The position numbers and the translations under genes were made by a program. This document shows positions 1-64,000 of a DNA stretch of 64,000 bases, in pieces. This stretch comes from Mycobacterium florentinum (GTDB lineage: Bacteria; Actinomycetota; Actinomycetes; Mycobacteriales; Mycobacteriaceae): contig NZ_AP022576.1 in the NCBI RefSeq assembly GCF_010730355.1, positions 5,270,001 through 5,334,000 on the forward strand, read 5' to 3'. Each line of letters begins with the position of its first letter. Position 1 is the first letter of the stretch. Below the pieces are notes generated by a model, which was not told the origin of the DNA, searched no databases, and worked only from the letters and a program-made list of their open reading frames with translations.

Positions 1-341
1 GCGCGATCATCAACATGTCCTCGGTGTCGGGGAAGGTCGGCATGGTCGGGCAGACCAACTACTCGGCGGCCAAGGCCGGCATCGTCGGCATGACCAAGGC
101 CGCCGCCAAGGAGCTGGCCTACCTGGGTGTGCGGGTCAACGCGATCGCACCCGGTTTGATCCGGTCAGCCATGACTGAGGCTATGCCGCAACGCATTTGG
201 GACTCGAAGGTCGCCGAGGTGCCGATGGGCCGGGCCGGCGAGCCCAGTGAGGTCGCCAGCGTGGCGCTGTTCCTGGCGTCCGACCTGTCGTCGTACATGA
301 CCGGCACCGTCATGGAGATCACCGGCGGCCGCCACCTATGA
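1..341 (+). CDS. SDR-family oxidoreductase, C-terminal part (cut by window start)
   Basis: The 3' portion of a short-chain dehydrogenase/reductase of the FabG type. The reading frame is open from base 3, so the true start lies upstream of the window. Visible are the catalytic YSAAK (Y-x3-K) preceded by the active-site serine region NMSSVSGK, the post-catalytic APG segment, and a C-terminal TGGR-like end that closes the NAD(P) fold. It probably oxidises or reduces a 3-hydroxyacyl-CoA or alcohol intermediate. Its stop overlaps the ATG of the thiolase gene by 4 bp, so it is the upstream member of a beta-oxidation-type operon. Confidence 0.9.
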
Positions 342-1558
342 GTGCTCTCCGCGAGGTCGTCATCTGCGAGCCCGTCCGGACGCCGATCGGCCGTTACGGC
401 GGAATGTTCTCCTCGCGCAGTGCCGTTGACCTCGGGGTCACCGCGCTGAAAGGGTTGCTCGATCGAACCGGGCTGGCTCCCGATGCCGTGCAAGACGTGA
501 TTCTCGGCCACTGCTATCCCAACAGCGATGCGCCCGCGATCGGGCGCGTGGTGGCGTTGGATGCCGGGTTGCCGGTGACGGTGCCCGGCATGCAGGTGGA
601 CCGTCGCTGCGGCTCGGGTCTGCAGGCAGTGATTCAGGCGGGCCTGCAGGTGGGCGCCGGCGACAACGACCTCGTCGTCGCCGGGGGATGCGAAAGCATG
701 AGCAACGTCGCCTTCTACTCCACCGACATGCGTTGGGGAGGGGCTCGCGACGGCGTACGGGTGCACGACGGGCTGGCCCGCGGGCGCACGACCGCCGGCG
801 GCCGTCACTACCCGGTTGCGGGCGGGATGCTCGAGACCGCCGAGAACTTGCGCCGCCAGTACGGCATAACACGTCAGGAGCAGGACGAGCTCGCGGTGCG
901 GTCGCATCAGCGTGCGGTGGCCGCGCAGAAGGACGGCGTGCTGGCCTCGGAAATAATCCCGGTGATCATCCCCGGTCGACAGGGCGACGACGTGATCGAC
1001 ACCGACGAGCATCCCCGCGCCGACACCTCGGTGGAGTCGTTGAGCAAGCTCAAACCTGTTCTGCGCAACGATGATCCGGAGGCAACGGTCACGGCCGGCA
1101 ACGCCAGCGGCCAGAACGACGCCGCGTCCATGTGTGTGGTGACCACGCGGGACAAGGCATCCGAGTACGGCCTGACCCCGCTGGTCCGGATCGTGTCGTG
1201 GGGACTGGCGGGGGTGGCGCCCAAGATCATGGGGATCGGCCCGGTGCCCGCCACCGAGGTGGCGCTGGCCAAAGCCGGCCTGCAACTGTCCGACATCGAC
1301 CTCATCGAGCTCAACGAGGCCTTTGCCGCTCAAGCACTGGCGGTGACACGCGAATGGAAGTTCGGCGCTGCCGATTTCGACCGAACCAACGTGCACGGCT
1401 CGGGGATCTCGCTGGGCCACCCGGTCGGTGCGACCGGCGGACGCATGCTCGCCACCTTGGCGCGTGAGCTCAATCGTCGCCAGGCGCGCTACGGACTGGA
1501 GACCATGTGCATCGGAGGCGGGCAAGGCCTGGCCGCGATTTTCGAAAGGATCGCTTGA
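338..1558 (+). CDS. Thiolase (acetyl-CoA C-acyltransferase)
   Basis: A 406-residue thiolase that would cleave 3-ketoacyl-CoA to acetyl-CoA and a shortened acyl-CoA. The three active-site elements are intact: nucleophilic Cys at about 91 in DRRCGSG, His at about 361 in GHPVGATGG, and the second Cys at about 391 in CIGGGQG. The NEAFAAQ motif is also present. Length and motifs match degradative FadA-type thiolases. The ATG overlaps the SDR stop (ATGA), and the following CaiB gene begins 1 bp after its stop, so the three are translationally coupled. The substrate is unknown. Confidence 0.94.
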
Positions 1559-1559
1559 C

Positions 1560-2744
1560 GTGCAGCCGCTCAGCGGGGTTACCGTCATCGAGATATCCAG
1601 CTTCGTCGCCGCGCCACTGTGCGGTGTGACGCTGAATCAACTTGGCGCACAAGTAATCCGTGTCGATCCGATCGGCGGCGCCTCGGACGTGAAGCGCTGG
1701 CCGCTGGCCGCCGACGGCACGTCGATCTACTGGACCGGGCTGAACAGGGGGAAGCGCTCGGCCACCATCGACGTGCGCTCGCCCGAGGGGCAAGAACTGG
1801 TGCAGCGGCTGGTTACCGACGGCGACGGCATCGTCGTGACCAATGCGGTGCTGCCCTGGCTCAGCCATGAAGTGTTGGCGGCCAAGCGTTCCGACGTCAT
1901 CCATGTGCAGCTACTCGGGCGCGGCGACGGGTCCACCGGGGTCGACTACACCGTCAACGCGGCCATCGGTTATCCACTGGTGACCGGACCGGCCAACCAG
2001 GCCGGTCCGATCAACCACGTGCTGCCCGCCTGGGATGTGTGCTGCGGGCTCTATGCGGCATTGGCGGTTGTTTCCGCGCTGCACCGCCGCGCCCAGTCGG
2101 GCGAGGGCGCACGGATCACCCTCGCGCTGGAGGATGTCGCACTGGCCACGGCGGGGAATCTGGGATTGCTGACCGAGCCTCAGGTGATCGGAACCCAGCG
2201 CGAGCGTCTGGGCAACGCCATCTACGGCCAGTACGGCCAGGACTTCAACAGTTCCGACGGGGTGAGGTTCATGGTTGTCCTGTTGACTTCCAGGCATTTT
2301 CGCGACATGGTTGCCGTGACCGGAACAGGCTCCGCGGTGGCTGCGCTGGCCGAGGCGCTGGGTGTGGACTTCAACACCGAAGGCGACCGGTACCGATACC
2401 GTGACGTGCTGTCCGGCTTGTTCGCCACCTGGTTCGCCGATCACACGGCCGAACAGGTCACCGCGGCGCTGTCGGACACGACCGTGCTGTTCGAGCGATA
2501 CCGCACCTTCGCGCAGGTCGCCGAAGACCCGAAAGTGACTGCCAATCCGCTATTTTCCCGGCTGGACCAACCGGGTGTCGGTGAATATCTGGCCACCGGC
2601 CTGCCGGCGGCGTTCGACGGCGTGCACGCCTACAGCCAGCCCGCGCCCACGCTGGGCCAGGACACCGCCGATGTCCTCGGCCAGTGCCTGGGATTGACGC
2701 CCGCCGACATCGAGCGGCTCACCAGCGCCAAGACGATCGGCTGA
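1560..2744 (+). CDS. CaiB/BaiF family III CoA-transferase
   Basis: A 394-residue family III CoA-transferase, which moves CoA between a donor thioester and an organic acid through an aspartyl-CoA intermediate. The N-terminal PLSGVTVIEISSFVAAP and the GLNRGKRS segment are typical. The candidate catalytic Asp is in PAWDVCCG at about residue 158-160. The GTG at 1560 is chosen because it follows the thiolase stop by one base and gives the normal family N-terminus; the open frame extends upstream only inside the thiolase gene. It probably activates or exchanges CoA on the operon's acid substrate. Confidence 0.88.
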   Translation: MQPLSGVTVIEISSFVAAPLCGVTLNQLGAQVIRVDPIGGASDVKRWPLAADGTSIYWTGLNRGKRSATIDVRSPEGQELVQRLVTDGDGIVVTNAVLPWLSHEVLAAKRSDVIHVQLLGRGDGSTGVDYTVNAAIGYPLVTGPANQAGPINHVLPAWDVCCGLYAALAVVSALHRRAQSGEGARITLALEDVALATAGNLGLLTEPQVIGTQRERLGNAIYGQYGQDFNSSDGVRFMVVLLTSRHFRDMVAVTGTGSAVAALAEALGVDFNTEGDRYRYRDVLSGLFATWFADHTAEQVTAALSDTTVLFERYRTFAQVAEDPKVTANPLFSRLDQPGVGEYLATGLPAAFDGVHAYSQPAPTLGQDTADVLGQCLGLTPADIERLTSAKTIG

Positions 2745-2755
2745 AGGGACCGCGC

Positions 2756-3949
2756 ATGACCAAACTCGCCCAGACCCTGGGGCTGACCGAGATTCAAACC
2801 GAGATCGTCGCTACGGTACGGCAATTCGTGGAGAAGGAGGTTATCCCGCACGCGGCCGAACTCGAACGCGCCGACACCTACCCGCAGGACATCGTCGATC
2901 AGATGCGTGAGATGGGCCTGTTCGGGCTGATGATCCCCGAAGAGTACGGCGGCCTCGGGGAGTCGCTGCTGACCTACGCGCTGTGTGTCGAGGAGCTGGC
3001 GCGCGGCTGGATGAGTGTGTCCGGGGTGCTCAACACCCATTTCATCGTCGCGTACATGCTGCGCCAGCACGGCACCGACGAACAACGGCAGCGCTTCCTG
3101 CCCCGGATGGCGACCGGCGAAACCCGCGGTGCCTTTTCGATGTCGGAGCCCGAGCTGGGTTCCGATGTGGCCGCGATCCGCACTCGGGCCCGGCGCAATT
3201 CCGATGGCACCTACACGATCAACGGCCAGAAGATGTGGCTCACCAACGGTGGCAGTTCCACCCTGGTGGCGGTGCTGGTGCGCACCGACGAGGGCTCCGA
3301 CAAGCCGCACCGCAACCTGACCGCCTTCCTCGTCGAAAAGCCAACGGGCTTCGGCGAAGTCATTCCCGGCCTGCGAATTCCCGGCAAGATCGACAAGCTG
3401 GGCTACAAGGGCATCGACACGACCGAGATGATTTTCGACGGCTACGCGGCCAGTGCCGACGATGTGCTCGGCGGCACCACCGGGCAGGGCTTCTTCCAGA
3501 TGATGGACGGTATCGAGGTCGGCCGGGTCAACGTGTCGGCGCGGGCGTGCGGGGTCGGGATCCGTGCTTTCGAGCTCGCGGTGCGCTACGCGCAACAACG
3601 CGAGACGTTCGGCAAGCCGATCGCCGAGCACCAGGCCATCGCCTTCCAGCTGGCCGAGATGGCGACCAAAGTCGAAGCGGCACACCTGATGATGGTCAAC
3701 GCGGCGCGCCTGAAGGATTCGGGCGAGCGCAACGACGTCGCCGCCGGCATGGCCAAATACCTGTGCAGCGAGTACTGCACCGAGGTCACCCAGCAGAGTT
3801 TCCGGATCCACGGTGGCTACGGCTACTCCAAGGAATACGAGATCGAGCGGTTGATGCGCGACGCGCCGTTCCTGCTGATCGGTGAGGGAACCAGCGAAAT
3901 CCAGAAGAACATCATCAGCAAGCGACTACTCGCCGAATATCAGGCGTGA
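2756..3949 (+). CDS. Acyl-CoA dehydrogenase (FadE type)
   Basis: A 397-residue FAD-dependent acyl-CoA dehydrogenase introducing the alpha,beta double bond. It has the N-terminal helical domain, the middle beta domain with FSMSEPELGSD and MWLTNGG, and the C-terminal domain with RETFGKPI. The catalytic base is in GEGTSEIQ (Glu at about 377, the canonical YEGT-type position), so this is a normal homotetrameric type, unlike the pair at 25954-28220. The start is the first ATG after the CaiB stop (11 bp gap, AAGGGA just upstream). It is the fourth gene of the operon, followed 4 bp later by the GntR gene. Confidence 0.93.
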   Translation: MTKLAQTLGLTEIQTEIVATVRQFVEKEVIPHAAELERADTYPQDIVDQMREMGLFGLMIPEEYGGLGESLLTYALCVEELARGWMSVSGVLNTHFIVAYMLRQHGTDEQRQRFLPRMATGETRGAFSMSEPELGSDVAAIRTRARRNSDGTYTINGQKMWLTNGGSSTLVAVLVRTDEGSDKPHRNLTAFLVEKPTGFGEVIPGLRIPGKIDKLGYKGIDTTEMIFDGYAASADDVLGGTTGQGFFQMMDGIEVGRVNVSARACGVGIRAFELAVRYAQQRETFGKPIAEHQAIAFQLAEMATKVEAAHLMMVNAARLKDSGERNDVAAGMAKYLCSEYCTEVTQQSFRIHGGYGYSKEYEIERLMRDAPFLLIGEGTSEIQKNIISKRLLAEYQA

Positions 3950-3953
3950 AGCG

Positions 3954-4640
3954 ATGAGCGTTCCGGATTTCGCTGCGCGGCCTCAACTTTCCGAGGACGT
4001 CGCGCGGATCATCCGTCGGCGGATATTCGACGGCGCCTACGCCGCGGGGTCATACGTTCGCCTGGACCAGCTGGCGGCCGAGTTGGGGATCAGTGTCACT
4101 CCGGTCCGAGAGGCGCTGTTTGCGTTGCGCGCCGAAGGACTGATCGCCCAGCAACCCCGCCGCGGCTTCGTGGTGTTGCCGGTCACCGGTCGCGACGTCA
4201 CCGATGTCGCGAATGTGCAGGCACACGTCGGTGGGGAGCTGGCCGCGCGCGCCGCGGTCAACATCACTCCCGGCCAGCTGCACGAGCTCAAGGAACTGCA
4301 GGCGCAGCTGGAGCGGGCGTATGCCGGCGACGACCATGAGCGGATTGTCCTGCTGAACCACGAGTTTCACCGGGCCATCAATGTGGCGGCCGACTCGCCC
4401 AAACTCGCTCAGCTGATGTCACAGATCACCCGATTCGCCCCCGAATCGGTGTTCCCGTCGATCGAGGGCTGGCCGAGCCAGTCGATCAAGGACCATCGGC
4501 AGATCCTGACCGCGCTGGAGATTCACGACGACAAACTGGCGCGTGCCGCGATGTCGGAACATCTGGCCGCCGGCGCGGTTCCGTTGATCGATCATCTGGT
4601 CGCCCGCGGCGTGGTGGCCGACGACAGCGGTACCGCTTAG
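3954..4640 (+). CDS. GntR-family transcriptional regulator (FadR/FCD subfamily)
   Basis: A 228-residue regulator. The N-terminal winged helix-turn-helix spans roughly residues 10-75 (LAAELGISVTPVREALFALRAEGLI). It is followed by an all-helical FCD ligand-binding domain with the metal-ligand-like histidines of that fold (NHEFHRAI, HLAAG). Such proteins are usually repressors released by an acyl-CoA or organic acid. It lies 4 bp after the acyl-CoA dehydrogenase and is probably co-transcribed with the operon it controls; the operator would lie upstream of the window. Its stop overlaps the convergent GlxA-type gene by 4 bp. Confidence 0.9.
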   Translation: MSVPDFAARPQLSEDVARIIRRRIFDGAYAAGSYVRLDQLAAELGISVTPVREALFALRAEGLIAQQPRRGFVVLPVTGRDVTDVANVQAHVGGELAARAAVNITPGQLHELKELQAQLERAYAGDDHERIVLLNHEFHRAINVAADSPKLAQLMSQITRFAPESVFPSIEGWPSQSIKDHRQILTALEIHDDKLARAAMSEHLAAGAVPLIDHLVARGVVADDSGTA

Positions 4641-5581
4641 CCGCTCTGATCGCGGAACGTCTGCCGGTAGCCCTGCGGCGACACTCCGGACAGTCGGCGA
4701 AATTGCTCACGGAAGTTCGTCGCCGAGGCGAAACCTACTTGGCGCGAGATGCTTTCGATGCCGTCGGCGGTTCTCTCCAGGAGCTGCTGCGCGTGCCTGA
4801 TCCGGACATTGTTGACCCACTGCATGGGCGTCTGACCGGTCTCGAGCTTGAACCGGCGGTTGATGGTCCGCTCGCTGCTGGACGCCTGGCGCGCAATGTC
4901 GCGCAGTGTCAACGGCAGGTGCGCATTGTTCTCGATCCAGACCAATACGCCGTCGAGTTCGGTGTTGGACATGCGGCGATTGCGGATGATGAATTGTGCT
5001 TGCCCGCCGCTGCGGTGCAGTGGGGTGACGGCCAGGCGGGCGGCGTCGGCGGCCGCGGCCGAACCGTAGTCGCGGGCGACCAGGTGCAGACACAGATCCA
5101 GCCCGGCCGACGCCCCGGCCGAGCTGAGAACTTGGCCTTCGTCGACGTAGAGCGCATCGGCATCCAGCCTGACATTGGGGTAGGTCGCCGCAAACAATTC
5201 CGCCGCGACCCAGTGCGTGGTCGCCCGTTTCCCGTCGAGGATGCCCGCGGCGGCCAGGGTGAAAGCACCGCTACAGATCGACGCGATTCGAATTCCCTTG
5301 TGGTACGCAGACTTCAATGCGGCAACCACGTCGTCGCCCACTGGCGCCGCCGCGTCGTTGCGGCCCGGCACGATGATGGTGTCGGCGTTGGCGAGCTCGT
5401 CCAGGCCGAAGTCGGTTGCGATCCGGATCGGCCCCGCGGCGACGAGGGGCTCGCAGCCACACACCCGAACCCGGTAGCCCGGCGCTGTGCCGTCCAGCCA
5501 GACGCGGCCGAACACCTCCACCGCGATCGCGAGATCGAACGCGATGACATCGGGCTCGGCGAGAATCGCGACGGAACGCAT
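4637..5581 (-). CDS. GlxA-family regulator (DJ-1/PfpI domain plus AraC HTH)
   Basis: A 314-residue regulator. The N-terminal DJ-1/PfpI-like domain (about residues 1-170, with the ICSGAFTLAAAGILDG nucleophile-elbow region) is fused to a C-terminal AraC double helix-turn-helix (about 215-310, DIARQASSSERTINRRFKLETG). The ATG at 5581 gives the normal start MRSVAILAEPDVIAFDLA and lies 7 bases after a -10-like TATATT, so the mRNA may be leaderless. It is transcribed divergently from a stand-alone DJ-1 protein gene that shares its sensor fold. Paired 7-bp direct repeats in the gap are probable binding sites. The ligand is unknown. Confidence 0.92.
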   Translation of the reverse strand: MRSVAILAEPDVIAFDLAIAVEVFGRVWLDGTAPGYRVRVCGCEPLVAAGPIRIATDFGLDELANADTIIVPGRNDAAAPVGDDVVAALKSAYHKGIRIASICSGAFTLAAAGILDGKRATTHWVAAELFAATYPNVRLDADALYVDEGQVLSSAGASAGLDLCLHLVARDYGSAAAADAARLAVTPLHRSGGQAQFIIRNRRMSNTELDGVLVWIENNAHLPLTLRDIARQASSSERTINRRFKLETGQTPMQWVNNVRIRHAQQLLERTADGIESISRQVGFASATNFREQFRRLSGVSPQGYRQTFRDQSG

Positions 5582-5584
5582 GTC

Positions 5585-5612
5585 TGGCAATATACCGGCG
5601 CAACGTGGCAAT
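5585..5612. promoter_or_regulatory. Direct repeat TGGCAAT x2, 21 bp apart: probable AraC/GlxA site
   Basis: TGGCAAT occurs at 5585-5591 and again at 5606-5612, in the same orientation and exactly 21 bp apart. The gap lies between the divergent GlxA regulator and DJ-1 genes. AraC-family activators commonly bind direct repeats about two helical turns apart, so autoregulation and control of the DJ-1 gene are inferred. The first copy overlaps the minus-strand -10 element. Confidence 0.55.
5589..5594 (-). promoter_or_regulatory. -10 element of the GlxA-type gene (probable leaderless start)
   Basis: Read on the minus strand the hexamer is TATATT, and the ATG of the regulator begins 7 bases downstream. 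The expected transcript start therefore falls on the start codon. Leaderless mRNAs are common in mycobacteria. No good -35 is visible. Confidence 0.45.
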
Positions 5613-5655
5613 CCGGCCACTGGTCTCGGGCGCCGCGACCGGAGAACATGGCTGG

Positions 5656-6312
5656 GTGCATGCGCAAATTGTGTTGTACGACGGGTTCGACCCACTGGAC
5701 GCCATCGGTCCGTTCGAAGTTCTTGCCGCCGGCGCGGAGATGGTCGCGGGCGATCTCGCGGTGACATTGGTGACGGCGGACGGCCCGCGGAGCGTGACCA
5801 GCGGCACCCGCGGTTTGGCGCTGGCCGCCACCGCCACGCTCGATCCGTCCGAACCCGGGTGCGTGATCGTTCCCGGTGCCAGTGGGCCGATCGTGGGCGA
5901 CCCCGACGACGGCGTCGAGACCATCCCGGTGTTGTTGGCCCGGGCGGCGCAGACCGAGCTGACCCCGCTGCTGCACAAGGCATTTGCGAATCCGGACGTG
6001 ACCATGGCCGCGGTGTGCGGGGGGTCGGTGATCATGGCGATGTCGGGCCTGATCGAAGGACGCCATGCGGTGACCCATCATTTGGGTTTGGACCTGCTCG
6101 ACGCCGCGGGTGTGCGGCCGGTCGCGGCCCGGGTCGTCGACGACGGAGATCTCGTCACGGCCGGCGGCGTGACCTCGGGCCTCGACCTGGCCCTGCACCT
6201 GCTCGATCGCTTTTACGGTCCTCGAATCGCGCACGCCGTCGAGGAACTCTTCGAATACGAGCGACGGGGCACCGTATGGCGGCCCGCGGGCCGAGAACCG
6301 GTGGAGGTATAG
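5656..6312 (+). CDS. DJ-1/PfpI family protein
   Basis: A 218-residue single-domain DJ-1/PfpI (class I glutamine amidotransferase-like) protein. It begins HAQIVLYDGFDPLDAIGPFEVL and carries VIVPGASG and the nucleophile elbow AAVCGGSVIMA with a candidate Cys. This resembles isonitrile hydratase-like or sensor members of the family. The start is the GTG at 5656 because GGAGAA lies 9 bases upstream; the frame stays open to 5605. It is divergent from the GlxA regulator and runs into a small conserved gene 1 bp later. The enzymatic activity is not determinable from sequence. Confidence 0.86.
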   Translation: MHAQIVLYDGFDPLDAIGPFEVLAAGAEMVAGDLAVTLVTADGPRSVTSGTRGLALAATATLDPSEPGCVIVPGASGPIVGDPDDGVETIPVLLARAAQTELTPLLHKAFANPDVTMAAVCGGSVIMAMSGLIEGRHAVTHHLGLDLLDAAGVRPVAARVVDDGDLVTAGGVTSGLDLALHLLDRFYGPRIAHAVEELFEYERRGTVWRPAGREPVEV

Positions 6313-6313
6313 G

Positions 6314-6622
6314 TTGAGCATCGAAGGCGACTGGGACGTGAAGATCAAAACCCCGATCGGCACGTTGGCCGTGCTGTACGCATTCACGCAATTGCCCGAT
6401 GGGCTGGCCGGTACGGCGACCTACAAAGATGAAACTGTTGCGCTGCACGACTTTACGAGCGAACCGGCCCAGGGTGGCACCCGGCTCACCTGGCGGCAGT
6501 CGGTGACCAGGCCGATGCGGCTGAATCTGGCTTTCGATGTGCTGGTCCGCGGTGACGTGCTGAGCGGACACTCACGCGCGGGCCGGTTGCCGCGTTCGGC
6601 GGTGTCCGGGGCTCGTCGGTAG
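6314..6622 (+). CDS. Small conserved hypothetical protein
   Basis: A 102-residue protein with no signal peptide or membrane segment. It is rich in beta-strand-forming residues, with a GDWDVKIKTPIGT start and a GHSRAGRLPRS ending that looks like a conserved tail. The start is TTG at 6314, preceded by GGAGG at 6303-6307, 1 bp after the DJ-1 gene, so the two are probably co-translated. The function is unknown. The fold may be a small beta-barrel or lipocalin-like domain, which is a guess from strand pattern only. Confidence 0.72.
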   Translation: MSIEGDWDVKIKTPIGTLAVLYAFTQLPDGLAGTATYKDETVALHDFTSEPAQGGTRLTWRQSVTRPMRLNLAFDVLVRGDVLSGHSRAGRLPRSAVSGARR

Positions 6623-6635
6623 CCGGCGCCATCTC

Positions 6636-6664
6636 TTGTCGCACAGCCGGGGTGGGCATACGCT
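6636..6664 (+). promoter_or_regulatory. Promoter of the small secreted protein gene
   Basis: TTGTCG at 6636-6641 and TACGCT at 6659-6664 are separated by 17 bp, a plausible sigma-A type pair. It leaves a leader of about 30 bases containing GGAGAG before the ATG at 6700. The direct repeat GGGGTGGGCA (6649-6658 and 6672-6681) overlaps and follows the -10 and could bind a regulator. Confidence 0.42.
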
Positions 6665-6699
6665 GCCCTCAGGGGTGGGCAACGAATGGAGAGAACAAT

Positions 6700-7062
6700 A
6701 TGGCTCCAGCGCTTCGTGCATCGGCCCTCTTCGTTGCAACCCTGACCTCCATCGCGTTCGCGGCGCCGGCGCATGCCGACCTGCTCGACCCGATCCCGGG
6801 CAACGGTGTCTTTGTGGTCGGGCCCGACATCGCACCGGGCCTCTACCACACGGGCGGGTCGGGGTCGGCCTTCGGGGTGTGGATCAACAATGTGCCGACC
6901 CAGGACTCGATGTGCTCGTGGTTCACCTACAGCACGCCCGATGCGAACAAGGACCATGTACTGCAGACGAACACCTCTATCGGTCCGATGTTCGCGAACA
7001 TCAACACGTCGGTCAAGGCCTTCGAGTCGCAGAACTGTCAACCCTGGACGCGGGTCCCCTAG
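6700..7062 (+). CDS. Small secreted protein of unknown function
   Basis: A 120-residue exported protein. Residues 1-27 form a Sec signal peptide (hydrophobic ASALFVATLTSIAFA, then APAHA-D as a likely cleavage site). The mature part, about 93 residues, contains GPDIAPGLYHTGG and has two cysteines (in MCSW and QNCQP) that could form a disulfide. The ATG at 6700 is chosen for its good ribosome site and for placing the signal peptide correctly. It resembles small mycobacterial secreted proteins with GIYHT/GLYHT motifs. It stands alone between the DJ-1 operon and a convergent oxidoreductase. Role unknown. Confidence 0.8.
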   Translation: MAPALRASALFVATLTSIAFAAPAHADLLDPIPGNGVFVVGPDIAPGLYHTGGSGSAFGVWINNVPTQDSMCSWFTYSTPDANKDHVLQTNTSIGPMFANINTSVKAFESQNCQPWTRVP

Positions 7063-7084
7063 GACCGGGCGGCGCCAATACGTT

Positions 7085-8491
7085 TCAGGCCGACTGGGTT
7101 TCGCAGCGCGTCGCGGCGGCGTCGGTCGACAACCCGTTCTCCGCCCGCATGCGCCGCGCGGATGCGGCACGACGGCGGGCGAACAGTCCCGCCTCGATCA
7201 TGCGGCCCGCTTCGCGTCGCAGGTCTCTGCCCACCGTGCGCCAGAGGTGAGCACCGTCAACAGCGGGGTCGCGTGCGGCGGCCATGGTCCACCGGATCAA
7301 CCGGCCGGCCGTGAAAACTGCTGTTGGCGAACGGTTTCGGGAGAACACGTCGAGCAACTGCGTTGCGCCGTCCGGCCGGGCGGAGAGCCAACGATACGCC
7401 GCGTCTTCGATCGGGGACACCGCGTCGTCGCGGCCGAGCAGGTTCGCCCACTGATACATCGGCAGGCACTGCCGGTCCCGGTCCTGCTCCCACGCAACCA
7501 GCGCCGCGTCGAGTGCGACGGGATCGTCGAGGTGGGCGGCCGACGTCTCGCCCAGTAGCCGGCCGAACCGCAACGCATCCCGGATTCCCTGGGCGGTCAC
7601 CGGATCTTTGAAGTGGCCGGCATCTCCCGGCAACGCCCACCCGGGTCCCTGCGAGTGTCGGAAGTACGACGGGTGTGAATAGGAGATCCGGATCTTGCCG
7701 ACGCGGGTACATCCGCGCAATCGCTCGGAAAACGGTGGAACTCGGCCAACCGCCGCCCGGAACGCGGCCTCGGGATCCGTGCGAAATTCGTCGCTACGGG
7801 CCCGAGGCGGCATCAGCAGCGCCACCAATTGCCCTCCATCGCAAGGAAACACCGTGACGAGATCGTCGCCGTAACGCCACTGCATGGCCAGGTTGCGCAG
7901 ATCGTCGCGGCAGTCCTGGTAGTAGGCGTACGCCATCATGCGCTGGTTCTCCCAGCGGTGGTGCTCGGTGGTGCCGACCAATCGGGCGACGGTGGAACGT
8001 CGGCCGTCCGCGCCGACGACCAACTTTGCGGCGATGGTGCCCTCCGATCCGTCCCGCCCGCGGTAACGGACGCCGGTGACGCGCCCGGTCGCGTCGCGGA
8101 GCAGATCGGTCACCCGGGTCCGTTCGCGGATGTCGGCGCCGGCCGCGCGGGCCGTCTCGACCAGGGCAAGATCCAACCCGGGGCGACGCACGCAGCTACC
8201 GGCAGTCTGACCCGCGCCGGTGTCGAACGTCCCGATCACGTCCACGCCCGGGGCGGCCAGGCCCGCGCGCGTGTGCAGCGGCGCGCCGAGTTGCAGCACG
8301 CGCTCGCGTGCGCCCAGGAACTCCAGTTCGGCCCAGTGGTGTGGGAAGAAGAGGTGTGTCGAGAGCGTGTCGGAGGGAAACGATGCTCCGTCGAGCGCGA
8401 TGACGTCGCGACCGCGTTGTGCGAACGCGATGGCGGTGGCGGATCCCGCGCAGCGGCTTCCCACGATGACGACGTCGGCGCGCTCCGGCAT
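7085..8491 (-). CDS. FAD-dependent oxidoreductase (geranylgeranyl-reductase-like)
   Basis: A 468-residue flavoprotein with the N-terminal dinucleotide-binding motif DVVIVGSRCAGSATA, the GADGRRSTVARL motif at about 180, and the second FAD motif WALPGDAGHFKDP. These features match the PHBH-fold group with geranylgeranyl reductase-like and aromatic hydroxylase members. The start at 8491 (MPERADVVIVG) places the Rossmann motif at the N-terminus as usual. It is divergent from the TetR gene at 8583, separated by a 91-bp gap with a putative operator, so it is probably the target of that repressor. Substrate unknown. Confidence 0.88.
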   Translation of the reverse strand: MPERADVVIVGSRCAGSATAIAFAQRGRDVIALDGASFPSDTLSTHLFFPHHWAELEFLGARERVLQLGAPLHTRAGLAAPGVDVIGTFDTGAGQTAGSCVRRPGLDLALVETARAAGADIRERTRVTDLLRDATGRVTGVRYRGRDGSEGTIAAKLVVGADGRRSTVARLVGTTEHHRWENQRMMAYAYYQDCRDDLRNLAMQWRYGDDLVTVFPCDGGQLVALLMPPRARSDEFRTDPEAAFRAAVGRVPPFSERLRGCTRVGKIRISYSHPSYFRHSQGPGWALPGDAGHFKDPVTAQGIRDALRFGRLLGETSAAHLDDPVALDAALVAWEQDRDRQCLPMYQWANLLGRDDAVSPIEDAAYRWLSARPDGATQLLDVFSRNRSPTAVFTAGRLIRWTMAAARDPAVDGAHLWRTVGRDLRREAGRMIEAGLFARRRAASARRMRAENGLSTDAAATRCETQSA

Positions 8492-8541
8492 AGGGGCGAG
8501 AATGCCAGCTCGCAGCTTGTTTTGCAAGAGGGTTCATTTTT

Positions 8542-8576
8542 TGAATTGACTTCCAATTAACTCGCTGGCCTATTCT
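8542..8576 (+). promoter_or_regulatory. TetR-gene promoter with embedded inverted repeat
   Basis: TTGACT (8547-8552) and TATTCT (8571-8576), spaced 18 bp, form a good promoter whose start would fall at about 8583, the GTG of the TetR gene, giving a leaderless mRNA. AATTG-N5-CAATT (8544-8558) overlaps the -35 and is a candidate TetR operator that would also shut off the divergent oxidoreductase. Confidence 0.55.
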
Positions 8577-8582
8577 GGGCGA

Positions 8583-9299
8583 GTGCCCGGTGGCAGCACC
8601 TTCGCGAGGACCGACGGCGCGGCGGCGCGTGCCGAACGCAGGCGGGCCCGTACCCGTGCCGCGATTCTGGACGCGGCCGAGGCGGTATTCAGCCGCGAAG
8701 GCTACGACGGGGCGCGAATCGAGGCGATCGCCGCTACGGCGGACGTGTCGGTCGGGACGATCTACACCCACTTCGACAACAAGCGCGGGGTCTATCTGCA
8801 TCTGGTTGATCGATCCCTTGAGTTGTTCACCGAGTACATGGCGCGCAGCGCCGACCCGACGATGACGCCGCTGCAGCGTGTCCTCGCCGGTGGCGACGCA
8901 TACCTACGGTTCCACGTGGACCACCCGGGTGCCTTTCACTTTCTGGCCTACCGAAATCCGGGTACGGCACCGCTTTCCGGCGACGACGGACCCGAGGCGA
9001 AGATCGGCGACCGGGTTGGGCTACTGCTGCGCCGGTTCGCGGCGCAGATCGACGACGCGATCGCGGCGGGTGAGGCACGACCGGTCGACTCGATTCGCCT
9101 GACCCGGTTTCTGTGGGGAGCGTGGAACGGTGTGATCGCATTGCGCCTGCAACCGGAGGGGCTTCGGCTCTCGGAGTCGGAGATCGCCGAGATACTGGAA
9201 CTGGCGCGCTGGCTGCTTCGGGAGGGATTGGCGAGTTCGGCGTTGCGTGACGAGAACGGCGAGGTTGGCGACCGCGTTCCGTTGCCCCGGATCAGATGA
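8583..9299 (+). CDS. TetR-family transcriptional regulator
   Basis: A 238-residue TetR repressor. After an Arg/Ala-rich N-terminal extension, the helix-turn-helix spans about residues 22-68 (AAILDAAEAVFSREGYDGARIEAIA, then VSVGTIYTHFDNK). The C-terminal helical domain should bind a hydrophobic effector. The GTG at 8583 coincides with the predicted transcript start. It is divergent from the FAD oxidoreductase, its likely target. Its stop overlaps the convergent acyl-CoA ligase gene by 8 bp. Confidence 0.91.
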   Translation: MPGGSTFARTDGAAARAERRRARTRAAILDAAEAVFSREGYDGARIEAIAATADVSVGTIYTHFDNKRGVYLHLVDRSLELFTEYMARSADPTMTPLQRVLAGGDAYLRFHVDHPGAFHFLAYRNPGTAPLSGDDGPEAKIGDRVGLLLRRFAAQIDDAIAAGEARPVDSIRLTRFLWGAWNGVIALRLQPEGLRLSESEIAEILELARWLLREGLASSALRDENGEVGDRVPLPRIR

Positions 9300-10827
9300 C
9301 GCCGGCCGCTGCGCGCAACATCTCGCGCAGCCGATGTGCGTCGACCTTGCCGGTGCCGCCGCGCGGCACGGCGTCGTCGGAGTCCAGCAGCAGCCACACC
9401 GTCGGAACCTTGAAGGCACTGAGCAATCCCTTTGCCGCGCCGTGCAATTGCTCGGCGGTGAGCCCAGGATGGCCGCACACCACCACGGCGCCCACCCGTT
9501 GGCCCGCCGGGCCCGGCACGTTGGTGACGAAGGCGTTGTCGATGCCGTCGATCGCGCGCAACGCTCGTTCGACCTCGCTCGGATAGACCGTGGCGCCGCT
9601 GACCTTGAACATGTCGTCGGATCGGCCGTGGTAGAACAGGAACCCCTGCTCGTCGAGGTGGCCGAGGTCGCCGGTCGGATAGAAGCCGTCGACGGTGAAC
9701 AACTCTTCGCGGCTGCGACCGCAGATGCCGCGCAAGGTGTGTGGTCCGCGGAGCTGGATCATGCCGGCCGACCCGGCCGCGACCGGCTCGCCGCTGTCGA
9801 CGTCGACGATGCGAACTTCCATGCCCGCGAACGGCTTTCCGCAGCTGCCCCACGCCGACGCGGGCATGTCCGTGTCGGCCGGGTAGCCGCAGTACGGTCC
9901 GAATGCCTCCGTCATGCCGAACAGGGTGGCCCGCGCACCGGGTGCGGCCCGCTGCTCGGCCGGCAGCAGGGCTTCCAGGCTGCCCGGCCGCAGCGCCGAG
10001 AGGTCGGCGCCGGACGAGCCGGCGTGCCGGGCCAGTGCCTCGGCCTGATCGGGCCAGCCGCGAAACAGGGTGACGCGCTCGCGCTCCAGCAGTCGCAGCG
10101 TGGTGTCCGGCCGGGGGATCTCCTCGGTCACCAGGGTGGCGCCGGCCAGCAGGACGGACAGTATTCCGCTGCCGAAGCCGCCCACCCAGAAGAACGGCAT
10201 CGGCAGATACAGCCGGGTTTCGGCGGTGATGCACCGCGCCTCGAGACCCGAGCGCACGGCGCCCAGCGCGCTGCCGTGGGAGTGTACGACCCCCTTGGGT
10301 GTTCCGCTGCTGCCGGAGGTGAACATGACGACCAGCGGGTCGGCGGGGGTGACCGTTGCGGTCATGGCGTCGATGATGTGCCGCGCGCGAGCGCTCGCGG
10401 TGGCGTTGTCAAGCTGCCCGGTCCACCAAACCCGGCGTAGCGCAGGCAGTTCGGATTGCGGCACCGCCTTCAGGTCGTCGAGGTAGCGATGGCCCCGGAA
10501 TTCGTCGACGCTGACCAGGAACTGCACGGCCGCGACGCGCAGCTGCGCGACGAGCTCGCGGGGTTGCAGCAGGGTACTCAACGGAACCAGCACGGCGCCG
10601 ATGCGGGTCAGCGCGATGGCGACCTGCACCCAGCGGGCGCCGTTGGGCATGATCAACCCCACCCGGGTGCCCTTGCCGACGCCGGCGTCGACGAATACGG
10701 CCGCTAAATCGCGTGTGGTCGAATCGAGTTCGCGGTAGCTGAGCCGCGACGAGGGATCGATCACCATCGGCGTGTCCCCGTCCTGGTCGGCCCGAAGCCG
10801 CACCAGCCGGTCGACGGTGCTAGGCAT
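9292..10827 (-). CDS. AMP-dependent acyl-CoA synthetase/ligase (third of three)
   Basis: A 511-residue ANL-family adenylating enzyme that would activate a carboxylic acid to its CoA thioester. Visible are the phosphate-binding A3 loop FTSGSSGTPKG, the FGMTEAFG A5 region, the YPTGDLG motif and a C-terminal lysine in GGTGKVDAHRL. It is the last gene of the minus operon that starts at 16319. Its ATG overlaps the stop of the preceding ligase by 8 bp. The three adjacent ligases are divergent in sequence and so probably act on different acids or at different steps. Confidence 0.92.
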   Translation of the reverse strand: MPSTVDRLVRLRADQDGDTPMVIDPSSRLSYRELDSTTRDLAAVFVDAGVGKGTRVGLIMPNGARWVQVAIALTRIGAVLVPLSTLLQPRELVAQLRVAAVQFLVSVDEFRGHRYLDDLKAVPQSELPALRRVWWTGQLDNATASARARHIIDAMTATVTPADPLVVMFTSGSSGTPKGVVHSHGSALGAVRSGLEARCITAETRLYLPMPFFWVGGFGSGILSVLLAGATLVTEEIPRPDTTLRLLERERVTLFRGWPDQAEALARHAGSSGADLSALRPGSLEALLPAEQRAAPGARATLFGMTEAFGPYCGYPADTDMPASAWGSCGKPFAGMEVRIVDVDSGEPVAAGSAGMIQLRGPHTLRGICGRSREELFTVDGFYPTGDLGHLDEQGFLFYHGRSDDMFKVSGATVYPSEVERALRAIDGIDNAFVTNVPGPAGQRVGAVVVCGHPGLTAEQLHGAAKGLLSAFKVPTVWLLLDSDDAVPRGGTGKVDAHRLREMLRAAAGVI

Positions 10828-12385
10828 CGAAGAGCTTTCTCAGTCGGCGCAGGTCGACCTTGCCGCTGGACATCAGCGGCAGGTCGGCGCGCGCCACGGT
10901 GATGAACCGCTTGGGGATCTTGTATGCGGACAGTTCGGCCTTGAGTCGCTCGCGCAGCGCGGCGTCGTCGAACGCCGCGGCGCCGTCGGTCCGGACCACA
11001 ACCGCGGCGACGAGTTGCCCGCGGCGCGCGTCGGGCAGGCCGATCACGTAGGCCGGCGCCCCGCCGGTGACCTTGGTGATGGCCTTCTCCACCTCGGTCG
11101 CCGAGACGTTGGCCCCGGCCGTCTTGATCATCGCGCTGCGCCGGCCGACGAAGTAGACGAAGCCATCGGCGTCCGTGCGCACCAAATCGCCGGTGTGCAA
11201 CCAGCCGTCGGCGTCGAAGCACTCCTCCCGCGCGCGCTTGTAGTAGCCCTGCATGACGTACGGACCGCGGATGCAGAGTTCGCCGACCTCGCCGACCGCG
11301 ACGCATTCGCCCGTGTCGGGGTCGATCAGCATCGTCTCGAATCCGGGTGCGGGCTTGCCGAACGACCCGCGCCGCGCCTCCGGCTGGTCGGCTTCATCCT
11401 CGGCGATCAGCACGACGCTGCCGGCCTCGGTCATGCCGAGCATGTTGTGGCGCAGCTCGGGGTCGGCCGGCCTGGTGTCGGGCGCCATGATCGGGTACAG
11501 GTTGCCGCGCCGCATCGATGACAGATCACGCTCGGCATAGCTCGGGTGCTCGGCCAGATGGGCGATGCCTGCCACGAATCCGTTGGTCATGGTCGGCTTT
11601 TCGGCTTCCAGCAAGTCGAGTGTCGCGCCGGCGTCACTGGCGTTGGAGCACACCAGGGTCGATCCGGCCACCAGGGTGGCCAGCAGGCCGAACGCGAACC
11701 CGCCGATCCAGAAGAACGGCGAATTGCAGAACAGTTTGTCCGCCGCGGTCAAACCGCGAATCCTGTTGAGGTTGCGCTGATGTCCGAGCAGCGCGGCGTG
11801 CGTGTGCACCACACCTTTGGGAGTGCTGGTGGATCCCGAGGTGTAGGCGATCGCCAGCGGATCGCAGCCGTCGACGTCGGCCTCTATCGCGTCCAGGAGT
11901 GCGGGGTCGACGCTTCCGGACCGCTCGTATGCCGGCTCGTGAGTGATCGCGACGTGGCGCAGTTGCGGGGCGGCGGGCGAAAACAGCCGGGACTCGAGGT
12001 CGCCGACGGAGAGGACCTCGGCCAATCGCCGCACGTAATCGTGAGAACGAAAAGACGCTGCGGCCAACAGGATTTCGACATCGCTGTCGACCAACTGCTC
12101 GCGCATCTCACGGGCGGTGACGAACGTCGAGAACGGCACCACCACGGCGCCGATTCGTGCGGCGGCCAGCATCGCGATGACGAACGCGGGGCCGTTGGGG
12201 TAGAGCACCCCGACATGGGTCCCCTTGCCCGCGCCGAGGGCGATCAGCCCGCGGGCCAGCTCCGCGGACCGGGCGTCGGCGTCGGCGTAGCTGATCCGCT
12301 CGGCGTCGCAGACGAGCAGCGGGTGATCGTCGCGCGAGCGGGCTTGACGTCGCAGGACTTCGGCGACGGTGCAATCACCGGGCAT
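10820..12385 (-). CDS. AMP-dependent acyl-CoA synthetase/ligase (second of three)
   Basis: A 521-residue ANL-family ligase with A3 loop YTSGSTSTPKG, LGMTEAGS, LHTGDLVRTD, and a C-terminal lysine in MSSGKVDLRRLRKLF. The chosen ATG at 12385 gives a normal start (MPGDCTVAEVLRRQARSR) and overlaps the preceding ligase by 11 bp; a longer frame exists only as read-through of that gene. Domain order is the usual large N-terminal and small C-terminal lid. It is a middle member of the operon and probably coupled in translation to both neighbours. Confidence 0.91.
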   Translation of the reverse strand: MPGDCTVAEVLRRQARSRDDHPLLVCDAERISYADADARSAELARGLIALGAGKGTHVGVLYPNGPAFVIAMLAAARIGAVVVPFSTFVTAREMREQLVDSDVEILLAAASFRSHDYVRRLAEVLSVGDLESRLFSPAAPQLRHVAITHEPAYERSGSVDPALLDAIEADVDGCDPLAIAYTSGSTSTPKGVVHTHAALLGHQRNLNRIRGLTAADKLFCNSPFFWIGGFAFGLLATLVAGSTLVCSNASDAGATLDLLEAEKPTMTNGFVAGIAHLAEHPSYAERDLSSMRRGNLYPIMAPDTRPADPELRHNMLGMTEAGSVVLIAEDEADQPEARRGSFGKPAPGFETMLIDPDTGECVAVGEVGELCIRGPYVMQGYYKRAREECFDADGWLHTGDLVRTDADGFVYFVGRRSAMIKTAGANVSATEVEKAITKVTGGAPAYVIGLPDARRGQLVAAVVVRTDGAAAFDDAALRERLKAELSAYKIPKRFITVARADLPLMSSGKVDLRRLRKLFDA

Positions 12386-13850
12386 GGTCGCGCTGTGCCG
12401 CGGACTCTTCGAAGAAGCGCCGGATCTCGCCCAGGTCGGCCTTGCCCGACGGGGTGCGCGGGATCGAGCCGACGATCGCGATCTCGGTGGGAATCTCGTA
12501 GCGGGCCAACCGCGTTCGCAGATGGTCGACCAACGTGTCGGCATCGGCGGCCGGCGGGTCGCGCAGCTCCACCATCGCGACCGGCGTCTCGCCGAGCCGG
12601 GCGTCGGGCCGCCCGATCACGGCCGCGCCCGCCACTGCGGGGTGGGCCTCCAACGCGGCGCGAACGTCGTCGGGCATCACCTTGAACCCGCCGCGGATGA
12701 TCGCTTGATCGGCCCGCCCGACGATCCAGAGGAAGCCGTCCGCGTCGATGCGCGCCAGATCGGTGGTCCGCATCCACTGCGCCGAGTGCCCCAGCTGTCC
12801 CGGCTTGACCTCCAGCAGCCCGACCTGGTCGGCTCCCAGCGGCGTGCCGGCGTCGTCGACCACCCGCAGTCGCGCGCCGGGGTTGGCCCGCCCGACGCTG
12901 CCGCGTTTGGTGGCCCAGTGGTTCTGGTAGTCGGCCAGCGTCCAGCCGGCCACGCCGCCACCGAATTCTGTTGCGGCATAAGAGGTAAGAACGGGAATGC
13001 CGTACTTTTCGGTGAACGCGTCGGCGTCGTCGGCCGACAGCGGGGCGGTGCCGCAGGTGACCGCGCGGATGCTGTCCAGGTCGGCCCGGGTCAGGTCGGA
13101 GTGCAACACCGTGCGCAGCGCGGCCGGCACCAGCGATACCGCGCCGGGCCGGTGCGCGCGCACCGCCCGTGCCCACGCGTTGAGTTCGAAGCGTTCAAGC
13201 AACACAAAGGATCTCGCTTCGGTGACGCACTGCAGCACCCGGAACACGCCGCCGATGTGCACCAGCGGCGAGTTCACGATCGCGACACCACGTCGCAGCT
13301 CGAGCGGCGGGTGATCGGGGTTCGGACCCAGCACGCTGCGCGCCAGCATGTCGTAGCCGAGGTCGATCCGCTTGGGCGGACCGGTCGTGCCGCTGGTCAG
13401 CATTCGCACCGCGACTTCTGCTGCGGCAGTCGACCCGTCGTGATGCCGTGCCGACTCCCCGGGGCCCTCGAGGCGCCCGCAGACCGGCAGGGTCGGCGTG
13501 CCGGGGGCCACCAGCGTGGCCAGGTCATCGGGCTCGCCGACCACCAGGGGCAACTGCAGCGCGGCGATATCGGCGCGGGTGCGCTCGTCGCCGCGGGACG
13601 GATTGATGGTGACCACGGTCCCGCCACCCAGCAGCACACCCAGGAACGCCGCCACCTGGCCCGGCCGGTTGCGCAGCAGCATTCCGATCGCGGCGTTCTC
13701 GCGGTGTTCGGCGGTCACCGACGCCATCTGCCGTGCGGCAGCGGCGATCTGGCCCCAGGACAGCCATCGGCCGTCGTATTCGATCGCGGGGGCGTCGGGC
13801 TGCAGATCCAGCACGGCCGCGATGCGTTCGCTCAGCGGATGACGGCCCAT
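12375..13850 (-). CDS. AMP-dependent acyl-CoA synthetase/ligase (first of three)
   Basis: A 491-residue ANL-family ligase with A3 loop LTSGTTGPPKRID, in which the usual G-V after PK is replaced by R-I-D. It also has SYAATEFGGG, RTTDLARIDADG and a C-terminal lysine in TPSGKADLGEIRRFF. The ATG at 13850 touches the stop of the upstream crotonase gene (one shared base), fixing the start. The altered A3 loop and a shorter N-terminal domain suggest a distinct substrate compared with the two ligases downstream. An o-succinylbenzoate-CoA-ligase-like role is possible but not shown. Confidence 0.9.
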   Translation of the reverse strand: MGRHPLSERIAAVLDLQPDAPAIEYDGRWLSWGQIAAAARQMASVTAEHRENAAIGMLLRNRPGQVAAFLGVLLGGGTVVTINPSRGDERTRADIAALQLPLVVGEPDDLATLVAPGTPTLPVCGRLEGPGESARHHDGSTAAAEVAVRMLTSGTTGPPKRIDLGYDMLARSVLGPNPDHPPLELRRGVAIVNSPLVHIGGVFRVLQCVTEARSFVLLERFELNAWARAVRAHRPGAVSLVPAALRTVLHSDLTRADLDSIRAVTCGTAPLSADDADAFTEKYGIPVLTSYAATEFGGGVAGWTLADYQNHWATKRGSVGRANPGARLRVVDDAGTPLGADQVGLLEVKPGQLGHSAQWMRTTDLARIDADGFLWIVGRADQAIIRGGFKVMPDDVRAALEAHPAVAGAAVIGRPDARLGETPVAMVELRDPPAADADTLVDHLRTRLARYEIPTEIAIVGSIPRTPSGKADLGEIRRFFEESAAQRDHAR

Positions 13851-14647
13851 CAGCGGATCTTTGGTTCGGCGCCCTTGCCGTCGGCGTCCCGCCGCGCAGC
13901 CAGTTCGGCGGTGCCCAGCGGGTTGCCCAGCCGGGTGTAGATCAATCCCTGCTCGAGGGCCGCGCGGTAGGGCTTGTCCAGCGATTCCCAGATCGCCTTG
14001 ACGGTGCCCTGCGTCGCCGACGGCGGCTTGGCCGCGATCGTCGCGGCGATCTGGTGGGCACGGTCCCACAGCGCATCGGTCGCGACCACTTCGGATACCA
14101 GCCCGATCCGCAACGCGGTGTCGGCGCTGACCCGTTCGTCGTTGCCCATCAAGGCGATGCGCAACGTCTCGCCCAGGCCGATGCGGCGCATCAGGCCGAT
14201 CGGCTCGAGCGCGCAGACCAGGCCGGCCGAGACGTGTGAATCGAAAAACGTCGCTTCTTGCGAGCAGATGACCACATCGGACTCGTTGATGAAGTAGAAC
14301 GCGCCCGCGGTGCACATGCCCTGAACGGCGCACACCACCGGTTTCCACAGCTTCTGCCACTTGGGGCTGAGCAATTCGCCGGGATCCTCGTGGTTCCATA
14401 TATTTTCGGGTTGCCCGTAGGGCGTTTTGATGTCCAGACCCGCGCTGAAGGCTCGGCTGCCGGCGGCCCGCAGCACCACCGCATGCACCGAGTCGTCGAG
14501 TTTGACGGTGCGCCAGGCTTCGGCCATCTCCTCACACATCGTGCGGTTGAACGCATTGAGCTGGTCGGGACGATTCAGCGTGATGGTCGCGACGTGGTCG
14601 CCCGCGTCGACGTCGAGGAGAATGGTTTCGAAGCGCGCGGTACTCAT
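13850..14647 (-). CDS. Enoyl-CoA hydratase/isomerase (crotonase) paralogue with atypical active site
   Basis: A 265-residue crotonase-fold protein. It has the HVATITLNRPDQLNAF start, the SAGLDIK oxyanion segment, and GMCTAGAFYF where most hydratases have GGGCEL, so the first catalytic Glu is not seen. FFDSHVSAGL has His where the second Glu is usual. It may therefore be an isomerase, hydrolase or lyase rather than a hydratase. The ATG at 14647 overlaps the stop of the previous crotonase gene (ATGA). It shares the FFD-x-HVS-x-GL signature with its neighbour, so the two are paralogues and may associate. Confidence 0.88.
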   Translation of the reverse strand: MSTARFETILLDVDAGDHVATITLNRPDQLNAFNRTMCEEMAEAWRTVKLDDSVHAVVLRAAGSRAFSAGLDIKTPYGQPENIWNHEDPGELLSPKWQKLWKPVVCAVQGMCTAGAFYFINESDVVICSQEATFFDSHVSAGLVCALEPIGLMRRIGLGETLRIALMGNDERVSADTALRIGLVSEVVATDALWDRAHQIAATIAAKPPSATQGTVKAIWESLDKPYRAALEQGLIYTRLGNPLGTAELAARRDADGKGAEPKIR

Positions 14648-15456
14648 CGGCACTGCCAATTGGGTTTGCGCTTCTCCACGAAGGCCTTCGGGCCTTCGGC
14701 GGCGTCCTCGGTGCGCAGCACCCGCTCGCGGAAGGTTTCGGCCATGATCTCGGCCTCGTGCAGCGGCACGTTCAGGCCCTTGAGAATCGCCAGCCGGGTA
14801 CCCCGAACCGCCAGCGGCGCATTGGAGTTGACGATGTCGGCGATCTCGCGGGCCCGGTCGAGTAACCGGTCGTGCTCGACGACCTCACTGATCAATCCGA
14901 GTTCGTAGGCGCGGGCCGCACTCATCCGTTCGTGCTTGCCCATCAAGGCCATTCGCAGGGCGATCGAGCGAGGCAACACCCGCGATATCCGCACCAATTC
15001 GCGGCCCGCGACCAGCCCGATGCTGACGTGCGGGTCGAAAAAGGTGGCCTGCTCGGAGGCGATGACGATGTCGGTCGTGGTGACCCAATCCATCCCGGCG
15101 CCACAACAGATTCCGTTCACCGCGGTCAGCACCGGCTTGGCCATCGTGCGAAACGGGGGAGTGCCCTCCTGCGGCGCCTCCCATTGGTCGTAGGTCGACA
15201 GGTACGGCCGCTCGTAGATCACCTTGCCGTCTTTGGGGATCTCCCGGACGTCGGCACCGGTGCAGAATGCGCGGCCGGTGCCGGTCACGATCGTCATCCA
15301 GACGTTGTCGTCATTCTCCACCTCGTCATAAGCGGCGCGAAGCTCGGTGATCATGTGCGGGCTCAGCGCGTTGAGGGCCTCGGGCCGGTTCAGGGTGATG
15401 GTGGCGGTATGCCCGTCGACCTCGTAGTCGATGGTGTCGAACGAGTCAGCAGGCAT
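14644..15456 (-). CDS. Enoyl-CoA hydratase/isomerase (crotonase) paralogue
   Basis: A 270-residue crotonase-fold protein with HTATITLNRPEALNAL, FCTGADVRE (oxyanion hole), GICCGAGMDW (Asp near the first Glu position) and FFDPHVSIGL (His at the second). The start is the ATG at 15456 because AAGGGA lies 7 bases upstream; an ATG at 15471 would sit on that ribosome site. It follows the first crotonase gene by 41 bp on the minus strand and overlaps the next by 4 bp. The reaction is unknown because the canonical Glu pair is not conserved. Confidence 0.89.
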   Translation of the reverse strand: MPADSFDTIDYEVDGHTATITLNRPEALNALSPHMITELRAAYDEVENDDNVWMTIVTGTGRAFCTGADVREIPKDGKVIYERPYLSTYDQWEAPQEGTPPFRTMAKPVLTAVNGICCGAGMDWVTTTDIVIASEQATFFDPHVSIGLVAGRELVRISRVLPRSIALRMALMGKHERMSAARAYELGLISEVVEHDRLLDRAREIADIVNSNAPLAVRGTRLAILKGLNVPLHEAEIMAETFRERVLRTEDAAEGPKAFVEKRKPNWQCR

Positions 15457-15497
15457 CCGTGTTCCCTTCATACCGGTACGACCGAAAGCCTAGCCGG

Positions 15498-16319
15498 TCA
15501 GCGTCCGTCGAATTTGGGCGTGCGCCGTTGCCGGAAGGCTTCCAGGCCTTCTTTGAAATCTTTTGTCCGACAGGACAGTTCCAGATTGAACAGCTCCTGA
15601 CTCATGGACTGGCTCAGCGACGCCTGCAGGCCGTGATTCAGGGCCTGCTTGGCCAGTCCGATTGCCACGGTTGGCCCTTCGGCGAGTCGCGCCAGCAACT
15701 GCTCGACGGCGCCGTCGAGCTCGGCCGGGTCCGCGGCCTGGTGAATCAACCCCCAGTCGGCCGCGTCGGCCCCGCTCACCTTCTCGCCGAGCAGCAGCAT
15801 GCGCCGGGCCCGCGCCACCCCGGCCAGGCGGGGGAGCAGCCAGCTCGCGCCCGAATCGGGGCTGAATCCCCGTTCGATGAACGGCTCCCAGAACACCGCA
15901 TCGCGGGCCGCCACGGCAAAGTCCGCGGCCAGAGCGAGATTGCAGCCCATCCCGACCGCCCAGCCCCGCACGGTGCACACCACCGGGAGCTGGATGGTGT
16001 GCACCAGTTCGATCACCCGGTGCGCGGCGTGCGGGATCCGGCGCACCAGCTCGCCCGCGCGCGGGCGCGGTCCGCCGGCGCTGTTGGTGGCCACCCAGTC
16101 GGCGCCCGAGCAGAAGTCTTGCCCGGCGCCGCGCAGATGGATCGCGCGCAACGAGTCGTCGGCGGCGGCCTCGGTCAGCACGCGGACCATCGTCTCGATC
16201 ATCAAGTGGGTCAACGAATTACGCCGCTGAGGGCGGTCCAGGGTGAGTCGCAGGATCGCGCCCTCCCGGCATGCTGTCACCGACCCCTCGGCGTCGGCCG
16301 CATCGGCGTCGTGACTCAC
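15498..16319 (-). CDS. Enoyl-CoA hydratase/isomerase, PaaG-like
   Basis: A 273-residue crotonase heading the minus-strand operon. It has the LRLTLDRPQRRNSL start and FCSGADW oxyanion segment. GMGCNLALAAD carries Asn where hydratases have Glu. The FIERGFSPDSG segment, with its PDSG turn, is typical of PaaG and 2,3-isomerase-type members that shift a double bond or isomerise an epoxide. The GTG start at 16319 follows GAAAGG. The divergent gap upstream (16320-16448) carries one copy of the 19-bp TACTGTA palindrome. Confidence 0.88.
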   Translation of the reverse strand: MSHDADAADAEGSVTACREGAILRLTLDRPQRRNSLTHLMIETMVRVLTEAAADDSLRAIHLRGAGQDFCSGADWVATNSAGGPRPRAGELVRRIPHAAHRVIELVHTIQLPVVCTVRGWAVGMGCNLALAADFAVAARDAVFWEPFIERGFSPDSGASWLLPRLAGVARARRMLLLGEKVSGADAADWGLIHQAADPAELDGAVEQLLARLAEGPTVAIGLAKQALNHGLQASLSQSMSQELFNLELSCRTKDFKEGLEAFRQRRTPKFDGR

Positions 16320-16344
16320 CGTCGGATCCGGCCTTTCTCAGCGC

Positions 16345-16363
16345 TACGGTTACCCATACAGTA
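16345..16363. promoter_or_regulatory. TACTGTA palindrome, copy a
   Basis: TACGGTTACCCATACAGTA matches the consensus TACTGTA-N5-TACAGTA with outer arms TACGGT and ACAGTA. It lies in the 129-bp gap between the minus-strand crotonase/ligase operon (six genes) and the plus-strand thioesterase-crotonase pair, so one site could govern eight genes. The TACTGT and TACAGT halves also resemble -10 hexamers, which would suit a repressor covering the promoter. Confidence 0.6.
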
Positions 16364-16448
16364 GGCAATTCGATTGATACGCTGTATAAGTTATCAAGGA
16401 AACGCAGCCGACGGAACAACCGGGTCGAACCCGGTGAAAGGGGGTCGC

Positions 16449-17135
16449 ATGCCCGATCGCACACCGGTACGCGCCGATGACGCGAAATTCGGCGAGGCGC
16501 CCCTGGCCCAGACCGTGGCGGCCGCCGGTGCGATGCGGCGGCTGAGTTCCCTGCTGCTCTCGCTGGAACATCCGCACCCGACCGTCGATGCGATGCTGGC
16601 GAAGTTCGGCGAGTGGGAAGGCGAACTGGCGTCGGTGGCTTCGCCGGACAGCGCGCCCCGCATCGGCGAGGTCGACGGGGATTCCCCAGACCCGCGCCGG
16701 GTCTATCTCAACCACGCCACCGACATCGGCGCCTACAACCCGTCGTTTCCCGAGTACTCGTTCGATCACCTCGACGCCGACACGGCCACCGGTCGGGTCG
16801 TGTTCCCACTCGTCTACGAAGGGCCGCCGGGACTGGTACACGGCGGCTTCCTGTCCGTGTTTTTCGACTGCGTGATCCAGCATCACAGTTGCGTGATGGG
16901 GCTGTCCGGCAAGACGCGATCCCTACAGGTCACGTTTCGTCGGCCCACGCCGCTGTTGACCGAGCTGCGTTTCGACATCGCCCGGTCGCAGGACGAACGC
17001 GGCATCGCGTCGACGGCGCGGCTGTTGCTCGGCGACGACGTGCTGTGCATCGGCGAGGTCAATACCCTGGCGTCGCAGTCGGACAAGCTGAGCGGATACC
17101 GATTCGGCAGGCGGCGAAAGGAATCCGCGACATGA
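16449..17135 (+). CDS. Hotdog-fold thioesterase-like protein (PaaI group)
   Basis: A 228-residue protein. The C-terminal half has the hotdog fold signature: GPPGLVHGGFLSVFFDCVIQH (the central helix with the HGG turn), then SLQVTFRRPTPLLTELRF. The N-terminal 100 residues are a helical extension. The family hydrolyses acyl-CoA thioesters, releasing CoA. The ATG at 16449 follows GAAAGGGGG. The stop overlaps the next crotonase gene by ATGA. It may recycle CoA or release an intermediate in the pathway. A second relative with the same architecture occurs at 37294-37923. Confidence 0.84.
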   Translation: MPDRTPVRADDAKFGEAPLAQTVAAAGAMRRLSSLLLSLEHPHPTVDAMLAKFGEWEGELASVASPDSAPRIGEVDGDSPDPRRVYLNHATDIGAYNPSFPEYSFDHLDADTATGRVVFPLVYEGPPGLVHGGFLSVFFDCVIQHHSCVMGLSGKTRSLQVTFRRPTPLLTELRFDIARSQDERGIASTARLLLGDDVLCIGEVNTLASQSDKLSGYRFGRRRKESAT

Positions 17136-18016
17136 CTGCCTCGAACGACGATCGCGTGCTTTTCGAGATCGATGCGGGCAAGAGAATCGCGACGATCACG
17201 CTGAACAATCCAAAGCAGCGCAACTCCTACGACGCCGGCATGCGTGAGGCCGTCGGCCGCTGCCTGGATCGGGTGGCCGACGACGACGATCTGACCGTGG
17301 TGCTGCTGCGCGGAGCCGAGGGGGTCTTTTCCACCGGGGCCGACATGAACAACGCATACGGCTGGTATGGCGACAAGTCCAAGGCGCCCGATGCGGCCAA
17401 GCGGCGACCCAGCCAGCGCAGACGACTTACGGTGGACCGCAAGTCATTTAGCTTCTATCACAACTTCATGGGCTTTCCGAAGGTGACGGTGGGGGAGATC
17501 TCCGGCTACGCCCTGGGCGGTGGCTTCGAGATGGCGCTGATGACCGACATCTCGGTGATCGCGCGCGACACGAAGGTCGGCATGCCGGCGACGCGTTTCC
17601 TGGGGCCGGCGCTGGGCAGCCTGCACATGTTCTTCCACCGGTTGGGGCCGGTGCTGGCCCGGCGGCTGCTGTTGACCGGTGACGTGATCGAAGCGGGCGA
17701 GCTCGAACATCTTGGAATCTTCACCGAGACATGCGATCCCGGCGCCGTGACCGCGCGCGCCCGGTACTGGGCCGAGAAGGCGGCGAAGATGCCCGCCGAC
17801 GGGGTCGTCATCGCCAAGGAGGCGTTCCGCCTGGTCGAGCAGAGCCAGGCGTACAACGGTGAGGAAGTCGCGAGCTATCTTTTCCACGCCTTCGGCACCA
17901 ACCTGCAGTTCGGGCCCGACGAGTTCAACTTCGTCAAGACTCGAGCCCAACACGGCACCAAGGAAGCATTCCGGTTACGCGACGAGCACTTCCATGTGCC
18001 GGAACCGGAAGCCTAG
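17132..18016 (+). CDS. Enoyl-CoA hydratase/isomerase (crotonase)
   Basis: A 294-residue crotonase with RIATITLNNPKQRNSYDA, the FSTGADMNNAYG oxyanion segment and ALGGGFEMALMTD, in which the first catalytic Glu is present. The second Glu region reads GMPATRFLGPALGS and lacks a clear Glu. The N-terminal part carries a basic insertion (AKRRPSQRRRLT) between the oxyanion strand and the active-site helix. It is slightly longer than the usual 260 residues because of a C-terminal tail. It is translationally coupled to the thioesterase, and the TetR gene converges 15 bp downstream. Confidence 0.88.
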   Translation: MTASNDDRVLFEIDAGKRIATITLNNPKQRNSYDAGMREAVGRCLDRVADDDDLTVVLLRGAEGVFSTGADMNNAYGWYGDKSKAPDAAKRRPSQRRRLTVDRKSFSFYHNFMGFPKVTVGEISGYALGGGFEMALMTDISVIARDTKVGMPATRFLGPALGSLHMFFHRLGPVLARRLLLTGDVIEAGELEHLGIFTETCDPGAVTARARYWAEKAAKMPADGVVIAKEAFRLVEQSQAYNGEEVASYLFHAFGTNLQFGPDEFNFVKTRAQHGTKEAFRLRDEHFHVPEPEA

Positions 18017-18031
18017 CAACCGGATTCGTGC

Positions 18032-18826
18032 CTAGTGGTTCGCGGTCGTCTTGGGCCGCGAGGATGGTTTCGTCGCCTTGCGCGGCCGCGATGTCGTCGA
18101 CTTGGCTTTTGATCCCTCGTCGATCAACCGGTTGGCGTGGTCGAGGATGCAGGTGAGGCCGTACTCGAAATTGGTTTCATCCGGTGCGCCGATCCGGTGA
18201 CCTATCCGGCTTACCTGGGCGAGCAGCGGGGTCTTTTCGGGGTCGATGGCAACGGCATCCTCGATGGCGCGCGGGCCGACGTCGGAGGACTGGTTCTTTT
18301 CGTAGAGCCGCTGCAGTACCACCGAGCCGCGGACGTGCACCGAAACCGCCGAGTAGGTGTCAAAGGCATCTTCGGGGGTGAGGCCGGCCTCGACCAGGTT
18401 GGAGATCGCCTTCTCCATCTCGAGCGCGCCCAGGCGGGCCGCCTTGGGACTCAGCGCGGCGCGAATCAAAATCAGGTCGCACAGAATTGGGTTGCCCATG
18501 AACGTCTTACGCATCGAGCGCGCGTGGTTGCGCAGGGTTTCGCGCCAGTCGCTGGCTTCGACATAGGGCGTGGCGAACACATACTTGCTCAGGGCGCGGT
18601 CGGTCATCGCGTTGAGCAAGTCGTCCTTCTTGCGGAAATACCAGTAGATGCTGGTAACGCCGACGCCGAGGTGTTTGCCGAGCAGCGGCATGCTGAGGTT
18701 ATCGATCGACACCTGCTCGGCGAGTTCGAATGCGCCACTGATGATGTCGTCGGGGTTGATGGACCCGCGTTCGCGTCGTTGACGCTTATCAGCGGTTGCC
18801 TGCTTTGCCACTACGGGCACCTCCAT
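18032..18826 (-). CDS. TetR-family transcriptional regulator, candidate master regulator of the cluster
   Basis: A 264-residue TetR protein. The helix-turn-helix lies around residues 28-75 (IISGAFELAEQVSIDNLSMPLLGKHLGVGVTSIYWYFRKKDDLLNAM). It is followed by a TetR_C-type helical ligand domain and a basic Ser/Lys/Arg/Pro tail (KSTTSRPRKATKPSSRPK) that could add DNA contacts. The ATG at 18826 is annotated; a GTG at 18811 with GGAGG 7 bases upstream is an equally good start. It is divergent from the SDR-aldolase pair and faces one TACTGTA site plus two other inverted repeats. No specific binding can be proved from sequence. Confidence 0.9.
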   Translation of the reverse strand: MEVPVVAKQATADKRQRRERGSINPDDIISGAFELAEQVSIDNLSMPLLGKHLGVGVTSIYWYFRKKDDLLNAMTDRALSKYVFATPYVEASDWRETLRNHARSMRKTFMGNPILCDLILIRAALSPKAARLGALEMEKAISNLVEAGLTPEDAFDTYSAVSVHVRGSVVLQRLYEKNQSSDVGPRAIEDAVAIDPEKTPLLAQVSRIGHRIGAPDETNFEYGLTCILDHANRLIDEGSKAKSTTSRPRKATKPSSRPKTTANH

Positions 18827-18845
18827 CAAAATGTATCCTGAGCGT

Positions 18846-18861
18846 ACGGTTTTCCAACCGT
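18846..18861. promoter_or_regulatory. Perfect inverted repeat ACGGTT-N4-AACCGT upstream of TetR gene
   Basis: Arms of 6 bp are separated by TTCC and centred about 28 bp before the TetR start codon. This is the position expected of an autoregulatory operator. It does not match the TACTGTA consensus, so it may bind a different protein. Confidence 0.5.
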
Positions 18862-18896
18862 GCCACCGATTGAATCAAACTACCGGCAGATATGCT

Positions 18897-18916
18897 CCTA
18901 CCTGCGTATATGTAGG
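18897..18916. promoter_or_regulatory. Inverted repeat CCTAC-N10-GTAGG
   Basis: Five-base arms flank a 10-bp AT-rich centre (CTGCGTATAT), in the 251-bp gap between the TetR gene and the SDR gene. It could be a weak relative of the TACTGTA site (TAC...GTA halves) or an unrelated operator. Support is limited to symmetry and position. Confidence 0.35.
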
Positions 18917-18972
18917 CGTGTCGCCATTCGGGTATGACCGTCAACCGGGCTCTCGTACGCTTTTTCATCTGC

Positions 18973-18991
18973 TACTGTAATACCTATCGTA
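18973..18991. promoter_or_regulatory. TACTGTA palindrome, copy b
   Basis: TACTGTAATACCTATCGTA fits TACTGTA-N5-TACAGTA with a perfect left half. It is very similar to the reverse complement of copy c (TACTGTATACCTATCGGTA). It lies between the TetR gene and the SDR gene, followed by an AT-rich TATATA stretch at 19002-19007 that may be the -10 of the plus-strand pair. Confidence 0.6.
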
Positions 18992-19077
18992 GGCTTTTTG
19001 ATATATACGGCTGGACGGGCAAAGATGACCGGACGCACGCCATTGGCTGCCTCGCCGCGAGGGCCGCGGATATCACC

Positions 19078-19875
19078 ATGGATCTAGGCCTGGCGAATGC
19101 GACAGCAGTAGTTGTCGGAGGTAGCCGCGGCATGGGTTTGGCCGCGTCCCGTTGCCTCGCCGAAGACGGTGCCCGGGTGGCGGTGGTCGGCCGAACTCAA
19201 GCCTGCATCGATAGCGCGGTGACCGATCTCACCGGCCGTGGCAGCCCGGACGCCCTGGGATTCGCGGCCGACATCGGTGACGCCGCGGCGGTGGACAAGG
19301 TATTCGCCGAGATCTCCGCCCGATGGAACGGCGAACTCAACGTACTGATCAACACGGTCGGCCCGGGAGCGGCGGGCAGCTTCGAAAACCTCACCGACGA
19401 CCAGTGGCGTCAGTCCGTCGAAGACGGCGTGATGGGGATGGTGCGCTGCGTGCGTTCGGCGCTTCCGCTGCTGCGCAAGGCCCAGTGGGCACGCGTCGTC
19501 AACTTCTCGGCGCATTCGACACAGCGGCAAAGTGTCATGCTGCCCGCCTACACGGCGGCCAAGTCGATGCTGACGAGCGTCTCGAAGAACCTGTCCTTGT
19601 TGCTGGCCAAAGACGAGATCCTGGTCAACGTGGTGTCACCGGGCAGCATCGCGTCCGAGTCGCTCGTCGGCTGGGCCGACTCGGTCGGCGTCGACGGCAA
19701 CGACCCCTATCGCCTGATGGAGGCCATCGACAAGCACTTTGGCCATCCGGCACACATGCCGCGAGCCGGGCTGCCCGAAGAGATCGGGCCCGTTGTCGCG
19801 TTCCTCGCGTCGCGGCGCAACTCCTACATGACCGGCGCCAACATCAACGTCGACGGTGGCTCAGACTTCACCTGA
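19078..19875 (+). CDS. SDR-family oxidoreductase
   Basis: A 265-residue short-chain dehydrogenase. The Rossmann motif is AVVVGGSRGMGLA near residue 15, with the NTVGPG motif at about 90. The active-site Ser is in VVNFSAHS, and the Tyr-Lys pair is in PAYTAAKSM. The C-terminus ends TGANINVDGG. An upstream frame extends to 18934, but the ATG at 19078 gives the normal N-terminus MDLGLANATAVVVGG. It is followed after 34 bp by the DapA-type aldolase, and both probably start from the promoter under copy b of the TACTGTA motif. Likely oxidises a hydroxyl intermediate before aldol cleavage. Confidence 0.9.
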   Translation: MDLGLANATAVVVGGSRGMGLAASRCLAEDGARVAVVGRTQACIDSAVTDLTGRGSPDALGFAADIGDAAAVDKVFAEISARWNGELNVLINTVGPGAAGSFENLTDDQWRQSVEDGVMGMVRCVRSALPLLRKAQWARVVNFSAHSTQRQSVMLPAYTAAKSMLTSVSKNLSLLLAKDEILVNVVSPGSIASESLVGWADSVGVDGNDPYRLMEAIDKHFGHPAHMPRAGLPEEIGPVVAFLASRRNSYMTGANINVDGGSDFT

Positions 19876-19909
19876 TCTCAAATCGCTTGGCCGACAAAAG
19901 GAGTGAACT

Positions 19910-20914
19910 GTGGCGACAGCTGCGCAGGCGCGTACCTGGGCGCGCGGAGCATTGCGGGGAATCGGTGACTCCCTCTATACCCCGTTCTGCGGCACCGACG
20001 GCGATGACATCGACTGGGATGCCTACCGGACGCTGGTGCGTTACTGCGTCGGTGATCTCGGGCACCCGATGTTGTGGTGCACCAGCGGAATCGCCGAGTT
20101 CTGGTCGCTGACTATCGACGAGCGGAAACGCTTGCTGGAAGTGGCGATCGAGGAGGCGCGCGCCATCAACCCCGACGTCGTGATCCAGGCCTGTACGGCC
20201 GCCATGGCGCCCAAGGATTGTCTGGATCTGACGCGGCACGCCCAGCAGGCGGGCGCCGATATCGCCTACATCCAGACGCCGATGATGGAGGCCCACGGGG
20301 GCGAAGGCGTGTTGCGCTTCTTCAAATACATTGCTGCGCGTACGGATATCGCACTGGGGATGTTCAATTCGCCGTCCTCGGGGTATGTGTTGACCCCGGC
20401 CGAAAGCGCCCGGATCTACGACGAGGTACCCGCGGTGTGCGCCACCAAGGAGGGCGCCTTCCGTCCCGAGGCCAGCCGCCGGCTGCACGAATTAGCGCCC
20501 GGCCTGGCGGTATGGGAATGCGACAGGACGGTGTATCGCGCCGGGTGGTTGCGGGCGGGGATCGTCTGCCCGGCCCAATTGGGCACCGCTGGTTATCTTT
20601 TCGAAACGCCGCAGCGGCGGCAGTTCTCCGAGTATTGGGACCTGATACTCAACGACAAGCTGCTCGAGGCAATGGACTACGGGCGCGAATCCGGCATGGA
20701 CCAATTCGATCTGGACATCGGGTCTTGGTGGACCTGCTACCCGGGCCGATCCGATTACTTCACCCACTGGGGCGGGGCGTTCAAGTACGCCGCATCCTTG
20801 TTGGGCCTGCCGATCGGTGACTACCCGCATTCCCGGCCTCCGCAGGCGGAGCTGCCCGCCGAGGCCAAGGCCCAAATGGAGACGGCGTACCGCCGGCTCG
20901 GGCTCATCGACTAG
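19910..20914 (+). CDS. DapA/NAL-superfamily aldolase (hydratase-aldolase-like)
   Basis: A 334-residue TIM-barrel Schiff-base lyase. The imine-forming Lys is in CATKEG at about 185 and the proton-relay Tyr is in the barrel strand before PMM. The start is GTG at 19910, with AAAAGGAG upstream. Within this superfamily its setting among degradative genes argues against lysine biosynthesis and for a retro-aldol step on a side chain, as in hydroxybenzylidenepyruvate hydratase-aldolases. Relatively long C-terminal region (YPGRSDYFTHWGGAFKY) compared with DapA (about 290 residues). It converges with a tiny CsbD-like gene, overlapping by 4 bp. Confidence 0.85.
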   Translation: MATAAQARTWARGALRGIGDSLYTPFCGTDGDDIDWDAYRTLVRYCVGDLGHPMLWCTSGIAEFWSLTIDERKRLLEVAIEEARAINPDVVIQACTAAMAPKDCLDLTRHAQQAGADIAYIQTPMMEAHGGEGVLRFFKYIAARTDIALGMFNSPSSGYVLTPAESARIYDEVPAVCATKEGAFRPEASRRLHELAPGLAVWECDRTVYRAGWLRAGIVCPAQLGTAGYLFETPQRRQFSEYWDLILNDKLLEAMDYGRESGMDQFDLDIGSWWTCYPGRSDYFTHWGGAFKYAASLLGLPIGDYPHSRPPQAELPAEAKAQMETAYRRLGLID

Positions 20915-21057
20915 TCAAAGCCCTTGCGCAGCGCCTCGGCCCTGTCCTGCTGCGCTTGCCCCTGCCGGATCCAGTCGTTGCGGCCCGCGACGGTGCCGAC
21001 CGCTTCCGTGGCCTTGCCGACGACGTCGATGACGACGCCCTTGACGGTGTCGAGCAT
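20911..21057 (-). CDS. Small CsbD-like / microaggregate-binding-type protein
   Basis: A 48-residue protein too short for most gene callers. It begins MLDTVKGVVIDVVGKATEAV, continues with GTVAGRNDWIRQGQAQQDRA and ends RKGFD. This is the amphipathic, Lys/Ala/Gly-rich pattern of CsbD-like stress proteins. The ATG at 21057 is preceded by GGGAGGGAA about 8 bases upstream, a strong ribosome site. The stop overlaps the end of the aldolase gene convergently. A general stress role is inferred from the family only. Confidence 0.78.
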   Translation of the reverse strand: MLDTVKGVVIDVVGKATEAVGTVAGRNDWIRQGQAQQDRAEALRKGFD

Positions 21058-21358
21058 TGGCGATTCCCTCCCGCTGCCTGGTGGCTGCCTCCACTACCTT
21101 TCCTTCCCTGCTCCCCCGGCCTTCCCTGCCGGCCGACGCGGGAAACCACGATTGGACCGTGGCCCTCGCCACAGTGTGCGACGTCGACCCGACTCCGGTG
21201 GCCTCCCGGACTGCGGCTCATATCGGTGAAATTCGCCGTTTGGCCTGGGTTCACGGTGCCGCGGGGACGGTTGTGGAATGCAGTACCGATAGGTATACAG
21301 TATGGGTACAAAGCCCACCGAAATCCGTAGTCAAAAGCATGAGGAGGTGCCGCGGAAG
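21058..21358. other. Intergenic region, 301 bp, divergent promoters
   Basis: Lies between the small CsbD-like gene (minus) and the crotonase at 21359 (plus). It holds the ribosome site of the small gene at 21061-21073, a pyrimidine-rich stretch at 21080-21130, copy c of the TACTGTA motif at 21284-21302, and the GAGGAGG ribosome site at 21341-21347. An in-frame ATG at 21302 extends the crotonase frame, but the strong ribosome site favours 21359. No other gene is seen. Confidence 0.6.
21284..21302. promoter_or_regulatory. TACTGTA palindrome, copy c
   Basis: TACCGATAGGTATACAGTA has a perfect right half. Its reverse complement resembles copy b over nearly its whole length. It sits about 57 bp upstream of the start of the six-gene operon 21359-28220. 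The TATACAGT segment could double as the -10 of that operon. Confidence 0.6.
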
Positions 21359-22216
21359 ATGTCCGGCAGCGACGGTGCCTCCCAGGACCCCCAAGCTGAC
21401 GACGCGGTGCTCTACGAGGCCACGGAGACCGGCGTCGCAATCCTGACGTTCAACCGGCCGGATCGCCTCAACGCGTGGGGTCCCGACATCGCGGCCGGGT
21501 TCTACGCCGCCGTCGACCGCGCCGAATCCGATCCCGCCGTCCGGGTGATCGTGCTGACCGGTCGGGGCCGAGGGTTCTGCGCCGGTGCGTATTTGGGCGC
21601 GCCGGGCGGGGCGGCCAAGGTCGGCGAATCGATGGAGCAGGCCGGGCAGACGAATCTCGCCGACCTGGTCGGTGAACGACCGCCGCATTTTGTCACCACG
21701 CTGCGCAAGCCGGTCATCGCGGCCATCAACGGTGCGTGCGTCGGCATCGGCCTGACCCAGGCGCTGATGTGCGACGTCCGGTTCGCCGCCGCGGGGGCCA
21801 AGTTCGGCGCCGTGTTCGCTCGCCGGGGCCTGATCGCCGAATTCGGTATCTCGTGGATCCTTCCCCGGTTGACCAGCATGGGCATCGCGCTCGATCTGCT
21901 GCTGAGTGCACGCACCTTTCTTGCCGAGGAGGCCGCCGAGCTCGGGCTGGTCAAGGAGGTCGTGGCGGCCGACGACCTGATGAAGCGTGTGCTGGAGTAC
22001 GCCGAGGACATGGCGGCCAATTGCTCGCCGGCATCGATGGCGGTGATCAAACGGCAGGTCTACGGCGACGACATCCGCGATGTCGTGGACGCGAACAGCC
22101 GGTCCGAAGTCCTGGTGCACGAGGCGATGTCGCGGCCGGACGTCATCGAAGGGATCACCAGCTTCCTCGAAAAGCGGCCGCCGCAGTTTCCGTCGCTGCG
22201 CCCAACAGACGGCTAG
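21359..22216 (+). CDS. Enoyl-CoA hydratase/isomerase (crotonase), atypical
   Basis: A 285-residue crotonase with GVAILTFNRPDRLNAW. The oxyanion segment FCAGAYLG has Tyr where the usual Asp follows CAGA. GIGLTQALMCD lacks the first catalytic Glu, while GLIAEFGISW retains a Glu near the second position, a pattern closer to isomerase-type members. The start is ATG at 21359, 11 bases after GAGGAGG. It heads an operon with amidohydrolase, ligase, amidohydrolase and two acyl-CoA dehydrogenase genes, all closely spaced on the plus strand. Confidence 0.88.
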   Translation: MSGSDGASQDPQADDAVLYEATETGVAILTFNRPDRLNAWGPDIAAGFYAAVDRAESDPAVRVIVLTGRGRGFCAGAYLGAPGGAAKVGESMEQAGQTNLADLVGERPPHFVTTLRKPVIAAINGACVGIGLTQALMCDVRFAAAGAKFGAVFARRGLIAEFGISWILPRLTSMGIALDLLLSARTFLAEEAAELGLVKEVVAADDLMKRVLEYAEDMAANCSPASMAVIKRQVYGDDIRDVVDANSRSEVLVHEAMSRPDVIEGITSFLEKRPPQFPSLRPTDG

Positions 22217-22235
22217 TACCTCCGAAGGGATGATC

Positions 22236-23438
22236 ATGAACAGCTTGAGCTACAAGGCGATTGACGTCGACAACCACTACTACGAACCGCTGGACGCCTT
22301 CACCCGGCACCTCGACAAGGCGTTCAAGACGCGCGGCGTGCAGATGGTCACCCAAGGCAAGCGCACCTTGGCCGTGATCGGGGGCCGGGTCAACCACTTC
22401 GTCCCCAACCCCACCTTCGATCCGATCATCGTGCCGGGCTGCCTGGATCTGTTGTTCCGCGGCGAGATTCCCGAAGGCGTCGACCCGGCCTCGCTGATGA
22501 AGGTCGAGCGGCTCACCGAGCACCCCGAGTACCAGAATCGCGACGCCCGCATCACGGTGATGGACACCCAGGACATCGAAACGGTGTTCATGCTGCCGAC
22601 GTTCGGGTGTGGGGTCGAGGAGGCACTCAAGCACGACATCGACGCGACGATGGCGTCGGTGCACGCCTTCAACCTGTGGCTCGACGAGGACTGGGGTTTC
22701 GACCGTCCCGACCGCCGCATCATCGCAGCGCCGATCATCTCGCTGGCCGATCCGGCCAAGGCGCTCGAAGAGGTCGACTTCGTGTTGGCCCGCGGCGCCA
22801 AGCTGGTGCTGGTGCGTCCGGCGCCGGTGCCGGGCTTGGTCAAGCCGCGGTCCTTGGGTCATCCCAGCCACGACCCCGTCTGGGCCCGGCTGGCGGAGGC
22901 GGGGGTACCGGTGGGATTCCACCTGTCCGACAGCGGTTATCTGCACATCGCGGCGGCGTGGGGCGGCAAGGCGACCTTCGAAGGGTTCGGCGCCAAGGAT
23001 CCGCTGGACAACGTGCTGCTCGATGACCGCGCGATCCACGACACGATGGCCTCGATGATCGTGCATGGTGTGTTCACCCGCCATCCGAAACTGAAGGCGG
23101 TCAGCATCGAAAACGGTTCCTACTTCGTGCATCGGCTCGTCAAGCGCCTCAAGAAGGCGGCCAACACCCAGCCGCGTGACTTCCCCGAGGATCCGGTCGA
23201 GCAGCTACGCAACAACGTGTGGATCGCCCCGTACTATGAGGACGACCTGCCGGAGCTGGCCGAGGTCATCGGCGTCGACAAGATCCTGTTCGGCTCCGAC
23301 TGGCCACACGGTGAAGGCCTCGAGTCGCCGGTGTCGTTCACCGGGGAACTCACCGCCTTCAGCGAGTCGGATATCCGAAAGATCATGCGCGACAACGCGT
23401 TAGAGCTTCTCGGTGCCAAAGCCGCAGTGGCGGCTTAG
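22236..23438 (+). CDS. Amidohydrolase-2 family metal-dependent hydrolase
   Basis: A 400-residue TIM-barrel protein of the amidohydrolase_2 (ACMSD-like) family. Candidate metal ligands are His in IDVDNHYYEP, His in VGFHLSDSG at about 230, and Asp in FGSDWPHGEG at about 350. In ACMSD relatives these bind Zn and support decarboxylation or hydrolysis; ring-cleavage hydrolases also belong here. The ATG at 22236 has GAAGGG 6 bases upstream; an in-frame ATG at 22230 overlaps that site. It shares NHF/DFIPNPTF and C-terminal features with the amidohydrolase at 28318, so the two are paralogues. Confidence 0.88.
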   Translation: MNSLSYKAIDVDNHYYEPLDAFTRHLDKAFKTRGVQMVTQGKRTLAVIGGRVNHFVPNPTFDPIIVPGCLDLLFRGEIPEGVDPASLMKVERLTEHPEYQNRDARITVMDTQDIETVFMLPTFGCGVEEALKHDIDATMASVHAFNLWLDEDWGFDRPDRRIIAAPIISLADPAKALEEVDFVLARGAKLVLVRPAPVPGLVKPRSLGHPSHDPVWARLAEAGVPVGFHLSDSGYLHIAAAWGGKATFEGFGAKDPLDNVLLDDRAIHDTMASMIVHGVFTRHPKLKAVSIENGSYFVHRLVKRLKKAANTQPRDFPEDPVEQLRNNVWIAPYYEDDLPELAEVIGVDKILFGSDWPHGEGLESPVSFTGELTAFSESDIRKIMRDNALELLGAKAAVAA

Positions 23439-23450
23439 GCGGCCCGGCCA

Positions 23451-25106
23451 GTGAGTGAATGGACCGTCGGAGCGGCTTTCGACGCGATCGCCGACGTCAT
23501 CGGCGACCGCGTGATGACGGTATGCGGAGCGCGGCGCAGCACCTTCGCCGAGTCCGCGAGCCGAACCAACGGGTTGGCGAACTTCTTGAACGCCAACGGC
23601 TTCGGCGCGCACCGCGAGCGGGACACGCTGAACCGCTGGGAATGCGGTCAGGACCGGGTCGCGCTGCTGATGTACAACGACCTGTACCCGGACGCGGTGA
23701 TCGCGTGTCTGAAAGCCCGGGTGGTCCCGGTCAATGTGAACTACAGCTATTCGCCGCGGGAGATCGCCGAGCTGTTCTCCTACGTGCGGCCCCGCGGCAT
23801 CATCTATCACTCCTCGCTCGGTGCGCGGTGTGCAGAGGTGCTGCCGTCGGACGGTGCCGAGCTGCTGATCTCGATCGACGACGGCAGCGGCGCCGCCGAA
23901 CTGCCGGGTGCGGTATCGCTGGATGATGCGCTGGCGCAAGGCGGTTCGGCAAGTCCGGCGCCGGGATCGCCCGACGACCTGATCATGATGTGCACCGGCG
24001 GGACCACCGGCCGTCCCAAGGGAGTGTTGTGGCGGCAAAGCGACATGTACGTGGCGTCGATGGTCGGTGCCGACCACGCCAGTGTCGAGGAGATCCACGC
24101 CAAGGTGCGCGGGGGCGGGCAGGCGTGGTTCGCGGTCTCGCCGCTGATGCATGCCGCCGGCATGTGGACCGCCTTCTCGGCGATCATGAACGGGTTCACG
24201 GCCGTGCTCTATGACGGGCAGGGCAAACTCGACGTGCGCTCGGTGTGGCAGACCGCCGAGCGCGAACGGGTCGGCATGATGACGATGGTTGGCGACGCCT
24301 ATGCCGGCCCGCTGGTCGCCGAGTTGCAACGAGGTAGCTACGACTTGTCGTCGCTGAACGGGATCGGCACCGGCGGTGCCGCGACGAATCCAAAGTTCAA
24401 GCGCGCGTTGATGGAAAAGTTGCCGCAGGTCACCGTCATCGACGGCTACGGCTCGTCGGAATCCGGGAACATGGGGTTCGGGCACAGTCAACGCGGCACG
24501 CAGAGTGAGACTTTCGTGTTACGCGAGGGCGGAGCGGTGGTGTCGGAGGATCGCACCCGGTTCCTGCAGCCAGGTGATCCCGAGATCGGCTGGGTGGCGC
24601 GCAGCGGCCGGATCCCATTGGGCTACTTCGACGACGCCGAGGCCACCGAGCGCACCTTCCCGGAGATCGACGGTACGCGGGTGGTGATTCCCGGCGACCG
24701 GGCGAGCATCGAATCCGACGGCACCCTGCGCCTGTACGGACGCGATTCGCTGGTGGTGAACACCGGCGGTGAAAAGGTTTTCGTCGAAGAGGTTGAAGAG
24801 GTGCTGCGTACCCACCCCGGCGTCGCCGACGCGTTGGTGGTGGGGCGGCCCAGCGAGCGGTGGGGCCAGGAAATCGTCGCGCTGGTCGAGCTGCAGCCGG
24901 ATGCCGGTGTCGTCGAAGAAGCCGAGCTCGCAGCCCTGTGCAAGTCGCAGCTGGCCCACTTCAAAGCGCCCAAGGCGATCCTGCTGGTGGAGCAGATCCA
25001 GCGGCTCGGCAATGGCAAACCGAACTACCGCTGGGCTAAACAAGCTGCCGCAGACCAGCTCCCGGCTACCGCACTGGCCGGCGCCGATGCGGAAGGATCC
25101 GCATGA
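23451..25106 (+). CDS. Acyl-CoA synthetase (FadD type)
   Basis: A 551-residue ANL-family ligase with the A3 loop MCTGGTTGRPKGVLW, YGSSESGNMG, and GGEKVFVEEVEEVLR. The C-terminal lysine is in GNGKPNYRWAK rather than GKxD. This sub-type, with GGTTG-x-PKGVLWRQ, also includes the enzyme at 35633-37285 and resembles FadD ligases used in steroid side-chain degradation. The start is GTG at 23451, 12 bp after the amidohydrolase stop. The stop overlaps the next amidohydrolase by ATGA. It probably activates the pathway's acid. Confidence 0.91.
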   Translation: MSEWTVGAAFDAIADVIGDRVMTVCGARRSTFAESASRTNGLANFLNANGFGAHRERDTLNRWECGQDRVALLMYNDLYPDAVIACLKARVVPVNVNYSYSPREIAELFSYVRPRGIIYHSSLGARCAEVLPSDGAELLISIDDGSGAAELPGAVSLDDALAQGGSASPAPGSPDDLIMMCTGGTTGRPKGVLWRQSDMYVASMVGADHASVEEIHAKVRGGGQAWFAVSPLMHAAGMWTAFSAIMNGFTAVLYDGQGKLDVRSVWQTAERERVGMMTMVGDAYAGPLVAELQRGSYDLSSLNGIGTGGAATNPKFKRALMEKLPQVTVIDGYGSSESGNMGFGHSQRGTQSETFVLREGGAVVSEDRTRFLQPGDPEIGWVARSGRIPLGYFDDAEATERTFPEIDGTRVVIPGDRASIESDGTLRLYGRDSLVVNTGGEKVFVEEVEEVLRTHPGVADALVVGRPSERWGQEIVALVELQPDAGVVEEAELAALCKSQLAHFKAPKAILLVEQIQRLGNGKPNYRWAKQAAADQLPATALAGADAEGSA

Positions 25107-25933
25107 CCGATAAAGCGATTGACTGCCTGATCAACGTGCACTTCGGCGAGGTCGACTCCCAGCCCACCTGGATGCTCAAGGTCCGTGACGACTACTTCAA
25201 GGGCCCACAGTCGATGTTCGCGCCGGTCGACCTGTCCGAGCTGCTCGATGAGATGGACGAACAGGGCGTGCAGAAAGCCATCCTGATGGACAATCTCGCC
25301 AGCCCGTCGACCACCGCGCGCAAGTTCGTCGGGGCCAAGCCGGACCGATTCGCGCTGGCGATGGGCGGCGTCAACCTGCTGCGTCCGGTGGGGCCGTTGC
25401 GCGAACTGACCGCCGTCGTGCGCGACCTTCCGGTCGTGTATGCCGTAGTGGGACCGAGCTTTTGGGGTGATGGCCAGTACCCGCCCAGCGATGCCGTCTA
25501 CTACCCGCTGTACGCCAAGTGCGCGGAGCTGGGCTTGCCGCTGTGCGTGAACACCGGTATTCCGGGGCCCCCGATCCCCGGCGAGGTACAGAACCCCATC
25601 CACCTGGACCGGGTGTGCGTGCGGTTTCCGGAACTCAAGCTGTGCATGATCCACGGCGCAGATCCATGGTGGGACATCGCGATCCGGCTGCTGCTCAAAT
25701 ACGCGAACCTTCGACTGATGACCTCGGCCTGGTCGCCCAAGCGGCTGCCGGAAAGCCTGCTGCACTACATGCGCACCCGCGGCCCGAACAAGGTCATCTA
25801 CGCGTCGGACTGGCCGGTGTTGCGAATGCGTCGAGTGCTGCCCGAAGCCCGCGCGCTGGACCTGCCCACCGAGGTACTGGACAACTACCTGTACAACAAC
25901 GCACAAGAGTTCTTCTTCGGCGACCGAGCCTGA
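25103..25933 (+). CDS. Amidohydrolase-2 family protein (short form)
   Basis: A 276-residue TIM-barrel amidohydrolase-like protein, shorter than the 350-410-residue relatives nearby. N-terminal ligand region LINVHFGEVD contains one His. The mid-barrel position reads LCVNTGIPGP (Asn where His is usual). IHGADPWWD supplies another His-Asp pair, and the C-terminal Asp is in YASDWPVLRM. The metal site may therefore differ from that of the longer paralogues. Its ATG overlaps the ligase stop, so the two are coupled. A hydrolase or decarboxylase role on the pathway intermediate is inferred. Confidence 0.86.
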   Translation: MTDKAIDCLINVHFGEVDSQPTWMLKVRDDYFKGPQSMFAPVDLSELLDEMDEQGVQKAILMDNLASPSTTARKFVGAKPDRFALAMGGVNLLRPVGPLRELTAVVRDLPVVYAVVGPSFWGDGQYPPSDAVYYPLYAKCAELGLPLCVNTGIPGPPIPGEVQNPIHLDRVCVRFPELKLCMIHGADPWWDIAIRLLLKYANLRLMTSAWSPKRLPESLLHYMRTRGPNKVIYASDWPVLRMRRVLPEARALDLPTEVLDNYLYNNAQEFFFGDRA

Positions 25934-25953
25934 GATACGACAGGAGCACTGAG

Positions 25954-27012
25954 ATGGACCGCTTCGAGCTGCGCAGACTGGACTACAGTCTGTCCGATCA
26001 CCATGTGGATCTGCAGAATGCGTACAAGCAATTCTTCAAGACCCACTGTTCCATCGAAACGGTCCGCGCCGCAGAGCCTTCCGGGTTCGACAAGAACCTG
26101 TGGGAGCGCCTGTGTGCGATGGGTGCGACCACGATGGCCCTGCCCGAGTCCTGCGGCGGTGACGGGGCGACGCTCGTCGACCTCACGCTGGTGGCCGAGG
26201 AGATCGGGCGCTCGCTCGCGCCGGTTCCGTGGGTCGATCATGTGTGCGCCGCGCGGCTGCTGGGTCGCCTCGGGGCGATCGGCGCCGACACCGCCGGCAT
26301 CGCCGACGGGGAACAGCTTGCGGGGATCGATGCGCGCCTCGACGGCGCACCGGGCGTCCGCCTGATCCCGACCGGATCAATCGCCGACCACATCATCGTC
26401 CGCGACGGCGACGAGGTGGTGCGCCTGACGTTCGGGACCCGGCCGACCAAGGTCGACAACCTCGGCCGGCTGCCGATGGCCTGGGTCGATCCGGCCAATG
26501 CCGACACCCGCACCGTCGTCGCGCAGGGGGCCGAGGCGCTGGCGAGCTACGAACTCGCGCTCGACGAATGGCGATTGCTGACCGCGTCGGCACTGGTGGG
26601 CCTGGTCGAGGAGACCATGACGATCGCGGCCGAATTCTCCAAGACCCGCTACACATTAGGCGTCCCGATCTCGACGCTGCAGGCCATTTCGCATCCGCTG
26701 GCCAACATGGCCATTACCGTGCAGGGCGGGCGCAACCTGGCCCGGCGGGCGGCCTGGTTCCTGGACAACGAACCCGGCGAACGAGCCGAGTTGGCGCCGT
26801 CGGCGTTCGTGTTCATGGCCGAGGAAGCCGCCAAGGCGGCGACGATGGCCGTGCACATCCAAGGCGGACTTGGTGTTTCGGCCGAAGCCGCCGCAACGGC
26901 CTACTTGGTGCGAGCCCGCGGATGGCCGCTGGCCGCCGGTGATCCGGGTACCACCGCGAAGCGGGTCGCCGAGATCGTGACCGCACGTGAGAGTGCGGCC
27001 GCGGCCGTCTAG
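25954..27012 (+). CDS. Acyl-CoA dehydrogenase, small (alpha-like) subunit type
   Basis: A 352-residue acyl-CoA dehydrogenase with a shortened C-terminus. It has the N-terminal helical domain (LWERLCAMGATTMALPE), a middle domain without the usual FAD-contacting MWIT-type motif, and a C-terminal IQGGLGVSAEA helix. The catalytic YEGT segment is missing. Directly followed, 14 bp on, by a full-length relative. Paired genes of this kind encode heterotetrameric FadE enzymes in mycobacterial sterol side-chain catabolism, where one subunit lacks the catalytic base. That assembly is inferred here. The start ATG follows CAGGAGC. Confidence 0.88.
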   Translation: MDRFELRRLDYSLSDHHVDLQNAYKQFFKTHCSIETVRAAEPSGFDKNLWERLCAMGATTMALPESCGGDGATLVDLTLVAEEIGRSLAPVPWVDHVCAARLLGRLGAIGADTAGIADGEQLAGIDARLDGAPGVRLIPTGSIADHIIVRDGDEVVRLTFGTRPTKVDNLGRLPMAWVDPANADTRTVVAQGAEALASYELALDEWRLLTASALVGLVEETMTIAAEFSKTRYTLGVPISTLQAISHPLANMAITVQGGRNLARRAAWFLDNEPGERAELAPSAFVFMAEEAAKAATMAVHIQGGLGVSAEAAATAYLVRARGWPLAAGDPGTTAKRVAEIVTARESAAAAV

Positions 27013-27026
27013 GACAGGAGCAAGAC

Positions 27027-28220
27027 ATGGACTTCTCCCGGGTGGAGCTATCGGAGGACGATGCGGCTTTTCGTGAGGAATTGCGCGGCTTCTTGAAAAC
27101 CCATGTGACCGAGGACGTTCTGCGGCGCGACCGCGAGACCGGTGACAACTTCGACGAGGGCGTGCACCTGGCTTTGGGCGCAGCGGGTTATCTGGCGCGC
27201 GAATGGAAACCGGAATCCGATGGTGGATTCACCCGGGTGCGCCGGCGCATCTACGAGCTGGAGAAACGCCGCGCGCAGGTGCCGTGGGTGACGTGGGGGA
27301 CGACCGCCATGGTGGCGCGATCGGTCGCGAAATTCGGTTCGGCCGAGCTGCAGGACGAGGTGATGCCGAAGGTCTTCAGCGGTGAGGTTCGGCTGTGTCT
27401 CGGCTACACCGAACCCGAGGGTGGCTCCGATGTCGCCACCTGCAAAACCCGTGCGGTCCGCGACGGCGATGGCTGGGTGATCAACGGCTCGAAGATGTTC
27501 ACCACCGGTGCGCACAACTGCCAGTACGTGTTCTTGATCACCAACACCGCGCCGGATGCACCAAAGCACAAGAGCCTGACCATGTTCCTGGTTCCGTTGG
27601 ACTCACCCGGCATCGAGATCCAGGGCATCCGCACCGTGGACGGCGACCGGACCAACATCGTGTACTACAGCGATGTCCGCGTCGACGACAAGTACCGGCT
27701 GGGTGATGTGAACGCGGGCTGGACGGTGCTGCGCGAGCCGCTCAACACCGAACACGGCGCGGTCGCGGCCGCACCCGACGGCTTGCAGGACACCTCGATC
27801 ATGATGCACCAGGCCGGTTCGATGGCGACGGCGGTCGACCAGGCCGTGGCGGCCGTGATCCGGCCGGATCCCAACGGGCGCAAGCTTGTCGACGATGATT
27901 CGGTCGCGTATCGGCTGGGCCGCAGCGTCGCCCGGTTGGAGGCGGCGTTGTCGTCCCCGAACATCTACGGGCGGGTGGCCATCGCCCAGACGATGCGTGA
28001 CATCTCCCCGGACCTGATGGACATCCACGGGGCGGCGTCGACCCTGCCGTTCGGCACCGACGGGGCCGCCGATGACGGCAGCGCCGAATATGTCTACCGT
28101 TTCGCGCCTTTGGTCGGAATCTACGGCGGCACCCTTGAGGTGTTCCGCAACATGATCGGCCAGTACACGCTCGGGCTGGGCAAGCCCAACTACTCACCGC
28201 CGGTCAAGAAGGTCTCGTAA
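27027..28220 (+). CDS. Acyl-CoA dehydrogenase, large subunit type
   Basis: A 397-residue acyl-CoA dehydrogenase with LCLGYTEPEGGSDVA and INGSKMFTTGAHN in the middle domain and IYGGTLEVFRNMIG near the end. The canonical YEGT Glu position holds Gly (YGGT), so the catalytic base must lie elsewhere or come from the partner subunit. Together with the smaller gene just upstream it fits a two-gene alpha2beta2-type FadE. Last gene of the plus operon, followed by a long hairpin at 28234-28296. Its likely substrate is a branched or ring-bearing acyl-CoA. Confidence 0.9.
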   Translation: MDFSRVELSEDDAAFREELRGFLKTHVTEDVLRRDRETGDNFDEGVHLALGAAGYLAREWKPESDGGFTRVRRRIYELEKRRAQVPWVTWGTTAMVARSVAKFGSAELQDEVMPKVFSGEVRLCLGYTEPEGGSDVATCKTRAVRDGDGWVINGSKMFTTGAHNCQYVFLITNTAPDAPKHKSLTMFLVPLDSPGIEIQGIRTVDGDRTNIVYYSDVRVDDKYRLGDVNAGWTVLREPLNTEHGAVAAAPDGLQDTSIMMHQAGSMATAVDQAVAAVIRPDPNGRKLVDDDSVAYRLGRSVARLEAALSSPNIYGRVAIAQTMRDISPDLMDIHGAASTLPFGTDGAADDGSAEYVYRFAPLVGIYGGTLEVFRNMIGQYTLGLGKPNYSPPVKKVS

Positions 28221-28233
28221 TTTCCGCATCCTG

Positions 28234-28296
28234 CGCCGAACGTGCACTGATGGCGGTGTTTTCCGGCGTGTCGCCGCCATCAGTGCACGCTCGGCG
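28234..28296. terminator. Long hairpin between convergent operons (bidirectional terminator or REP-like palindrome)
   Basis: Arms at 28234-28256 and 28274-28296 pair over 23 bp with one mismatch, around a 17-nt loop. The gap lies between the convergent acyl-CoA dehydrogenase and amidohydrolase genes. The stem is far longer than a normal intrinsic terminator and no U-tract follows, so it could be a dispersed mycobacterial intergenic palindrome acting as a terminator. Confidence 0.62.
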
Positions 28297-28317
28297 AAAG
28301 GTGGCGTCCGTCGCCGT

Positions 28318-29547
28318 TCAGGCGCCGGCGAGTGCCGGGGGCTTGGCGGCGTTAGGATCTGGGTTGGCGATCGGCAGCCCCATGAAGCGGCGCGCATTGT
28401 CGCCCATGAAGTCATAGGTACGCCGTTCGTCCATGTCGTCGGCGTATTTCCAGAAACCCTTCGGCTCGGCGAGCCCCTCGGGATGCGGGTAGTCGGAGCC
28501 GAACAGCACCCGGTCCCAGCCCACGGTGTCGACGACGTCGGCCACGCAGCCCTCCCAGAACGGGCTGACCCAGATGTTTCGCCGGAACACGTCGTGCGGA
28601 TGCTCGGGGAAGTTCTGCGGCATCTTCTTGTACAGGTCGGCAAAGTCGTTGAACAGCGGGAAGATCCACGAGCTGCCGTTCTCGACGCTGGCGATGCGCA
28701 GCTTGGGGAATCGGGTCAGCGTGCCGTGACAAATCAGGCTGGTGATCATGTCCGCAATTTCGCGGTGGCCCAACGTCATCCAGCGAAATGCGCTCTGAGT
28801 CATGAAATTCTGGGTGTGCGGAGGTTCCCACCTGGCGACGTAATCGTCCAGCGGCGGGTAGCTGGCGTGCAACACGATCGGTAACCCGGCGGACTCGACG
28901 TCACGCCAGAAGGGATCGAACTCGGGCAGCGCCGGTGAGCGCCAGCCGTGAATCCCGTTCACCGGTCCGGGTTTGATCAATGCGGCCCGAACATCGTTGT
29001 CCAGCAGGTACTCCAGTTCGCGCTGGGCGGCGTCGACCTCGGACAGATTGACGATCGGTGTGGAGAACACCCGGTTTCGGTAGTTGTAGGTCCAGTGTTC
29101 GAGCATCCACTGGTTCAGCGCGTGGATGATCGCCAGCGTCAATTCGGGATCATCGGCCGACGAGTGCTCGACCAGGCTGGCCAGCGTGGGGTAGTTGAGT
29201 GCCTCGACGACGCCCTGGCGGTCGAGTTCGGCGATTCGGTCTTCGGGATTGCGCGTCGCGGCCGGCGCCGCGATCGCGTTGCCCTGCATCTCGCGCAGCG
29301 TGAGCCCCTCGGAGTTCTTACCGGCGAAGAACTTTTCGTGCGCACCCGGCGCGGCGACGCGTTCGAACGTCGGGTTCGGGATGAAGTCAGAGACCTTGTT
29401 GTTGATGATGATTCGGGTCTGACGCCCGATCTGGGCGAACTGGACGGACCGCGCGTACTTCTCCGGAAGATATTTCGTCAACGATTCCGGGGTTTCGTAC
29501 ATGTGCTGGTCGGCGTCGAAAATCGGCACCTGGGTGAACTGAGCCAT
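28318..29547 (-). CDS. Amidohydrolase-2 family metal-dependent hydrolase
   Basis: A 409-residue TIM-barrel amidohydrolase. Candidate ligands are His in IFDADQHMYETPES, His in IVLHASYPP at about 215, and Asp in FGSDYPHPEG at about 345. The segments DFIPNPTF and the C-terminal DNARRFMGL match the paralogue at 22236, suggesting related reactions on successive or parallel intermediates. It is the fourth and last gene of the minus operon led by P450 (33189), CaiB and lipid-transfer thiolase genes, 12 bp after the thiolase stop. It converges with the previous operon across the long hairpin. Confidence 0.88.
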   Translation of the reverse strand: MAQFTQVPIFDADQHMYETPESLTKYLPEKYARSVQFAQIGRQTRIIINNKVSDFIPNPTFERVAAPGAHEKFFAGKNSEGLTLREMQGNAIAAPAATRNPEDRIAELDRQGVVEALNYPTLASLVEHSSADDPELTLAIIHALNQWMLEHWTYNYRNRVFSTPIVNLSEVDAAQRELEYLLDNDVRAALIKPGPVNGIHGWRSPALPEFDPFWRDVESAGLPIVLHASYPPLDDYVARWEPPHTQNFMTQSAFRWMTLGHREIADMITSLICHGTLTRFPKLRIASVENGSSWIFPLFNDFADLYKKMPQNFPEHPHDVFRRNIWVSPFWEGCVADVVDTVGWDRVLFGSDYPHPEGLAEPKGFWKYADDMDERRTYDFMGDNARRFMGLPIANPDPNAAKPPALAGA

Positions 29548-29559
29548 CGAATGGTCCCG

Positions 29560-30705
29560 TCAGGTCGTGAGGATGGTCGCCGCGGCGGTGCCGGGGGCGC
29601 CGTACAGCTGGGTGAAGCCCACCTTCGGATTCCCGGGCACCTGGCGATCACCCGCCTCACCGCGGAGTTGGCGCACGATCTCGTGGATCTGCCGCAGCCC
29701 GGAGGCGCCGATGGGTTCGCCGTTGGCGATCAGCCCGCCGTCGGTGTTGACCGGCATCGGGCCGTTGATCTCGGTGGCGCCGTCGGCCAGCAGCTTCTCC
29801 TGGTCGCCGTGCTCGCAGAACCCGCACTCGGCCATGTGGATGATCTCGGCACCGGCGTCGGTGTCCTGCAACTGGATCACATCGACGTCGGCGGGGGCCA
29901 CGCCGGCCTTCTCGAATGCGGAGCGGGCGGCGTAAACCGTTGGTGCCACATCTTCTTCGACCGGAGCACAGGTGGTGTTGACCTCGTAGGCGCCGTAACG
30001 CCGGGTACGGACTTCCACCGCCCGCAGATAGACAGGCGCCGACGTATAGCGGTGCGCGATGTCGGCCCTGCACATCACCGCCGCCGCGGCGCCTTCGTCG
30101 GGTGCGCAGAACATGTATTGGGTCAGCGGATAATTGAGCATCGTCGAGTTGAGGATGTTCTCCTCGGAGATGGGCTTGCGGCGAAATGCGTTCGGGTTCA
30201 AGGCTCCATTGCGGAAGTTCTTGGCCGCAACCTTGGCCAGCGTCTCCTGGGAGATGTTGTGGTCGTGCAGGTAGCGGTTCGCCTTCATGCCGAAGAACTG
30301 CGTGGTCAGATATTGCCCGTTCTCCGCATACCAGCTCGGCATGCCCACCAGCGCCGGGTCCTCGGTGAACGCCCCGCGCGGATGCTTGTCCAAGCCGATC
30401 GCGATGCCGATGTCGTAGTCGCCCAACCGGATTCCGTCCGCGCAGGCCTTGACGGCACTGGCGGCCGTCGCGCACGCGTTGAACACATTGGTGAACGGGA
30501 TGCCGGTGAGCCCGACCATGCCGACGATCGCGTCCGGGTTGGCGACCGTCCAGCTGCCCCCGGTGGCGAATTGGACATCCTGCCAAGCGATACCGGCGTC
30601 GGCGACCGCGGCGAGGATGGCGTCGACGCCCATCTGCATGGCCGATTTGCCCTCGAATCGGCCGAACGGGTGTAGGCCGACCCCGATGATCGCCACGTCA
30701 TTCAT
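29560..30705 (-). CDS. Lipid-transfer protein/thiolase (SCPx-like, Ltp type)
   Basis: A 381-residue thiolase-superfamily protein of the mycobacterial lipid-transfer (Ltp/SCPx) group. It has the nucleophile region NACATAASAVKA (Cys about 91), a QLQDTDAGAE segment, and the C-terminal NTDGGLIANGEPIGASGLRQ loop in place of a standard GHPxGATG. Such enzymes catalyse thiolysis or retro-aldol cleavage of branched and steroid side-chain CoA esters. In known systems a DUF35 partner is adjacent; none is seen here. Start ATG overlaps the CaiB stop by 4 bp. Sits in the P450-CaiB-Ltp-amidohydrolase operon. Confidence 0.87.
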   Translation of the reverse strand: MNDVAIIGVGLHPFGRFEGKSAMQMGVDAILAAVADAGIAWQDVQFATGGSWTVANPDAIVGMVGLTGIPFTNVFNACATAASAVKACADGIRLGDYDIGIAIGLDKHPRGAFTEDPALVGMPSWYAENGQYLTTQFFGMKANRYLHDHNISQETLAKVAAKNFRNGALNPNAFRRKPISEENILNSTMLNYPLTQYMFCAPDEGAAAAVMCRADIAHRYTSAPVYLRAVEVRTRRYGAYEVNTTCAPVEEDVAPTVYAARSAFEKAGVAPADVDVIQLQDTDAGAEIIHMAECGFCEHGDQEKLLADGATEINGPMPVNTDGGLIANGEPIGASGLRQIHEIVRQLRGEAGDRQVPGNPKVGFTQLYGAPGTAAATILTT

Positions 30706-31931
30706 GCAATGGCTCCTGCGTTCTTGAGTTCTTCGATGCGGTCCCAATCCATGCCGATCTCCATCAAGACGATCTCGGTGTGCTCGGAGGCCTGGGGCGC
30801 CCGGGTGGTTTCCAGCGGCTCGTGGTTGAACTGGACCGGCCCGCGCACGACCTTGAACGGTGCACCACCCGCGGCGACCTCGACTTCGGCGATCATGTCG
30901 TTGGCGATGGCCTGCTCATCGCTGGCCAGGTCGATCAGGCTCTGGAACGGTGCCCACTGGCCCTTCATCGTCTTCAGGTGCTGGCGCCAATACTCAAAGG
31001 GTTTGGCGGCGAACGCTTTCGCGATCAGCTCGGCGGCCGCGTTGGCGTTCTGAATCAACGGCAGCACCTCGGAGAAGCGCTCATCGTCGGCGGCTTCGGG
31101 GATGCCGAGATGCTCGAAGGTGTCGCGGATCAGGCCGGTCGGGCTGATGATGCAGAGATTGATCGTGCCGCCGTCGGATGTCTCGTAGTTGCCCATGAAC
31201 GGATTCACCGAGATCGCCGACGCGGAACCCGGCATCGGCGTGCGCATGACCTCTCCGGTCTCCATACCCTGCGTCATGCTGGCGCCCGCGGCCCACCAGG
31301 CCGTGCTCAACAGCGACACGTCGAGTTCGACCGCCTCCCCGGTACGCTCGCGGTGCAATAGCGCGGCCGAGATACCGCCGGCGATGAACATGCCGCCGAT
31401 GGAATCGCCGAACGCGGGAATGCCTTGTCCCAGTGCGCCGCCCAACTCCTCGGGCGTCAACGCATAGCCGATGCCGCTGCGCGTCCAGAACGCCGTCCCG
31501 TCGTAGCCGCCGACATTGCGCTCGGGGCCCTTGTCCCCGTAGGCCGAACCCCGGGCGTAGATGATGTTCGGGTTCACCGCGCGAATGTGCTCGACGTCGA
31601 ACTTGTGCGCTTGGCGCTGCGCCGGTTTGTAGTTGGTCAGAAACACATCGGAGGTCTTGGCGAGTTCGTAGATCACCTCCTGGCCGCCCGGCGTGGAGAC
31701 GTCGATGCCGACGCTGCGCTTGCCGCGGTTGGGATGTTCCATCAGCGGATGGCGGTCCGGGTTGACCTGAATGCCACCCATGTTGAGGAAGCCGCGTTGC
31801 GTGTCGCCGCGCAGCGGGTGTTCGACCTTGATCACGTCGGCGCCCCAGTCGGCCAGAATCGCGCCCGCCGCGGGGACGAAGGTGAACTGCGCAACCTCGA
31901 GGACCCGAAAGCCCTGCATTACCTTGACCAT
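30702..31931 (-). CDS. CaiB/BaiF family III CoA-transferase
   Basis: A 409-residue family III CoA-transferase with FRVLEVAQFTFVPAAG, WGADVIKVEHP, and the likely catalytic Asp in AFGDSIGGM at about residue 180. The start is uncertain: in-frame TTG 31943, ATG 31931 and ATG 31919 are close together, and GGGAGAA sits just before 31931. The N-terminus is normal with any of them. It exchanges CoA onto an acid, possibly a racemisable branched acyl group. The gene is coupled to the Ltp thiolase downstream and follows the P450 by about 50 bp. Confidence 0.88.
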   Translation of the reverse strand: MVKVMQGFRVLEVAQFTFVPAAGAILADWGADVIKVEHPLRGDTQRGFLNMGGIQVNPDRHPLMEHPNRGKRSVGIDVSTPGGQEVIYELAKTSDVFLTNYKPAQRQAHKFDVEHIRAVNPNIIYARGSAYGDKGPERNVGGYDGTAFWTRSGIGYALTPEELGGALGQGIPAFGDSIGGMFIAGGISAALLHRERTGEAVELDVSLLSTAWWAAGASMTQGMETGEVMRTPMPGSASAISVNPFMGNYETSDGGTINLCIISPTGLIRDTFEHLGIPEAADDERFSEVLPLIQNANAAAELIAKAFAAKPFEYWRQHLKTMKGQWAPFQSLIDLASDEQAIANDMIAEVEVAAGGAPFKVVRGPVQFNHEPLETTRAPQASEHTEIVLMEIGMDWDRIEELKNAGAIA

Positions 31932-31983
31932 TTCTCCCACCAACTCCGTCTTCTTCGCACCGGACGTTTCCTAACCGCGGACG

Positions 31984-33189
31984 CTACTTGGCCCCGAACG
32001 TCACCGGAAGGGCCGTCGGCGAGCGGAAGGGTTGTCCGAAGATGTGCGGGTCGTCGTCGGTGAGCAGGTTGATGTCGGTCAACCGGTTCAGCAGACATTC
32101 GAGCGCGACACGGGTTTCCAGCCGCGCCAGGTGCAGTCCCAGGCAGGTGTGCTCGCCCGCGGCGAAGGAGATGTGCGGCGTGGACTTTCGGAAGATGTCG
32201 AACTCCTCCGATCGTTGCCAGCGCGCCTCGTCGCGATTGGCGGAGCCGACGCACACCCCGATCACGGAGCGCGCCGGAATCGCCACGCCTTCCAGTTCGG
32301 TGTCCTCGGTGGTGAACCGCTGCACGGTGGTCAGCGGCGTCTCGAAGCGCAGGCCCTCCTCGATCGCCGGGGCGATCAGGTCGCGATCGGCTTGTACCGC
32401 GGCGAACTGCTCGGGATGGGTGAGCAGCAGGTACAGCAGATTTCCCGAGGACCGGTAGGTGGTTTCCAGCCCGGCGGGCAGCAGCAGCCGCAGGAACGAG
32501 TAGATGGCCTCGTCGCTTAGCTTTTCGCCATCGATCTCGGCGGTCACCAGATCGCCGATGATGTCCTCGGTGGGTTGGGATTTGCGATTGTCGATCTGTT
32601 CGACGAAGTAATCCTTCAACGCCGCCGACGCCTCGAACGCCTTCTCGTAGTTGACGTGGTAGCTGATCAACTGCACCGCGCGCTTGCGGAACATCGGCAG
32701 ATCTTCGTCCGGCAATCCCAGCAGCCGGGCGATCACGCGGGTCGGGAATTCGAAGGTGTAGTTGCGGACCAGGTCGGCGGTTCCGGTAGCGATGAATTCG
32801 TCGATCAGCGCGTTGCAGATCGGGCGGACGATCTCGGGCTCCCAGCGGGCCAGCGCCCTGGACTTGAATGCCGCCGACACCAGGTTGCGATGTTCACGAT
32901 GCTGCTTGCCCTCCATCGCCAGGATGGTCGGACCCATGAACAGGCCGATCGTCTTGTCGTAGGGCTTGGAGCTGAACACCCGCCCGTCCCGGAACACCGT
33001 GTTGACCGCGTTGAACGACACCGCCGAGTACTCGTTCTTGGGCAACAGGGACTCGGGGGTCTTGGTGTAATCCATCACCGTCCCGCGGAAGACGCCGGAC
33101 TGACGACGCTTGTGCGCGAAGTACGGATAGGGGTTGCGCAGATCGACGGTTTGGTCGCCGGTGCCGGCGGTGTGAACGTTGGTCGTCAC
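31984..33189 (-). CDS. Cytochrome P450
   Basis: A 401-residue soluble P450. The I-helix motif is LLPAGLETTYRS (AGxET variant), the ExxR is in EEGLRFETP, and the heme-binding loop is FAAGEHTCLG with the axial Cys near 350. It is a close paralogue of the P450 at 58245 (shared LRLLLPAGLETTYRSSGN and LLTHPEQ). The GTG at 33189 follows GGAG. It heads a four-gene minus operon, divergent from an aldehyde dehydrogenase, with copy d of the TACTGTA palindrome between them. Probably performs the first hydroxylation of the substrate. Confidence 0.93.
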   Translation of the reverse strand: MTTNVHTAGTGDQTVDLRNPYPYFAHKRRQSGVFRGTVMDYTKTPESLLPKNEYSAVSFNAVNTVFRDGRVFSSKPYDKTIGLFMGPTILAMEGKQHREHRNLVSAAFKSRALARWEPEIVRPICNALIDEFIATGTADLVRNYTFEFPTRVIARLLGLPDEDLPMFRKRAVQLISYHVNYEKAFEASAALKDYFVEQIDNRKSQPTEDIIGDLVTAEIDGEKLSDEAIYSFLRLLLPAGLETTYRSSGNLLYLLLTHPEQFAAVQADRDLIAPAIEEGLRFETPLTTVQRFTTEDTELEGVAIPARSVIGVCVGSANRDEARWQRSEEFDIFRKSTPHISFAAGEHTCLGLHLARLETRVALECLLNRLTDINLLTDDDPHIFGQPFRSPTALPVTFGAK

Positions 33190-33238
33190 CTAAATCTCCA
33201 GCATTTGCGCGCGGACGGACGGTCGTTACGTAAGATCG

Positions 33239-33257
33239 TACTGTAATTATTACAGTA
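33239..33257. promoter_or_regulatory. TACTGTA palindrome, copy d (perfect)
   Basis: TACTGTAATTATTACAGTA is a perfect palindrome, with arms of 9 bp around one central base. It is the best copy of the set and lies between the divergent P450 operon (minus) and aldehyde dehydrogenase (plus). It defines the consensus TACTGTA-N5-TACAGTA. The position, 50-60 bp from each start codon, suits a repressor covering both promoters. Confidence 0.68.
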
Positions 33258-33298
33258 GACAATATGGGCTTCCCGTGCCCCGGTCTGACGAGGTCACC

Positions 33299-34798
33299 AT
33301 GAGCACACTCGATGAACGCGCCGACAGCACGGTCGAACAGCAGCGAGCCGCTCTGGGCGCGATCCTGGCCCGGCAGCGTCAAGCCTTCATCGCCGACGGG
33401 CCGCCGTCCGTGGCGCTGCGACGCAACCGGATCGACCGGCTGATGGCGCTCGTCCTCGACAACACCGACGCATTCGTCGACGCGATGGCCACCGATTTCG
33501 GCACCCGGTCCAAGGCGGCAACGTTGTTCACCGAGGTGATCGGCATGATCTCGGTGATCGAGCACACGAGATCTCATGTTGCGCAATGGATGCGGGCGAC
33601 CAAGCTGATGCGCGCCGCGGGATTGTTCGGGCTGCGCGCCGAGGTCCAGCCCTCGCCGCTGGGAGTGGTCGGCATCATCGGTCCGTGGAACTTCCCGCTC
33701 AATCTCGTGATCCTGCCTGCCGCGACCGCGTTCGCCGCGGGCAACCGGGTGATGATCAAGATGTCGGAGGTCACCTCGCAGACCGCCGAGCTGATGAAGG
33801 CGACTGCACCGAACTACTTCGACTCCGACGAACTCGACATCGTCACCGGCGGTCCGGAGGTCGCGGCGATCTTCTCGACGCTGCCGTTCGATCACCTGTT
33901 CTTCACCGGTTCGCCGGCGGTCGGCGCGTTGGTGCAGCGGGCGGCCGCGCAGAACCTGGTGCCGGTGACGCTGGAGCTCGGCGGCAAGAACCCCGTCGTC
34001 GTCGCACCCGGCGCCGACATTCGTCGGTCCGCCGCCCGGATCGCGCAGGGCCGCATGGTCAACGGGGGACAGGTCTGCGTGTGCCCCGACTATGTCTTCG
34101 TCCCCGACGATCAGATCGACACGTTCGTCGGCGCCGCCCGGGAGACGCTGCGCGGAATGTTCGGAACCATCATCGCCAACGGCGACTACTGCTCGAGTGT
34201 GAATCAGGCGAATTTCGACCGGGTCGTCGGCCTGATCGAAGACGCGCGTGCCAACGGCGCCACCGTGGAAACCGTTGCGCCGGAAGGGGAGCTCCTGCCC
34301 GACCGCGCTTCCCGCAAGATCGCACCCACCATCGTCCGCGATGTCGACGACACCATGAAGATCGCCAACGAAGAGATCTTCGGCCCGGTCCTGGTGGTCA
34401 AGGGATATTCGCGGCTGGGCGAGGCCATCGACTACATCAACCAGCGGCCGGCGCCGCTGGTGGCCTACTGGTATGGGCCCGACGACACCGACTTCCGAAA
34501 CTTCTTGAACAACACCCGCAGCGGCGGCGTCGCCCGCAACGACTTTGCCGCGCAGATGATTCCGTCGGCCGCGCCGTTCGGCGGCGTGGGACGCAGCGGG
34601 ATGGGCGCGTATCACGGCAAGGCCGGCTTCGACGCGTTCAGCCATCACCGGTCGGTGGTGGGCAGCGATCTGCCGTTCAGCGTCACCGGAAGCGCCGCCC
34701 CGCCGTTCGGCAAACCGATGCGGATATACGCCGACGCCATGATGCGCATGACGCGGGCGCGTACCCGCCGCCGGCTCAAGGGCGCACCGCGCGCCTAG
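33299..34798 (+). CDS. Aldehyde dehydrogenase (coniferyl-aldehyde-dehydrogenase-like)
   Basis: A 499-residue NAD(P)-dependent aldehyde dehydrogenase. GPWNFPLNL gives the substrate-channel Asn, TLELGGKNP the catalytic Glu (about 237), and GQVCVCPDYV the nucleophilic Cys (about 271). No Rossmann transit or membrane segment beyond the normal fold. It lacks the long C-terminal tail of some relatives and matches the coniferyl-aldehyde group in length. The ATG at 33299 has GAGG nearby; a GTG at 33275 is possible. It converges with an SDR gene, overlapping by 4 bp. It would oxidise an aldehyde made by the P450 and alcohol dehydrogenase. Confidence 0.92.
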   Translation: MSTLDERADSTVEQQRAALGAILARQRQAFIADGPPSVALRRNRIDRLMALVLDNTDAFVDAMATDFGTRSKAATLFTEVIGMISVIEHTRSHVAQWMRATKLMRAAGLFGLRAEVQPSPLGVVGIIGPWNFPLNLVILPAATAFAAGNRVMIKMSEVTSQTAELMKATAPNYFDSDELDIVTGGPEVAAIFSTLPFDHLFFTGSPAVGALVQRAAAQNLVPVTLELGGKNPVVVAPGADIRRSAARIAQGRMVNGGQVCVCPDYVFVPDDQIDTFVGAARETLRGMFGTIIANGDYCSSVNQANFDRVVGLIEDARANGATVETVAPEGELLPDRASRKIAPTIVRDVDDTMKIANEEIFGPVLVVKGYSRLGEAIDYINQRPAPLVAYWYGPDDTDFRNFLNNTRSGGVARNDFAAQMIPSAAPFGGVGRSGMGAYHGKAGFDAFSHHRSVVGSDLPFSVTGSAAPPFGKPMRIYADAMMRMTRARTRRRLKGAPRA

Positions 34799-35622
34799 CG
34801 GGCGTTGGGATTCAGCCGTGCGGCGCGCGCCATCAGGTCGGCGTATCCGACACCGAGCAGCCGCGGCATCGCCGCCATCACCCGCCCGTCGGGCCCGATC
34901 AGAATCCGGGCGCGGTTTTTCTCGGCCCCGCGCAGGATGGCCCGGGCGGCCTTCTCCGGCGACGTGAGCGCCAACCGGCTGAAGTACTTCGCCGCCTGCT
35001 CGGGATCCTCGGTCGCCGCGGTGCGCATGTTCGCCCCGAAGTTGGTGCGCACCACACCGGGGTGCACGCAATGCACGGTCACCGGGTGGCGTTCCATGAT
35101 CATCTCCTGGCGCAGCGCCTCGGTGAAGCCGCGCACCGCGAATTTCGAAGTGCTGTAGGCGCCTTGGTAGGGCACCGCGATCAGGCCGAACGCGCTGGAC
35201 AGGTTGACCAACCGGGCGGGCCGATCGGTGGTTCCGGATTCGATCAGCTGCGGCAGGAAGGCCTTCGTCCCGCTCACTACGCCACCGATGTTGATGCCGA
35301 TCAGCCAGTCGAAGTCCTTCCAGGACATGTCGGCCACGCTGGCGAACAGGTCGACCCCGGCGTTGTTGAACAGCATCGAGGCGGGCCCGAGGTCGCGGCG
35401 GACGTCTTCGGCATGCCCGCACACCGCGTCGCGGTCGGCGACATCGACCTGATACGTGGTCACCTGCCCGGACCGGCACATCGCCTGTGTTTCGGCCAGA
35501 TTCGCCTTGTCGATGTCGGATGCCGCGACGTGTGCCCCATCCTGCGTCAGCGCGTAGGTCAGGGCGCGCCCGATTCCCGACCCGGCACCGGTGACCACGG
35601 CGACACGATTCCGATATTTCAT
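34795..35622 (-). CDS. SDR-family oxidoreductase
   Basis: A 275-residue classical SDR with VAVVTGAGSGIGRA, NNAGVDLF, an active-site Ser in VNLSSAFG and the Tyr-Lys pair in YSTSKFAV. The C-terminal part (RAILRGAEKNRARILIGPDG) is like SDRs found beside sterol and hydroxyacyl genes. The ATG at 35622 gives the standard N-terminus; a longer frame reads only upstream sequence of the ligase gene. Last gene of the minus operon led by the Rieske oxygenase at 39556, 10 bp after the ligase stop. Confidence 0.9.
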   Translation of the reverse strand: MKYRNRVAVVTGAGSGIGRALTYALTQDGAHVAASDIDKANLAETQAMCRSGQVTTYQVDVADRDAVCGHAEDVRRDLGPASMLFNNAGVDLFASVADMSWKDFDWLIGINIGGVVSGTKAFLPQLIESGTTDRPARLVNLSSAFGLIAVPYQGAYSTSKFAVRGFTEALRQEMIMERHPVTVHCVHPGVVRTNFGANMRTAATEDPEQAAKYFSRLALTSPEKAARAILRGAEKNRARILIGPDGRVMAAMPRLLGVGYADLMARAARLNPNAR

Positions 35623-35632
35623 CTCGTTGCCC

Positions 35633-37285
35633 CTAGTCGCTCTCGGCTTGCTCGCGCGCCCAACGGTAATCGGCCTTGCCGGACGGGCTGCGCTCGATGA
35701 CGGGGCGGAAGACGATCGCCTTCGGAAGTTTGTAGCGAGCCAACGATTGCGCGGCATGCGTCACCAGCTCGTCGGCGTCGGCGTGCGCCCCTTCGGCCAG
35801 CGCGACGACGGCGACGACCTCCTGGCCCCAACGTTCGCTGGGCCGTCCCGTGACCACCACGTCGGCCACCGCGGGATGCGACGCGATCGCGGTTTCGACC
35901 TCCTCGACGAAGATCTTCTCGCCGCCGGAATTGATCGTCACCGAATCGCGGCCCAGCAACTCGATGCTGGCGTCCTCGCGGTGGCGCGCCCGATCACCCG
36001 GAACCGCGTACCGCACACCGTCGATGACCGGAAAGGTCGCCGCGGTCTTGGCCGCATCGCCCTTGTAGCCGAGCGGAATGTAACCGCGTTGGGCCAGCCA
36101 GCCGATCCCGTCGTGTCCCGGCGGCAGGATGGACGACAGATCCTCGGCCGCCACGAAGACATCCGGGCCCGCGTTGAACGTTCCGGTAGACACCGCGCCG
36201 GACGCCGACATGTGATGCATCTGCGCCCCGGTTTCGGAGGATCCGACACCGTCGATGACGACGGCATTCGGTAGCGCTTCGATCAAGCGCTGCTTGACAT
36301 ATGGGGTCAGCAGGGCGCCGCCGTTGGCGATCGCGATCAGCGACGACACGTCGGCGATACCCTTCTCGACGGCGGCGAGCAACGGACGGGCCATCGCGTC
36401 GCCGACCACCGACACCACCGATACCCGCTCCCGCTCGATCGTGCGCACCACGTCGTCGGCATCCAAATGGTCGACGACGGAAGGGAAGACGACGGATTGC
36501 CCGGTGGTCAGGGCGGTCATCACGCCCCACTGCGCCGCGCCGTGGATCAGCGGCGGCAAGATCATCAACTTGGTGGGGGTGCTGGCGGCGACTCGTTCGA
36601 CGATCTCGTCGACCGAGCCGGCGGGCTCGCCGGTCATCAGATTGCGTCCACCGAACGATGTCATGAAGATGTCGTGCTGTCGCCACAGCACGCCCTTCGG
36701 CATTCCCGTGGTGCCACCGGTGTACAGGACGTACAAGTCGTCGGGGGAGTGCTGTACCGGCGGCGGCTGGGACGGACTGGATCTGATGATGGTGTCGTAA
36801 TCGACTGCGCCGTGCACCAAGTCGTTGCCGGAGTCGTCGGCGATCTGGATCAGCACCCGTAGCTTCGGCAGGTCGGGCAGGACTTCGGCGACCCGTGGCG
36901 CGAACGCCGCGTGGTAGACCAGGGCGGTCGCACCGGAATCCGCGAGCAGATATTGCAGCTCGCTCTTGACGTAGCGGAAGTTGACGTTGAACGGGGCGAC
37001 GCGGGCCGCGAAAGCGCCGAGCAACGACTCGACGAATTCGTTTCCGTTGTAGGCGTATAGGCCGAGCAGGTCCTGGCCCACTTCGTGGCCGCCAAGGCCG
37101 GAGCGCTCGGTGTGGCAGCCAAGGCCCCGGGAGTGCAGATACGCCGCGAGCCGGTTGGACCGCTCGATGGTCTGCGCGTAGCTGAACCTCTGATCGCCCT
37201 GAATCAGCAGCTCTCGGTCGCCGATCGTGGCCGCGACGGCAGTGGCGACGGCCGGGACCGTGAATTGTGTTGCGGTGTCAGACAT
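35633..37285 (-). CDS. Acyl-CoA synthetase (FadD type)
   Basis: A 550-residue ANL ligase with A3 loop YTGGTTGMPKGVLW, IDGVGSSETGAQ, and GGEKIFVEEVETAI. The catalytic C-terminal lysine is in SPSGKADYRWAR. It belongs to the same sub-type as the ligase at 23451 and resembles FadD ligases of steroid side-chain catabolism. The start at 37285 has AGAGG 5 bases upstream. It follows a thioesterase gene and precedes an SDR gene in the minus operon. Confidence 0.91.
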   Translation of the reverse strand: MSDTATQFTVPAVATAVAATIGDRELLIQGDQRFSYAQTIERSNRLAAYLHSRGLGCHTERSGLGGHEVGQDLLGLYAYNGNEFVESLLGAFAARVAPFNVNFRYVKSELQYLLADSGATALVYHAAFAPRVAEVLPDLPKLRVLIQIADDSGNDLVHGAVDYDTIIRSSPSQPPPVQHSPDDLYVLYTGGTTGMPKGVLWRQHDIFMTSFGGRNLMTGEPAGSVDEIVERVAASTPTKLMILPPLIHGAAQWGVMTALTTGQSVVFPSVVDHLDADDVVRTIERERVSVVSVVGDAMARPLLAAVEKGIADVSSLIAIANGGALLTPYVKQRLIEALPNAVVIDGVGSSETGAQMHHMSASGAVSTGTFNAGPDVFVAAEDLSSILPPGHDGIGWLAQRGYIPLGYKGDAAKTAATFPVIDGVRYAVPGDRARHREDASIELLGRDSVTINSGGEKIFVEEVETAIASHPAVADVVVTGRPSERWGQEVVAVVALAEGAHADADELVTHAAQSLARYKLPKAIVFRPVIERSPSGKADYRWAREQAESD

Positions 37286-37293
37286 TGTACCTC

Positions 37294-37923
37294 TCACGGC
37301 TGGTGGGGTAGCAGACGCACCATCAGCCCGTTGGCTTCGCTGAGTAGCGATCCGTCGGCCGATGTCATCGTCGAGGAGATGAAGACTTTCCGGCCGTCGG
37401 TATCGCTGATGCGGCCTTTCGCGATCAATGGTTCGTCGATGGGAGTGATCTTGCGGTAGTCGACGTGCAGGTAGGCGGTGCGGGTCGGGCGAATGCCCGC
37501 GGTGGACACCACCATGCCGAACAGCCAGTCGTAGAACAGCGGGATCATGCCGCCATGCACGGCGTTGTTGCCGCCCACGTGAGACCGGGTGAAGTGCCCT
37601 TGCATCGTGACGCCGTCGGGCCCGGATTCCGTCAGCGTCCACGGCGGTAGCAGTGGATGGCCCAGCCCGGGCAGCTCGAGGACGCGGCCGGCGGGTGTCA
37701 CGTGCTCCGGAGCCTGGTGGCCGTTGAGCAGGGCGCAGGCGTTTTCGACGTGCTGCGCCGCGCTCGCCCAGATCGAGCCGTCCGGGTTGGTGGACACCGT
37801 CAGATCCTGCAAACGTCGCATCGCGGCAGCGAATCGGCCCAGTTCGGGCGGCGCGTTTTCGACCGGCGAGATTTGCGGGAACCCGCCGCGGGTTCCGGGG
37901 GCGGTGTCGGCGGTGTCGGTCAC
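37294..37923 (-). CDS. Hotdog-fold thioesterase-like protein
   Basis: A 209-residue hotdog-fold protein with NNAVHGGMIPLFYDWLFGMVV (the HGG turn and central helix) and HVDYRKITPIDE. It probably hydrolyses an acyl-CoA thioester. The start is GTG at 37923, preceded by AAAGGAG, and it overlaps the stop of the isochorismatase-like gene. It has the same architecture as the protein at 16449. The ligase gene follows 8 bp downstream. Thioesterase and ligase in tandem may recycle the same CoA ester. Confidence 0.84.
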   Translation of the reverse strand: MTDTADTAPGTRGGFPQISPVENAPPELGRFAAAMRRLQDLTVSTNPDGSIWASAAQHVENACALLNGHQAPEHVTPAGRVLELPGLGHPLLPPWTLTESGPDGVTMQGHFTRSHVGGNNAVHGGMIPLFYDWLFGMVVSTAGIRPTRTAYLHVDYRKITPIDEPLIAKGRISDTDGRKVFISSTMTSADGSLLSEANGLMVRLLPHQP

Positions 37924-38567
37924 TGGGCTCCTTTGGCCTGCTGCTGCCATACCTGGAGCAGATCGTCGGTGGTGGTGATCGTCGCCAGCAGCGACAGCGT
38001 GTTGGCGATAATCGCGGCACCGTACTCGGTGGGGATGCCCGCCACGGCGTCGGCGGGGACGACGACGCGATAGGCGGCGTTGACCGCATCCATCACGAGG
38101 TTGGGGATCGCGATGTTCAGCGAGACGCCGACCACGACAATCGTGGAAACCCCGAGGTTGCGCAGCACCGCATCCAGGTCGGTGCCGCCCATCGGTCCCA
38201 CGCCGTGCCATCTGCGCAGCACCAGATCGCTTGGGTCGGGTCCCAATTCGGGAAGCACCTCGGCTCCCGGCGTGCCCGGGGTGATGTCGACTCCTCCTTT
38301 CCCGGGGCCGCGACTCATCGTGAAGATCTTGGCGTTGTGGTTGGACCCCAGCCCGTCGGGGCGGCGCTGCACCAAGCAATGCACGATCGGCACGCCGGCC
38401 GCCCGCGCCGCCGGCAACAGCCGCACGATGTTGGGCAGCGCGACGCGGCGGGCTTCCTCGGCGAGCATGGCCAGCCCGGCATCCGGGCCGATGACCGCGC
38501 CCTGGCACTCCTGGGCGACGATCGCGGTGCGCCCGGGCTCGAGGACGTCGGCGAGTTGCGCGCTCAT
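37920..38567 (-). CDS. Isochorismatase-like hydrolase with altered catalytic triad
   Basis: A 215-residue protein of the isochorismatase/cysteine hydrolase fold. The strand that normally carries the catalytic Asp reads AIVAQECQGAVIG (no Asp), and the position of the nucleophilic Cys in GVxxxxC reads GVSLNIAIPN (Ala). Lysine of the triad is also not obvious. It may bind ligand without the standard cysteine chemistry, or use another residue. Start ATG overlaps the Rieske oxygenase stop by 4 bp, so it is coupled to that enzyme. Function unknown. Confidence 0.83.
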   Translation of the reverse strand: MSAQLADVLEPGRTAIVAQECQGAVIGPDAGLAMLAEEARRVALPNIVRLLPAARAAGVPIVHCLVQRRPDGLGSNHNAKIFTMSRGPGKGGVDITPGTPGAEVLPELGPDPSDLVLRRWHGVGPMGGTDLDAVLRNLGVSTIVVVGVSLNIAIPNLVMDAVNAAYRVVVPADAVAGIPTEYGAAIIANTLSLLATITTTDDLLQVWQQQAKGAQ

Positions 38568-39556
38568 GCCGGAACGTCGTAGAACTGCGTCGCCCATTTT
38601 CGCAGTGCCATATAGCCTTTCGCGTCGACCTTGGACAATGCCGGATGTTCGACGTACTTCTGGTAGCGCCAGATTTCCAGGTCGTCGAAGACGGTGGACA
38701 GGAATTGCTTTTCGATCAGGTTGCGCAGTTTGCCCTCCGGCACGTCGGAGTCATCGCCCGGGATGCGCGGCCACCAGATCGAATAGAACAGGTCCGAGCA
38801 TTCGTCGTCGACCGGCGTGCAGGTGAAAATCAGCCGATGATTCTGCGCGCCCTCGAAGACGCTGATCGCCCCGCCGAGGCCGAATAAGTGGCTGTGGAAC
38901 CGTAATGCGAGATCGTCGGGATTGTCGCTGCGCGCATCCGGCCAGCCCGCGATGAATTGCCATTCCTGGTCGACGATCTTCCAGTCCAGCACCCGGGGCG
39001 TCACCGTCGCGTGGTGGACGTACTCGAAATGGGCGCTGTCGGGGGCGTTCTCCGCGACGATCTGCGGATGCACCGGCTCGCGCTCGGCGCGCCGGGAGAA
39101 CTCCGGATATGCCCGGTAGTAGCCCGCCGGATCCGTCTCGAACTGCGGGAACTTTCGGAAGATGTCCGGCATGTCCCACTGCGGTTCCTTGCCGTCCGGG
39201 TGGTGCCAGATGAACACGCAGTCGTATTGCTCCCGGACGGGATACGACTTGAGCCGCAGCGCCCGGTTGGGGCGGTCCGGCTGGTAGGGGATGTACCGGT
39301 TGGTGCCGTCCGGACCCCAGCGCCAACCGTGGAACGGACACTCGACGCAATCGCCGACCACCTTGCCGCCGTGACCGATATGGGCGCCGAGGTGTTTGCA
39401 ATGCCCCTCCAGCACGTGCAGCGCACCCGACTCGTCGCGATAGGCGACCAGATCCTCGCCGAAGTACTGCAGCGGCCGAACCTCGCCCACGGGGAATTCC
39501 GGGGACCACCCGACCATGAACCACCCGGTGACCTTCCAGGTGAACGGGACTTTCAC
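38564..39556 (-). CDS. Rieske non-heme iron oxygenase (KshA-like)
   Basis: A 330-residue ring-hydroxylating oxygenase. The Rieske motif is CKH at about 53 and CPFHGW at about 73, ligating the 2Fe-2S cluster. The mononuclear iron site follows in ENAPDSAHFEYVHH (Asp and two His, about residues 170-182). Architecture and HFEYVHH are like 3-ketosteroid 9-alpha-hydroxylase (KshA), though the protein is shorter than the usual 380. It needs a ferredoxin reductase, not present nearby. GTG start after GAGGAG. It heads a minus operon with isochorismatase-like, thioesterase, ligase and SDR genes. Confidence 0.91.
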   Translation of the reverse strand: MKVPFTWKVTGWFMVGWSPEFPVGEVRPLQYFGEDLVAYRDESGALHVLEGHCKHLGAHIGHGGKVVGDCVECPFHGWRWGPDGTNRYIPYQPDRPNRALRLKSYPVREQYDCVFIWHHPDGKEPQWDMPDIFRKFPQFETDPAGYYRAYPEFSRRAEREPVHPQIVAENAPDSAHFEYVHHATVTPRVLDWKIVDQEWQFIAGWPDARSDNPDDLALRFHSHLFGLGGAISVFEGAQNHRLIFTCTPVDDECSDLFYSIWWPRIPGDDSDVPEGKLRNLIEKQFLSTVFDDLEIWRYQKYVEHPALSKVDAKGYMALRKWATQFYDVPA

Positions 39557-39582
39557 GGCGGCTCCTCACAAGTTCTGCTAGA

Positions 39583-39601
39583 TACTAAGCCCGTTACAGT
39601 A
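39583..39601. promoter_or_regulatory. TACTGTA palindrome, copy e
   Basis: TACTAAGCCCGTTACAGTA lies between the divergent Rieske operon (minus) and the NTF2-BVMO operon (plus). On the minus strand it reads TACTGTAACGGGCTTAGTA. Extended to 20 bp, this differs from copy g at only two positions. The adjoining TAGTAT can serve as the -10 of the Rieske gene, so binding would block it. Confidence 0.65.
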
Positions 39602-39652
39602 TAGATTTCAGCAGGTCCTCAGAAGTTCGTCCAGGGCGCGGCAGGGAGCGTG

Positions 39653-40117
39653 ATGACGCAAGCGGTTGTCTCGGCGGCTGATGAGCTCGAAGAGCTCCGA
39701 AAACTGAAGGCGCGGTACTGCCGTTTTCTGGACACCAAAGACGTCGAGGCCTGGCGCGGCGTGTTCACCGCCGACGTGGTGGTCACCCTGGACATGGCGG
39801 TCTCCGTCGGCGGCGCCGATCCGATGACGGCACCGCCGATCGAGGGCGTCGACAACTTCGTCCCGACCGTGCTGGGCGGCCTGGAGGGCGTGGCCACCAT
39901 GCACCATTGCCACACCCCGGAGCTGACCCTCACCTCGGCCACCACCGCCACCGGCATCTGGGCGATGGAAGATCTGCTCGTCTTCAGTGACGGCCGCGAG
40001 ATGCACGGCGCGGGTCACTACCGCGAGACCTACGAGAAGGCCGACGGCTCCTGGCGGATCAAGACCCTGCACCTGACCCGAACGATGCTGAGGATAACGG
40101 GAGGAGACGATGCCTGA
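39653..40117 (+). CDS. NTF2/SnoaL-like protein
   Basis: A 154-residue cone-shaped-fold protein of the NTF2/SnoaL group, with ELRKLKARYCRFLDTKDVEAW typical of the first helix and GAGHYRETYEKADGSWRIK at the end. Such proteins act as isomerases, dehydratases or accessory ligand carriers for ring compounds. GTG 39650 and ATG 39653 are both possible starts; ATG chosen. First gene of the plus operon, overlapping the monooxygenase start by 8 bp. A role in ring processing or substrate delivery is inferred. Confidence 0.82.
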   Translation: MTQAVVSAADELEELRKLKARYCRFLDTKDVEAWRGVFTADVVVTLDMAVSVGGADPMTAPPIEGVDNFVPTVLGGLEGVATMHHCHTPELTLTSATTATGIWAMEDLLVFSDGREMHGAGHYRETYEKADGSWRIKTLHLTRTMLRITGGDDA

Positions 40118-41732
40118 AGCCGACACCTCCTTCGACGCGCTGGTGATCGGTGCCGGGTTCTCCGGCTTGTACATGCTGCATCGGCTGCGCCAGCTCGGAC
40201 TTCGCGCCCGGGTGCTGGAGATGGCTGAAAACGTCGGTGGCACTTGGCTGTTCAATCGCTATCCGGGCGCGCGATGCGACATCGAAAGCATCGAGTACTC
40301 CTACAGCTTCTCCGAAGAGATTCAGCAGGAATGGGTCTGGACGGAGTCGATGCCCGCCCAGCCCGAGATCGAGGCGTACCTGAATTTCGTCGCCGACCGG
40401 TTGGACCTGCGTCGCGACATCGCGTTTGACACCAAGGTCGTCGCGATGGAGTTCGACGAAGAGGCCGCGGTGTGGGTGGTGCGCACCGAAACCGGCAAGG
40501 CGTTTGTCGCCCCGTTCGTCGTGGCGGCCTCCGGCATCCTGTCGGTGCCGCTGGAGCCCGACATCCCCGGCATGCGGACGTTCGCCGGAGCGTCGCTGTT
40601 CACCAGCCGCTGGCCCAAGGACGGCTTCGACCTCGCCGGAAAACGGGTCGGCGTGATCGGCACCGGCTCCACCGGGGTTCAGCTCATCCCCGTCGTTGCT
40701 CAACAAGCCTTGCAGCTCTGCGTCTTTCAGCGGTCACCCGCATATACGCTGCCCTGGCGGGTGCACCGGTTCGAACCCGGCGAGCTGGACGAGATGAAGG
40801 GCCGATACGGCGAGATCCGGGAAGCCCAACGCGCCCACCCGATCGGGGCGGCGCGGCTGAGCGCCTTCTCCGTGCTGTTGGAAATGCTGAGCAGCCCGCC
40901 GATCAAGTCGGCCTCGCGCGAGGAGCAATTGCGCGCGATCGAGGAGGACGGCGTGATGGGCGCGCTCAACTGGAGCGACATCTTCTTCGACATCGACGCC
41001 AATCGGATGGCCGCCCGGCTCTACGGCGAGGCGGTGGCCCGCATCGTCAAGGATCCGCAGACGGCCGCGTCGTTGGTGCCCGTGCATCCGTTCGCGTGCA
41101 AGCGGCCGATCATCGACCAGGGCTACTACGAGACGTTCAACCGCGACAACGTGACGCTCGTCGACCTGCGCAAGGCGCCGATTCGCGAGATAACACCGGA
41201 CGGCATCCGCACCGAAACCGATGACTACGAGCTCGACGTGATCGTCTACGCCACCGGGTTCGACGCGATGACCGGTGCGCTGAGCCGCATCGACATCCGG
41301 GGCCGCGACGCGATGTCGCTCGGCGAGTTCTGGGCGACCGAGGGGCCGCTGTCCTACCTGGGGCTGGCGGTCGCCGGCTTCCCGAACTTGTTCACCATCC
41401 AGGGTCCGGGCAGCCCGAGCGCAGCCACGAACTTCGTCGCCGCGCTGGAACAACATGTGGAGTGGATCGGCGATTGCATCGCGTACCTGCGCGACAACGG
41501 AATCCGCACGATCGAGGCGCTGGGTACCGCACAGCACGAGTGGATTGAGCACACCACCGCGCTGGTGGCTCCCACGGTGCTCGTGCACCCGTCCTGCAAC
41601 TCCTGGTACAACGGCGGCAACGTGCCCGGAAAGAAGCGGATGTACATGGGCTATACCGGTGGAATCCCCGAATATCGGCGCCGCTGCGACGAAATCGCCG
41701 CCGGCGGATATGCCGGTTTCAAGTTGGCTTGA
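40110..41732 (+). CDS. Flavin-containing Baeyer-Villiger-type monooxygenase
   Basis: A 540-residue FAD/NADPH monooxygenase. FAD motif VIGAGFSGLY near residue 15, NADPH motif VIGTGSTGVQ at about 190, and the second BVMO signature GGTWLFNRYPGARCD. The main fingerprint F-x-G-x3-H-x3-W-P reads FAGASLFTSRWP, with Phe in place of His. The general order is otherwise that of cyclohexanone and steroid BVMOs. Overlaps the NTF2 gene by 8 bp. The downstream hydrolase would open an ester or lactone made by it. Whether the missing His changes the chemistry is unknown. Confidence 0.9.
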   Translation: MPEADTSFDALVIGAGFSGLYMLHRLRQLGLRARVLEMAENVGGTWLFNRYPGARCDIESIEYSYSFSEEIQQEWVWTESMPAQPEIEAYLNFVADRLDLRRDIAFDTKVVAMEFDEEAAVWVVRTETGKAFVAPFVVAASGILSVPLEPDIPGMRTFAGASLFTSRWPKDGFDLAGKRVGVIGTGSTGVQLIPVVAQQALQLCVFQRSPAYTLPWRVHRFEPGELDEMKGRYGEIREAQRAHPIGAARLSAFSVLLEMLSSPPIKSASREEQLRAIEEDGVMGALNWSDIFFDIDANRMAARLYGEAVARIVKDPQTAASLVPVHPFACKRPIIDQGYYETFNRDNVTLVDLRKAPIREITPDGIRTETDDYELDVIVYATGFDAMTGALSRIDIRGRDAMSLGEFWATEGPLSYLGLAVAGFPNLFTIQGPGSPSAATNFVAALEQHVEWIGDCIAYLRDNGIRTIEALGTAQHEWIEHTTALVAPTVLVHPSCNSWYNGGNVPGKKRMYMGYTGGIPEYRRRCDEIAAGGYAGFKLA

Positions 41733-41762
41733 TTGGTTCGGGGCTGGTTTAAGGTGAGCGGC

Positions 41763-42911
41763 ATGGCGGGATTTTCGCTGGCGAAACGGTCCTTGGACAT
41801 CGGCCGTGAACTCGGCTTGGTGCTGCCGCGCACGGTGGCAGGCCTCAACGAATCGACGGGCTGGGTACCGGCGTCAGCGCGGGGAGTGCGCCAATTCGGC
41901 GAGGTCATGCTGGACGAACTTGTCCTGAGCGGCTTTTCGCTGCTGGGCGGGAACCTGACCGAGCGGGTGCGCCCGCTGGCCGAGTGCGAGCCGGCGGCGC
42001 AGGAGTTGTCGGCGCTGGGCATCGACGGCGCGCATGCCGCACCAAAACCCTTGCAGGTGACGTCGATACGGAGACACCGTATCGGCGGACTGGCCTATGA
42101 ACGGATGACGTTCGAGCATGACCCGCAGCTACCGGCGACGCTGGCGGCCGAGGGCCTCAGTGGTCCGGCGCGGGCGGTGGTACATCTGTGCCGCCACCGC
42201 GACCGTCCCCGCCCGTGGCTGATCTGGGTGCACGGAGCCGGCCAGGGCGGCACCGAAGATCTGCTGCTGTCGCGCATCGGCCGCATCCACCGCACGCTGG
42301 GCTTCAACGTCGCGATGCCGGTGCAGCCGGGTCACGGCTGCCGGCGCCGAGAATGGCCGGCCTATCCGGACATGGATCCGCTGGGCAACGTCGCGGGCAT
42401 GATGCGGTCGGTGTCGGAGGTGCGCGCCGTGGTGCGCTGGGTGCAGCAGCAAGCCAGTGCCGTTGTGGTGTCCGGTATTTCGATGGGAACCCCGGTCGCC
42501 GCGCTGGCGTCGCATCTGGAGCGCGACATCGACGCGGTGGCGCTGTACACCCCGATCCTGGGCCTCAATGCGATGATCGCGCGGCACGTTTCGCGCTTCG
42601 GCTCTGGACGCGGCGAATTCCGCGAGCTGCTGGATTCACCGGTGGTCGCGCAGCTCACCTCGGTGATCGATCCACTGGCCGTCGATCCGGCGCCCCCGCC
42701 GCAGCGCCGGCTGATCGTCGGGGCGTGGCACGATCGCATGGCGATGCGCGAGCCCACCGACGCGTTGCAGGAACGCTGGGGCGGTCAGCTGTACTGGTAC
42801 GACGGCAGCCACGTCGGCCACATCTTCTCCCGCCGGGTGCAAAATGTTTCCGAGCGATTCCTGGGCGAAGTGGTCTCGCAAAGCGGGCCAGAATCGGTGT
42901 CGCGGCGATGA
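41763..42911 (+). CDS. Alpha/beta hydrolase
   Basis: A 382-residue alpha/beta hydrolase with an N-terminal helical extension of about 120 residues. Oxyanion loop WVHGAGQGG, nucleophile elbow SGISMGTP (Ser, G-x-S-x-G), Asp in VGAWHDRM and His in GSHVGHIF complete the triad. It could hydrolyse the ester formed by the preceding monooxygenase, a common BVMO-hydrolase pairing. ATG at 41763 follows AAGGTGA; a GTG at 41733 is less likely. It is coupled to the next small gene by a 4-bp overlap. Confidence 0.87.
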   Translation: MAGFSLAKRSLDIGRELGLVLPRTVAGLNESTGWVPASARGVRQFGEVMLDELVLSGFSLLGGNLTERVRPLAECEPAAQELSALGIDGAHAAPKPLQVTSIRRHRIGGLAYERMTFEHDPQLPATLAAEGLSGPARAVVHLCRHRDRPRPWLIWVHGAGQGGTEDLLLSRIGRIHRTLGFNVAMPVQPGHGCRRREWPAYPDMDPLGNVAGMMRSVSEVRAVVRWVQQQASAVVVSGISMGTPVAALASHLERDIDAVALYTPILGLNAMIARHVSRFGSGRGEFRELLDSPVVAQLTSVIDPLAVDPAPPPQRRLIVGAWHDRMAMREPTDALQERWGGQLYWYDGSHVGHIFSRRVQNVSERFLGEVVSQSGPESVSRR

Positions 42912-43288
42912 CGGCCACCCGGACCGCACGCGAAGTCGTCGAGCTCTACAACCTCGTGGTGTGGAACAAACGCGACTTCGCGCTCGCCGAGGAGTTGATC
43001 GGCGACACGATCATCCGGCACGAGGTGGGCGAGGCGACCGTGCTCACGCACGAGCAGGCGGTCAACCGGATCATCGATCACTGGGCGATGTTCGAGACCA
43101 TCCGATTCGACCTGAACCTGGTGGTTGCCGGTGATGACGGCGAACACGTGGCAATCGTCTACCAATCGCCGATGACGCTCAAAGATGGTGCAGAGGTCGA
43201 AGTCGCCAGCATGGAGATCTTCCGCGTCGTCGCCGGCAAGATCACCGAAGTCTGGAATTGTGGCTACAAGCAAGGAGTTTGGAGTTGA
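42908..43288 (+). CDS. NTF2/SnoaL-like protein
   Basis: A 126-residue NTF2-fold protein with VVELYNLVVWNKRDFALAEE and VASMEIFRVVAGKITEVWNC, the standard SnoaL-like pattern. It is unrelated in detail to the NTF2 protein at 39653. The fold supports isomerisation, hydrolysis or hydration of cyclic intermediates. Start ATG overlaps the hydrolase stop, and its own stop overlaps the TTG start of the LLM enzyme, so it is embedded in a coupled operon. Specific role unknown. Confidence 0.84.
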   Translation: MTATRTAREVVELYNLVVWNKRDFALAEELIGDTIIRHEVGEATVLTHEQAVNRIIDHWAMFETIRFDLNLVVAGDDGEHVAIVYQSPMTLKDGAEVEVASMEIFRVVAGKITEVWNCGYKQGVWS

Positions 43289-44319
43289 CCGAGACACTCG
43301 ACGAATTGGGCTACTACCTGCTTGCCGGGGCCGGAGGTGAGGGTCCGGCGACGCTGATGGACGAGGCCCGCCGCGGCGAGGAGCTGGGCTTCGGCACCGC
43401 GTTCATCTCCGAGCGCTGGAACGTCAAGGAGGCGTCGTCTCTGGTCGGGGCGGCCTGCGCGGTGACCAACCGGATGCAGATCGCCACCGCCGCAACCAAT
43501 CACAACACGCGGCACCCGCTGATCACCGGATCGTGGGCGACCACGATGCACCGGCTCTCGCGCGGCCGGTTCACGTTGGGCATCGGCCGGGGCATCGCCG
43601 CGATCTACGGAGCCTTCGGCATCCCCGCCGTCACGACCGCACAGATGGAGGATTGGGCCCAGGTGATGCGGCGTCTGTTCCACGGCGAGCTGATCTTCAA
43701 CCACGACGGCCCGATGGGCAAATACCCGATCCTGTTCCTCGACCCGGACTTCAACGAGGACATCCGGCTGGCGCTGGTGGCGTTCGGGCCCAACACCCTC
43801 GCGCTCGGCGGACGTGCCTTCGACGACGTCATCCTGCACACCTACTTCACGCCGGAGACGTTGGCGCGCTGCGTCAAAACCGTCAAGACCGCCGCGGAGA
43901 AGGCGGGCCGCGACCCCGACAGCGTGCGGGTGTGGTCGTGCTTCGCCACCGTCGGCGACCACCTTCCCGAACAGCTGCGGCTGAAGAAGACCGTTGCCCG
44001 GCTGGCCACCTACCTACAGGGTTACGGCGACCTGCTGGTGCGGACCAATGACTGGGATCCCGCTGTGCTGGAACGGTTCCGGGCCGACTCGGTCGTGACG
44101 TCGATCGCCGGCGGGATCGACCACAAGGCCACAGCGGAGCAGATCGAGCACATCGCGACGCTGATTCCCGACGAGTGGCTGGAGCCGTCGGCGACCGGTT
44201 CGGCTCAACAGTGTGCGGACCGCATTCGCAAGGAGTTCGAATACGGTGCCGACGCGCTGATCATGCACGGCGCGACTCCCGACGAGCTGGAGCCGGTGGT
44301 CACGGCCTACCGCGCTTAA
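43285..44319 (+). CDS. LLM-class, probably F420-dependent oxidoreductase
   Basis: A 344-residue luciferase-like TIM-barrel oxidoreductase. ISERWNVKEA, ATAATNHNTRHP and RGRFTLGIGRGI are typical of mycobacterial F420-dependent members. The start is TTG at 43285, with AAGGAG 7 bases upstream and a 4-bp overlap with the NTF2 gene; an upstream in-frame ATG at 43258 lies inside that gene. It would transfer a hydride to or from F420 on a pathway intermediate. Its stop overlaps the convergent carboxyltransferase gene by 4 bp. Confidence 0.9.
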   Translation: MTETLDELGYYLLAGAGGEGPATLMDEARRGEELGFGTAFISERWNVKEASSLVGAACAVTNRMQIATAATNHNTRHPLITGSWATTMHRLSRGRFTLGIGRGIAAIYGAFGIPAVTTAQMEDWAQVMRRLFHGELIFNHDGPMGKYPILFLDPDFNEDIRLALVAFGPNTLALGGRAFDDVILHTYFTPETLARCVKTVKTAAEKAGRDPDSVRVWSCFATVGDHLPEQLRLKKTVARLATYLQGYGDLLVRTNDWDPAVLERFRADSVVTSIAGGIDHKATAEQIEHIATLIPDEWLEPSATGSAQQCADRIRKEFEYGADALIMHGATPDELEPVVTAYRA

Positions 44320-45812
44320 GGCAGGATCACCGTCCGGCTTACCGGCTCGGCGGCGGCCTGCCGGGCCGAGAGGCTTCGAAGCAGAGAAGCCAGCAAGGCG
44401 TCACGGGTCTCGCGGGGATCGATGAGTTCGTCGAATCCCATGCTTTCGGCCGAGCGATACGACGCTTGCAGCTCGGCGTCACGCAACTTCGCGGTGACGT
44501 CCTCGTCGGCATGCGTCGCCCGGCCCAGCGCGGCCGCGCTCATCGCGCCCATCGTGGCGCCGGGGTAGGCGAACGTCGCGGATTGGCTGTCGAAACCCAA
44601 CAGCGACATGACCATCGAGCCGAACCCGTACGCCTTGCGCAGCGTCACGTGCAGCTTGACCGTGGTGGCCGCGGTCTGGGCGGCGAACATCCGCGCGCCG
44701 GCGCGCAGCACCCCGCTGCGTTCGGACCGGCTGCCGGGCAGCATGCCCGGATTGTCCGCGAAGAAGATGAGCGGCAGGTGGAATGAGTCGGCCACCATGA
44801 TGAAATGCGCCGCCTTGTCCGCGGCCTCGGCGTCGATCGAGCCGGCGAGCACGTTGGGCTGGTTCGCGACGACCGCGACCGGGTGGCCACCGAGATGGGC
44901 CAGCGCGCAGATGATCGCCTTGCCGTACCGCGGCTGGACCTCGAACCAGTCGGGCCGGTCGAAGACCACGTCGAGCACGGCGCGCATGTCATAGACGCGG
45001 CGGTTGTCGCGCGAAACGATGTCGAGCAGCTCCGGCGTCGGGCGGGGGTCGCTGTCCTGGTCGGCGGGCAGTGGCGAGGGATACGACCATGCGCTGGGCG
45101 GGAAGTAGGACAGGTAGCGGCGGATGTCGGCAATGACGGCTTCGTCGTCTTCGGCGACGTTGTGGATCACCCCGCTGGGTAACGCGGTGACGGGCCCACC
45201 GAGGTCCTCCTTCGAAATGTCTTCTCCGGTGGACTCTTTGACGACCGGCGGCCCGGCGGTGAAGATCGCGCCCTGGGTGCTCATGATTCGGAAATCGCAC
45301 ACCGGAGCCACCAGGGCGCCGTGTCCGGCCGACGGGCCCAGCACCGCGGCCACGGTCGGCACCTTGCCCGAGCACTGCGCCTGGGCGAGCAGGTCGGTGG
45401 GGGCGCGCCCGTAATGGCCGCCGCCGGGGCGAAAGCCGGCGCCTTCGAGCAGCATCACCAGCGGCGTCTTGTCGCGCAGCGCCAGCTCCGCGATGCGGTA
45501 GCGCTTGGAGTTGCCGCCCGGTCCGATGCTCCCGGCCAGGGTGGTGAAGTCCTCGGCGCCCAGCATCACCGGCGAGCCGTTGATCGAGCCCGAACCCACC
45601 ACCAGCCCGTCGGCCGCGATGTCGCCCCCGACCAGCGTGCCGATTTCGCGGAAGGTGCCCGGGTCCAGGAGTAGTTCGATGCGCGCGCGGGCGTCGAGCT
45701 TGCCCTTGCCGCGATGCTTGTCGAGCCGCTCCGGCCCGCCCATGCCCCACGCGTGCCGCCGCCGACGGTCGAGGTCGGTCAGCGTCTCCTCCCAGTCCGG
45801 GGGTTTTGTCAT
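44316..45812 (-). CDS. Acyl-CoA carboxylase beta subunit (carboxyltransferase)
   Basis: A 498-residue AccD-like carboxyltransferase with two crotonase-fold halves. GAGFRPGGGHYG and GPSAGHGALVAPVCDF supply N-terminal oxyanion glycines, and FFADNPGMLPG and SLLGFDSQSATFAYPG the C-terminal biotin site. No alpha (biotin carboxylase) subunit is encoded in the window, so it must work with one made elsewhere. AGGAAAG precedes the ATG. It is alone on the minus strand, divergent from an LLM-P450 pair, with copy f of the palindrome in the gap. It could carboxylate or decarboxylate a branched acyl-CoA. Confidence 0.9.
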   Translation of the reverse strand: MTKPPDWEETLTDLDRRRRHAWGMGGPERLDKHRGKGKLDARARIELLLDPGTFREIGTLVGGDIAADGLVVGSGSINGSPVMLGAEDFTTLAGSIGPGGNSKRYRIAELALRDKTPLVMLLEGAGFRPGGGHYGRAPTDLLAQAQCSGKVPTVAAVLGPSAGHGALVAPVCDFRIMSTQGAIFTAGPPVVKESTGEDISKEDLGGPVTALPSGVIHNVAEDDEAVIADIRRYLSYFPPSAWSYPSPLPADQDSDPRPTPELLDIVSRDNRRVYDMRAVLDVVFDRPDWFEVQPRYGKAIICALAHLGGHPVAVVANQPNVLAGSIDAEAADKAAHFIMVADSFHLPLIFFADNPGMLPGSRSERSGVLRAGARMFAAQTAATTVKLHVTLRKAYGFGSMVMSLLGFDSQSATFAYPGATMGAMSAAALGRATHADEDVTAKLRDAELQASYRSAESMGFDELIDPRETRDALLASLLRSLSARQAAAEPVSRTVILP

Positions 45813-45880
45813 GCTTCTTTCCTACCTCTGTGGGGATATGGTCGCGCGTCCAGATCAGCAGGGTCACATACTGGATTGCT

Positions 45881-45899
45881 TACTGTAAAGTTACCCGCA
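45881..45899. promoter_or_regulatory. TACTGTA palindrome, copy f (weak right half)
   Basis: TACTGTAAAGTTACCCGCA has a perfect left half but its right half ends GCA where GTA is expected, and its last base is the first base of the ATG of the LLM gene. It lies between the divergent carboxyltransferase and LLM-P450 genes. The weakest of the seven, supported by its position. Confidence 0.45.
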
Positions 45900-46921
45900 T
45901 GCCTGACGGCCCCCGCCTCAAGATCGACGGCGGCATCCCCAATCGACTCGACCGCGTGGTCGAAGCCGTTGGCAACCTGGAACAACAGGGCTACGACGGG
46001 GGCTGGACCGCCGAAACCAGCCACGACCCGTTCCTGCCGCTGCTGCTGGCCGCCGAGCACACGTCGCGACTCGAGCTCGGCACCAACATCGCCGTGGCGT
46101 TCGCGCGCAATCCGATGATCGTCGCCAACGTCGCCTGGGACTTGCAGGCGTACTCGCAGGGTCGCTTCATTCTCGGTCTGGGCACCCAGATTGCGCCCCA
46201 CATCGAGAAACGATTCAGCATGCCGTGGAGTCATCCGGCCCGGCGGATGCGCGAATTCGTCGCCGCGTTGCACGCCATCTGGTCCGCCTGGAACGGCGAG
46301 GCCAAGCTGAGTTTCGAGGGCGATTTCTATACCCACAAGATCATGACGCCGATGTTCACCCCGGAGCGGCACCCGCATCCGGTGCCGAAGGTGTTCATCG
46401 CCGCCGTCGGTGAGGTGATGACCGAAATGTGCGGCGAGGTCGCCGACGGCCATCTCGGTCACCCGATGGTTTCGAAGCGCTACCTCAACGAGGTGACGGT
46501 GCCGGCCCTGCTGCGCGGGATGGCGCGCAGCGGCCGCGACCGCGGCGACTTCGCGGTGTCGTGCGAGGTGATGGTGGCGACCGGAGAAAACGACGCCGAG
46601 TTGGCGGCGGCCATGACCGCCACGCGCAAGCAGATCGCCTTCTACGGATCCACGCCCGCGTACCGCAAGGTGCTCGAGCTGCATGGCTGGGGCGACCTGC
46701 ACGCCGAGCTGAATCGCCTGTCCAAGCAAGGCGAATGGGGCGCGATGGGTTCGCTGATCGACGACGACATGCTGGCGGCCTTCGCCGTCGTCGGCCCCGT
46801 GGACAAGGTCGGCGCCGCCCTGCAAAGCAGGTGTGAGGGCGTGGTCGACCGCGTGCTGCCGATCTTCTACAACGCTTCCCAGGCCTGTATTACCGCCGCA
46901 ATGAAGGAGTTTCGCCAGTGA
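45899..46921 (+). CDS. LLM-class, probably F420-dependent oxidoreductase
   Basis: A 340-residue luciferase-like oxidoreductase. GGIPNRLDRVVEAVGNLEQQGYDGGW and LELGTNIAVAFARNPMIVA match the group of mycobacterial F420-linked enzymes, as does QGRFILGLGTQIAPHIEKRF. It is distinct from the LLM protein at 43285. ATG at 45899; no clear ribosome site is visible, and a longer in-frame ATG at 45806 would read through the promoter region. Coupled to the P450 by a 4-bp overlap. Redox partner role with the P450 step is possible but unproven. Confidence 0.89.
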   Translation: MPDGPRLKIDGGIPNRLDRVVEAVGNLEQQGYDGGWTAETSHDPFLPLLLAAEHTSRLELGTNIAVAFARNPMIVANVAWDLQAYSQGRFILGLGTQIAPHIEKRFSMPWSHPARRMREFVAALHAIWSAWNGEAKLSFEGDFYTHKIMTPMFTPERHPHPVPKVFIAAVGEVMTEMCGEVADGHLGHPMVSKRYLNEVTVPALLRGMARSGRDRGDFAVSCEVMVATGENDAELAAAMTATRKQIAFYGSTPAYRKVLELHGWGDLHAELNRLSKQGEWGAMGSLIDDDMLAAFAVVGPVDKVGAALQSRCEGVVDRVLPIFYNASQACITAAMKEFRQ

Positions 46922-48153
46922 GCACAACGACGATGGACGATGCCGGCAGGTCCCTGGCGGATCCGTTGGCGTACACCGACGAGAAGCGGCTGCACGCGGC
47001 GCTGGCTCACTTGCGTGCCACCGCGCCGGTGTCGTGGGTCGAGGTGCCGGACTACAAGCCGTTCTGGGCGATCACCAAACACGCCGACATCATGGACATC
47101 GAACGGCAGAACATGCTGTTCACCAACTGGCCCCGCCCGGTGTTGACCACCACGGTCGGCGACGAGCTGCAAGCCAGCGCCGGGGTGCGCACGCTGATTC
47201 ACATGGACGACCCGCAGCACCGGGTGGTGCGCGCGATCGGCTCGGACTGGTTTCGGCCAAAGGCCATGCGCGCGATGAAGATGCGCGTCGACGAACTCGC
47301 CAAGATCTACGTCGACAAGATGCTGGCCGTCGGGCCTGAGTGCGACTTCGTCCAGCAGGTGGCGGTGAACTATCCCCTCTACGTGATCATGTCGCTGCTG
47401 GGCATCCCGGAGGCCGACTTCGCCCGGATGCTCAAGCTCACCCAGGAGCTGTTCGGCAGCGAGGACAGCGAATTCAAGCGGGGCACCTCGAATGAGGACC
47501 AGATTCCGGCACTGCTCGATATGTTCGGTTACTTCAACGACGTCACGGCGTCGCGGCGGGCGAACCCGACCGAGGATCTCGCGTCGGCCATCGCCAATGC
47601 CCGCGTCGACGGAGAACCGCTGTCCGACATCGACACCGTGTCCTACTACCTGATCGTGGCCACCGCGGGTCACGACACCACCAGCGCGACCATTTCCGGC
47701 GGCATGCAGGCGCTCATCGAAAACCCGGACCAGCTGGACCGCCTGCGGAACAATCTCGACCTGATGCCGCTGGCCACCGAGGAGATGATCCGCTGGGTCA
47801 CTCCGGTCAAGGAATTCATGCGGACTGCCAACGAGGACACCACCGTGCGCGGAGTACCGATCGCCGCGGGGGATTCCGTGCTGCTGTCCTATGTGTCGGG
47901 CAACCGCGACGAGGATGTCTTCGACGACCCGTTCCGCTTCGACGTCGGGCGTGACCCCAACAAGCATCTGGCCTTCGGCTACGGCGTGCACTTTTGCATG
48001 GGGGCCGCACTGGCCCGGATGGAAGTCAACAGCTTCTTCTCCGAGCTGCTGCCCAGGCTCAAATCAATTGAGCTGAGCGGGGATCCGGAATTGGTTGCGA
48101 CGACATTCGTCGGCGGCCTCAAGCACCTGCCGGTGCGTTACTCGCTGGTCTGA
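46918..48153 (+). CDS. Cytochrome P450
   Basis: A 411-residue soluble P450 with the I-helix oxygen-binding motif ATAGHDTTSA, the ExxR in EEMIRWVTP and the heme loop FGYGVHFCMG (axial Cys near 360). N-terminal part resembles CYP125/142-like or linalool hydroxylase-like P450s (HMDDPQHRVVR). It is not closely related to the other two P450s here. GTG start overlaps the LLM gene by 4 bp and follows AAGGAG. Likely performs a hydroxylation of the hydrophobic substrate. It converges with a quinone reductase gene 10 bp downstream. Confidence 0.93.
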   Translation: MSTTTMDDAGRSLADPLAYTDEKRLHAALAHLRATAPVSWVEVPDYKPFWAITKHADIMDIERQNMLFTNWPRPVLTTTVGDELQASAGVRTLIHMDDPQHRVVRAIGSDWFRPKAMRAMKMRVDELAKIYVDKMLAVGPECDFVQQVAVNYPLYVIMSLLGIPEADFARMLKLTQELFGSEDSEFKRGTSNEDQIPALLDMFGYFNDVTASRRANPTEDLASAIANARVDGEPLSDIDTVSYYLIVATAGHDTTSATISGGMQALIENPDQLDRLRNNLDLMPLATEEMIRWVTPVKEFMRTANEDTTVRGVPIAAGDSVLLSYVSGNRDEDVFDDPFRFDVGRDPNKHLAFGYGVHFCMGAALARMEVNSFFSELLPRLKSIELSGDPELVATTFVGGLKHLPVRYSLV

Positions 48154-48163
48154 GTGTGCCCCG

Positions 48164-49138
48164 CTAAGGCTTGAGCACCACCGATCCAACGGTCTTGCGC
48201 GCCTGAAGGTCTCGGTGTGCATCGGCCGCTCGCGCAAGCGGGTAGTGGGAGCTCACCGTGACCGCGATGTCGCCGGCGGCGATGGCATCGAACAATTCCC
48301 CTGTTCGCCAAGCAAACTCGGTGCGGCTGCGGACGAAGTGGATTCGCGACGGCCGGGTGAGGTAGACCGAGCCTGCCGCGTTCAGCCGCTGGGGATCCAG
48401 TGGCGGAACCGGTCCACTGGCCGCGCCGAAGAGTGCGAGTGTTCCGCGCACGGCCAGGCCGGCCAGGCTGGCGTCGAAGGTGGACTTGCCGACGCCGTCG
48501 TACACCGCCGCCACTCCATCGCCATCGGTCAGCGCACGGACCTTCGCGCCGAACTCCGGCGCGTTATTGGGGTAGTCGAGCACCTCGACCGCGCCGGCCC
48601 CCCGCGAGAGTTCGGCTTTGGCCGGGGTGGACGCCGTGGTGATGACGCGGGCTCCCAGGCTCGTCGCCCACTGGGTCAGGATCAGGCCGACCCCACCCGC
48701 ACCGGCGTGCAGCAACACCGTGTCGCCTGGCTGCACCGGGTACACCGACTTGATCAGCAAGTGCGCGGTGATGCCTTTCAGCAATGCCGCAGCCGCGATA
48801 TCGGAAGCGACATCGTCGGGCAGCGCTGCAACGAGATCGACTGGTGCGATGCAATATTCGGCGTAGGCGCCGACGGCGTCCGCGGTGGCGACCCGGTCGC
48901 CCACTCGCAATCCCGTGACCCCGGCACCCGTTGCTGCGACGGTCCCGGCCACCTCTGCGCCCAGCACGAACGGCAACTCGCGGGGATACAGCCCGGACCG
49001 GAAGTAGGTGTCAATGAAGTTGACGCCGATCGCCTCGGCCTCGATCAATACCTCACCGGGGCCGGGTGTGGGTTGTGAGATCTCAACGTAGGAAAGGACT
49101 TCCGGCCCACCGAGCTCACTGACTTCGATTGCATGCAT
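48164..49138 (-). CDS. Quinone oxidoreductase (zeta-crystallin-like, MDR family)
   Basis: A 324-residue zinc-independent medium-chain reductase. IEVSELGGPEVL, GVNFIDTYFRSGLYP and LPFVLGAEVAGTV match quinone oxidoreductase (Qor), and the NADPH motif is AGAGGVGLILTQWA at about 150. No zinc-ligand cysteines. ATG at 49138 is the standard start. It is divergent from the benzoylformate decarboxylase gene, 174 bp away, with a palindrome between. Probably reduces a quinone or enone by one or two electrons. Confidence 0.92.
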   Translation of the reverse strand: MHAIEVSELGGPEVLSYVEISQPTPGPGEVLIEAEAIGVNFIDTYFRSGLYPRELPFVLGAEVAGTVAATGAGVTGLRVGDRVATADAVGAYAEYCIAPVDLVAALPDDVASDIAAAALLKGITAHLLIKSVYPVQPGDTVLLHAGAGGVGLILTQWATSLGARVITTASTPAKAELSRGAGAVEVLDYPNNAPEFGAKVRALTDGDGVAAVYDGVGKSTFDASLAGLAVRGTLALFGAASGPVPPLDPQRLNAAGSVYLTRPSRIHFVRSRTEFAWRTGELFDAIAAGDIAVTVSSHYPLARAADAHRDLQARKTVGSVVLKP

Positions 49139-49179
49139 GGCCACAGTGTGCGTCACCGGAGTGTGCCTGTCGATGCCGT

Positions 49180-49193
49180 TGTGCCTGGGCACA
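49180..49193. promoter_or_regulatory. Palindrome TGTGCCTGGGCACA in the mdlC/qor gap
   Basis: A perfect 6-bp-arm palindrome with a 2-bp centre. Another half, GTGTGCC, lies upstream at 49161-49167. The gap separates divergent quinone reductase and benzoylformate decarboxylase genes. A regulator of the PucR type is encoded just downstream of mdlC and could bind here. This is inferred from symmetry and context. Confidence 0.45.
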
Positions 49194-49312
49194 CCGGGCG
49201 CCGCCCAACGCTGTGCAGGATTACATCGACACGCGCACACTAATGGGCGAGACTGAATCGCGGCGCACCGTGGAGGCCCATTAGCTCGCAGGGACAGAAA
49301 GTTGGGAAGCTC

Positions 49313-50926
49313 ATGGCAAACGGGAAGACGGTCCACCAAGTCACCTACGACCTGCTGCGCAGGTTGGGCCTTACGACGGTGTTCGGCAATCCCGGCTCCA
49401 CCGAGCAAACATTCCTGAAAGACTTCCCCGACGATTTCACCTATGTCCTTGGGCTGCAAGAGGCTTCCGTGCTGGCGATGGCCGACGGATTCGCGCAATC
49501 CACCGGCAAGCCGGCGCTGGTCAACCTGCACACCAGCGCCGGGACCGGCAACGCGATGGGCAGCCTGATCGCCGCGTACCGCGGCAACACCCCGCTCATC
49601 GTCACGGCCGGTCAGCAGACCCGGGAAATGGTGTTGTGCGAACCGTATTTGACCAACCCCGATGAGACGTTGCTCCCCAAGCCCTGGGTGAAGTGGGCAT
49701 ACGAACCCAAGCGCGCCGAAGATGTGCCCGCGGCATTCATGCGCGCCTACACCGTGGCCTTGCAGCCACCGGCCGGGCCGGTGTATCTGTCCATACCGCT
49801 TGACGACTGGGAAAAGCCGGCCCTGGGGCCGGCCGTCGTCCGCACCGTCAGTCATCGGGTAGCGCCCGACGCCGAGCGGCTGCGGGAGTTCGCCGACCGG
49901 ATCAACCGCGCGCAGCGGCCGCTGCTGGTCTTCGGTCCCGAGGTCGATCGCAGCGGCGGCTGGGATGCCGGGGTGGCGTTTGCCGAAAAGGTCGGTGCCC
50001 CGGTGCACGGCGGCCCGCTGCCCGATCGTGCGTCGTTCCCGGAGAACCACCCGCTGTACCAGGGCATGCTGCCGCTGACCATCGCCGGGGTGGCCGAGGT
50101 GCTGCGCGGTCACGACCTGGTGGTGGTGATCGGTGCCCAGGTGTTCCGGTACTACCCGTATGTCGCCGGCGAATACCTGCCCGAGGGCAGCGAATTGCTG
50201 CAGATCACCGCCGACCCCGCGCTGGCCGGCGCCGCGCCGGTCGGCGACAGTTTGATCGGCGATACCCGGTTGGCGCTCGAGCAGCTGGTGGGTTTGATCG
50301 ACAACCGCGGCGCCGCTTCGGCCCCGGCGGCGTCGCCCGCGAAGATCGAAATCGTCGACGCGGACTCGTCGCCGCTGACCCCGGACGCGGCGTGGTCCAC
50401 CCTGGCCACCGTCAAGCCCGAGGATTCCCCGGTCGTCACGGAGTCGACGTCGACGATGGCGCAGCAGCTGCATTGGCTGCCCACCACTCGGCCGGGTTCG
50501 TTCTTCGCGACCGCCAGCGGTGGCATCGGCTGGGGCGTACCGGGTGCGGTCGGCGTCGCACTCGGCGATCGGGCGCGCGGTGTCAAGCGCACCGTGATCG
50601 CCACCATTGGCGACGGTTCGTTTCAATACTCGATCCAGGCGATTTACACCGCCGCCCAGCACCGGCTGCCCATCGTCTTCGTGGTGATGCGTAACGAGGA
50701 GTACTCGATCCTCAAGGCGTTCGCATTGCTGGAGAAGACACCGAACGTGCCGGGCCTCGACCTGCCGGGGCTTGATATTGCTTCTCTGGCAACGGGTTTC
50801 GGCTGCCGCGCGGTCAACGTCGACACCACCGAAAAGCTCGCCAGCGAGTTCACCACGGCGCTGACCGTCGACGGGCCCACGGTCATCGTGGTGCGGACCA
50901 AGGCGCAGCTGGCGCATCTGGGCTGA
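49313..50926 (+). CDS. mdlC: Benzoylformate decarboxylase (ThDP-dependent)
   Basis: A 537-residue thiamine-diphosphate enzyme very like benzoylformate decarboxylase of the mandelate pathway: it decarboxylates benzoylformate to benzaldehyde. Matches include VFGNPGSTEQTFLKDFP (active-site Ser), the ThDP Glu in GLQEASVLAMADG at about 49, and NLHTSAGTGNAMG (His about 72) and AGQQTREMVLCEP. The ThDP-Mg motif GDGSFQYSIQAIYTA is intact at about 430. No mandelate dehydrogenase is seen nearby, so the natural 2-keto acid substrate could differ. The PucR-type regulator follows 66 bp downstream. Confidence 0.92.
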   Translation: MANGKTVHQVTYDLLRRLGLTTVFGNPGSTEQTFLKDFPDDFTYVLGLQEASVLAMADGFAQSTGKPALVNLHTSAGTGNAMGSLIAAYRGNTPLIVTAGQQTREMVLCEPYLTNPDETLLPKPWVKWAYEPKRAEDVPAAFMRAYTVALQPPAGPVYLSIPLDDWEKPALGPAVVRTVSHRVAPDAERLREFADRINRAQRPLLVFGPEVDRSGGWDAGVAFAEKVGAPVHGGPLPDRASFPENHPLYQGMLPLTIAGVAEVLRGHDLVVVIGAQVFRYYPYVAGEYLPEGSELLQITADPALAGAAPVGDSLIGDTRLALEQLVGLIDNRGAASAPAASPAKIEIVDADSSPLTPDAAWSTLATVKPEDSPVVTESTSTMAQQLHWLPTTRPGSFFATASGGIGWGVPGAVGVALGDRARGVKRTVIATIGDGSFQYSIQAIYTAAQHRLPIVFVVMRNEEYSILKAFALLEKTPNVPGLDLPGLDIASLATGFGCRAVNVDTTEKLASEFTTALTVDGPTVIVVRTKAQLAHLG

Positions 50927-50979
50927 CCCCGGCAGCGCGCGTGGTGGCGGCCGGGTGTGACGAGATGACCCCGCGCTTC

Positions 50980-50985
50980 TACCTT
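50980..50985 (+). promoter_or_regulatory. -10 element of the PucR-type gene (possible leaderless start)
   Basis: TACCTT ends 7 bases before the ATG at 50993, so the transcript would begin at or next to the start codon. There is no ribosome-binding sequence in front of this ATG, which fits a leaderless mRNA. It lies 54 bp after the mdlC stop. Confidence 0.42.
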
Positions 50986-50992
50986 TATTGGC

Positions 50993-52171
50993 ATGAGCGC
51001 GCAACGCACAGCCGAGCAGGTGTCGCTGATCGGCACCGAGTTGGTCCGGCGAACCGAACAACTCGGCGCCGTGGTCGCCTCGGCGATCCGTGACGAAGTC
51101 GACTTCTACCGGGACGCCGAGGTCGTCAGTCAGGATCAACTGGTCGAAAGCTGCACCGACAACGTGCGTTTCATCTTCGGCGGCTTGGCCGGGCCGCAGA
51201 CATTCGACACCACCCCGGCCGCGCTCACCGGCGAATCGCGCGCCCAAAGCAGGGTTCCGCTGCACGTGGTGATGTCGGCCTATCGCATCGGCTCGCACCA
51301 CATCTGGCAAGCGCTGCTGGACATCGTGGAGGCGCACGGCGACATCGCCCAGCAGGCATTGCTCACCGTGACCGAACGCATCTGGGAGGCGCAGGACGTC
51401 TACACCGAGGCGATGACGAGTGGCTACCGGCGACGAGCCACGCAGCAGGCCGTTGCCGACGAGGCCGAACGCGCGGCACTCACCGAGGCGTTGTTCTCCG
51501 GCACCGCGTCCGCAAACCATGGCCCGTGGGAGATCGCCGACCTGCTGGGACTGCCGACCCGCGGGCCCTATGTCGTCGTGGCCGCGCGGACACCCGAGCT
51601 GGGCAAGCACGCGCTGCCCGGCATCGTCGACATCCTGCGAAGCGCCGACATTTATTCGGCATGGCGGCTGTTGCCCGAGCTGCAAATCGGCATCGTCCAC
51701 GTGCCGTCGCTCGCCGCTCACGCAAGCCTGATCGCAACCCTGCGGCGCATGAGTAGCCACGGCGTCGGAGTCAGTCCGCAATTCGATGCGCTGGCCGAGA
51801 TCGGGACGGCGCTTCGCTATGCGCGGATCGCGGTCACCGGATCAAACGCGAGCGAGCCGGTCGTGGAGTTCGAGGACAGCGTTCTGGGCATCGCCGCGGT
51901 GACCGCTCCAGACGTCAACCTGCGACTGGCCGACGCGGTTCTGGGCGGTTTGGCCGGCGTCGCCGACATCGATCTGCTCCGTCAGACATTTCGGGTGTGG
52001 GTGGGGCATCGCGGCTCGATACCCGAGGCCGCCGCGGCACTGTTCTGTCATCCCAACACCGTTCGTCATCGGCTGCGCCGCATCGAGGAATGCACCGGGC
52101 GATCGATCAACGTCCCGCTCGAGCTCGCCGAGTTGTGTCTGGCCTTCGAAATCGATTCCAGGCTGCGCTGA
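50993..52171 (+). CDS. PucR/CdaR-family transcriptional regulator
   Basis: A 392-residue regulator. N-terminal helical sensor (about 1-160, RVPLHVVMSAYRIGSHHIWQ), a middle GGDEF-like domain (about 165-290), and the C-terminal PucR HTH_30 helix-turn-helix (about 335-390, SIPEAAAALFCHPNTVRHRLRRIEE). Such proteins usually activate adjacent catabolic genes on binding a small metabolite. Downstream of mdlC, it is probably the regulator of the decarboxylase and the divergent quinone reductase. No ribosome site precedes its ATG. Confidence 0.9.
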   Translation: MSAQRTAEQVSLIGTELVRRTEQLGAVVASAIRDEVDFYRDAEVVSQDQLVESCTDNVRFIFGGLAGPQTFDTTPAALTGESRAQSRVPLHVVMSAYRIGSHHIWQALLDIVEAHGDIAQQALLTVTERIWEAQDVYTEAMTSGYRRRATQQAVADEAERAALTEALFSGTASANHGPWEIADLLGLPTRGPYVVVAARTPELGKHALPGIVDILRSADIYSAWRLLPELQIGIVHVPSLAAHASLIATLRRMSSHGVGVSPQFDALAEIGTALRYARIAVTGSNASEPVVEFEDSVLGIAAVTAPDVNLRLADAVLGGLAGVADIDLLRQTFRVWVGHRGSIPEAAAALFCHPNTVRHRLRRIEECTGRSINVPLELAELCLAFEIDSRLR

Positions 52172-52209
52172 AAAGGCGATCACTACACTCCGCGGCGGAG
52201 GACTACGCA

Positions 52210-53049
52210 ATGACGCATCGGACGATTGTCATCACGGGTGGCAGCGACGGCATCGGTGCCGCGGCGGCTCGCCGGTTGGGCGGGGGCGGTGATGACGTTG
52301 TGGTGGTGGGACGTTCGGAGAGCAAAACCGCCGCGGTGGCGGCGGAATTCGACGCCGACTATTTCGTAGCCGACTTCGGCGACCTGGCCCAGGTGCGAGC
52401 CCTGGCAGACAAGATTCGCTCCAACTACCCCCGCATCGACGTTCTGCTCAACAACGCCGGCGGCATGAGCACCAAGATCCAGCTGACCTCCGACGGCTAT
52501 GAACACACCTATCAGGTCAATTATTTGTCGCCGTTTCTGCTGACCACGCGGCTACTGCCGGTGCTCCTGGATTCGCGCGCCACTGTCGTCAACACGACCA
52601 GCTCATCGCACAAGCTGGTCCGCCGGGCCACCGTCGACGACCTGGAGAACACCGCCCGCCGCGGCGCCGGCACCGCCTACGCGTTGTCCAAGCTGGCCAT
52701 CGTGTTGTTCACCCGGGAACTACACCGGCGCCACCACGCGGGCGGATTGTCCGCTGCAACAGTTCATCCCGGCTACGTCAACTCCAACTTCGGCCGCGCA
52801 TCGGGATCGCGGTTCCTGGTCTTCATGCAGCAGTACACGCCGCAGGCGCGGTTCACCGCGAGCGTGGACGAAGGTGCCGACCAGCTGGTGTGGCTCGCGT
52901 CCACCGCCCCCGGTGTCGAATGGACGCCCGGGGAGTACTACGTGAAGCGCAAGATCGCCAAACCCGGTCGCCTGGCGATCGACCCGCGGCTTGCCGGCGA
53001 GCTGTGGGAGCGCACTGCGAGCAAGCTCGGCTTATTCGATACCGATTAG
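52210..53049 (+). CDS. SDR-family oxidoreductase (retinol-dehydrogenase-like)
   Basis: A 279-residue SDR with TIVITGGSDGIGAAAA, LLNNAGGMST, NTTSSSHK (Ser) and AYALSKLA (Tyr-Lys). The N-SYLSPFLLT region, the insertion before the Tyr and the extended C-terminus resemble retinol-dehydrogenase/WW-domain-oxidoreductase-type SDRs. ATG at 52210, 9 bases after GGAGG. The gene ends inside the tandem operator of the TetR gene downstream, so it and the TetR gene are transcribed in the same direction with the operator overlapping its 3' end. Substrate unknown. Confidence 0.89.
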   Translation: MTHRTIVITGGSDGIGAAAARRLGGGGDDVVVVGRSESKTAAVAAEFDADYFVADFGDLAQVRALADKIRSNYPRIDVLLNNAGGMSTKIQLTSDGYEHTYQVNYLSPFLLTTRLLPVLLDSRATVVNTTSSSHKLVRRATVDDLENTARRGAGTAYALSKLAIVLFTRELHRRHHAGGLSAATVHPGYVNSNFGRASGSRFLVFMQQYTPQARFTASVDEGADQLVWLASTAPGVEWTPGEYYVKRKIAKPGRLAIDPRLAGELWERTASKLGLFDTD

Positions 53050-53075
53050 TATCGAATCGATACCGGGGAGTATGC
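53037..53075. promoter_or_regulatory. Tandem TetR operator, two 18-bp inverted repeats, with -10 TATGCT
   Basis: CGATAC-N6-GTATCG at 53037-53054 and CGATAC-N6-GTATGC at 53058-53075 are two inverted repeats in direct succession, 21 bp centre to centre (two helical turns). The second overlaps TATGCT (53071-53076), whose transcript start would fall on the ATG of the TetR gene at 53084. Cooperative autorepression by two dimers is inferred. Confidence 0.72.
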
Positions 53076-53083
53076 TACTGGAC

Positions 53084-53698
53084 ATGTCGCCGGTCAAGCC
53101 GCATCGAACCCGCCCGACCCGCGGCGAGGTGCGCGACCGGATCCTGGATGCGGCCTCGAAAGTGTTCGCCGCCGAAGGATTCGCCGGTGCCACCATCGAT
53201 GCGATCGGCCAAGCCGCGGGCTTCACCAAGGGCGCGGTCTACTCGAACTTCGAGTCCAAGGACGAACTGTTCCTGGCCCTGGTCGACCGCGAGTTCGAGC
53301 TGCGCGGCGAGCAGATCGCCACAGTGCTGGACAGCAGCGGCGGTGACACCGGCGTGGCCGCACACCAGTTGAGCCGGTCGGTGCTCGACTCGGTTCGCGA
53401 TCATTCCGACTATTACGTGTTGTTGGTTGAGTACTGGCTGCGTGCACAGCGCGATCCGCAGCTTCGCGAGCGACTGATCGAACGCCGTCGCGCCGCCGCC
53501 GACCAAGCGGTGCACATCGTCAAATCGACCGACACCGGGCCGTCGGACCGGCGGTTGGCCGACCTCGCCCAGCTCGTTGTCACGGTCAATTTGGGCGTCG
53601 CGATGGAAGAGGTCTTGCGCCCCGGAACGATAAACCCCGACCTGCTCACGCAACTGATTACCGCGCTGCTGGAATCGGTTCCGGATTCCGGCAAGTAG
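53084..53698 (+). CDS. TetR-family regulator of the YhgE/Pip ABC module
   Basis: A 204-residue TetR repressor. Helix-turn-helix at about residues 15-60 (RDRILDAASKVFAAEGFAGATIDAIG, then GFTKGAVYSNFESKDELF). C-terminal effector domain of the AefR/TetR_C type. The ATG at 53084 is favoured because it coincides with the predicted transcript start; an in-frame ATG at 53072 lies within the operator. It is followed 12 bp later by the ABC ATPase and YhgE/Pip genes, which it probably represses from the tandem operator. Confidence 0.91.
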   Translation: MSPVKPHRTRPTRGEVRDRILDAASKVFAAEGFAGATIDAIGQAAGFTKGAVYSNFESKDELFLALVDREFELRGEQIATVLDSSGGDTGVAAHQLSRSVLDSVRDHSDYYVLLVEYWLRAQRDPQLRERLIERRRAAADQAVHIVKSTDTGPSDRRLADLAQLVVTVNLGVAMEEVLRPGTINPDLLTQLITALLESVPDSGK

Positions 53699-53710
53699 GG
53701 AGAGCCCCAC

Positions 53711-54388
53711 ATGGACACAACAGACGAGTCGGACGTCGGTCCGCCGGTGATCACCGCCACCGGATTAGGGGTCGACGGCGAGCACGGGCCGTTGTTCTCG
53801 GGTGTCGATCTCACGCTTACGCCGGGCTTTCACGCGATTCAGATGCCCGGCGGACCGGGACAGACCACCCTGCTGTTGACCCTTGCGGGGCGCTTCAAGG
53901 CCACCCACGGATCGCTGAGGGTGCTCGGTGAAACGACGCCGCATGCGATTCGCCGACACTGCTCGATCGCGGCCTTCGACGACATCGACGACCTGGAGGA
54001 GTCGGTGACCGTCGAGACGGTGCTCGCCGAGCAACGCCGGTGGTTGGCGCCGTGGTATTCACTGGTGCCGCTGCAAGCCGGTCAGGCCGAGCTGGCAGAG
54101 GTTTTCGGCGAAACGCCGCTGCCGCCATCGGGTGCATACATCGTCGAATTGTCCGACCTGGAACTGTTTTTGCTGCGCATCACGCTGGCCGTGCTGTCGA
54201 ACCGACCGGTTCTGGTGGTCGGTGACCTCGAGCAGGTTCGTGACAATTCCCGGCGAGTGATCGCGGTGGAGCGGCTCGGCGCGATCGCGAAGCAACGCAC
54301 CGTCGTCGTCGGTGTCACCAACCCGCTCGGCACGGACGCGCCCGAGCACGAACTTCACGATCACCGCATCCTGACCGAAGGGGATTGA
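53711..54388 (+). CDS. Degenerate ABC-type ATP-binding protein
   Basis: A 225-residue ABC nucleotide-binding domain whose key motifs are decayed. The Walker A reads PGGPGQTTLL, with Gln in place of the catalytic Lys. The signature is ELSDLELF rather than LSGGQ. Walker B reads VLVVGDLE and lacks the usual DE pair, with Glu only shifted. It probably cannot hydrolyse ATP normally and may be a structural or regulatory partner of the YhgE/Pip membrane protein, whose gene overlaps its stop by TTGA. Length and gene pairing match actinobacterial YhgE-associated ABC proteins. Confidence 0.85.
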   Translation: MDTTDESDVGPPVITATGLGVDGEHGPLFSGVDLTLTPGFHAIQMPGGPGQTTLLLTLAGRFKATHGSLRVLGETTPHAIRRHCSIAAFDDIDDLEESVTVETVLAEQRRWLAPWYSLVPLQAGQAELAEVFGETPLPPSGAYIVELSDLELFLLRITLAVLSNRPVLVVGDLEQVRDNSRRVIAVERLGAIAKQRTVVVGVTNPLGTDAPEHELHDHRILTEGD

Positions 54389-54390
54389 CG

Positions 54391-56295
54391 ATGCTGGCTG
54401 GACTCGCATTCGGCTCGGAGATAAAACGTTTCGGTCGCAATCGATTGACGCGCGTGGCCATCGTCGTGCTGATGCTGCTGCCGTTGGTGTATGGGGCGCT
54501 GTACCTGTGGGCGTTCTGGGATCCCTTCGGCCACACCAACAAAATGCCGGTAGCGCTGGTCAACTCGGACCGTGGTGCCATGCTGTCCGGGGAGCAGTTC
54601 AACGCCGGCGCGGAGATCGCCAAAAGCCTGACCGCGGACGGCGGCTTGGACTGGCACGTCGTGGACCTGTCGGAGGCGCGTAGCGGGGTCGACCACGGCA
54701 AGTACTACTTCATGGTCGAATTGCCGCCCGACTTCAGCGCGGCGATCGCGTCGCCGGTGACCGGGCAACCCAAGAAGGCCAGCCTAATCGCCTTCTACAA
54801 CGACGCCAACAACTACATCTCGACGAGTATCGGTCGCACCGCCATCAGCCAAGTGCTCAACGCCGTCTCCAGCCGGATCTCCGGACAGGCGGTCAATCAC
54901 ATGCTTTCGGTGGTGATTTCGTCCGGAGCGGGGATCAAGCAGGCCGCCGACGGGGCGGCTCGACTCGATGACGGTGCCGGTCAGCTGTTGTCCGGTCTGG
55001 ACGCCGCGCGGTCCGGTTCGGCGAAGCTCGCCGCGGGTGCCGGGCAGCTCTCGGACGGAATCAACCAGGCCACCGACCCACTGCTTGCGATAGCCAACGC
55101 GCTGTCGCAAATCAGCGGCGATACGCAGCAATTGCAACAGGGTGTGAGTGCGCTACAGCAGGCCAACGATCAGATCGGTACCATCGCTACGGCGCAGGAT
55201 GCCGCCGCAAACTCGCTTTCCTCGGTGATCGATCAGCTCTCGGCGCGACAGGATCCGCTGGCGAACAACCTTCGTGGCGTTCAGGATCAGCTTCGTGGAC
55301 ACCAGTTCACGCCGCAGATCCGCCAACAGCTCACCGACGCCCAAAACGCCGCGATCGCGATGACCACTTCGCTGCGAGCGCCCGGCAGCCCGCTGGGATC
55401 GGCTCTCGACCGAGTCGGCAATAGGGGCCAAGAGCTGACGAGCAAGCTCACCCAACTCCGCGACGGAGCCCAGCAGCTCGCCGCCGGTAACGCCGAATTA
55501 GCCAGCGGGATAGCGAAACTCGACGACGGAGCCCAGCAGCTCAAGGCGGGATCGGCCGAGCTTTCGACCAAGCTTGCCGACGGGGCCAAGCAGTTGCCCA
55601 ACTGGACAACCCAGCAAAAGGATGCGGTCGCGGAGACCATCGGCGGCCCGGTGCAACTCGAAGCCTCACATGAGAACGCCGCGCCCAACTTCGGCACTGG
55701 GATGGCGCCGTTCTTCCTGACGCTGGCCTTGTTCTTCGGCGCGTTGGTGCTGTGGATGGTGTTGCGGCCCTTGCAGAGCCGCCCGATCGCCGCAGAGGTG
55801 CTCGCGTTCCGCGTGGTGCTGGCCAGCTACCTGCCGGCGGCCGCGATCGCGCTATTCCAGGCGGTCATTCTGTACTGCGTGGTTCGATTCGCCCTCGGTA
55901 TGCACGCGGTCCACCCCGTGGCGATGTTGGGGTTCATGGTGCTCATCTCCGCTGCATTCGTGGCCGCGACGCAGGCGATCAACGCGCTTGTCGGTCCGGC
56001 GGTGGGCCGCGTGCTGATCATGGCCCTGCTGATGCTGCAGCTCGTCAGCGCCGGCGGGATGTACCCGGTGGAGACCACGTCACGGCCCTTCCAGATCTTG
56101 CACCGCTTCGACCCGATGACCTACGGCGTCAACGGGCTCCGGCAGCTCATCCTCGGCGGCATCGACGCCCGGCTCTGGCAGGCGATCGTCGTGCTGGTAG
56201 TGATAACGGCTGTCGCACTGGCGATCTCATCGGTGTCCGCACGGCGAGACCGCACCTGGAATGTCAGCAGACTGATCCCGGCGATCAAGATGTAG
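54391..56295 (+). CDS. YhgE/Pip-domain membrane protein (phage-infection-protein type)
   Basis: A 634-residue membrane protein. One N-terminal transmembrane helix (about 23-43, VAIVVLMLLPLVYGALYLW), then a large extracellular coiled-coil region (about 150-430) with repeats of the form DGAxQL/LxxGxxxL. The C-terminal block has about five transmembrane helices (about 440-625). The ATG at 54391 has GAAGGGG 7 bases upstream. This matches YhgE/Pip proteins linked to ABC-2-type export. With the degenerate ATPase it forms a possible exporter or cell-envelope factor under TetR control. Confidence 0.92.
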   Translation: MLAGLAFGSEIKRFGRNRLTRVAIVVLMLLPLVYGALYLWAFWDPFGHTNKMPVALVNSDRGAMLSGEQFNAGAEIAKSLTADGGLDWHVVDLSEARSGVDHGKYYFMVELPPDFSAAIASPVTGQPKKASLIAFYNDANNYISTSIGRTAISQVLNAVSSRISGQAVNHMLSVVISSGAGIKQAADGAARLDDGAGQLLSGLDAARSGSAKLAAGAGQLSDGINQATDPLLAIANALSQISGDTQQLQQGVSALQQANDQIGTIATAQDAAANSLSSVIDQLSARQDPLANNLRGVQDQLRGHQFTPQIRQQLTDAQNAAIAMTTSLRAPGSPLGSALDRVGNRGQELTSKLTQLRDGAQQLAAGNAELASGIAKLDDGAQQLKAGSAELSTKLADGAKQLPNWTTQQKDAVAETIGGPVQLEASHENAAPNFGTGMAPFFLTLALFFGALVLWMVLRPLQSRPIAAEVLAFRVVLASYLPAAAIALFQAVILYCVVRFALGMHAVHPVAMLGFMVLISAAFVAATQAINALVGPAVGRVLIMALLMLQLVSAGGMYPVETTSRPFQILHRFDPMTYGVNGLRQLILGGIDARLWQAIVVLVVITAVALAISSVSARRDRTWNVSRLIPAIKM

Positions 56296-56326
56296 GAAAA
56301 GCGACTCCGCGATCGAGAGGAAGCCC

Positions 56327-57085
56327 ATGAGCACGGCACTGGTAACCGGTGGCGCGTCCGGCATCGGGCGCGAAGTCGCCGAACGGCTGCGCGACACGGG
56401 ACACGATGTCGTGGTGTGGGACCTGTCGGACGCCGATATCGCGTGCGATATCAGCGATCCCGAGGCGGTGTCGGCAGCAATGGAGCGAACCGTGCGTGAG
56501 CATGGGGTGCCCACCCGGGTGGTGACATGTGCCGCGGTCGGAGCGGCGGGCGTGCTGCTCAAGCAGTCGCCCGCGGAATGGGAACGAGTGCTGGGCGTGA
56601 ACCTCACCGGCACCTGGCTGACGATCCGCGCCGCGGCGCAGGCCATGATCGACGCCGGGGTGGGCGGTTCGATCGTCGCGGTGTCCAGCATCAGCGGCTC
56701 GATCGCCGATCGCGACATGGGTGCCTACTGCGTGTCGAAGGCCGGCGTGGACATGCTGGTCAAGGTCGCCGCCGTGGAGTGGGGGACGCACGGCATCCGG
56801 GTGAACGCCGTCGGGCCCGGTGTCACCCGGACGCCGATGCTGGCCAACCCGGAAGCGCTGCCCGGCTGGGTGGAAGGCATGACCGAGCGGACCGCGCTCG
56901 GTGGCCTGGGACAAGCCGCCGACGTGGCCGCCGCCATTGCGGGTGTGCTCGAATTACCCTGGGTGACTGGCCAAGTCGTGCATGCCGATGGCGGCCTGGC
57001 CCTACACAGTCCGATCGACGCCTACGGCCAGTTGCAGCGGCTGATGGCACACAAGAAAACCGCGGGTGACGACCGGCCGGGCTAG
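56327..57085 (+). CDS. SDR-family oxidoreductase (FabG-like)
   Basis: A 252-residue SDR with ALVTGGASGIGREVA, VSSISGSIADRDMGAYCVSKAG (Ser-Tyr-Lys) and VNAVGPGVTRTPML, ending with VHADGGLAL. The NNAG segment is replaced by CAAVG. The ATG at 56327 follows GAGAGGAAGC. It stands between the YhgE/Pip gene (32 bp upstream) and the convergent alcohol dehydrogenase (5 bp downstream), so its own promoter is unclear; it may be read through from the TetR module. Confidence 0.9.
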   Translation: MSTALVTGGASGIGREVAERLRDTGHDVVVWDLSDADIACDISDPEAVSAAMERTVREHGVPTRVVTCAAVGAAGVLLKQSPAEWERVLGVNLTGTWLTIRAAAQAMIDAGVGGSIVAVSSISGSIADRDMGAYCVSKAGVDMLVKVAAVEWGTHGIRVNAVGPGVTRTPMLANPEALPGWVEGMTERTALGGLGQAADVAAAIAGVLELPWVTGQVVHADGGLALHSPIDAYGQLQRLMAHKKTAGDDRPG

Positions 57086-57090
57086 GGGAT

Positions 57091-58248
57091 CTACTCGATC
57101 CCGAAATCGATGACGCCCCGGACGATCTTGCCGTTCAGCAGGTCGTCGTAAGCGTCGTTGATGTCGTCGAGCCGGTACCGCCGGGTGATCATCTCGTCGA
57201 GCTGGAGCTGCCCGGTCTGGTAGAGCCGGGCCAGCCGGAAGACGTCGGCCTTCGGGTTGCACGAGCCGAATACGGTGCCGGCCAGCGACTTGTTCGACAG
57301 GATGAAGTCCTGCAGATCGATCTTGACCGAGCTGGTCAACTGCGAGGTCATGCCGGTCAGCACGCACGTCCCGCCCTTGCGGGTGAGTCGCACCGCGTCG
57401 CGGACGTCGTCGGGAGTGATCAGCGACGGCGAGACCACGACGGCGTCGGCCATCACTCCGTAGCTCAGGTCGCGCACCAGATCCATCGCCTCGACCGCGG
57501 TTGCGGCGGTGTGGGTGGCGCCGAACTGCAACGCCGACTTCTGTTTGAACGCCACCGGATCCACCGCGACGATGTGTGCGGCACCGCCGATCCGGGCACC
57601 CTGAATCGCGCCCGTACCGATTCCACCGACACCGATCACGACCACGGTGTCACCCGGGCGCATATTGGAACGGTTGGCCACCGAACCGAATCCGGTCGGT
57701 ATCGCGCAGGACAGCAGTGCGCTGGGCACCAGCGGCAGGTGGGGTTCGATCTTCACCAGCGAATTCGTCGACACCACAGTATGTTTGGAAAACGCGCCCA
57801 CCTTGGCCAAGTGGCCCAGCGGCTTGCCCTCGGCGGTGTGATGGCGGTAGGTGCCGTCGGTGGGCATGCCCGGCGTCAGCACGCCGGCGCCCATGTCGCA
57901 GATGTACTCCATACCGCTGGCGCACCAGCGGCACTGCCCGCACACCGCGACGAACGACATCACCACGTGGTCACCCGGCACGAATTCCGTTACGCCGTCC
58001 CCGACTTCACGCACGACGCCCGAGCCCTCGTGACCGCCGATCATCGGGAACATGGTGGGCAGCCCGAGCGAGCGCAGCACCTCGTTGGGTGCCGACATGT
58101 CCCCCTTGAGGATGTGGTCGTCGGAGTGACACATGCCGGCCGCGGCCATCTCGACCAGCACCTCGCCCGCCCGGGGCGCGTCCAGTTCGAAATCCTCGAC
58201 AGACCACGGGCCGCCGACATCATGCAGGATCGCCGCGCGGCTTTTCAT
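57091..58248 (-). CDS. Zinc-dependent alcohol dehydrogenase (NDMA-type, Rxyl_3153-like)
   Basis: A 385-residue class III-like zinc alcohol dehydrogenase. Catalytic Zn ligands are Cys in GMCHSDDH (about 39) and His-Glu in GGHEGSG (about 69-70). Structural Zn cysteines lie in CGQCRWCASGMEYIC (about 103-115). Coenzyme motif VIGVGGIGTGAIQ is at about 200. Mycobacterial relatives use tightly bound NAD with an artificial or mycofactocin-linked acceptor. The ATG overlaps the P450 stop (ATGA), so it is coupled to that hydroxylase and likely oxidises the resulting alcohol. Confidence 0.92.
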   Translation of the reverse strand: MKSRAAILHDVGGPWSVEDFELDAPRAGEVLVEMAAAGMCHSDDHILKGDMSAPNEVLRSLGLPTMFPMIGGHEGSGVVREVGDGVTEFVPGDHVVMSFVAVCGQCRWCASGMEYICDMGAGVLTPGMPTDGTYRHHTAEGKPLGHLAKVGAFSKHTVVSTNSLVKIEPHLPLVPSALLSCAIPTGFGSVANRSNMRPGDTVVVIGVGGIGTGAIQGARIGGAAHIVAVDPVAFKQKSALQFGATHTAATAVEAMDLVRDLSYGVMADAVVVSPSLITPDDVRDAVRLTRKGGTCVLTGMTSQLTSSVKIDLQDFILSNKSLAGTVFGSCNPKADVFRLARLYQTGQLQLDEMITRRYRLDDINDAYDDLLNGKIVRGVIDFGIE

Positions 58249-59471
58249 GCGGCGGGGGTGAACGTGACGGGAAGCTTGTTGGGCGACCGGAAAGTGAGGC
58301 CGATGATCCTGGACTCCTCGCCGGTGCCGTCGTCGGGAACGAACGCGAGGTTCGACACCCGGTCGAGCAGGCTGTTCAACATCACCCGGGTTTCCAGCCG
58401 GGCCAAATGCATCCCGAGGCACATGTGGATCCCGCCGGCGAATGCGATGTGGGCCTGGCGCGGCCGGCGGATGTCGAAGCGATTCGCGTCGGGCCAACGA
58501 CTTTCGTCCCGGTTGGCCGAGCCCATGCACATGTCGATCTGCGCTTCGGCGGGAATTGTCTTGCCGCCGATCTCGACCTCTTCGGTGGTGGTGCGCATGA
58601 CCATGGTCAGCGGGGTCTCGACCCGCAGGCCTTCCTCGATGGCGGCCGGGATCAGGGACCGGTCCTGCCGGACCATCTCCAACTGCTCGGGGTGGGTCAG
58701 CAGCAGGTACAACAGGTTGCCCGACGAACGGTAGGTCGTCTCCAGTCCGGCGGGCAGCAGCAAGCGCAAGAACGCGATGATCGCGTCGTCGGTGAGTTTC
58801 TCGCCGTCGATCTCGGCGGCGACCAGGTCGCCGATGATGTCGTTGGTCAGCTTGCGGCGCCGCTGCTCGACCTGCTCGAGGAAGTAGCCGTGCAACTCGG
58901 TGGCGGCGTTGAGGCCGGCGATGATGTCGGTCGGAATCGAGATGAGGTCAAGCGACAGCCGCCGGAACATGTCGAGATCCTCCGGGGGCAGCCCGAGCAG
59001 CACCGAGATGATCCGGGTCGGGAACTCGAACGTCAGCGCCTTCACCAGATCGGCGTGACAGTCCTGCTTGATTTCGTCGATCAGCTGATCGCACACCGGC
59101 CCGATGACCGACGGCTCCCAGCGCTCCAGCGCGGTGGCCCGAAAAGCCTTGGCCACCAGGCTGCGGTGGTCGTGGTGTTCCTTGCCGCCCATCGCCAGGA
59201 TGGTGTGCCCCATGACCAGACCGATGGTCTTCTCGTAGGCGGCCGATGTGAAGACCCGATCGTCGCGGAAGGCTTGGAACACACCGTCATAGCCGAACAG
59301 CACCCACTCGTCGTTCGGCCGCAGCTCCTCCGGCATCTGGGAGTGATCCCCCAGTGCGCCGTGCCAGACCGGGTCGGTACGCCGCATGTATTCGAAGAAC
59401 GGATAGGGGCTGGTCTCACCGGTGAAATCGAGGGTGACGGGCTGGCCGACGGGGTCGGTGCTTAACGGCAT
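58245..59471 (-). CDS. Cytochrome P450
   Basis: A 408-residue P450 with AGLETTYRS in the I helix, ExxR in EEGLRVETP and heme loop FAGGIHMCLG (axial Cys near 358). It is a paralogue of the P450 at 31984: both share RLLLPAGLETTYRSSGN, LLTHPEQ and GSANRDE. The ATG at 59471 has GAGGAGC upstream. It heads the two-gene unit with the alcohol dehydrogenase and is divergent from the Rieske ferredoxin, with two palindromes in the 193-bp gap. Probable first hydroxylase on a related substrate. Confidence 0.93.
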   Translation of the reverse strand: MPLSTDPVGQPVTLDFTGETSPYPFFEYMRRTDPVWHGALGDHSQMPEELRPNDEWVLFGYDGVFQAFRDDRVFTSAAYEKTIGLVMGHTILAMGGKEHHDHRSLVAKAFRATALERWEPSVIGPVCDQLIDEIKQDCHADLVKALTFEFPTRIISVLLGLPPEDLDMFRRLSLDLISIPTDIIAGLNAATELHGYFLEQVEQRRRKLTNDIIGDLVAAEIDGEKLTDDAIIAFLRLLLPAGLETTYRSSGNLLYLLLTHPEQLEMVRQDRSLIPAAIEEGLRVETPLTMVMRTTTEEVEIGGKTIPAEAQIDMCMGSANRDESRWPDANRFDIRRPRQAHIAFAGGIHMCLGMHLARLETRVMLNSLLDRVSNLAFVPDDGTGEESRIIGLTFRSPNKLPVTFTPAA

Positions 59472-59563
59472 CAGCGCTCCTCCTGAGCAATCGGTAAGGC
59501 CGTTGCCGCGGACCGGTCTTGACCGCCCCGGCGTCTTCGGCGGGTGTGTTCGAGCGGAATGTC

Positions 59564-59583
59564 GCTATCATAGTATAAATAGC
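59564..59583. promoter_or_regulatory. Inverted repeat GCTAT-N10-ATAGC in the P450/Rieske gap
   Basis: Five-base arms flank CATAGTATAA. The core TATACTATG (minus strand) resembles the TATACTGTA of copy e, so this may be a degenerate second copy of the regulon motif or an unrelated promoter element serving the P450. Only symmetry and position support it. Confidence 0.38.
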
Positions 59584-59609
59584 AACGAAGCCCAACGGCT
59601 TGTGGTGGT

Positions 59610-59628
59610 TACCGTAACGGGCTCAGTA
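59610..59628. promoter_or_regulatory. TACTGTA palindrome, copy g
   Basis: TACCGTAACGGGCTCAGTA, located between the P450-alcohol dehydrogenase pair (minus) and the Rieske-amidohydrolase genes (plus). Extended to 20 bp it is identical to minus-strand copy e at 18 positions. Both face a Rieske-domain gene. The CAGTAT end could be part of the plus-strand -10. Confidence 0.65.
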
Positions 59629-59664
59629 TTGATCCGGATAGGTCCAGGAGGCGGTGATTCTCAA

Positions 59665-60024
59665 GTGGCCCAGCGGCGTTTCGTGTGCTCCGTCGACGAG
59701 TTGCCGCCCGGCGGGATGAAACTGGTCGACGTCGGCAAGTTCGGCGTGGGCGTGTACAACGTGCATGGCGCGTTGTACGCGATCGTCAATTACTGCTCGC
59801 ACGAAGGCGCCCCGCTATGCCTGGGGCTGCTCGGGGGCACCACCGAATCCGCGCCGGAGGCGCCCGGCGGGATACGCCGGGTGCGCGACGGGCAGATCGT
59901 CCGATGCCCTTGGCACAACTGGGAATTCGATATCACGACGGGCCGCAACCTTGCCGATCCGCGACGCCGCGTCCGTACCTACCCGGTCGACGTCACCGAC
60001 GGGGAGGTGTACCTGACGGCATGA
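59665..60024 (+). CDS. Rieske 2Fe-2S ferredoxin-like protein
   Basis: A 119-residue small Rieske protein. The cluster ligands are in NYCSHEGAP (C-x-H, about residues 44-46) and RCPWHNWEFD (C-x2-H, about 86-89); the spacing of about 40 residues is longer than in most ferredoxins. It would carry electrons to an oxygenase or P450. GTG at 59665, with AGGAGG 13 bases upstream. Overlaps the next amidohydrolase by ATGA. Confidence 0.88.
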   Translation: MAQRRFVCSVDELPPGGMKLVDVGKFGVGVYNVHGALYAIVNYCSHEGAPLCLGLLGGTTESAPEAPGGIRRVRDGQIVRCPWHNWEFDITTGRNLADPRRRVRTYPVDVTDGEVYLTA

Positions 60025-61067
60025 TTATCGACGCCAACGTCCAACCGCACTTCCGCTACAACGCCGAGATCCGGCGCTATCTCCCGGACGTCCACCAACT
60101 GCGCGCGATCCCCGATGTCGAGCAGCAGTGGTACCAGGCGCCCGGCGGCGACTACCGCCAAGACCTCTACGGCGAGCACTACCCGGGATCGGATCCCGCC
60201 ACCCTGAGCCGCCACTTGTTCGAAGACGCGGGAGTCGACTACGCGATCTTGAATCCGTTGACGCGCGGCAACATCGCCGACTACCTGCTCAACAGCAGGA
60301 TCTGCGCCGCGGTCAACGACTGGCTGCTCGATCGCTGGCTCGAGCCCGACACCACCGACCGGTTTCGAGGCACCATCCGGGTCAACCCCGAAGACCCGCG
60401 GGGTGCGGTCGCCGAGATCGAACGCCTGGCCGATCATCCGAAGCTGGTGCAAGTCGGTGTTCCGATGCAGTCGCGCGAGCCGTATGGCAAGCCGATGTTC
60501 GAGCCCATCTGGGAGGCCGCCGCGGCGCACGGTCTACCGGTCGCGGTGCACATCAACGGCGGCAACGGCGTCGACTATGCGCCCACCTTCGCCGGACACG
60601 CGCACACCTACCCCGGATACGCGGCGTTCATGCCGCTGAACTACTTCGTGCACCTTTCCACGCTGATCATCGAGGGCGTGTTCGGCCGGCTCCCCGGACT
60701 GAAATTCGTCTTCGCCGACGGCGGCTACGACATCCTCACCCCGCTGATGTGGCGCCTCGACACGTTCTGGCTGTCGATGCGCGACCAAACCCCATGGGTC
60801 GACCGCTATCCCAGCGAATACCTGCCGGGCCATGTCCGGTTCTGCTCGTCGGCGTTCGACGGGCCCCCGGCGGCGAGCCACGCCCAGCGCTGGATGGAGT
60901 TCAGCGGCAAATCCGAGCTGTTGATGTACGGATCGAGCTATCCCCACTGGTCGGCATCGCCGCCGACGGTGCTGGCCGAAAACCTCGATGCCGCCCAACG
61001 AGACAAGGTGTTGTGGCGAAACGCCAGCGAGCTTTACGGGCTTGAGGCAAAGGAGCGAGCGCAATGA
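60021..61067 (+). CDS. Amidohydrolase-2 family protein with altered metal site
   Basis: A 348-residue TIM-barrel amidohydrolase. Candidate ligands are His in IIDANVQPHF and His in VAVHINGGNG. At the C-terminal Asp position that ends the metal site the sequence reads YGSSYPHW, with Ser instead of Asp. The active site may be altered or rely on its neighbour. It is coupled to the next amidohydrolase (ATGA overlap) and shares the YPHW motif with it, so the two may form a complex. Reaction unknown; hydrolysis or decarboxylation of a ring-cleavage product is inferred. Confidence 0.87.
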   Translation: MIIDANVQPHFRYNAEIRRYLPDVHQLRAIPDVEQQWYQAPGGDYRQDLYGEHYPGSDPATLSRHLFEDAGVDYAILNPLTRGNIADYLLNSRICAAVNDWLLDRWLEPDTTDRFRGTIRVNPEDPRGAVAEIERLADHPKLVQVGVPMQSREPYGKPMFEPIWEAAAAHGLPVAVHINGGNGVDYAPTFAGHAHTYPGYAAFMPLNYFVHLSTLIIEGVFGRLPGLKFVFADGGYDILTPLMWRLDTFWLSMRDQTPWVDRYPSEYLPGHVRFCSSAFDGPPAASHAQRWMEFSGKSELLMYGSSYPHWSASPPTVLAENLDAAQRDKVLWRNASELYGLEAKERAQ

Positions 61068-62227
61068 CCACGATCGAACGAGTCGAATCGCAGACCGGTC
61101 GCGACGACCACATCGCGGTCACCATCGTCGACACCGACGTGCACCCGTTGCCGGTCTCGACCGATGTGCTCAAGTCGTACGCGCCGGCCGAGTGGGTGGA
61201 CAAGATCTGGCCGACCGGGAATGCGGTCGGCCCAACGTCGTATTTCTACGACACCCCGGATTCGTTCAAGACGTCGTCGCTGCGGATGGACTCGTGGCCG
61301 CCCAACGGGGGAGTCGCCGGCAGCGACCCGGATTACGCAGCCCAGCAGCTGCTGGTCGAGGCCGGTGTCAGCATCGCGTCGCTGGAGCCGATGTGCGACG
61401 CCCAGCTGCCGCAGGCCGAGCACGTGCTCAAATCCACCTACAACGACTGGCTCGCCGACGTGTGGCTGGACAAGCACAACGCGCACGGCCGGTGGCGCGG
61501 GTCGATCAGTGTCAGCGCGCAGACGCCGGAGCAGGCGGCACGCGAGGTGGAACGCTGGGCCGGGCATCCCTACCTGGCCCAGGTGCTGATGACACCGCAG
61601 ACCCGCGGAATCCCTTTCGGCAACCCGCATTTCGATCCCCTCTACGAGGCCGCGTCGCGCAACGGGCTGCCGATCGCCACGCACCTCATGGGTCAGACGC
61701 CGTTCGAACTGATCCCGCTGTATCCGGTCGGCAATCCCACGCACTGGCACGACTTCTTCGCGGCGTGGCCACTGCTTTATGTGTCGCATCTGATGAGCCT
61801 GGTCTTCGACGGCGCGTTCGACCGGCATCCCGACCTGCGGGTGGTGTTCATCGAGGGCGGCTTCACCTGGGCGATGCCGGTGATGTCACGAATGGACCGG
61901 ATCTGGGAAGCGCGCCGCGCCGATTTGCCGCACGTGCGGCGCCGCCCGTCGGACTACGTCCGCGAGCATGTCCGCTTCACCACTCAGCCCCTGGAAGACG
62001 TCGACATCGTAGAGTTTCGCGAATATCTGGAAATGATGGACCTGGGAGACAATCTCATGTTCTCGACGGACTATCCGCACTGGAGCTATGACTCGCCGAC
62101 CTACGCGATCAATCGGTTCCCGGCCGACCAGCGGGAGCGGATCATGCGCGGCAACGCGACGGCCCTGTATGGGTTGCCGGCGACCGTCCGGGCGCTGCCG
62201 GGCGAGCCCGTCACACCGCAGAGCTGA
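61064..62227 (+). CDS. Amidohydrolase-2 family metal-dependent hydrolase
   Basis: A 387-residue TIM-barrel amidohydrolase with His in VDTDVHPLPVS, His in IATHLMGQTP, and the metal Asp in FSTDYPHWSYD. The ligand set appears complete, unlike that of the gene before it. Overlaps that gene by 4 bp. Its family acts on ring-cleavage or acyl intermediates by hydrolysis or decarboxylation. It ends the three-gene Rieske-amidohydrolase operon, followed by a GC-rich hairpin at 62237-62256. Confidence 0.89.
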   Translation: MTTIERVESQTGRDDHIAVTIVDTDVHPLPVSTDVLKSYAPAEWVDKIWPTGNAVGPTSYFYDTPDSFKTSSLRMDSWPPNGGVAGSDPDYAAQQLLVEAGVSIASLEPMCDAQLPQAEHVLKSTYNDWLADVWLDKHNAHGRWRGSISVSAQTPEQAAREVERWAGHPYLAQVLMTPQTRGIPFGNPHFDPLYEAASRNGLPIATHLMGQTPFELIPLYPVGNPTHWHDFFAAWPLLYVSHLMSLVFDGAFDRHPDLRVVFIEGGFTWAMPVMSRMDRIWEARRADLPHVRRRPSDYVREHVRFTTQPLEDVDIVEFREYLEMMDLGDNLMFSTDYPHWSYDSPTYAINRFPADQRERIMRGNATALYGLPATVRALPGEPVTPQS

Positions 62228-62236
62228 GTCGCCCGG

Positions 62237-62256
62237 GCCCGGCGTCGTTGCCGGGC
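62237..62256 (+). terminator. GC hairpin, possible terminator
   Basis: GCCCGGC-GTCGTT-GCCGGGC forms a perfect 7-bp stem with a 6-nt loop, 9 bp after the amidohydrolase stop. No U-tract follows, as is common for mycobacterial terminators. It probably ends the Rieske-amidohydrolase operon. The rest of the 210-bp gap (62228-62437) holds no gene. Confidence 0.5.
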
Positions 62257-62437
62257 GCAGGGCTGTGATCAGCGAATATCACCAGAAGTCGGCGCGGTTC
62301 GACGCCGTCTGCGCTGCGCAGCCGTGGCAGCGTGCCGGCGCGCAACCGGCCAGGTCTACCGTGAATATGGTTTCCGACCTGGCCTCCCGCCGGCCCCGGA
62401 GGACAGCCCGCACCACGAGCCCGGAAGTTGAGAGGGT

Positions 62438-63406
62438 ATGACACAAACGGATCTGACCCGCCCGCAAGGTATTAACCGCCTCGATCCGGTGCTGCGCGAT
62501 GCCGCGAGCGAGCTGGGCATCGTCGAATTCCGTGCCGAGACACTGGCCGCCGAGCGGGAGCTGGCCAACGGCGCGGCCGCCGAGCGTGCCGCGGCGGTCG
62601 ACACCGAGGGCGTGGCCGTCGAATCTCGCTCGATCTCCGGCCCGGGCGGCCAGCAACTGAACCTGCGCTTCTACCGCGGCCGCATCGTGGGCGACTCGGG
62701 AGCTCCGTTGGTTGTCTACGCCCACGGCGGCGGGTTCGTGTCCGGCAACCTCGACACCGACCACGCACAGTGCGTGGAGCTGGCTCGCGAGGGCGGTTGT
62801 CTGGTGGTGTCGGTCGACTACCGGCTGGCGCCGGAGAATCCGGCCCCGGCCCCACTCGACGACGTCGAGGCGGGTTTGTACTACGCCATCCGGAATGCCG
62901 CGGAGCTGAATATCGATTCGAGCCGCCTGGCCGTGATGGGCCGGGATGCGGGCGCCGCCCTCGTCGCGAGCCTGGCCCAGCGGATGTTCGACAACGAGGG
63001 ACCACAGATCCTGATGCAGATCCTGCACCAGCCGATGCTGGACAGCGATGCCACGCCGTCGCGGCGCGAGTTTCAGCGCACACCGGGGCTCAACGGTCCC
63101 GCGGTGAGCCGTGCGTGGGGCCACTACCTCGGCGGCCCTGCCAGCGCCGGCGGTCAGCACGTCCCGTCGCATCGGGCGAATCTGGAGGGGCTGCCGCCCA
63201 CCTTCATCAGTTGCTCGGAGATCGACCCGTGCCGCGACGAAGCCATCGACTACGCCAACCGGCTGCTGCATGCCTTCGTCCACACCGAATTGCATGTCAT
63301 CGCAGCGACATTCAACGGCTTCGACTCGATGGTGCCGGATTGGGTCGTTTCTCAGGAGAATCGGGCCCTGCACGCGCAGTCGGTGCGTCGCGTCTTCGCG
63401 ATGTAG
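62438..63406 (+). CDS. HSL-family alpha/beta hydrolase-like protein lacking Ser and His of the triad
   Basis: A 322-residue protein of the hormone-sensitive lipase/esterase family. The HGGGFVSG oxyanion motif (about 93-100) and the DYRLAPENPAPAPLDD segment are intact. The nucleophile elbow reads GRDAG (about 167-171) in place of GDSAG, so Ser is Asp. The triad Asp remains in EIDPCRDEA, but the His position reads TFNGFDS (Asn). It is unlikely to be a normal serine esterase. ATG preceded by AGAGGG. Alone between the amidohydrolase operon and an acyl-CoA dehydrogenase; role unknown. Confidence 0.87.
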   Translation: MTQTDLTRPQGINRLDPVLRDAASELGIVEFRAETLAAERELANGAAAERAAAVDTEGVAVESRSISGPGGQQLNLRFYRGRIVGDSGAPLVVYAHGGGFVSGNLDTDHAQCVELAREGGCLVVSVDYRLAPENPAPAPLDDVEAGLYYAIRNAAELNIDSSRLAVMGRDAGAALVASLAQRMFDNEGPQILMQILHQPMLDSDATPSRREFQRTPGLNGPAVSRAWGHYLGGPASAGGQHVPSHRANLEGLPPTFISCSEIDPCRDEAIDYANRLLHAFVHTELHVIAATFNGFDSMVPDWVVSQENRALHAQSVRRVFAM

Positions 63407-63525
63407 CAGCTCCGCCGTCTTATCGACCCAACTCCGGTAACGCTTGGGGTATCGCCATTTGCTAATATCGAGAATGTGATTCTTGGCGGCGGCGACCTCA
63501 TGTCGCGGAAGGGTTTGTCGACACC

Positions 63526-64000
63526 ATGACCGTCGTCGACTCTCCCGAAAAGGCACTCTTCGTCTCGACAACCCAGTCCTTTCTGCAGAAGGAAGCGCCG
63601 CTGGCTCGCGTCCGGGAGCTGCACGCGGCGGGGGCTTCCTTCGACCCGGCCTGGTGGCAGCGCGCCGCGGAGCTCGGCTGGACGGGCCTGCTGGTTCCGG
63701 AGGAGTTGGGCGGCGGCAGTGTCTCGGAGAACGGTGTCGCGGACTTGGCCACGGTCGCCGAATTGCTCGGCAAGACCGTCGCGCCCGGGCCGCTGTACCC
63801 GGTCAGCATCGTGCTCACCGCGCTGTCCGAATGCGCCGATGCTCAGGCACACGCGGCCGTCATCGAGTCGCTGATCTCCGGCGAAGCCGTGGCGTCCTGG
63901 GCGGTCTCGGAACCCGGCCGCGGCTGGGAGCCGCTGGACCCGTCGGTGACGGCCACCCCGACCGACGCCGGCTATCGCATCGACGGCACCAAGGATCGCG
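63526..64000 (+). CDS. Acyl-CoA dehydrogenase, N-terminal part (cut by window end)
   Basis: The first 158 residues of an acyl-CoA dehydrogenase, open to the last base. The start MTVVDSPEKALFVST and the helical domain (WWQRAAELGWTGLLVPEELGGG, then KTVAPGPLYP) resemble the small-subunit acyl-CoA dehydrogenase at 25954. The middle domain begins with ASWAVSEPGRGW. ATG at 63526, with GGAAGGG 12 bases upstream. TAATAT at 63463-63468 is a plausible -10. A partner large subunit may lie downstream, beyond the window. Confidence 0.88.
   Translation, partial: MTVVDSPEKALFVSTTQSFLQKEAPLARVRELHAAGASFDPAWWQRAAELGWTGLLVPEELGGGSVSENGVADLATVAELLGKTVAPGPLYPVSIVLTALSECADAQAHAAVIESLISGEAVASWAVSEPGRGWEPLDPSVTATPTDAGYRIDGTKDR

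Follow-up and report, generated by a model that had tools for sequence, protein, structure and literature searches.

Seven intergenic regions in a large catabolic gene cluster of Mycobacterium florentinum carry the same palindrome, which raises the question of whether these sites are the operators of a single regulator and, if so, of which one. We analysed a window of 64 kb (the whole stretch of DNA under study), counting mismatches against the 14 fixed letters of the 19-bp palindrome TACTGTA-N5-TACAGTA. The seven stretches named in a preliminary description all lie where it had placed them, and the one at 33239 is indeed a perfect palindrome; its copy at 45881-45899 is present, with 4 mismatches, but is better read as 45869-45887, with 2. 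The candidate operators are as follows.

16345..16363, no strand: candidate operator copy, 2 mismatches; the conserved block extends to ~16390
18973..18991, no strand: candidate operator copy, 2 mismatches; between tetR (-) and an SDR gene (+)
21284..21302, no strand: candidate operator copy, 3 mismatches; upstream of an enoyl-CoA hydratase/FadD/acyl-CoA dehydrogenase run
33239..33257, no strand: candidate operator copy, 0 mismatches; between a P450 gene (-) and an aldehyde dehydrogenase gene (+)
39583..39613, no strand: two overlapping candidate copies, 39583-39601 (3 mismatches) and 39595-39613; between a Rieske oxygenase gene (-) and a SnoaL/BVMO run (+)
45869..45899, no strand: two overlapping candidate copies, 45869-45887 (2 mismatches) and 45881-45899 (4 mismatches)
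59610..59628, no strand: candidate operator copy, 3 mismatches; between a P450 gene (-) and an amidohydrolase run (+)

The two copies in 39583-39613 have a central TACAGTA in common, giving three units with a 12-bp period, and those in 45869-45899 share a TACTGTA. The latter region stops at the A of ATG 45899, the likely start of an F420-type LLM oxidoreductase. In a promoter scan of 45780-45960, nothing around 45869 reached the tool's threshold as a consensus sigma-70 promoter; reading by hand, TAAAGT at 45886-45891 could be proposed as the -10 element of a leaderless transcript starting at 45899.

At up to 3 mismatches the window contains 8 matches to the palindrome, compared to 0.06 expected from shuffles, in agreement with the earlier judgement that random occurrence is unlikely. 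All 8 matches are intergenic, as had been claimed, in a window of which genes cover ~96% (from a hand-trimmed gene list whose start at 16511 lies later than the in-frame ATG at 16449, leaving the counts unaffected). At up to 4 mismatches 10 of 11 matches are intergenic, the sole genic one being at 25875, and the motif is thus not equally common in the coding DNA of the window. The exact words TACTGTA and TACAGTA occur three and four times, respectively, in the whole 64 kb, and all seven occurrences belong to the sites; six of the seven regions have at least one.

Every one of the seven regions, rather than five as first described, separates divergent genes when the 48-codon ORF at 20911-21057 (-) is counted. 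The same-strand runs that begin at the sites comprise up to ~38 genes, an upper bound from our own count that includes small ORFs and is close to the ~40 of 62 genes first estimated. The sites lie 12 to 227 bp from the likely start codons, several of them within ~60 bp. The genes that they face are listed below.

14644..16319, - strand: two enoyl-CoA hydratase-family genes, faced by site 16345
16374..18016, + strand: ORF 16374-17135 and an enoyl-CoA hydratase gene (start near 17132)
18032..18829, - strand: TetR-family regulator (TetR_N + TetR_C_1), proposed cognate repressor; likely start ATG 18826
19078..20914, + strand: SDR oxidoreductase (likely start 19078) and DHDPS/HpaI-like gene, divergent from tetR
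21359..28220, + strand: enoyl-CoA hydratase, amidohydrolase, acyl-CoA synthetase, amidohydrolase, two acyl-CoA dehydrogenases
28318..33189, - strand: amidohydrolase, thiolase-like, CoA-transferase, cytochrome P450
33299..34798, + strand: aldehyde dehydrogenase family gene
34795..39556, - strand: Rieske oxygenase (distant KshA relative), acyl-CoA synthetase, SDR
39653..44319, + strand: SnoaL-like, Baeyer-Villiger-type monooxygenase, esterase-like, F420-type LLM oxidoreductase
44316..45812, - strand: acyl-CoA carboxylase carboxyltransferase-type gene
45899..48153, + strand: LLM oxidoreductase and cytochrome P450, the P450 nearest P450terp among solved structures
57091..59471, - strand: cytochrome P450 and NDMA-dependent alcohol dehydrogenase
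59817..63406, + strand: two amidohydrolases and an alpha/beta hydrolase

The seven regions, which face genes for CoA-ester, P450 and oxygenase functions, thus place one candidate operator motif at multiple promoters whose genes are related in function. The pathway would be one that oxidizes a bulky hydrophobic compound, for example a terpenoid or steroid-like one, and breaks it down by reactions of the beta-oxidation type. The same-strand run at 14644..16319 may extend to 9292 and take in three AMP-binding genes; the five genes of this 9292-16319 run were matched in 59-60 of the 67 full-length named loci. ORF 16374-17135, which contains the in-frame ATG 16449, had no Pfam match, and the first gene downstream of site 21284 probably starts at ATG 21359. 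Between ~48 and 57 kb the window has no site, and the TPP-enzyme and PucR genes located there had no match in the regions from 14 relatives.

In a scan of the whole genome at up to 3 mismatches we found 25 places, 8 of which fall within the window, that is, within 1% of the genome (binomial 1e-10, a value to which overlapping sites contribute as if independent). The backward-read pattern gave 130 places compared to 25 for the true pattern, and 3 of 13 inspected places outside the window lie within genes; thus, the pattern alone is non-specific genome-wide at this threshold. At up to 1 mismatch, the backward control was positive in merely 2 of 198 Mycobacterium genomes. The motif is concentrated in the cluster but not confined to it, as some promoters in other parts of the genome carry similar sites; genome positions 312964, 1420544, 4521856 and 6138279 are candidates for distant members. 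These outlying sites, the site-free ~48-57 kb and its unmatched genes make the proposal of one metabolic unit under one regulator too strong as regards the unit; the link between regulator and motif stood.

The sites are also conserved islands within diverged intergenic DNA, as seen in 80 named loci and in 15 regions that include the window, and both half-sites and their fixed 12-bp spacing are retained in the relatives. Specifically, site 18973-18991 is conserved in 78 of the 80 named loci and 21284-21302 in 70, and 16345-16363 is near-identical in 70 loci and conserved in 10 of the 15 regions. Among these same 15 regions, 33239-33257 is conserved in 8, 39583-39613 and 45869-45899 in 10 each, and 59610-59628 in 5. 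The regions from the 14 relatives begin ~4 kb left of tetR, and two of them do not reach 60 kb in length; a zero for a gene located below 14 kb therefore means that it lay outside the stretch covered. For such genes we turned to the 67 named loci, out of 80, that exceed 20 kb.

The regulator gene put forward in the preliminary description, tetR at 18032-18829, encodes an N-terminal TetR_N helix-turn-helix (PF00440, 45.5 bits with a cut-off of 24) and a C-terminal Tet-repressor-type ligand domain (PF02909, 43.2 bits with a cut-off of 21). Its AlphaFold model is all helical with a mean pLDDT of 79, and every one of the 50 Foldseek matches listed is a Tet repressor or an engineered form of one, with TM-scores by target of 0.65-0.81. 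It is the only such gene in its own genome, the next TetR match being 24% identical (43 bits).

Presence of this gene predicts the motif. An ortholog was found in 152 of 198 sampled Mycobacterium genomes, and the palindrome, at up to 1 mismatch, occurred in 123 of these 152 compared to 1 of the 46 ortholog-free genomes (20 listed and 26 obtained by difference; Fisher 1.4e-23). Among 138 genomes outside our earlier search, the corresponding numbers were 86 of 107 and 1 of 31. Exceptions are the 29 ortholog-bearing genomes that lack the palindrome at this threshold, and genomes G155 and, at up to 2 mismatches, G054, which have it with no ortholog. Of the palindrome places listed, 68 of 75 lie within 60 kb of tetR and a few are far from it. 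Because the genomes have ancestry in common, fewer independent events lie behind these counts than the Fisher values suggest, and since motif and regulator belong to the same cluster, loss of the whole cluster would equally yield their co-occurrence. Pointing to the protein itself, then, would be solely the site upstream of its gene and the comparison of recognition helices.

Of the 30 best-scoring among 45 orthologs, own copy included, 28 have a site in the 350 bp that precede tetR, compared to 1 of 30 when the downstream side serves as control. All six of a further set of orthologs, 67-77% identical, have the upstream site as well. Of the two best-scoring orthologs that lack it, one is at a contig end; the other (L035) is not. 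Helix-turn-helix residues 46-75 are identical in 34 of 36 ortholog sequences (own included), with one residue changed in the other two. None of the five paralogs with a YWHV recognition helix has a site in the 350 bp upstream, although one (L203) has a poor match ~1.3 kb upstream. Among same-genus paralogs with a YWYFR helix, 5 of 6 have a site within ~1.3 kb upstream (L205 has none), but four of these five sites are 1.3 kb away and may therefore belong to a neighbouring promoter. The protein alignment comprised 19 of 25 sequences, with L201 (stop), L199, L200, L205, L209 and L211 left out.

The sites are thus real, conserved, intergenic and linked to this tetR gene across genomes. As the palindrome travels with one regulator gene in a comparison of ~200 genomes, it is very probably that regulator's switch for the cluster. 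We consider it highly likely, judging from sequence comparisons, that the sites are the operators of the TetR-family protein, a ligand-released dimeric repressor of the cluster and of itself, with 18973-18991 as its proposed autoregulation site; the best reading of the locus would be an autoregulated repressor of up to ~38 catabolic genes and a few distant ones. The ligand-free dimer would bind each TACNGTA-N5-TACNGTA across a promoter and block the divergent genes on either side, tetR included. A pathway metabolite, perhaps an acyl-CoA intermediate, would fill the C-terminal pocket, and the ligand-filled protein would leave the DNA, permitting expression of the cluster. What we infer from these comparisons is that the protein binds the sites directly, that it represses rather than activates, that a ligand releases it, and which kind of pathway it serves.

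The loose actinobacterial -10 pattern is TANNNT, which TACTGT and TACAGT both match at the distances from start codons given above, and the half-sites might be -10 elements of divergent promoters with an accidental symmetry. This is exceedingly improbable: both halves are conserved at a fixed 12-bp spacing, and the strict palindrome hardly occurs outside genomes that have the one regulator, unlike a general -10 element. On account of this paired conservation and co-occurrence we reject -10 elements as the whole explanation. Linkage by itself is no proof of binding, and with a few sites far from tetR the motif could belong to another regulator (TetR 8583, GntR 3882, PucR 50993 or an unlinked one), TetR 18032 being a mere neighbour. 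We regard this as very unlikely, given the site upstream of tetR 18032 itself in 28 of 30 best orthologs. Moreover, the sites are present even though the PucR gene has no match (at least 60% identity over half the length) in the regions from the 14 relatives, and TetR 8583, which lies near the locus edge and may be cut off in some, was matched in 1 of the 67 full-length named loci.

TetR-family activators exist, and a third 12-bp unit at some sites may mean several bound dimers, so that the protein might instead activate, or act as a dual regulator needing the sites for induction. That, too, is unlikely: several sites are no more than ~60 bp from a likely start codon, a position that one expects of a repressor, and KstR and KstR2 of the same genus are described as repressors (PMC1995591, PMC3068626). 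The third unit, weaker than the other two, often lies 12 bp beyond the palindrome, with an excess at 12 bp in runs with both 23 groups (one locus split in two) and 42 groups (overlapping sites unmerged), crude as this grouping is. The unit TACNGTA is itself palindromic, and arrays would be three units long in many promoters. In some species the cluster would hold a second, duplicated copy of the regulator gene whose recognition helix is nearly the same, and thus two repressors may share the arrays. A tentative extension of the repressor reading, possible but doubtful, is that this is a third large KstR-like mycobacterial catabolic regulon, whose operators are 12-bp-phased TACNGTA arrays rather than single palindromes and may bind at least two TetR dimers in overlapping registers for graded, cooperative control, duplicated regulators sharing them.

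A published description of this regulon was not found among titles and the starts of abstracts, a search outside which most subscription journals and supplementary files lay. The analysis names a probable regulator and operator for a large catabolic cluster. The operator provides a direct means to define the pathway genes in each genome, distant members included, and to find the inducing compound, and hence the substrate, by a simple binding assay.

The closest solved folds among the 50 Foldseek matches listed are Tet repressors of classes B and D (E values of 2e-7 to 4e-6), which have the same kind of Pfam domains; unlike these, with which it shares 19-26% identity in those matches, the protein is encoded by a gene adjoining catabolic genes. 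For EthR and Mce3R, PMC4482099 speaks of larger and more complex operators that come in several copies, and by this description only they may resemble the 12-bp-phased units found here; rows of Table 2 in that paper name Rv genes. The consensus sequences given for KstR, TnnAACnnGTTnnA (14 bp; PMC1995591), and KstR2, AnCAAGnnCTTGnT (PMC3068626), have no exact match in the 64-kb window in a search for exact matches only, consistent with the dissimilarity noted in the preliminary description, and KstR or KstR2 sites were set aside on this basis. KstR is described as a self-repressing TetR-family regulator of lipid and cholesterol catabolism in Mycobacterium, with palindromes beside lipid-metabolism genes that overlap promoter elements (PMC1995591). 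The present system likewise has a TetR-family protein, a site at its own promoter and palindrome copies in intergenic regions, but its operator is 19 bp, TACTGTA-N5-TACAGTA, rather than 14 bp. Like that of KstR2, it appears to be a local regulon with sites between divergent genes near the regulator's own gene (PMC3068626); whereas three sites and 15 genes are given there for KstR2, the regulon proposed here has seven regions and up to ~38 genes.

Our analyses revealed that all seven stretches named in the preliminary description are present in the window sequence as described, at 16345-16363, 18973-18991, 21284-21302, 33239-33257, 39583-39601, 45881-45899, and 59610-59628. At ≤3 mismatches, the pattern TACTGTA-N5-TACAGTA matches the window 8 times, compared to 0.06 expected from shuffles. 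Even more telling are the exact half-sites: the 64,000 bases contain three copies of TACTGTA and four of TACAGTA, and all seven fall within the sites. One position required correction, as the copy at 45881-45899 carries 4 mismatches and the overlapping copy at 45869-45887, with 2, is better; 39583-39601 is likewise overlapped by a second copy, at 39595-39613. On a hand-trimmed gene list, the claim that no copy lies inside a gene holds at ≤3 mismatches, where each of the 8 matches is intergenic, and no longer throughout at ≤4 mismatches, where 10 of 11 are. Five sites had been placed between divergent genes; all seven intergenic regions in fact separate divergent genes when likely start codons and the following ORF are taken in. 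The distance from site to likely start codon is 12 to 227 bp.

20911-21057, minus strand, unlisted ORF of 48 codons that starts MLDTVKGVVIDVVGKATEAVG... and adjoins site 21284

By eye, this ORF has a CsbD-like look.

The whole 6.22-Mb genome was also scanned. At ≤3 mismatches, the pattern was found at 25 places, 8 of them in the window, and the backward control (the pattern reversed) at 130; thus, the pattern alone at three mismatches is not specific genome-wide. We think that the control count is inflated by codon words, and the weight rests on the local concentration and on the stricter pattern. Thirteen of the 17 places outside the window were examined, and three of these (L008, L010, and L013) are inside genes.

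Examined places outside the window
1420544, adjoins an enoyl-CoA hydratase
312964, adjoins an SDR/DAP-DH pair
6138279, adjoins a divergent alcohol dehydrogenase/thiolase pair
4521856, adjoins a P450
G000:C1:925421-925439 (L009, 1501-1519), site-like CACCGTATTCAGTACGGTA at a TetR/SDR pair
5264232, adjoins a kinase-like gene
4972590, adjoins an SDR
L011, L012, and L014, at least partly intergenic

The word at 925421 lies in the probable promoter of a further TetR_C_1-type regulator, whose gene diverges from an SDR gene. That regulator has a different helix, and CACCGTATTCAGTACGGTA may therefore be an operator in its own right with a similar shape.

The TetR-family gene at 18032-18829 (minus strand), previously proposed as the regulator, was linked to the palindrome across genomes. 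Among 100 relatives, own genome included, an ortholog (>300 bits) is present in 45 of 60 within the genus and 0 of 40 outside it; the palindrome, at ≤2 mismatches, occurs in 40 of the 45 genus members with the ortholog, 1 of the 15 other genus members, and 0 of the 40 outside. In 198 Mycobacterium genomes, a sample that includes those 60, the palindrome at ≤1 mismatch was found in 123 of 152 with the ortholog versus 1 of 46 without, and the backward control in 2 of 198. The 138 newly sampled genomes gave 86 of 107 versus 1 of 31. Among the matches listed (75 places in 33 genomes), 68 lie <60 kb from the regulator gene, 5 are on other contigs, and 2 are far away. Of the 30 best orthologs, 28 have a site ≤350 bp upstream (downstream control, 1 of 30); in one of the two exceptions, the contig ends there. 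Six further orthologs, with 67-77% identity, all have an upstream site.

Conservation in related species, named earlier as a check, was evident in 80 named Mycobacterium loci and 15 cluster regions. The closest named relatives of the regulator gene are those of M. triplex, M. ahvazicum, and M. genavense (95-97% identical), which places the window in a Mycobacterium. Best matches within 4 differences were found for site 18973 in 78 of the 80 loci and for sites 21284 and 16345 in 70 each, some loci stopping short of the site. The sites form conservation islands, with inner letters nearly fixed and flanks drifting. At ≤3 mismatches, the 80 loci contain 232 pattern matches versus 123 for the backward control; in the cluster regions of 14 further relatives, the sums are 109 versus 20. 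Counting the window as one of 15 regions, sites 33239, 39583, 45869, and 59610 are found with their flanks in 8, 10, 10, and 5 of them. The distant genomes G022 and G039 have perfect palindromes with different centres in the cluster region, and selection thus seems to act on the halves rather than the centre. A conserved site at the cluster's far side in relatives, TCCGGTATCTCTTACSGTA (position 39653 of the G046 region; a group of 9 members), has no window match at ≤3 mismatches.

The regulator protein scores above the Pfam cut-offs for both TetR_N and TetR_C_1, and its AlphaFold model is all helical (mean pLDDT 79), with class B and D Tet repressors as the best structural matches. Its helix-turn-helix (residues 46-75) is identical in 34 of the 36 orthologs compared for upstream sites (the 30 best and the six further ones), one residue being changed in L019 and L035, and the remainder of the protein is variable. 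The own genome has a single such gene, the next match being 24% identical. Six same-genus paralogs have a YWYFR recognition helix: L201, with a site 56 bp upstream; L209-L212, with exact pairs of the unit TACNGTA ~1.3 kb upstream; and L205, with no site upstream. All five paralogs whose recognition helix reads YWHV are without a site within 350 bp upstream; in L203, a YWHV paralog, a word with 3 mismatches lies at a distance similar to that ~1.3 kb. Two homologs from another family of the order (L206 and L207; 38 and 41% identical) have ACCGGTAAAGACTACCGGA at -19 and -41, which keeps the N5 between GTA and TAC of the window sites with outer letters changed; in a third homolog, from the genus of these two, the sole word is a weaker one at -83. 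Five genomes (G020, G021, G034, G039, and G049) encode a second TetR paralog, 52-58% identical, at a distance of ~18-22 kb from the first; palindromes that are perfect or have one mismatch lie nearby. Its recognition helix is near-identical in G020, G034, and G039, the three that were read closely.

The unit TACNGTA is the same on both strands, middle base excepted, and 8 of the 10 distinct exact pairs ≤60 bp apart in the pooled cluster regions are spaced 12 bp. A third unit-like word exactly 12 bp past the pair scores 2.07 matches of 6 (42 site groups, 84 flanks) versus 1.35 at 32 other offsets (sd 0.11, highest 1.58), possibly giving room for more than one dimer. The three-unit pattern was found in 73 of 198 genomes by a search that presupposes the third unit and whose backward control also matches in some genomes.

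Clearest third-unit cases in the window
39583-39613
45869-45899
33227-33257
run after 16345

The same-strand gene runs from the sites contain enoyl-CoA hydratases, acyl-CoA synthetases and dehydrogenases, a thiolase-like gene, and a CoA-transferase. They also hold three P450s (one closest to P450terp), a Rieske oxygenase distantly like KshA, a Baeyer-Villiger-type monooxygenase, two F420-type oxidoreductases, an NDMA-type alcohol dehydrogenase, and amidohydrolases. This gene content looks like a pathway that degrades a bulky hydrophobic compound. The window stretch 48164-57085 contains no operators. Five of its genes were compared with the cluster regions from 14 relatives. Neither the TPP enzyme (49313) nor the PucR-type regulator (50993) is matched there, the ABC-2 gene (54385) is matched in 2, and two SDR genes have matches, which may be paralogs, in 9 and 6; therefore, part at least of the stretch looks inserted.

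No description of this regulon was found in the literature searched, which includes PMC4482099 and covers few subscription papers. By analogy with KstR and KstR2, we infer that a regulator dimer most likely sits on the promoter at each site, where it would keep both divergent genes off until a pathway metabolite releases it.
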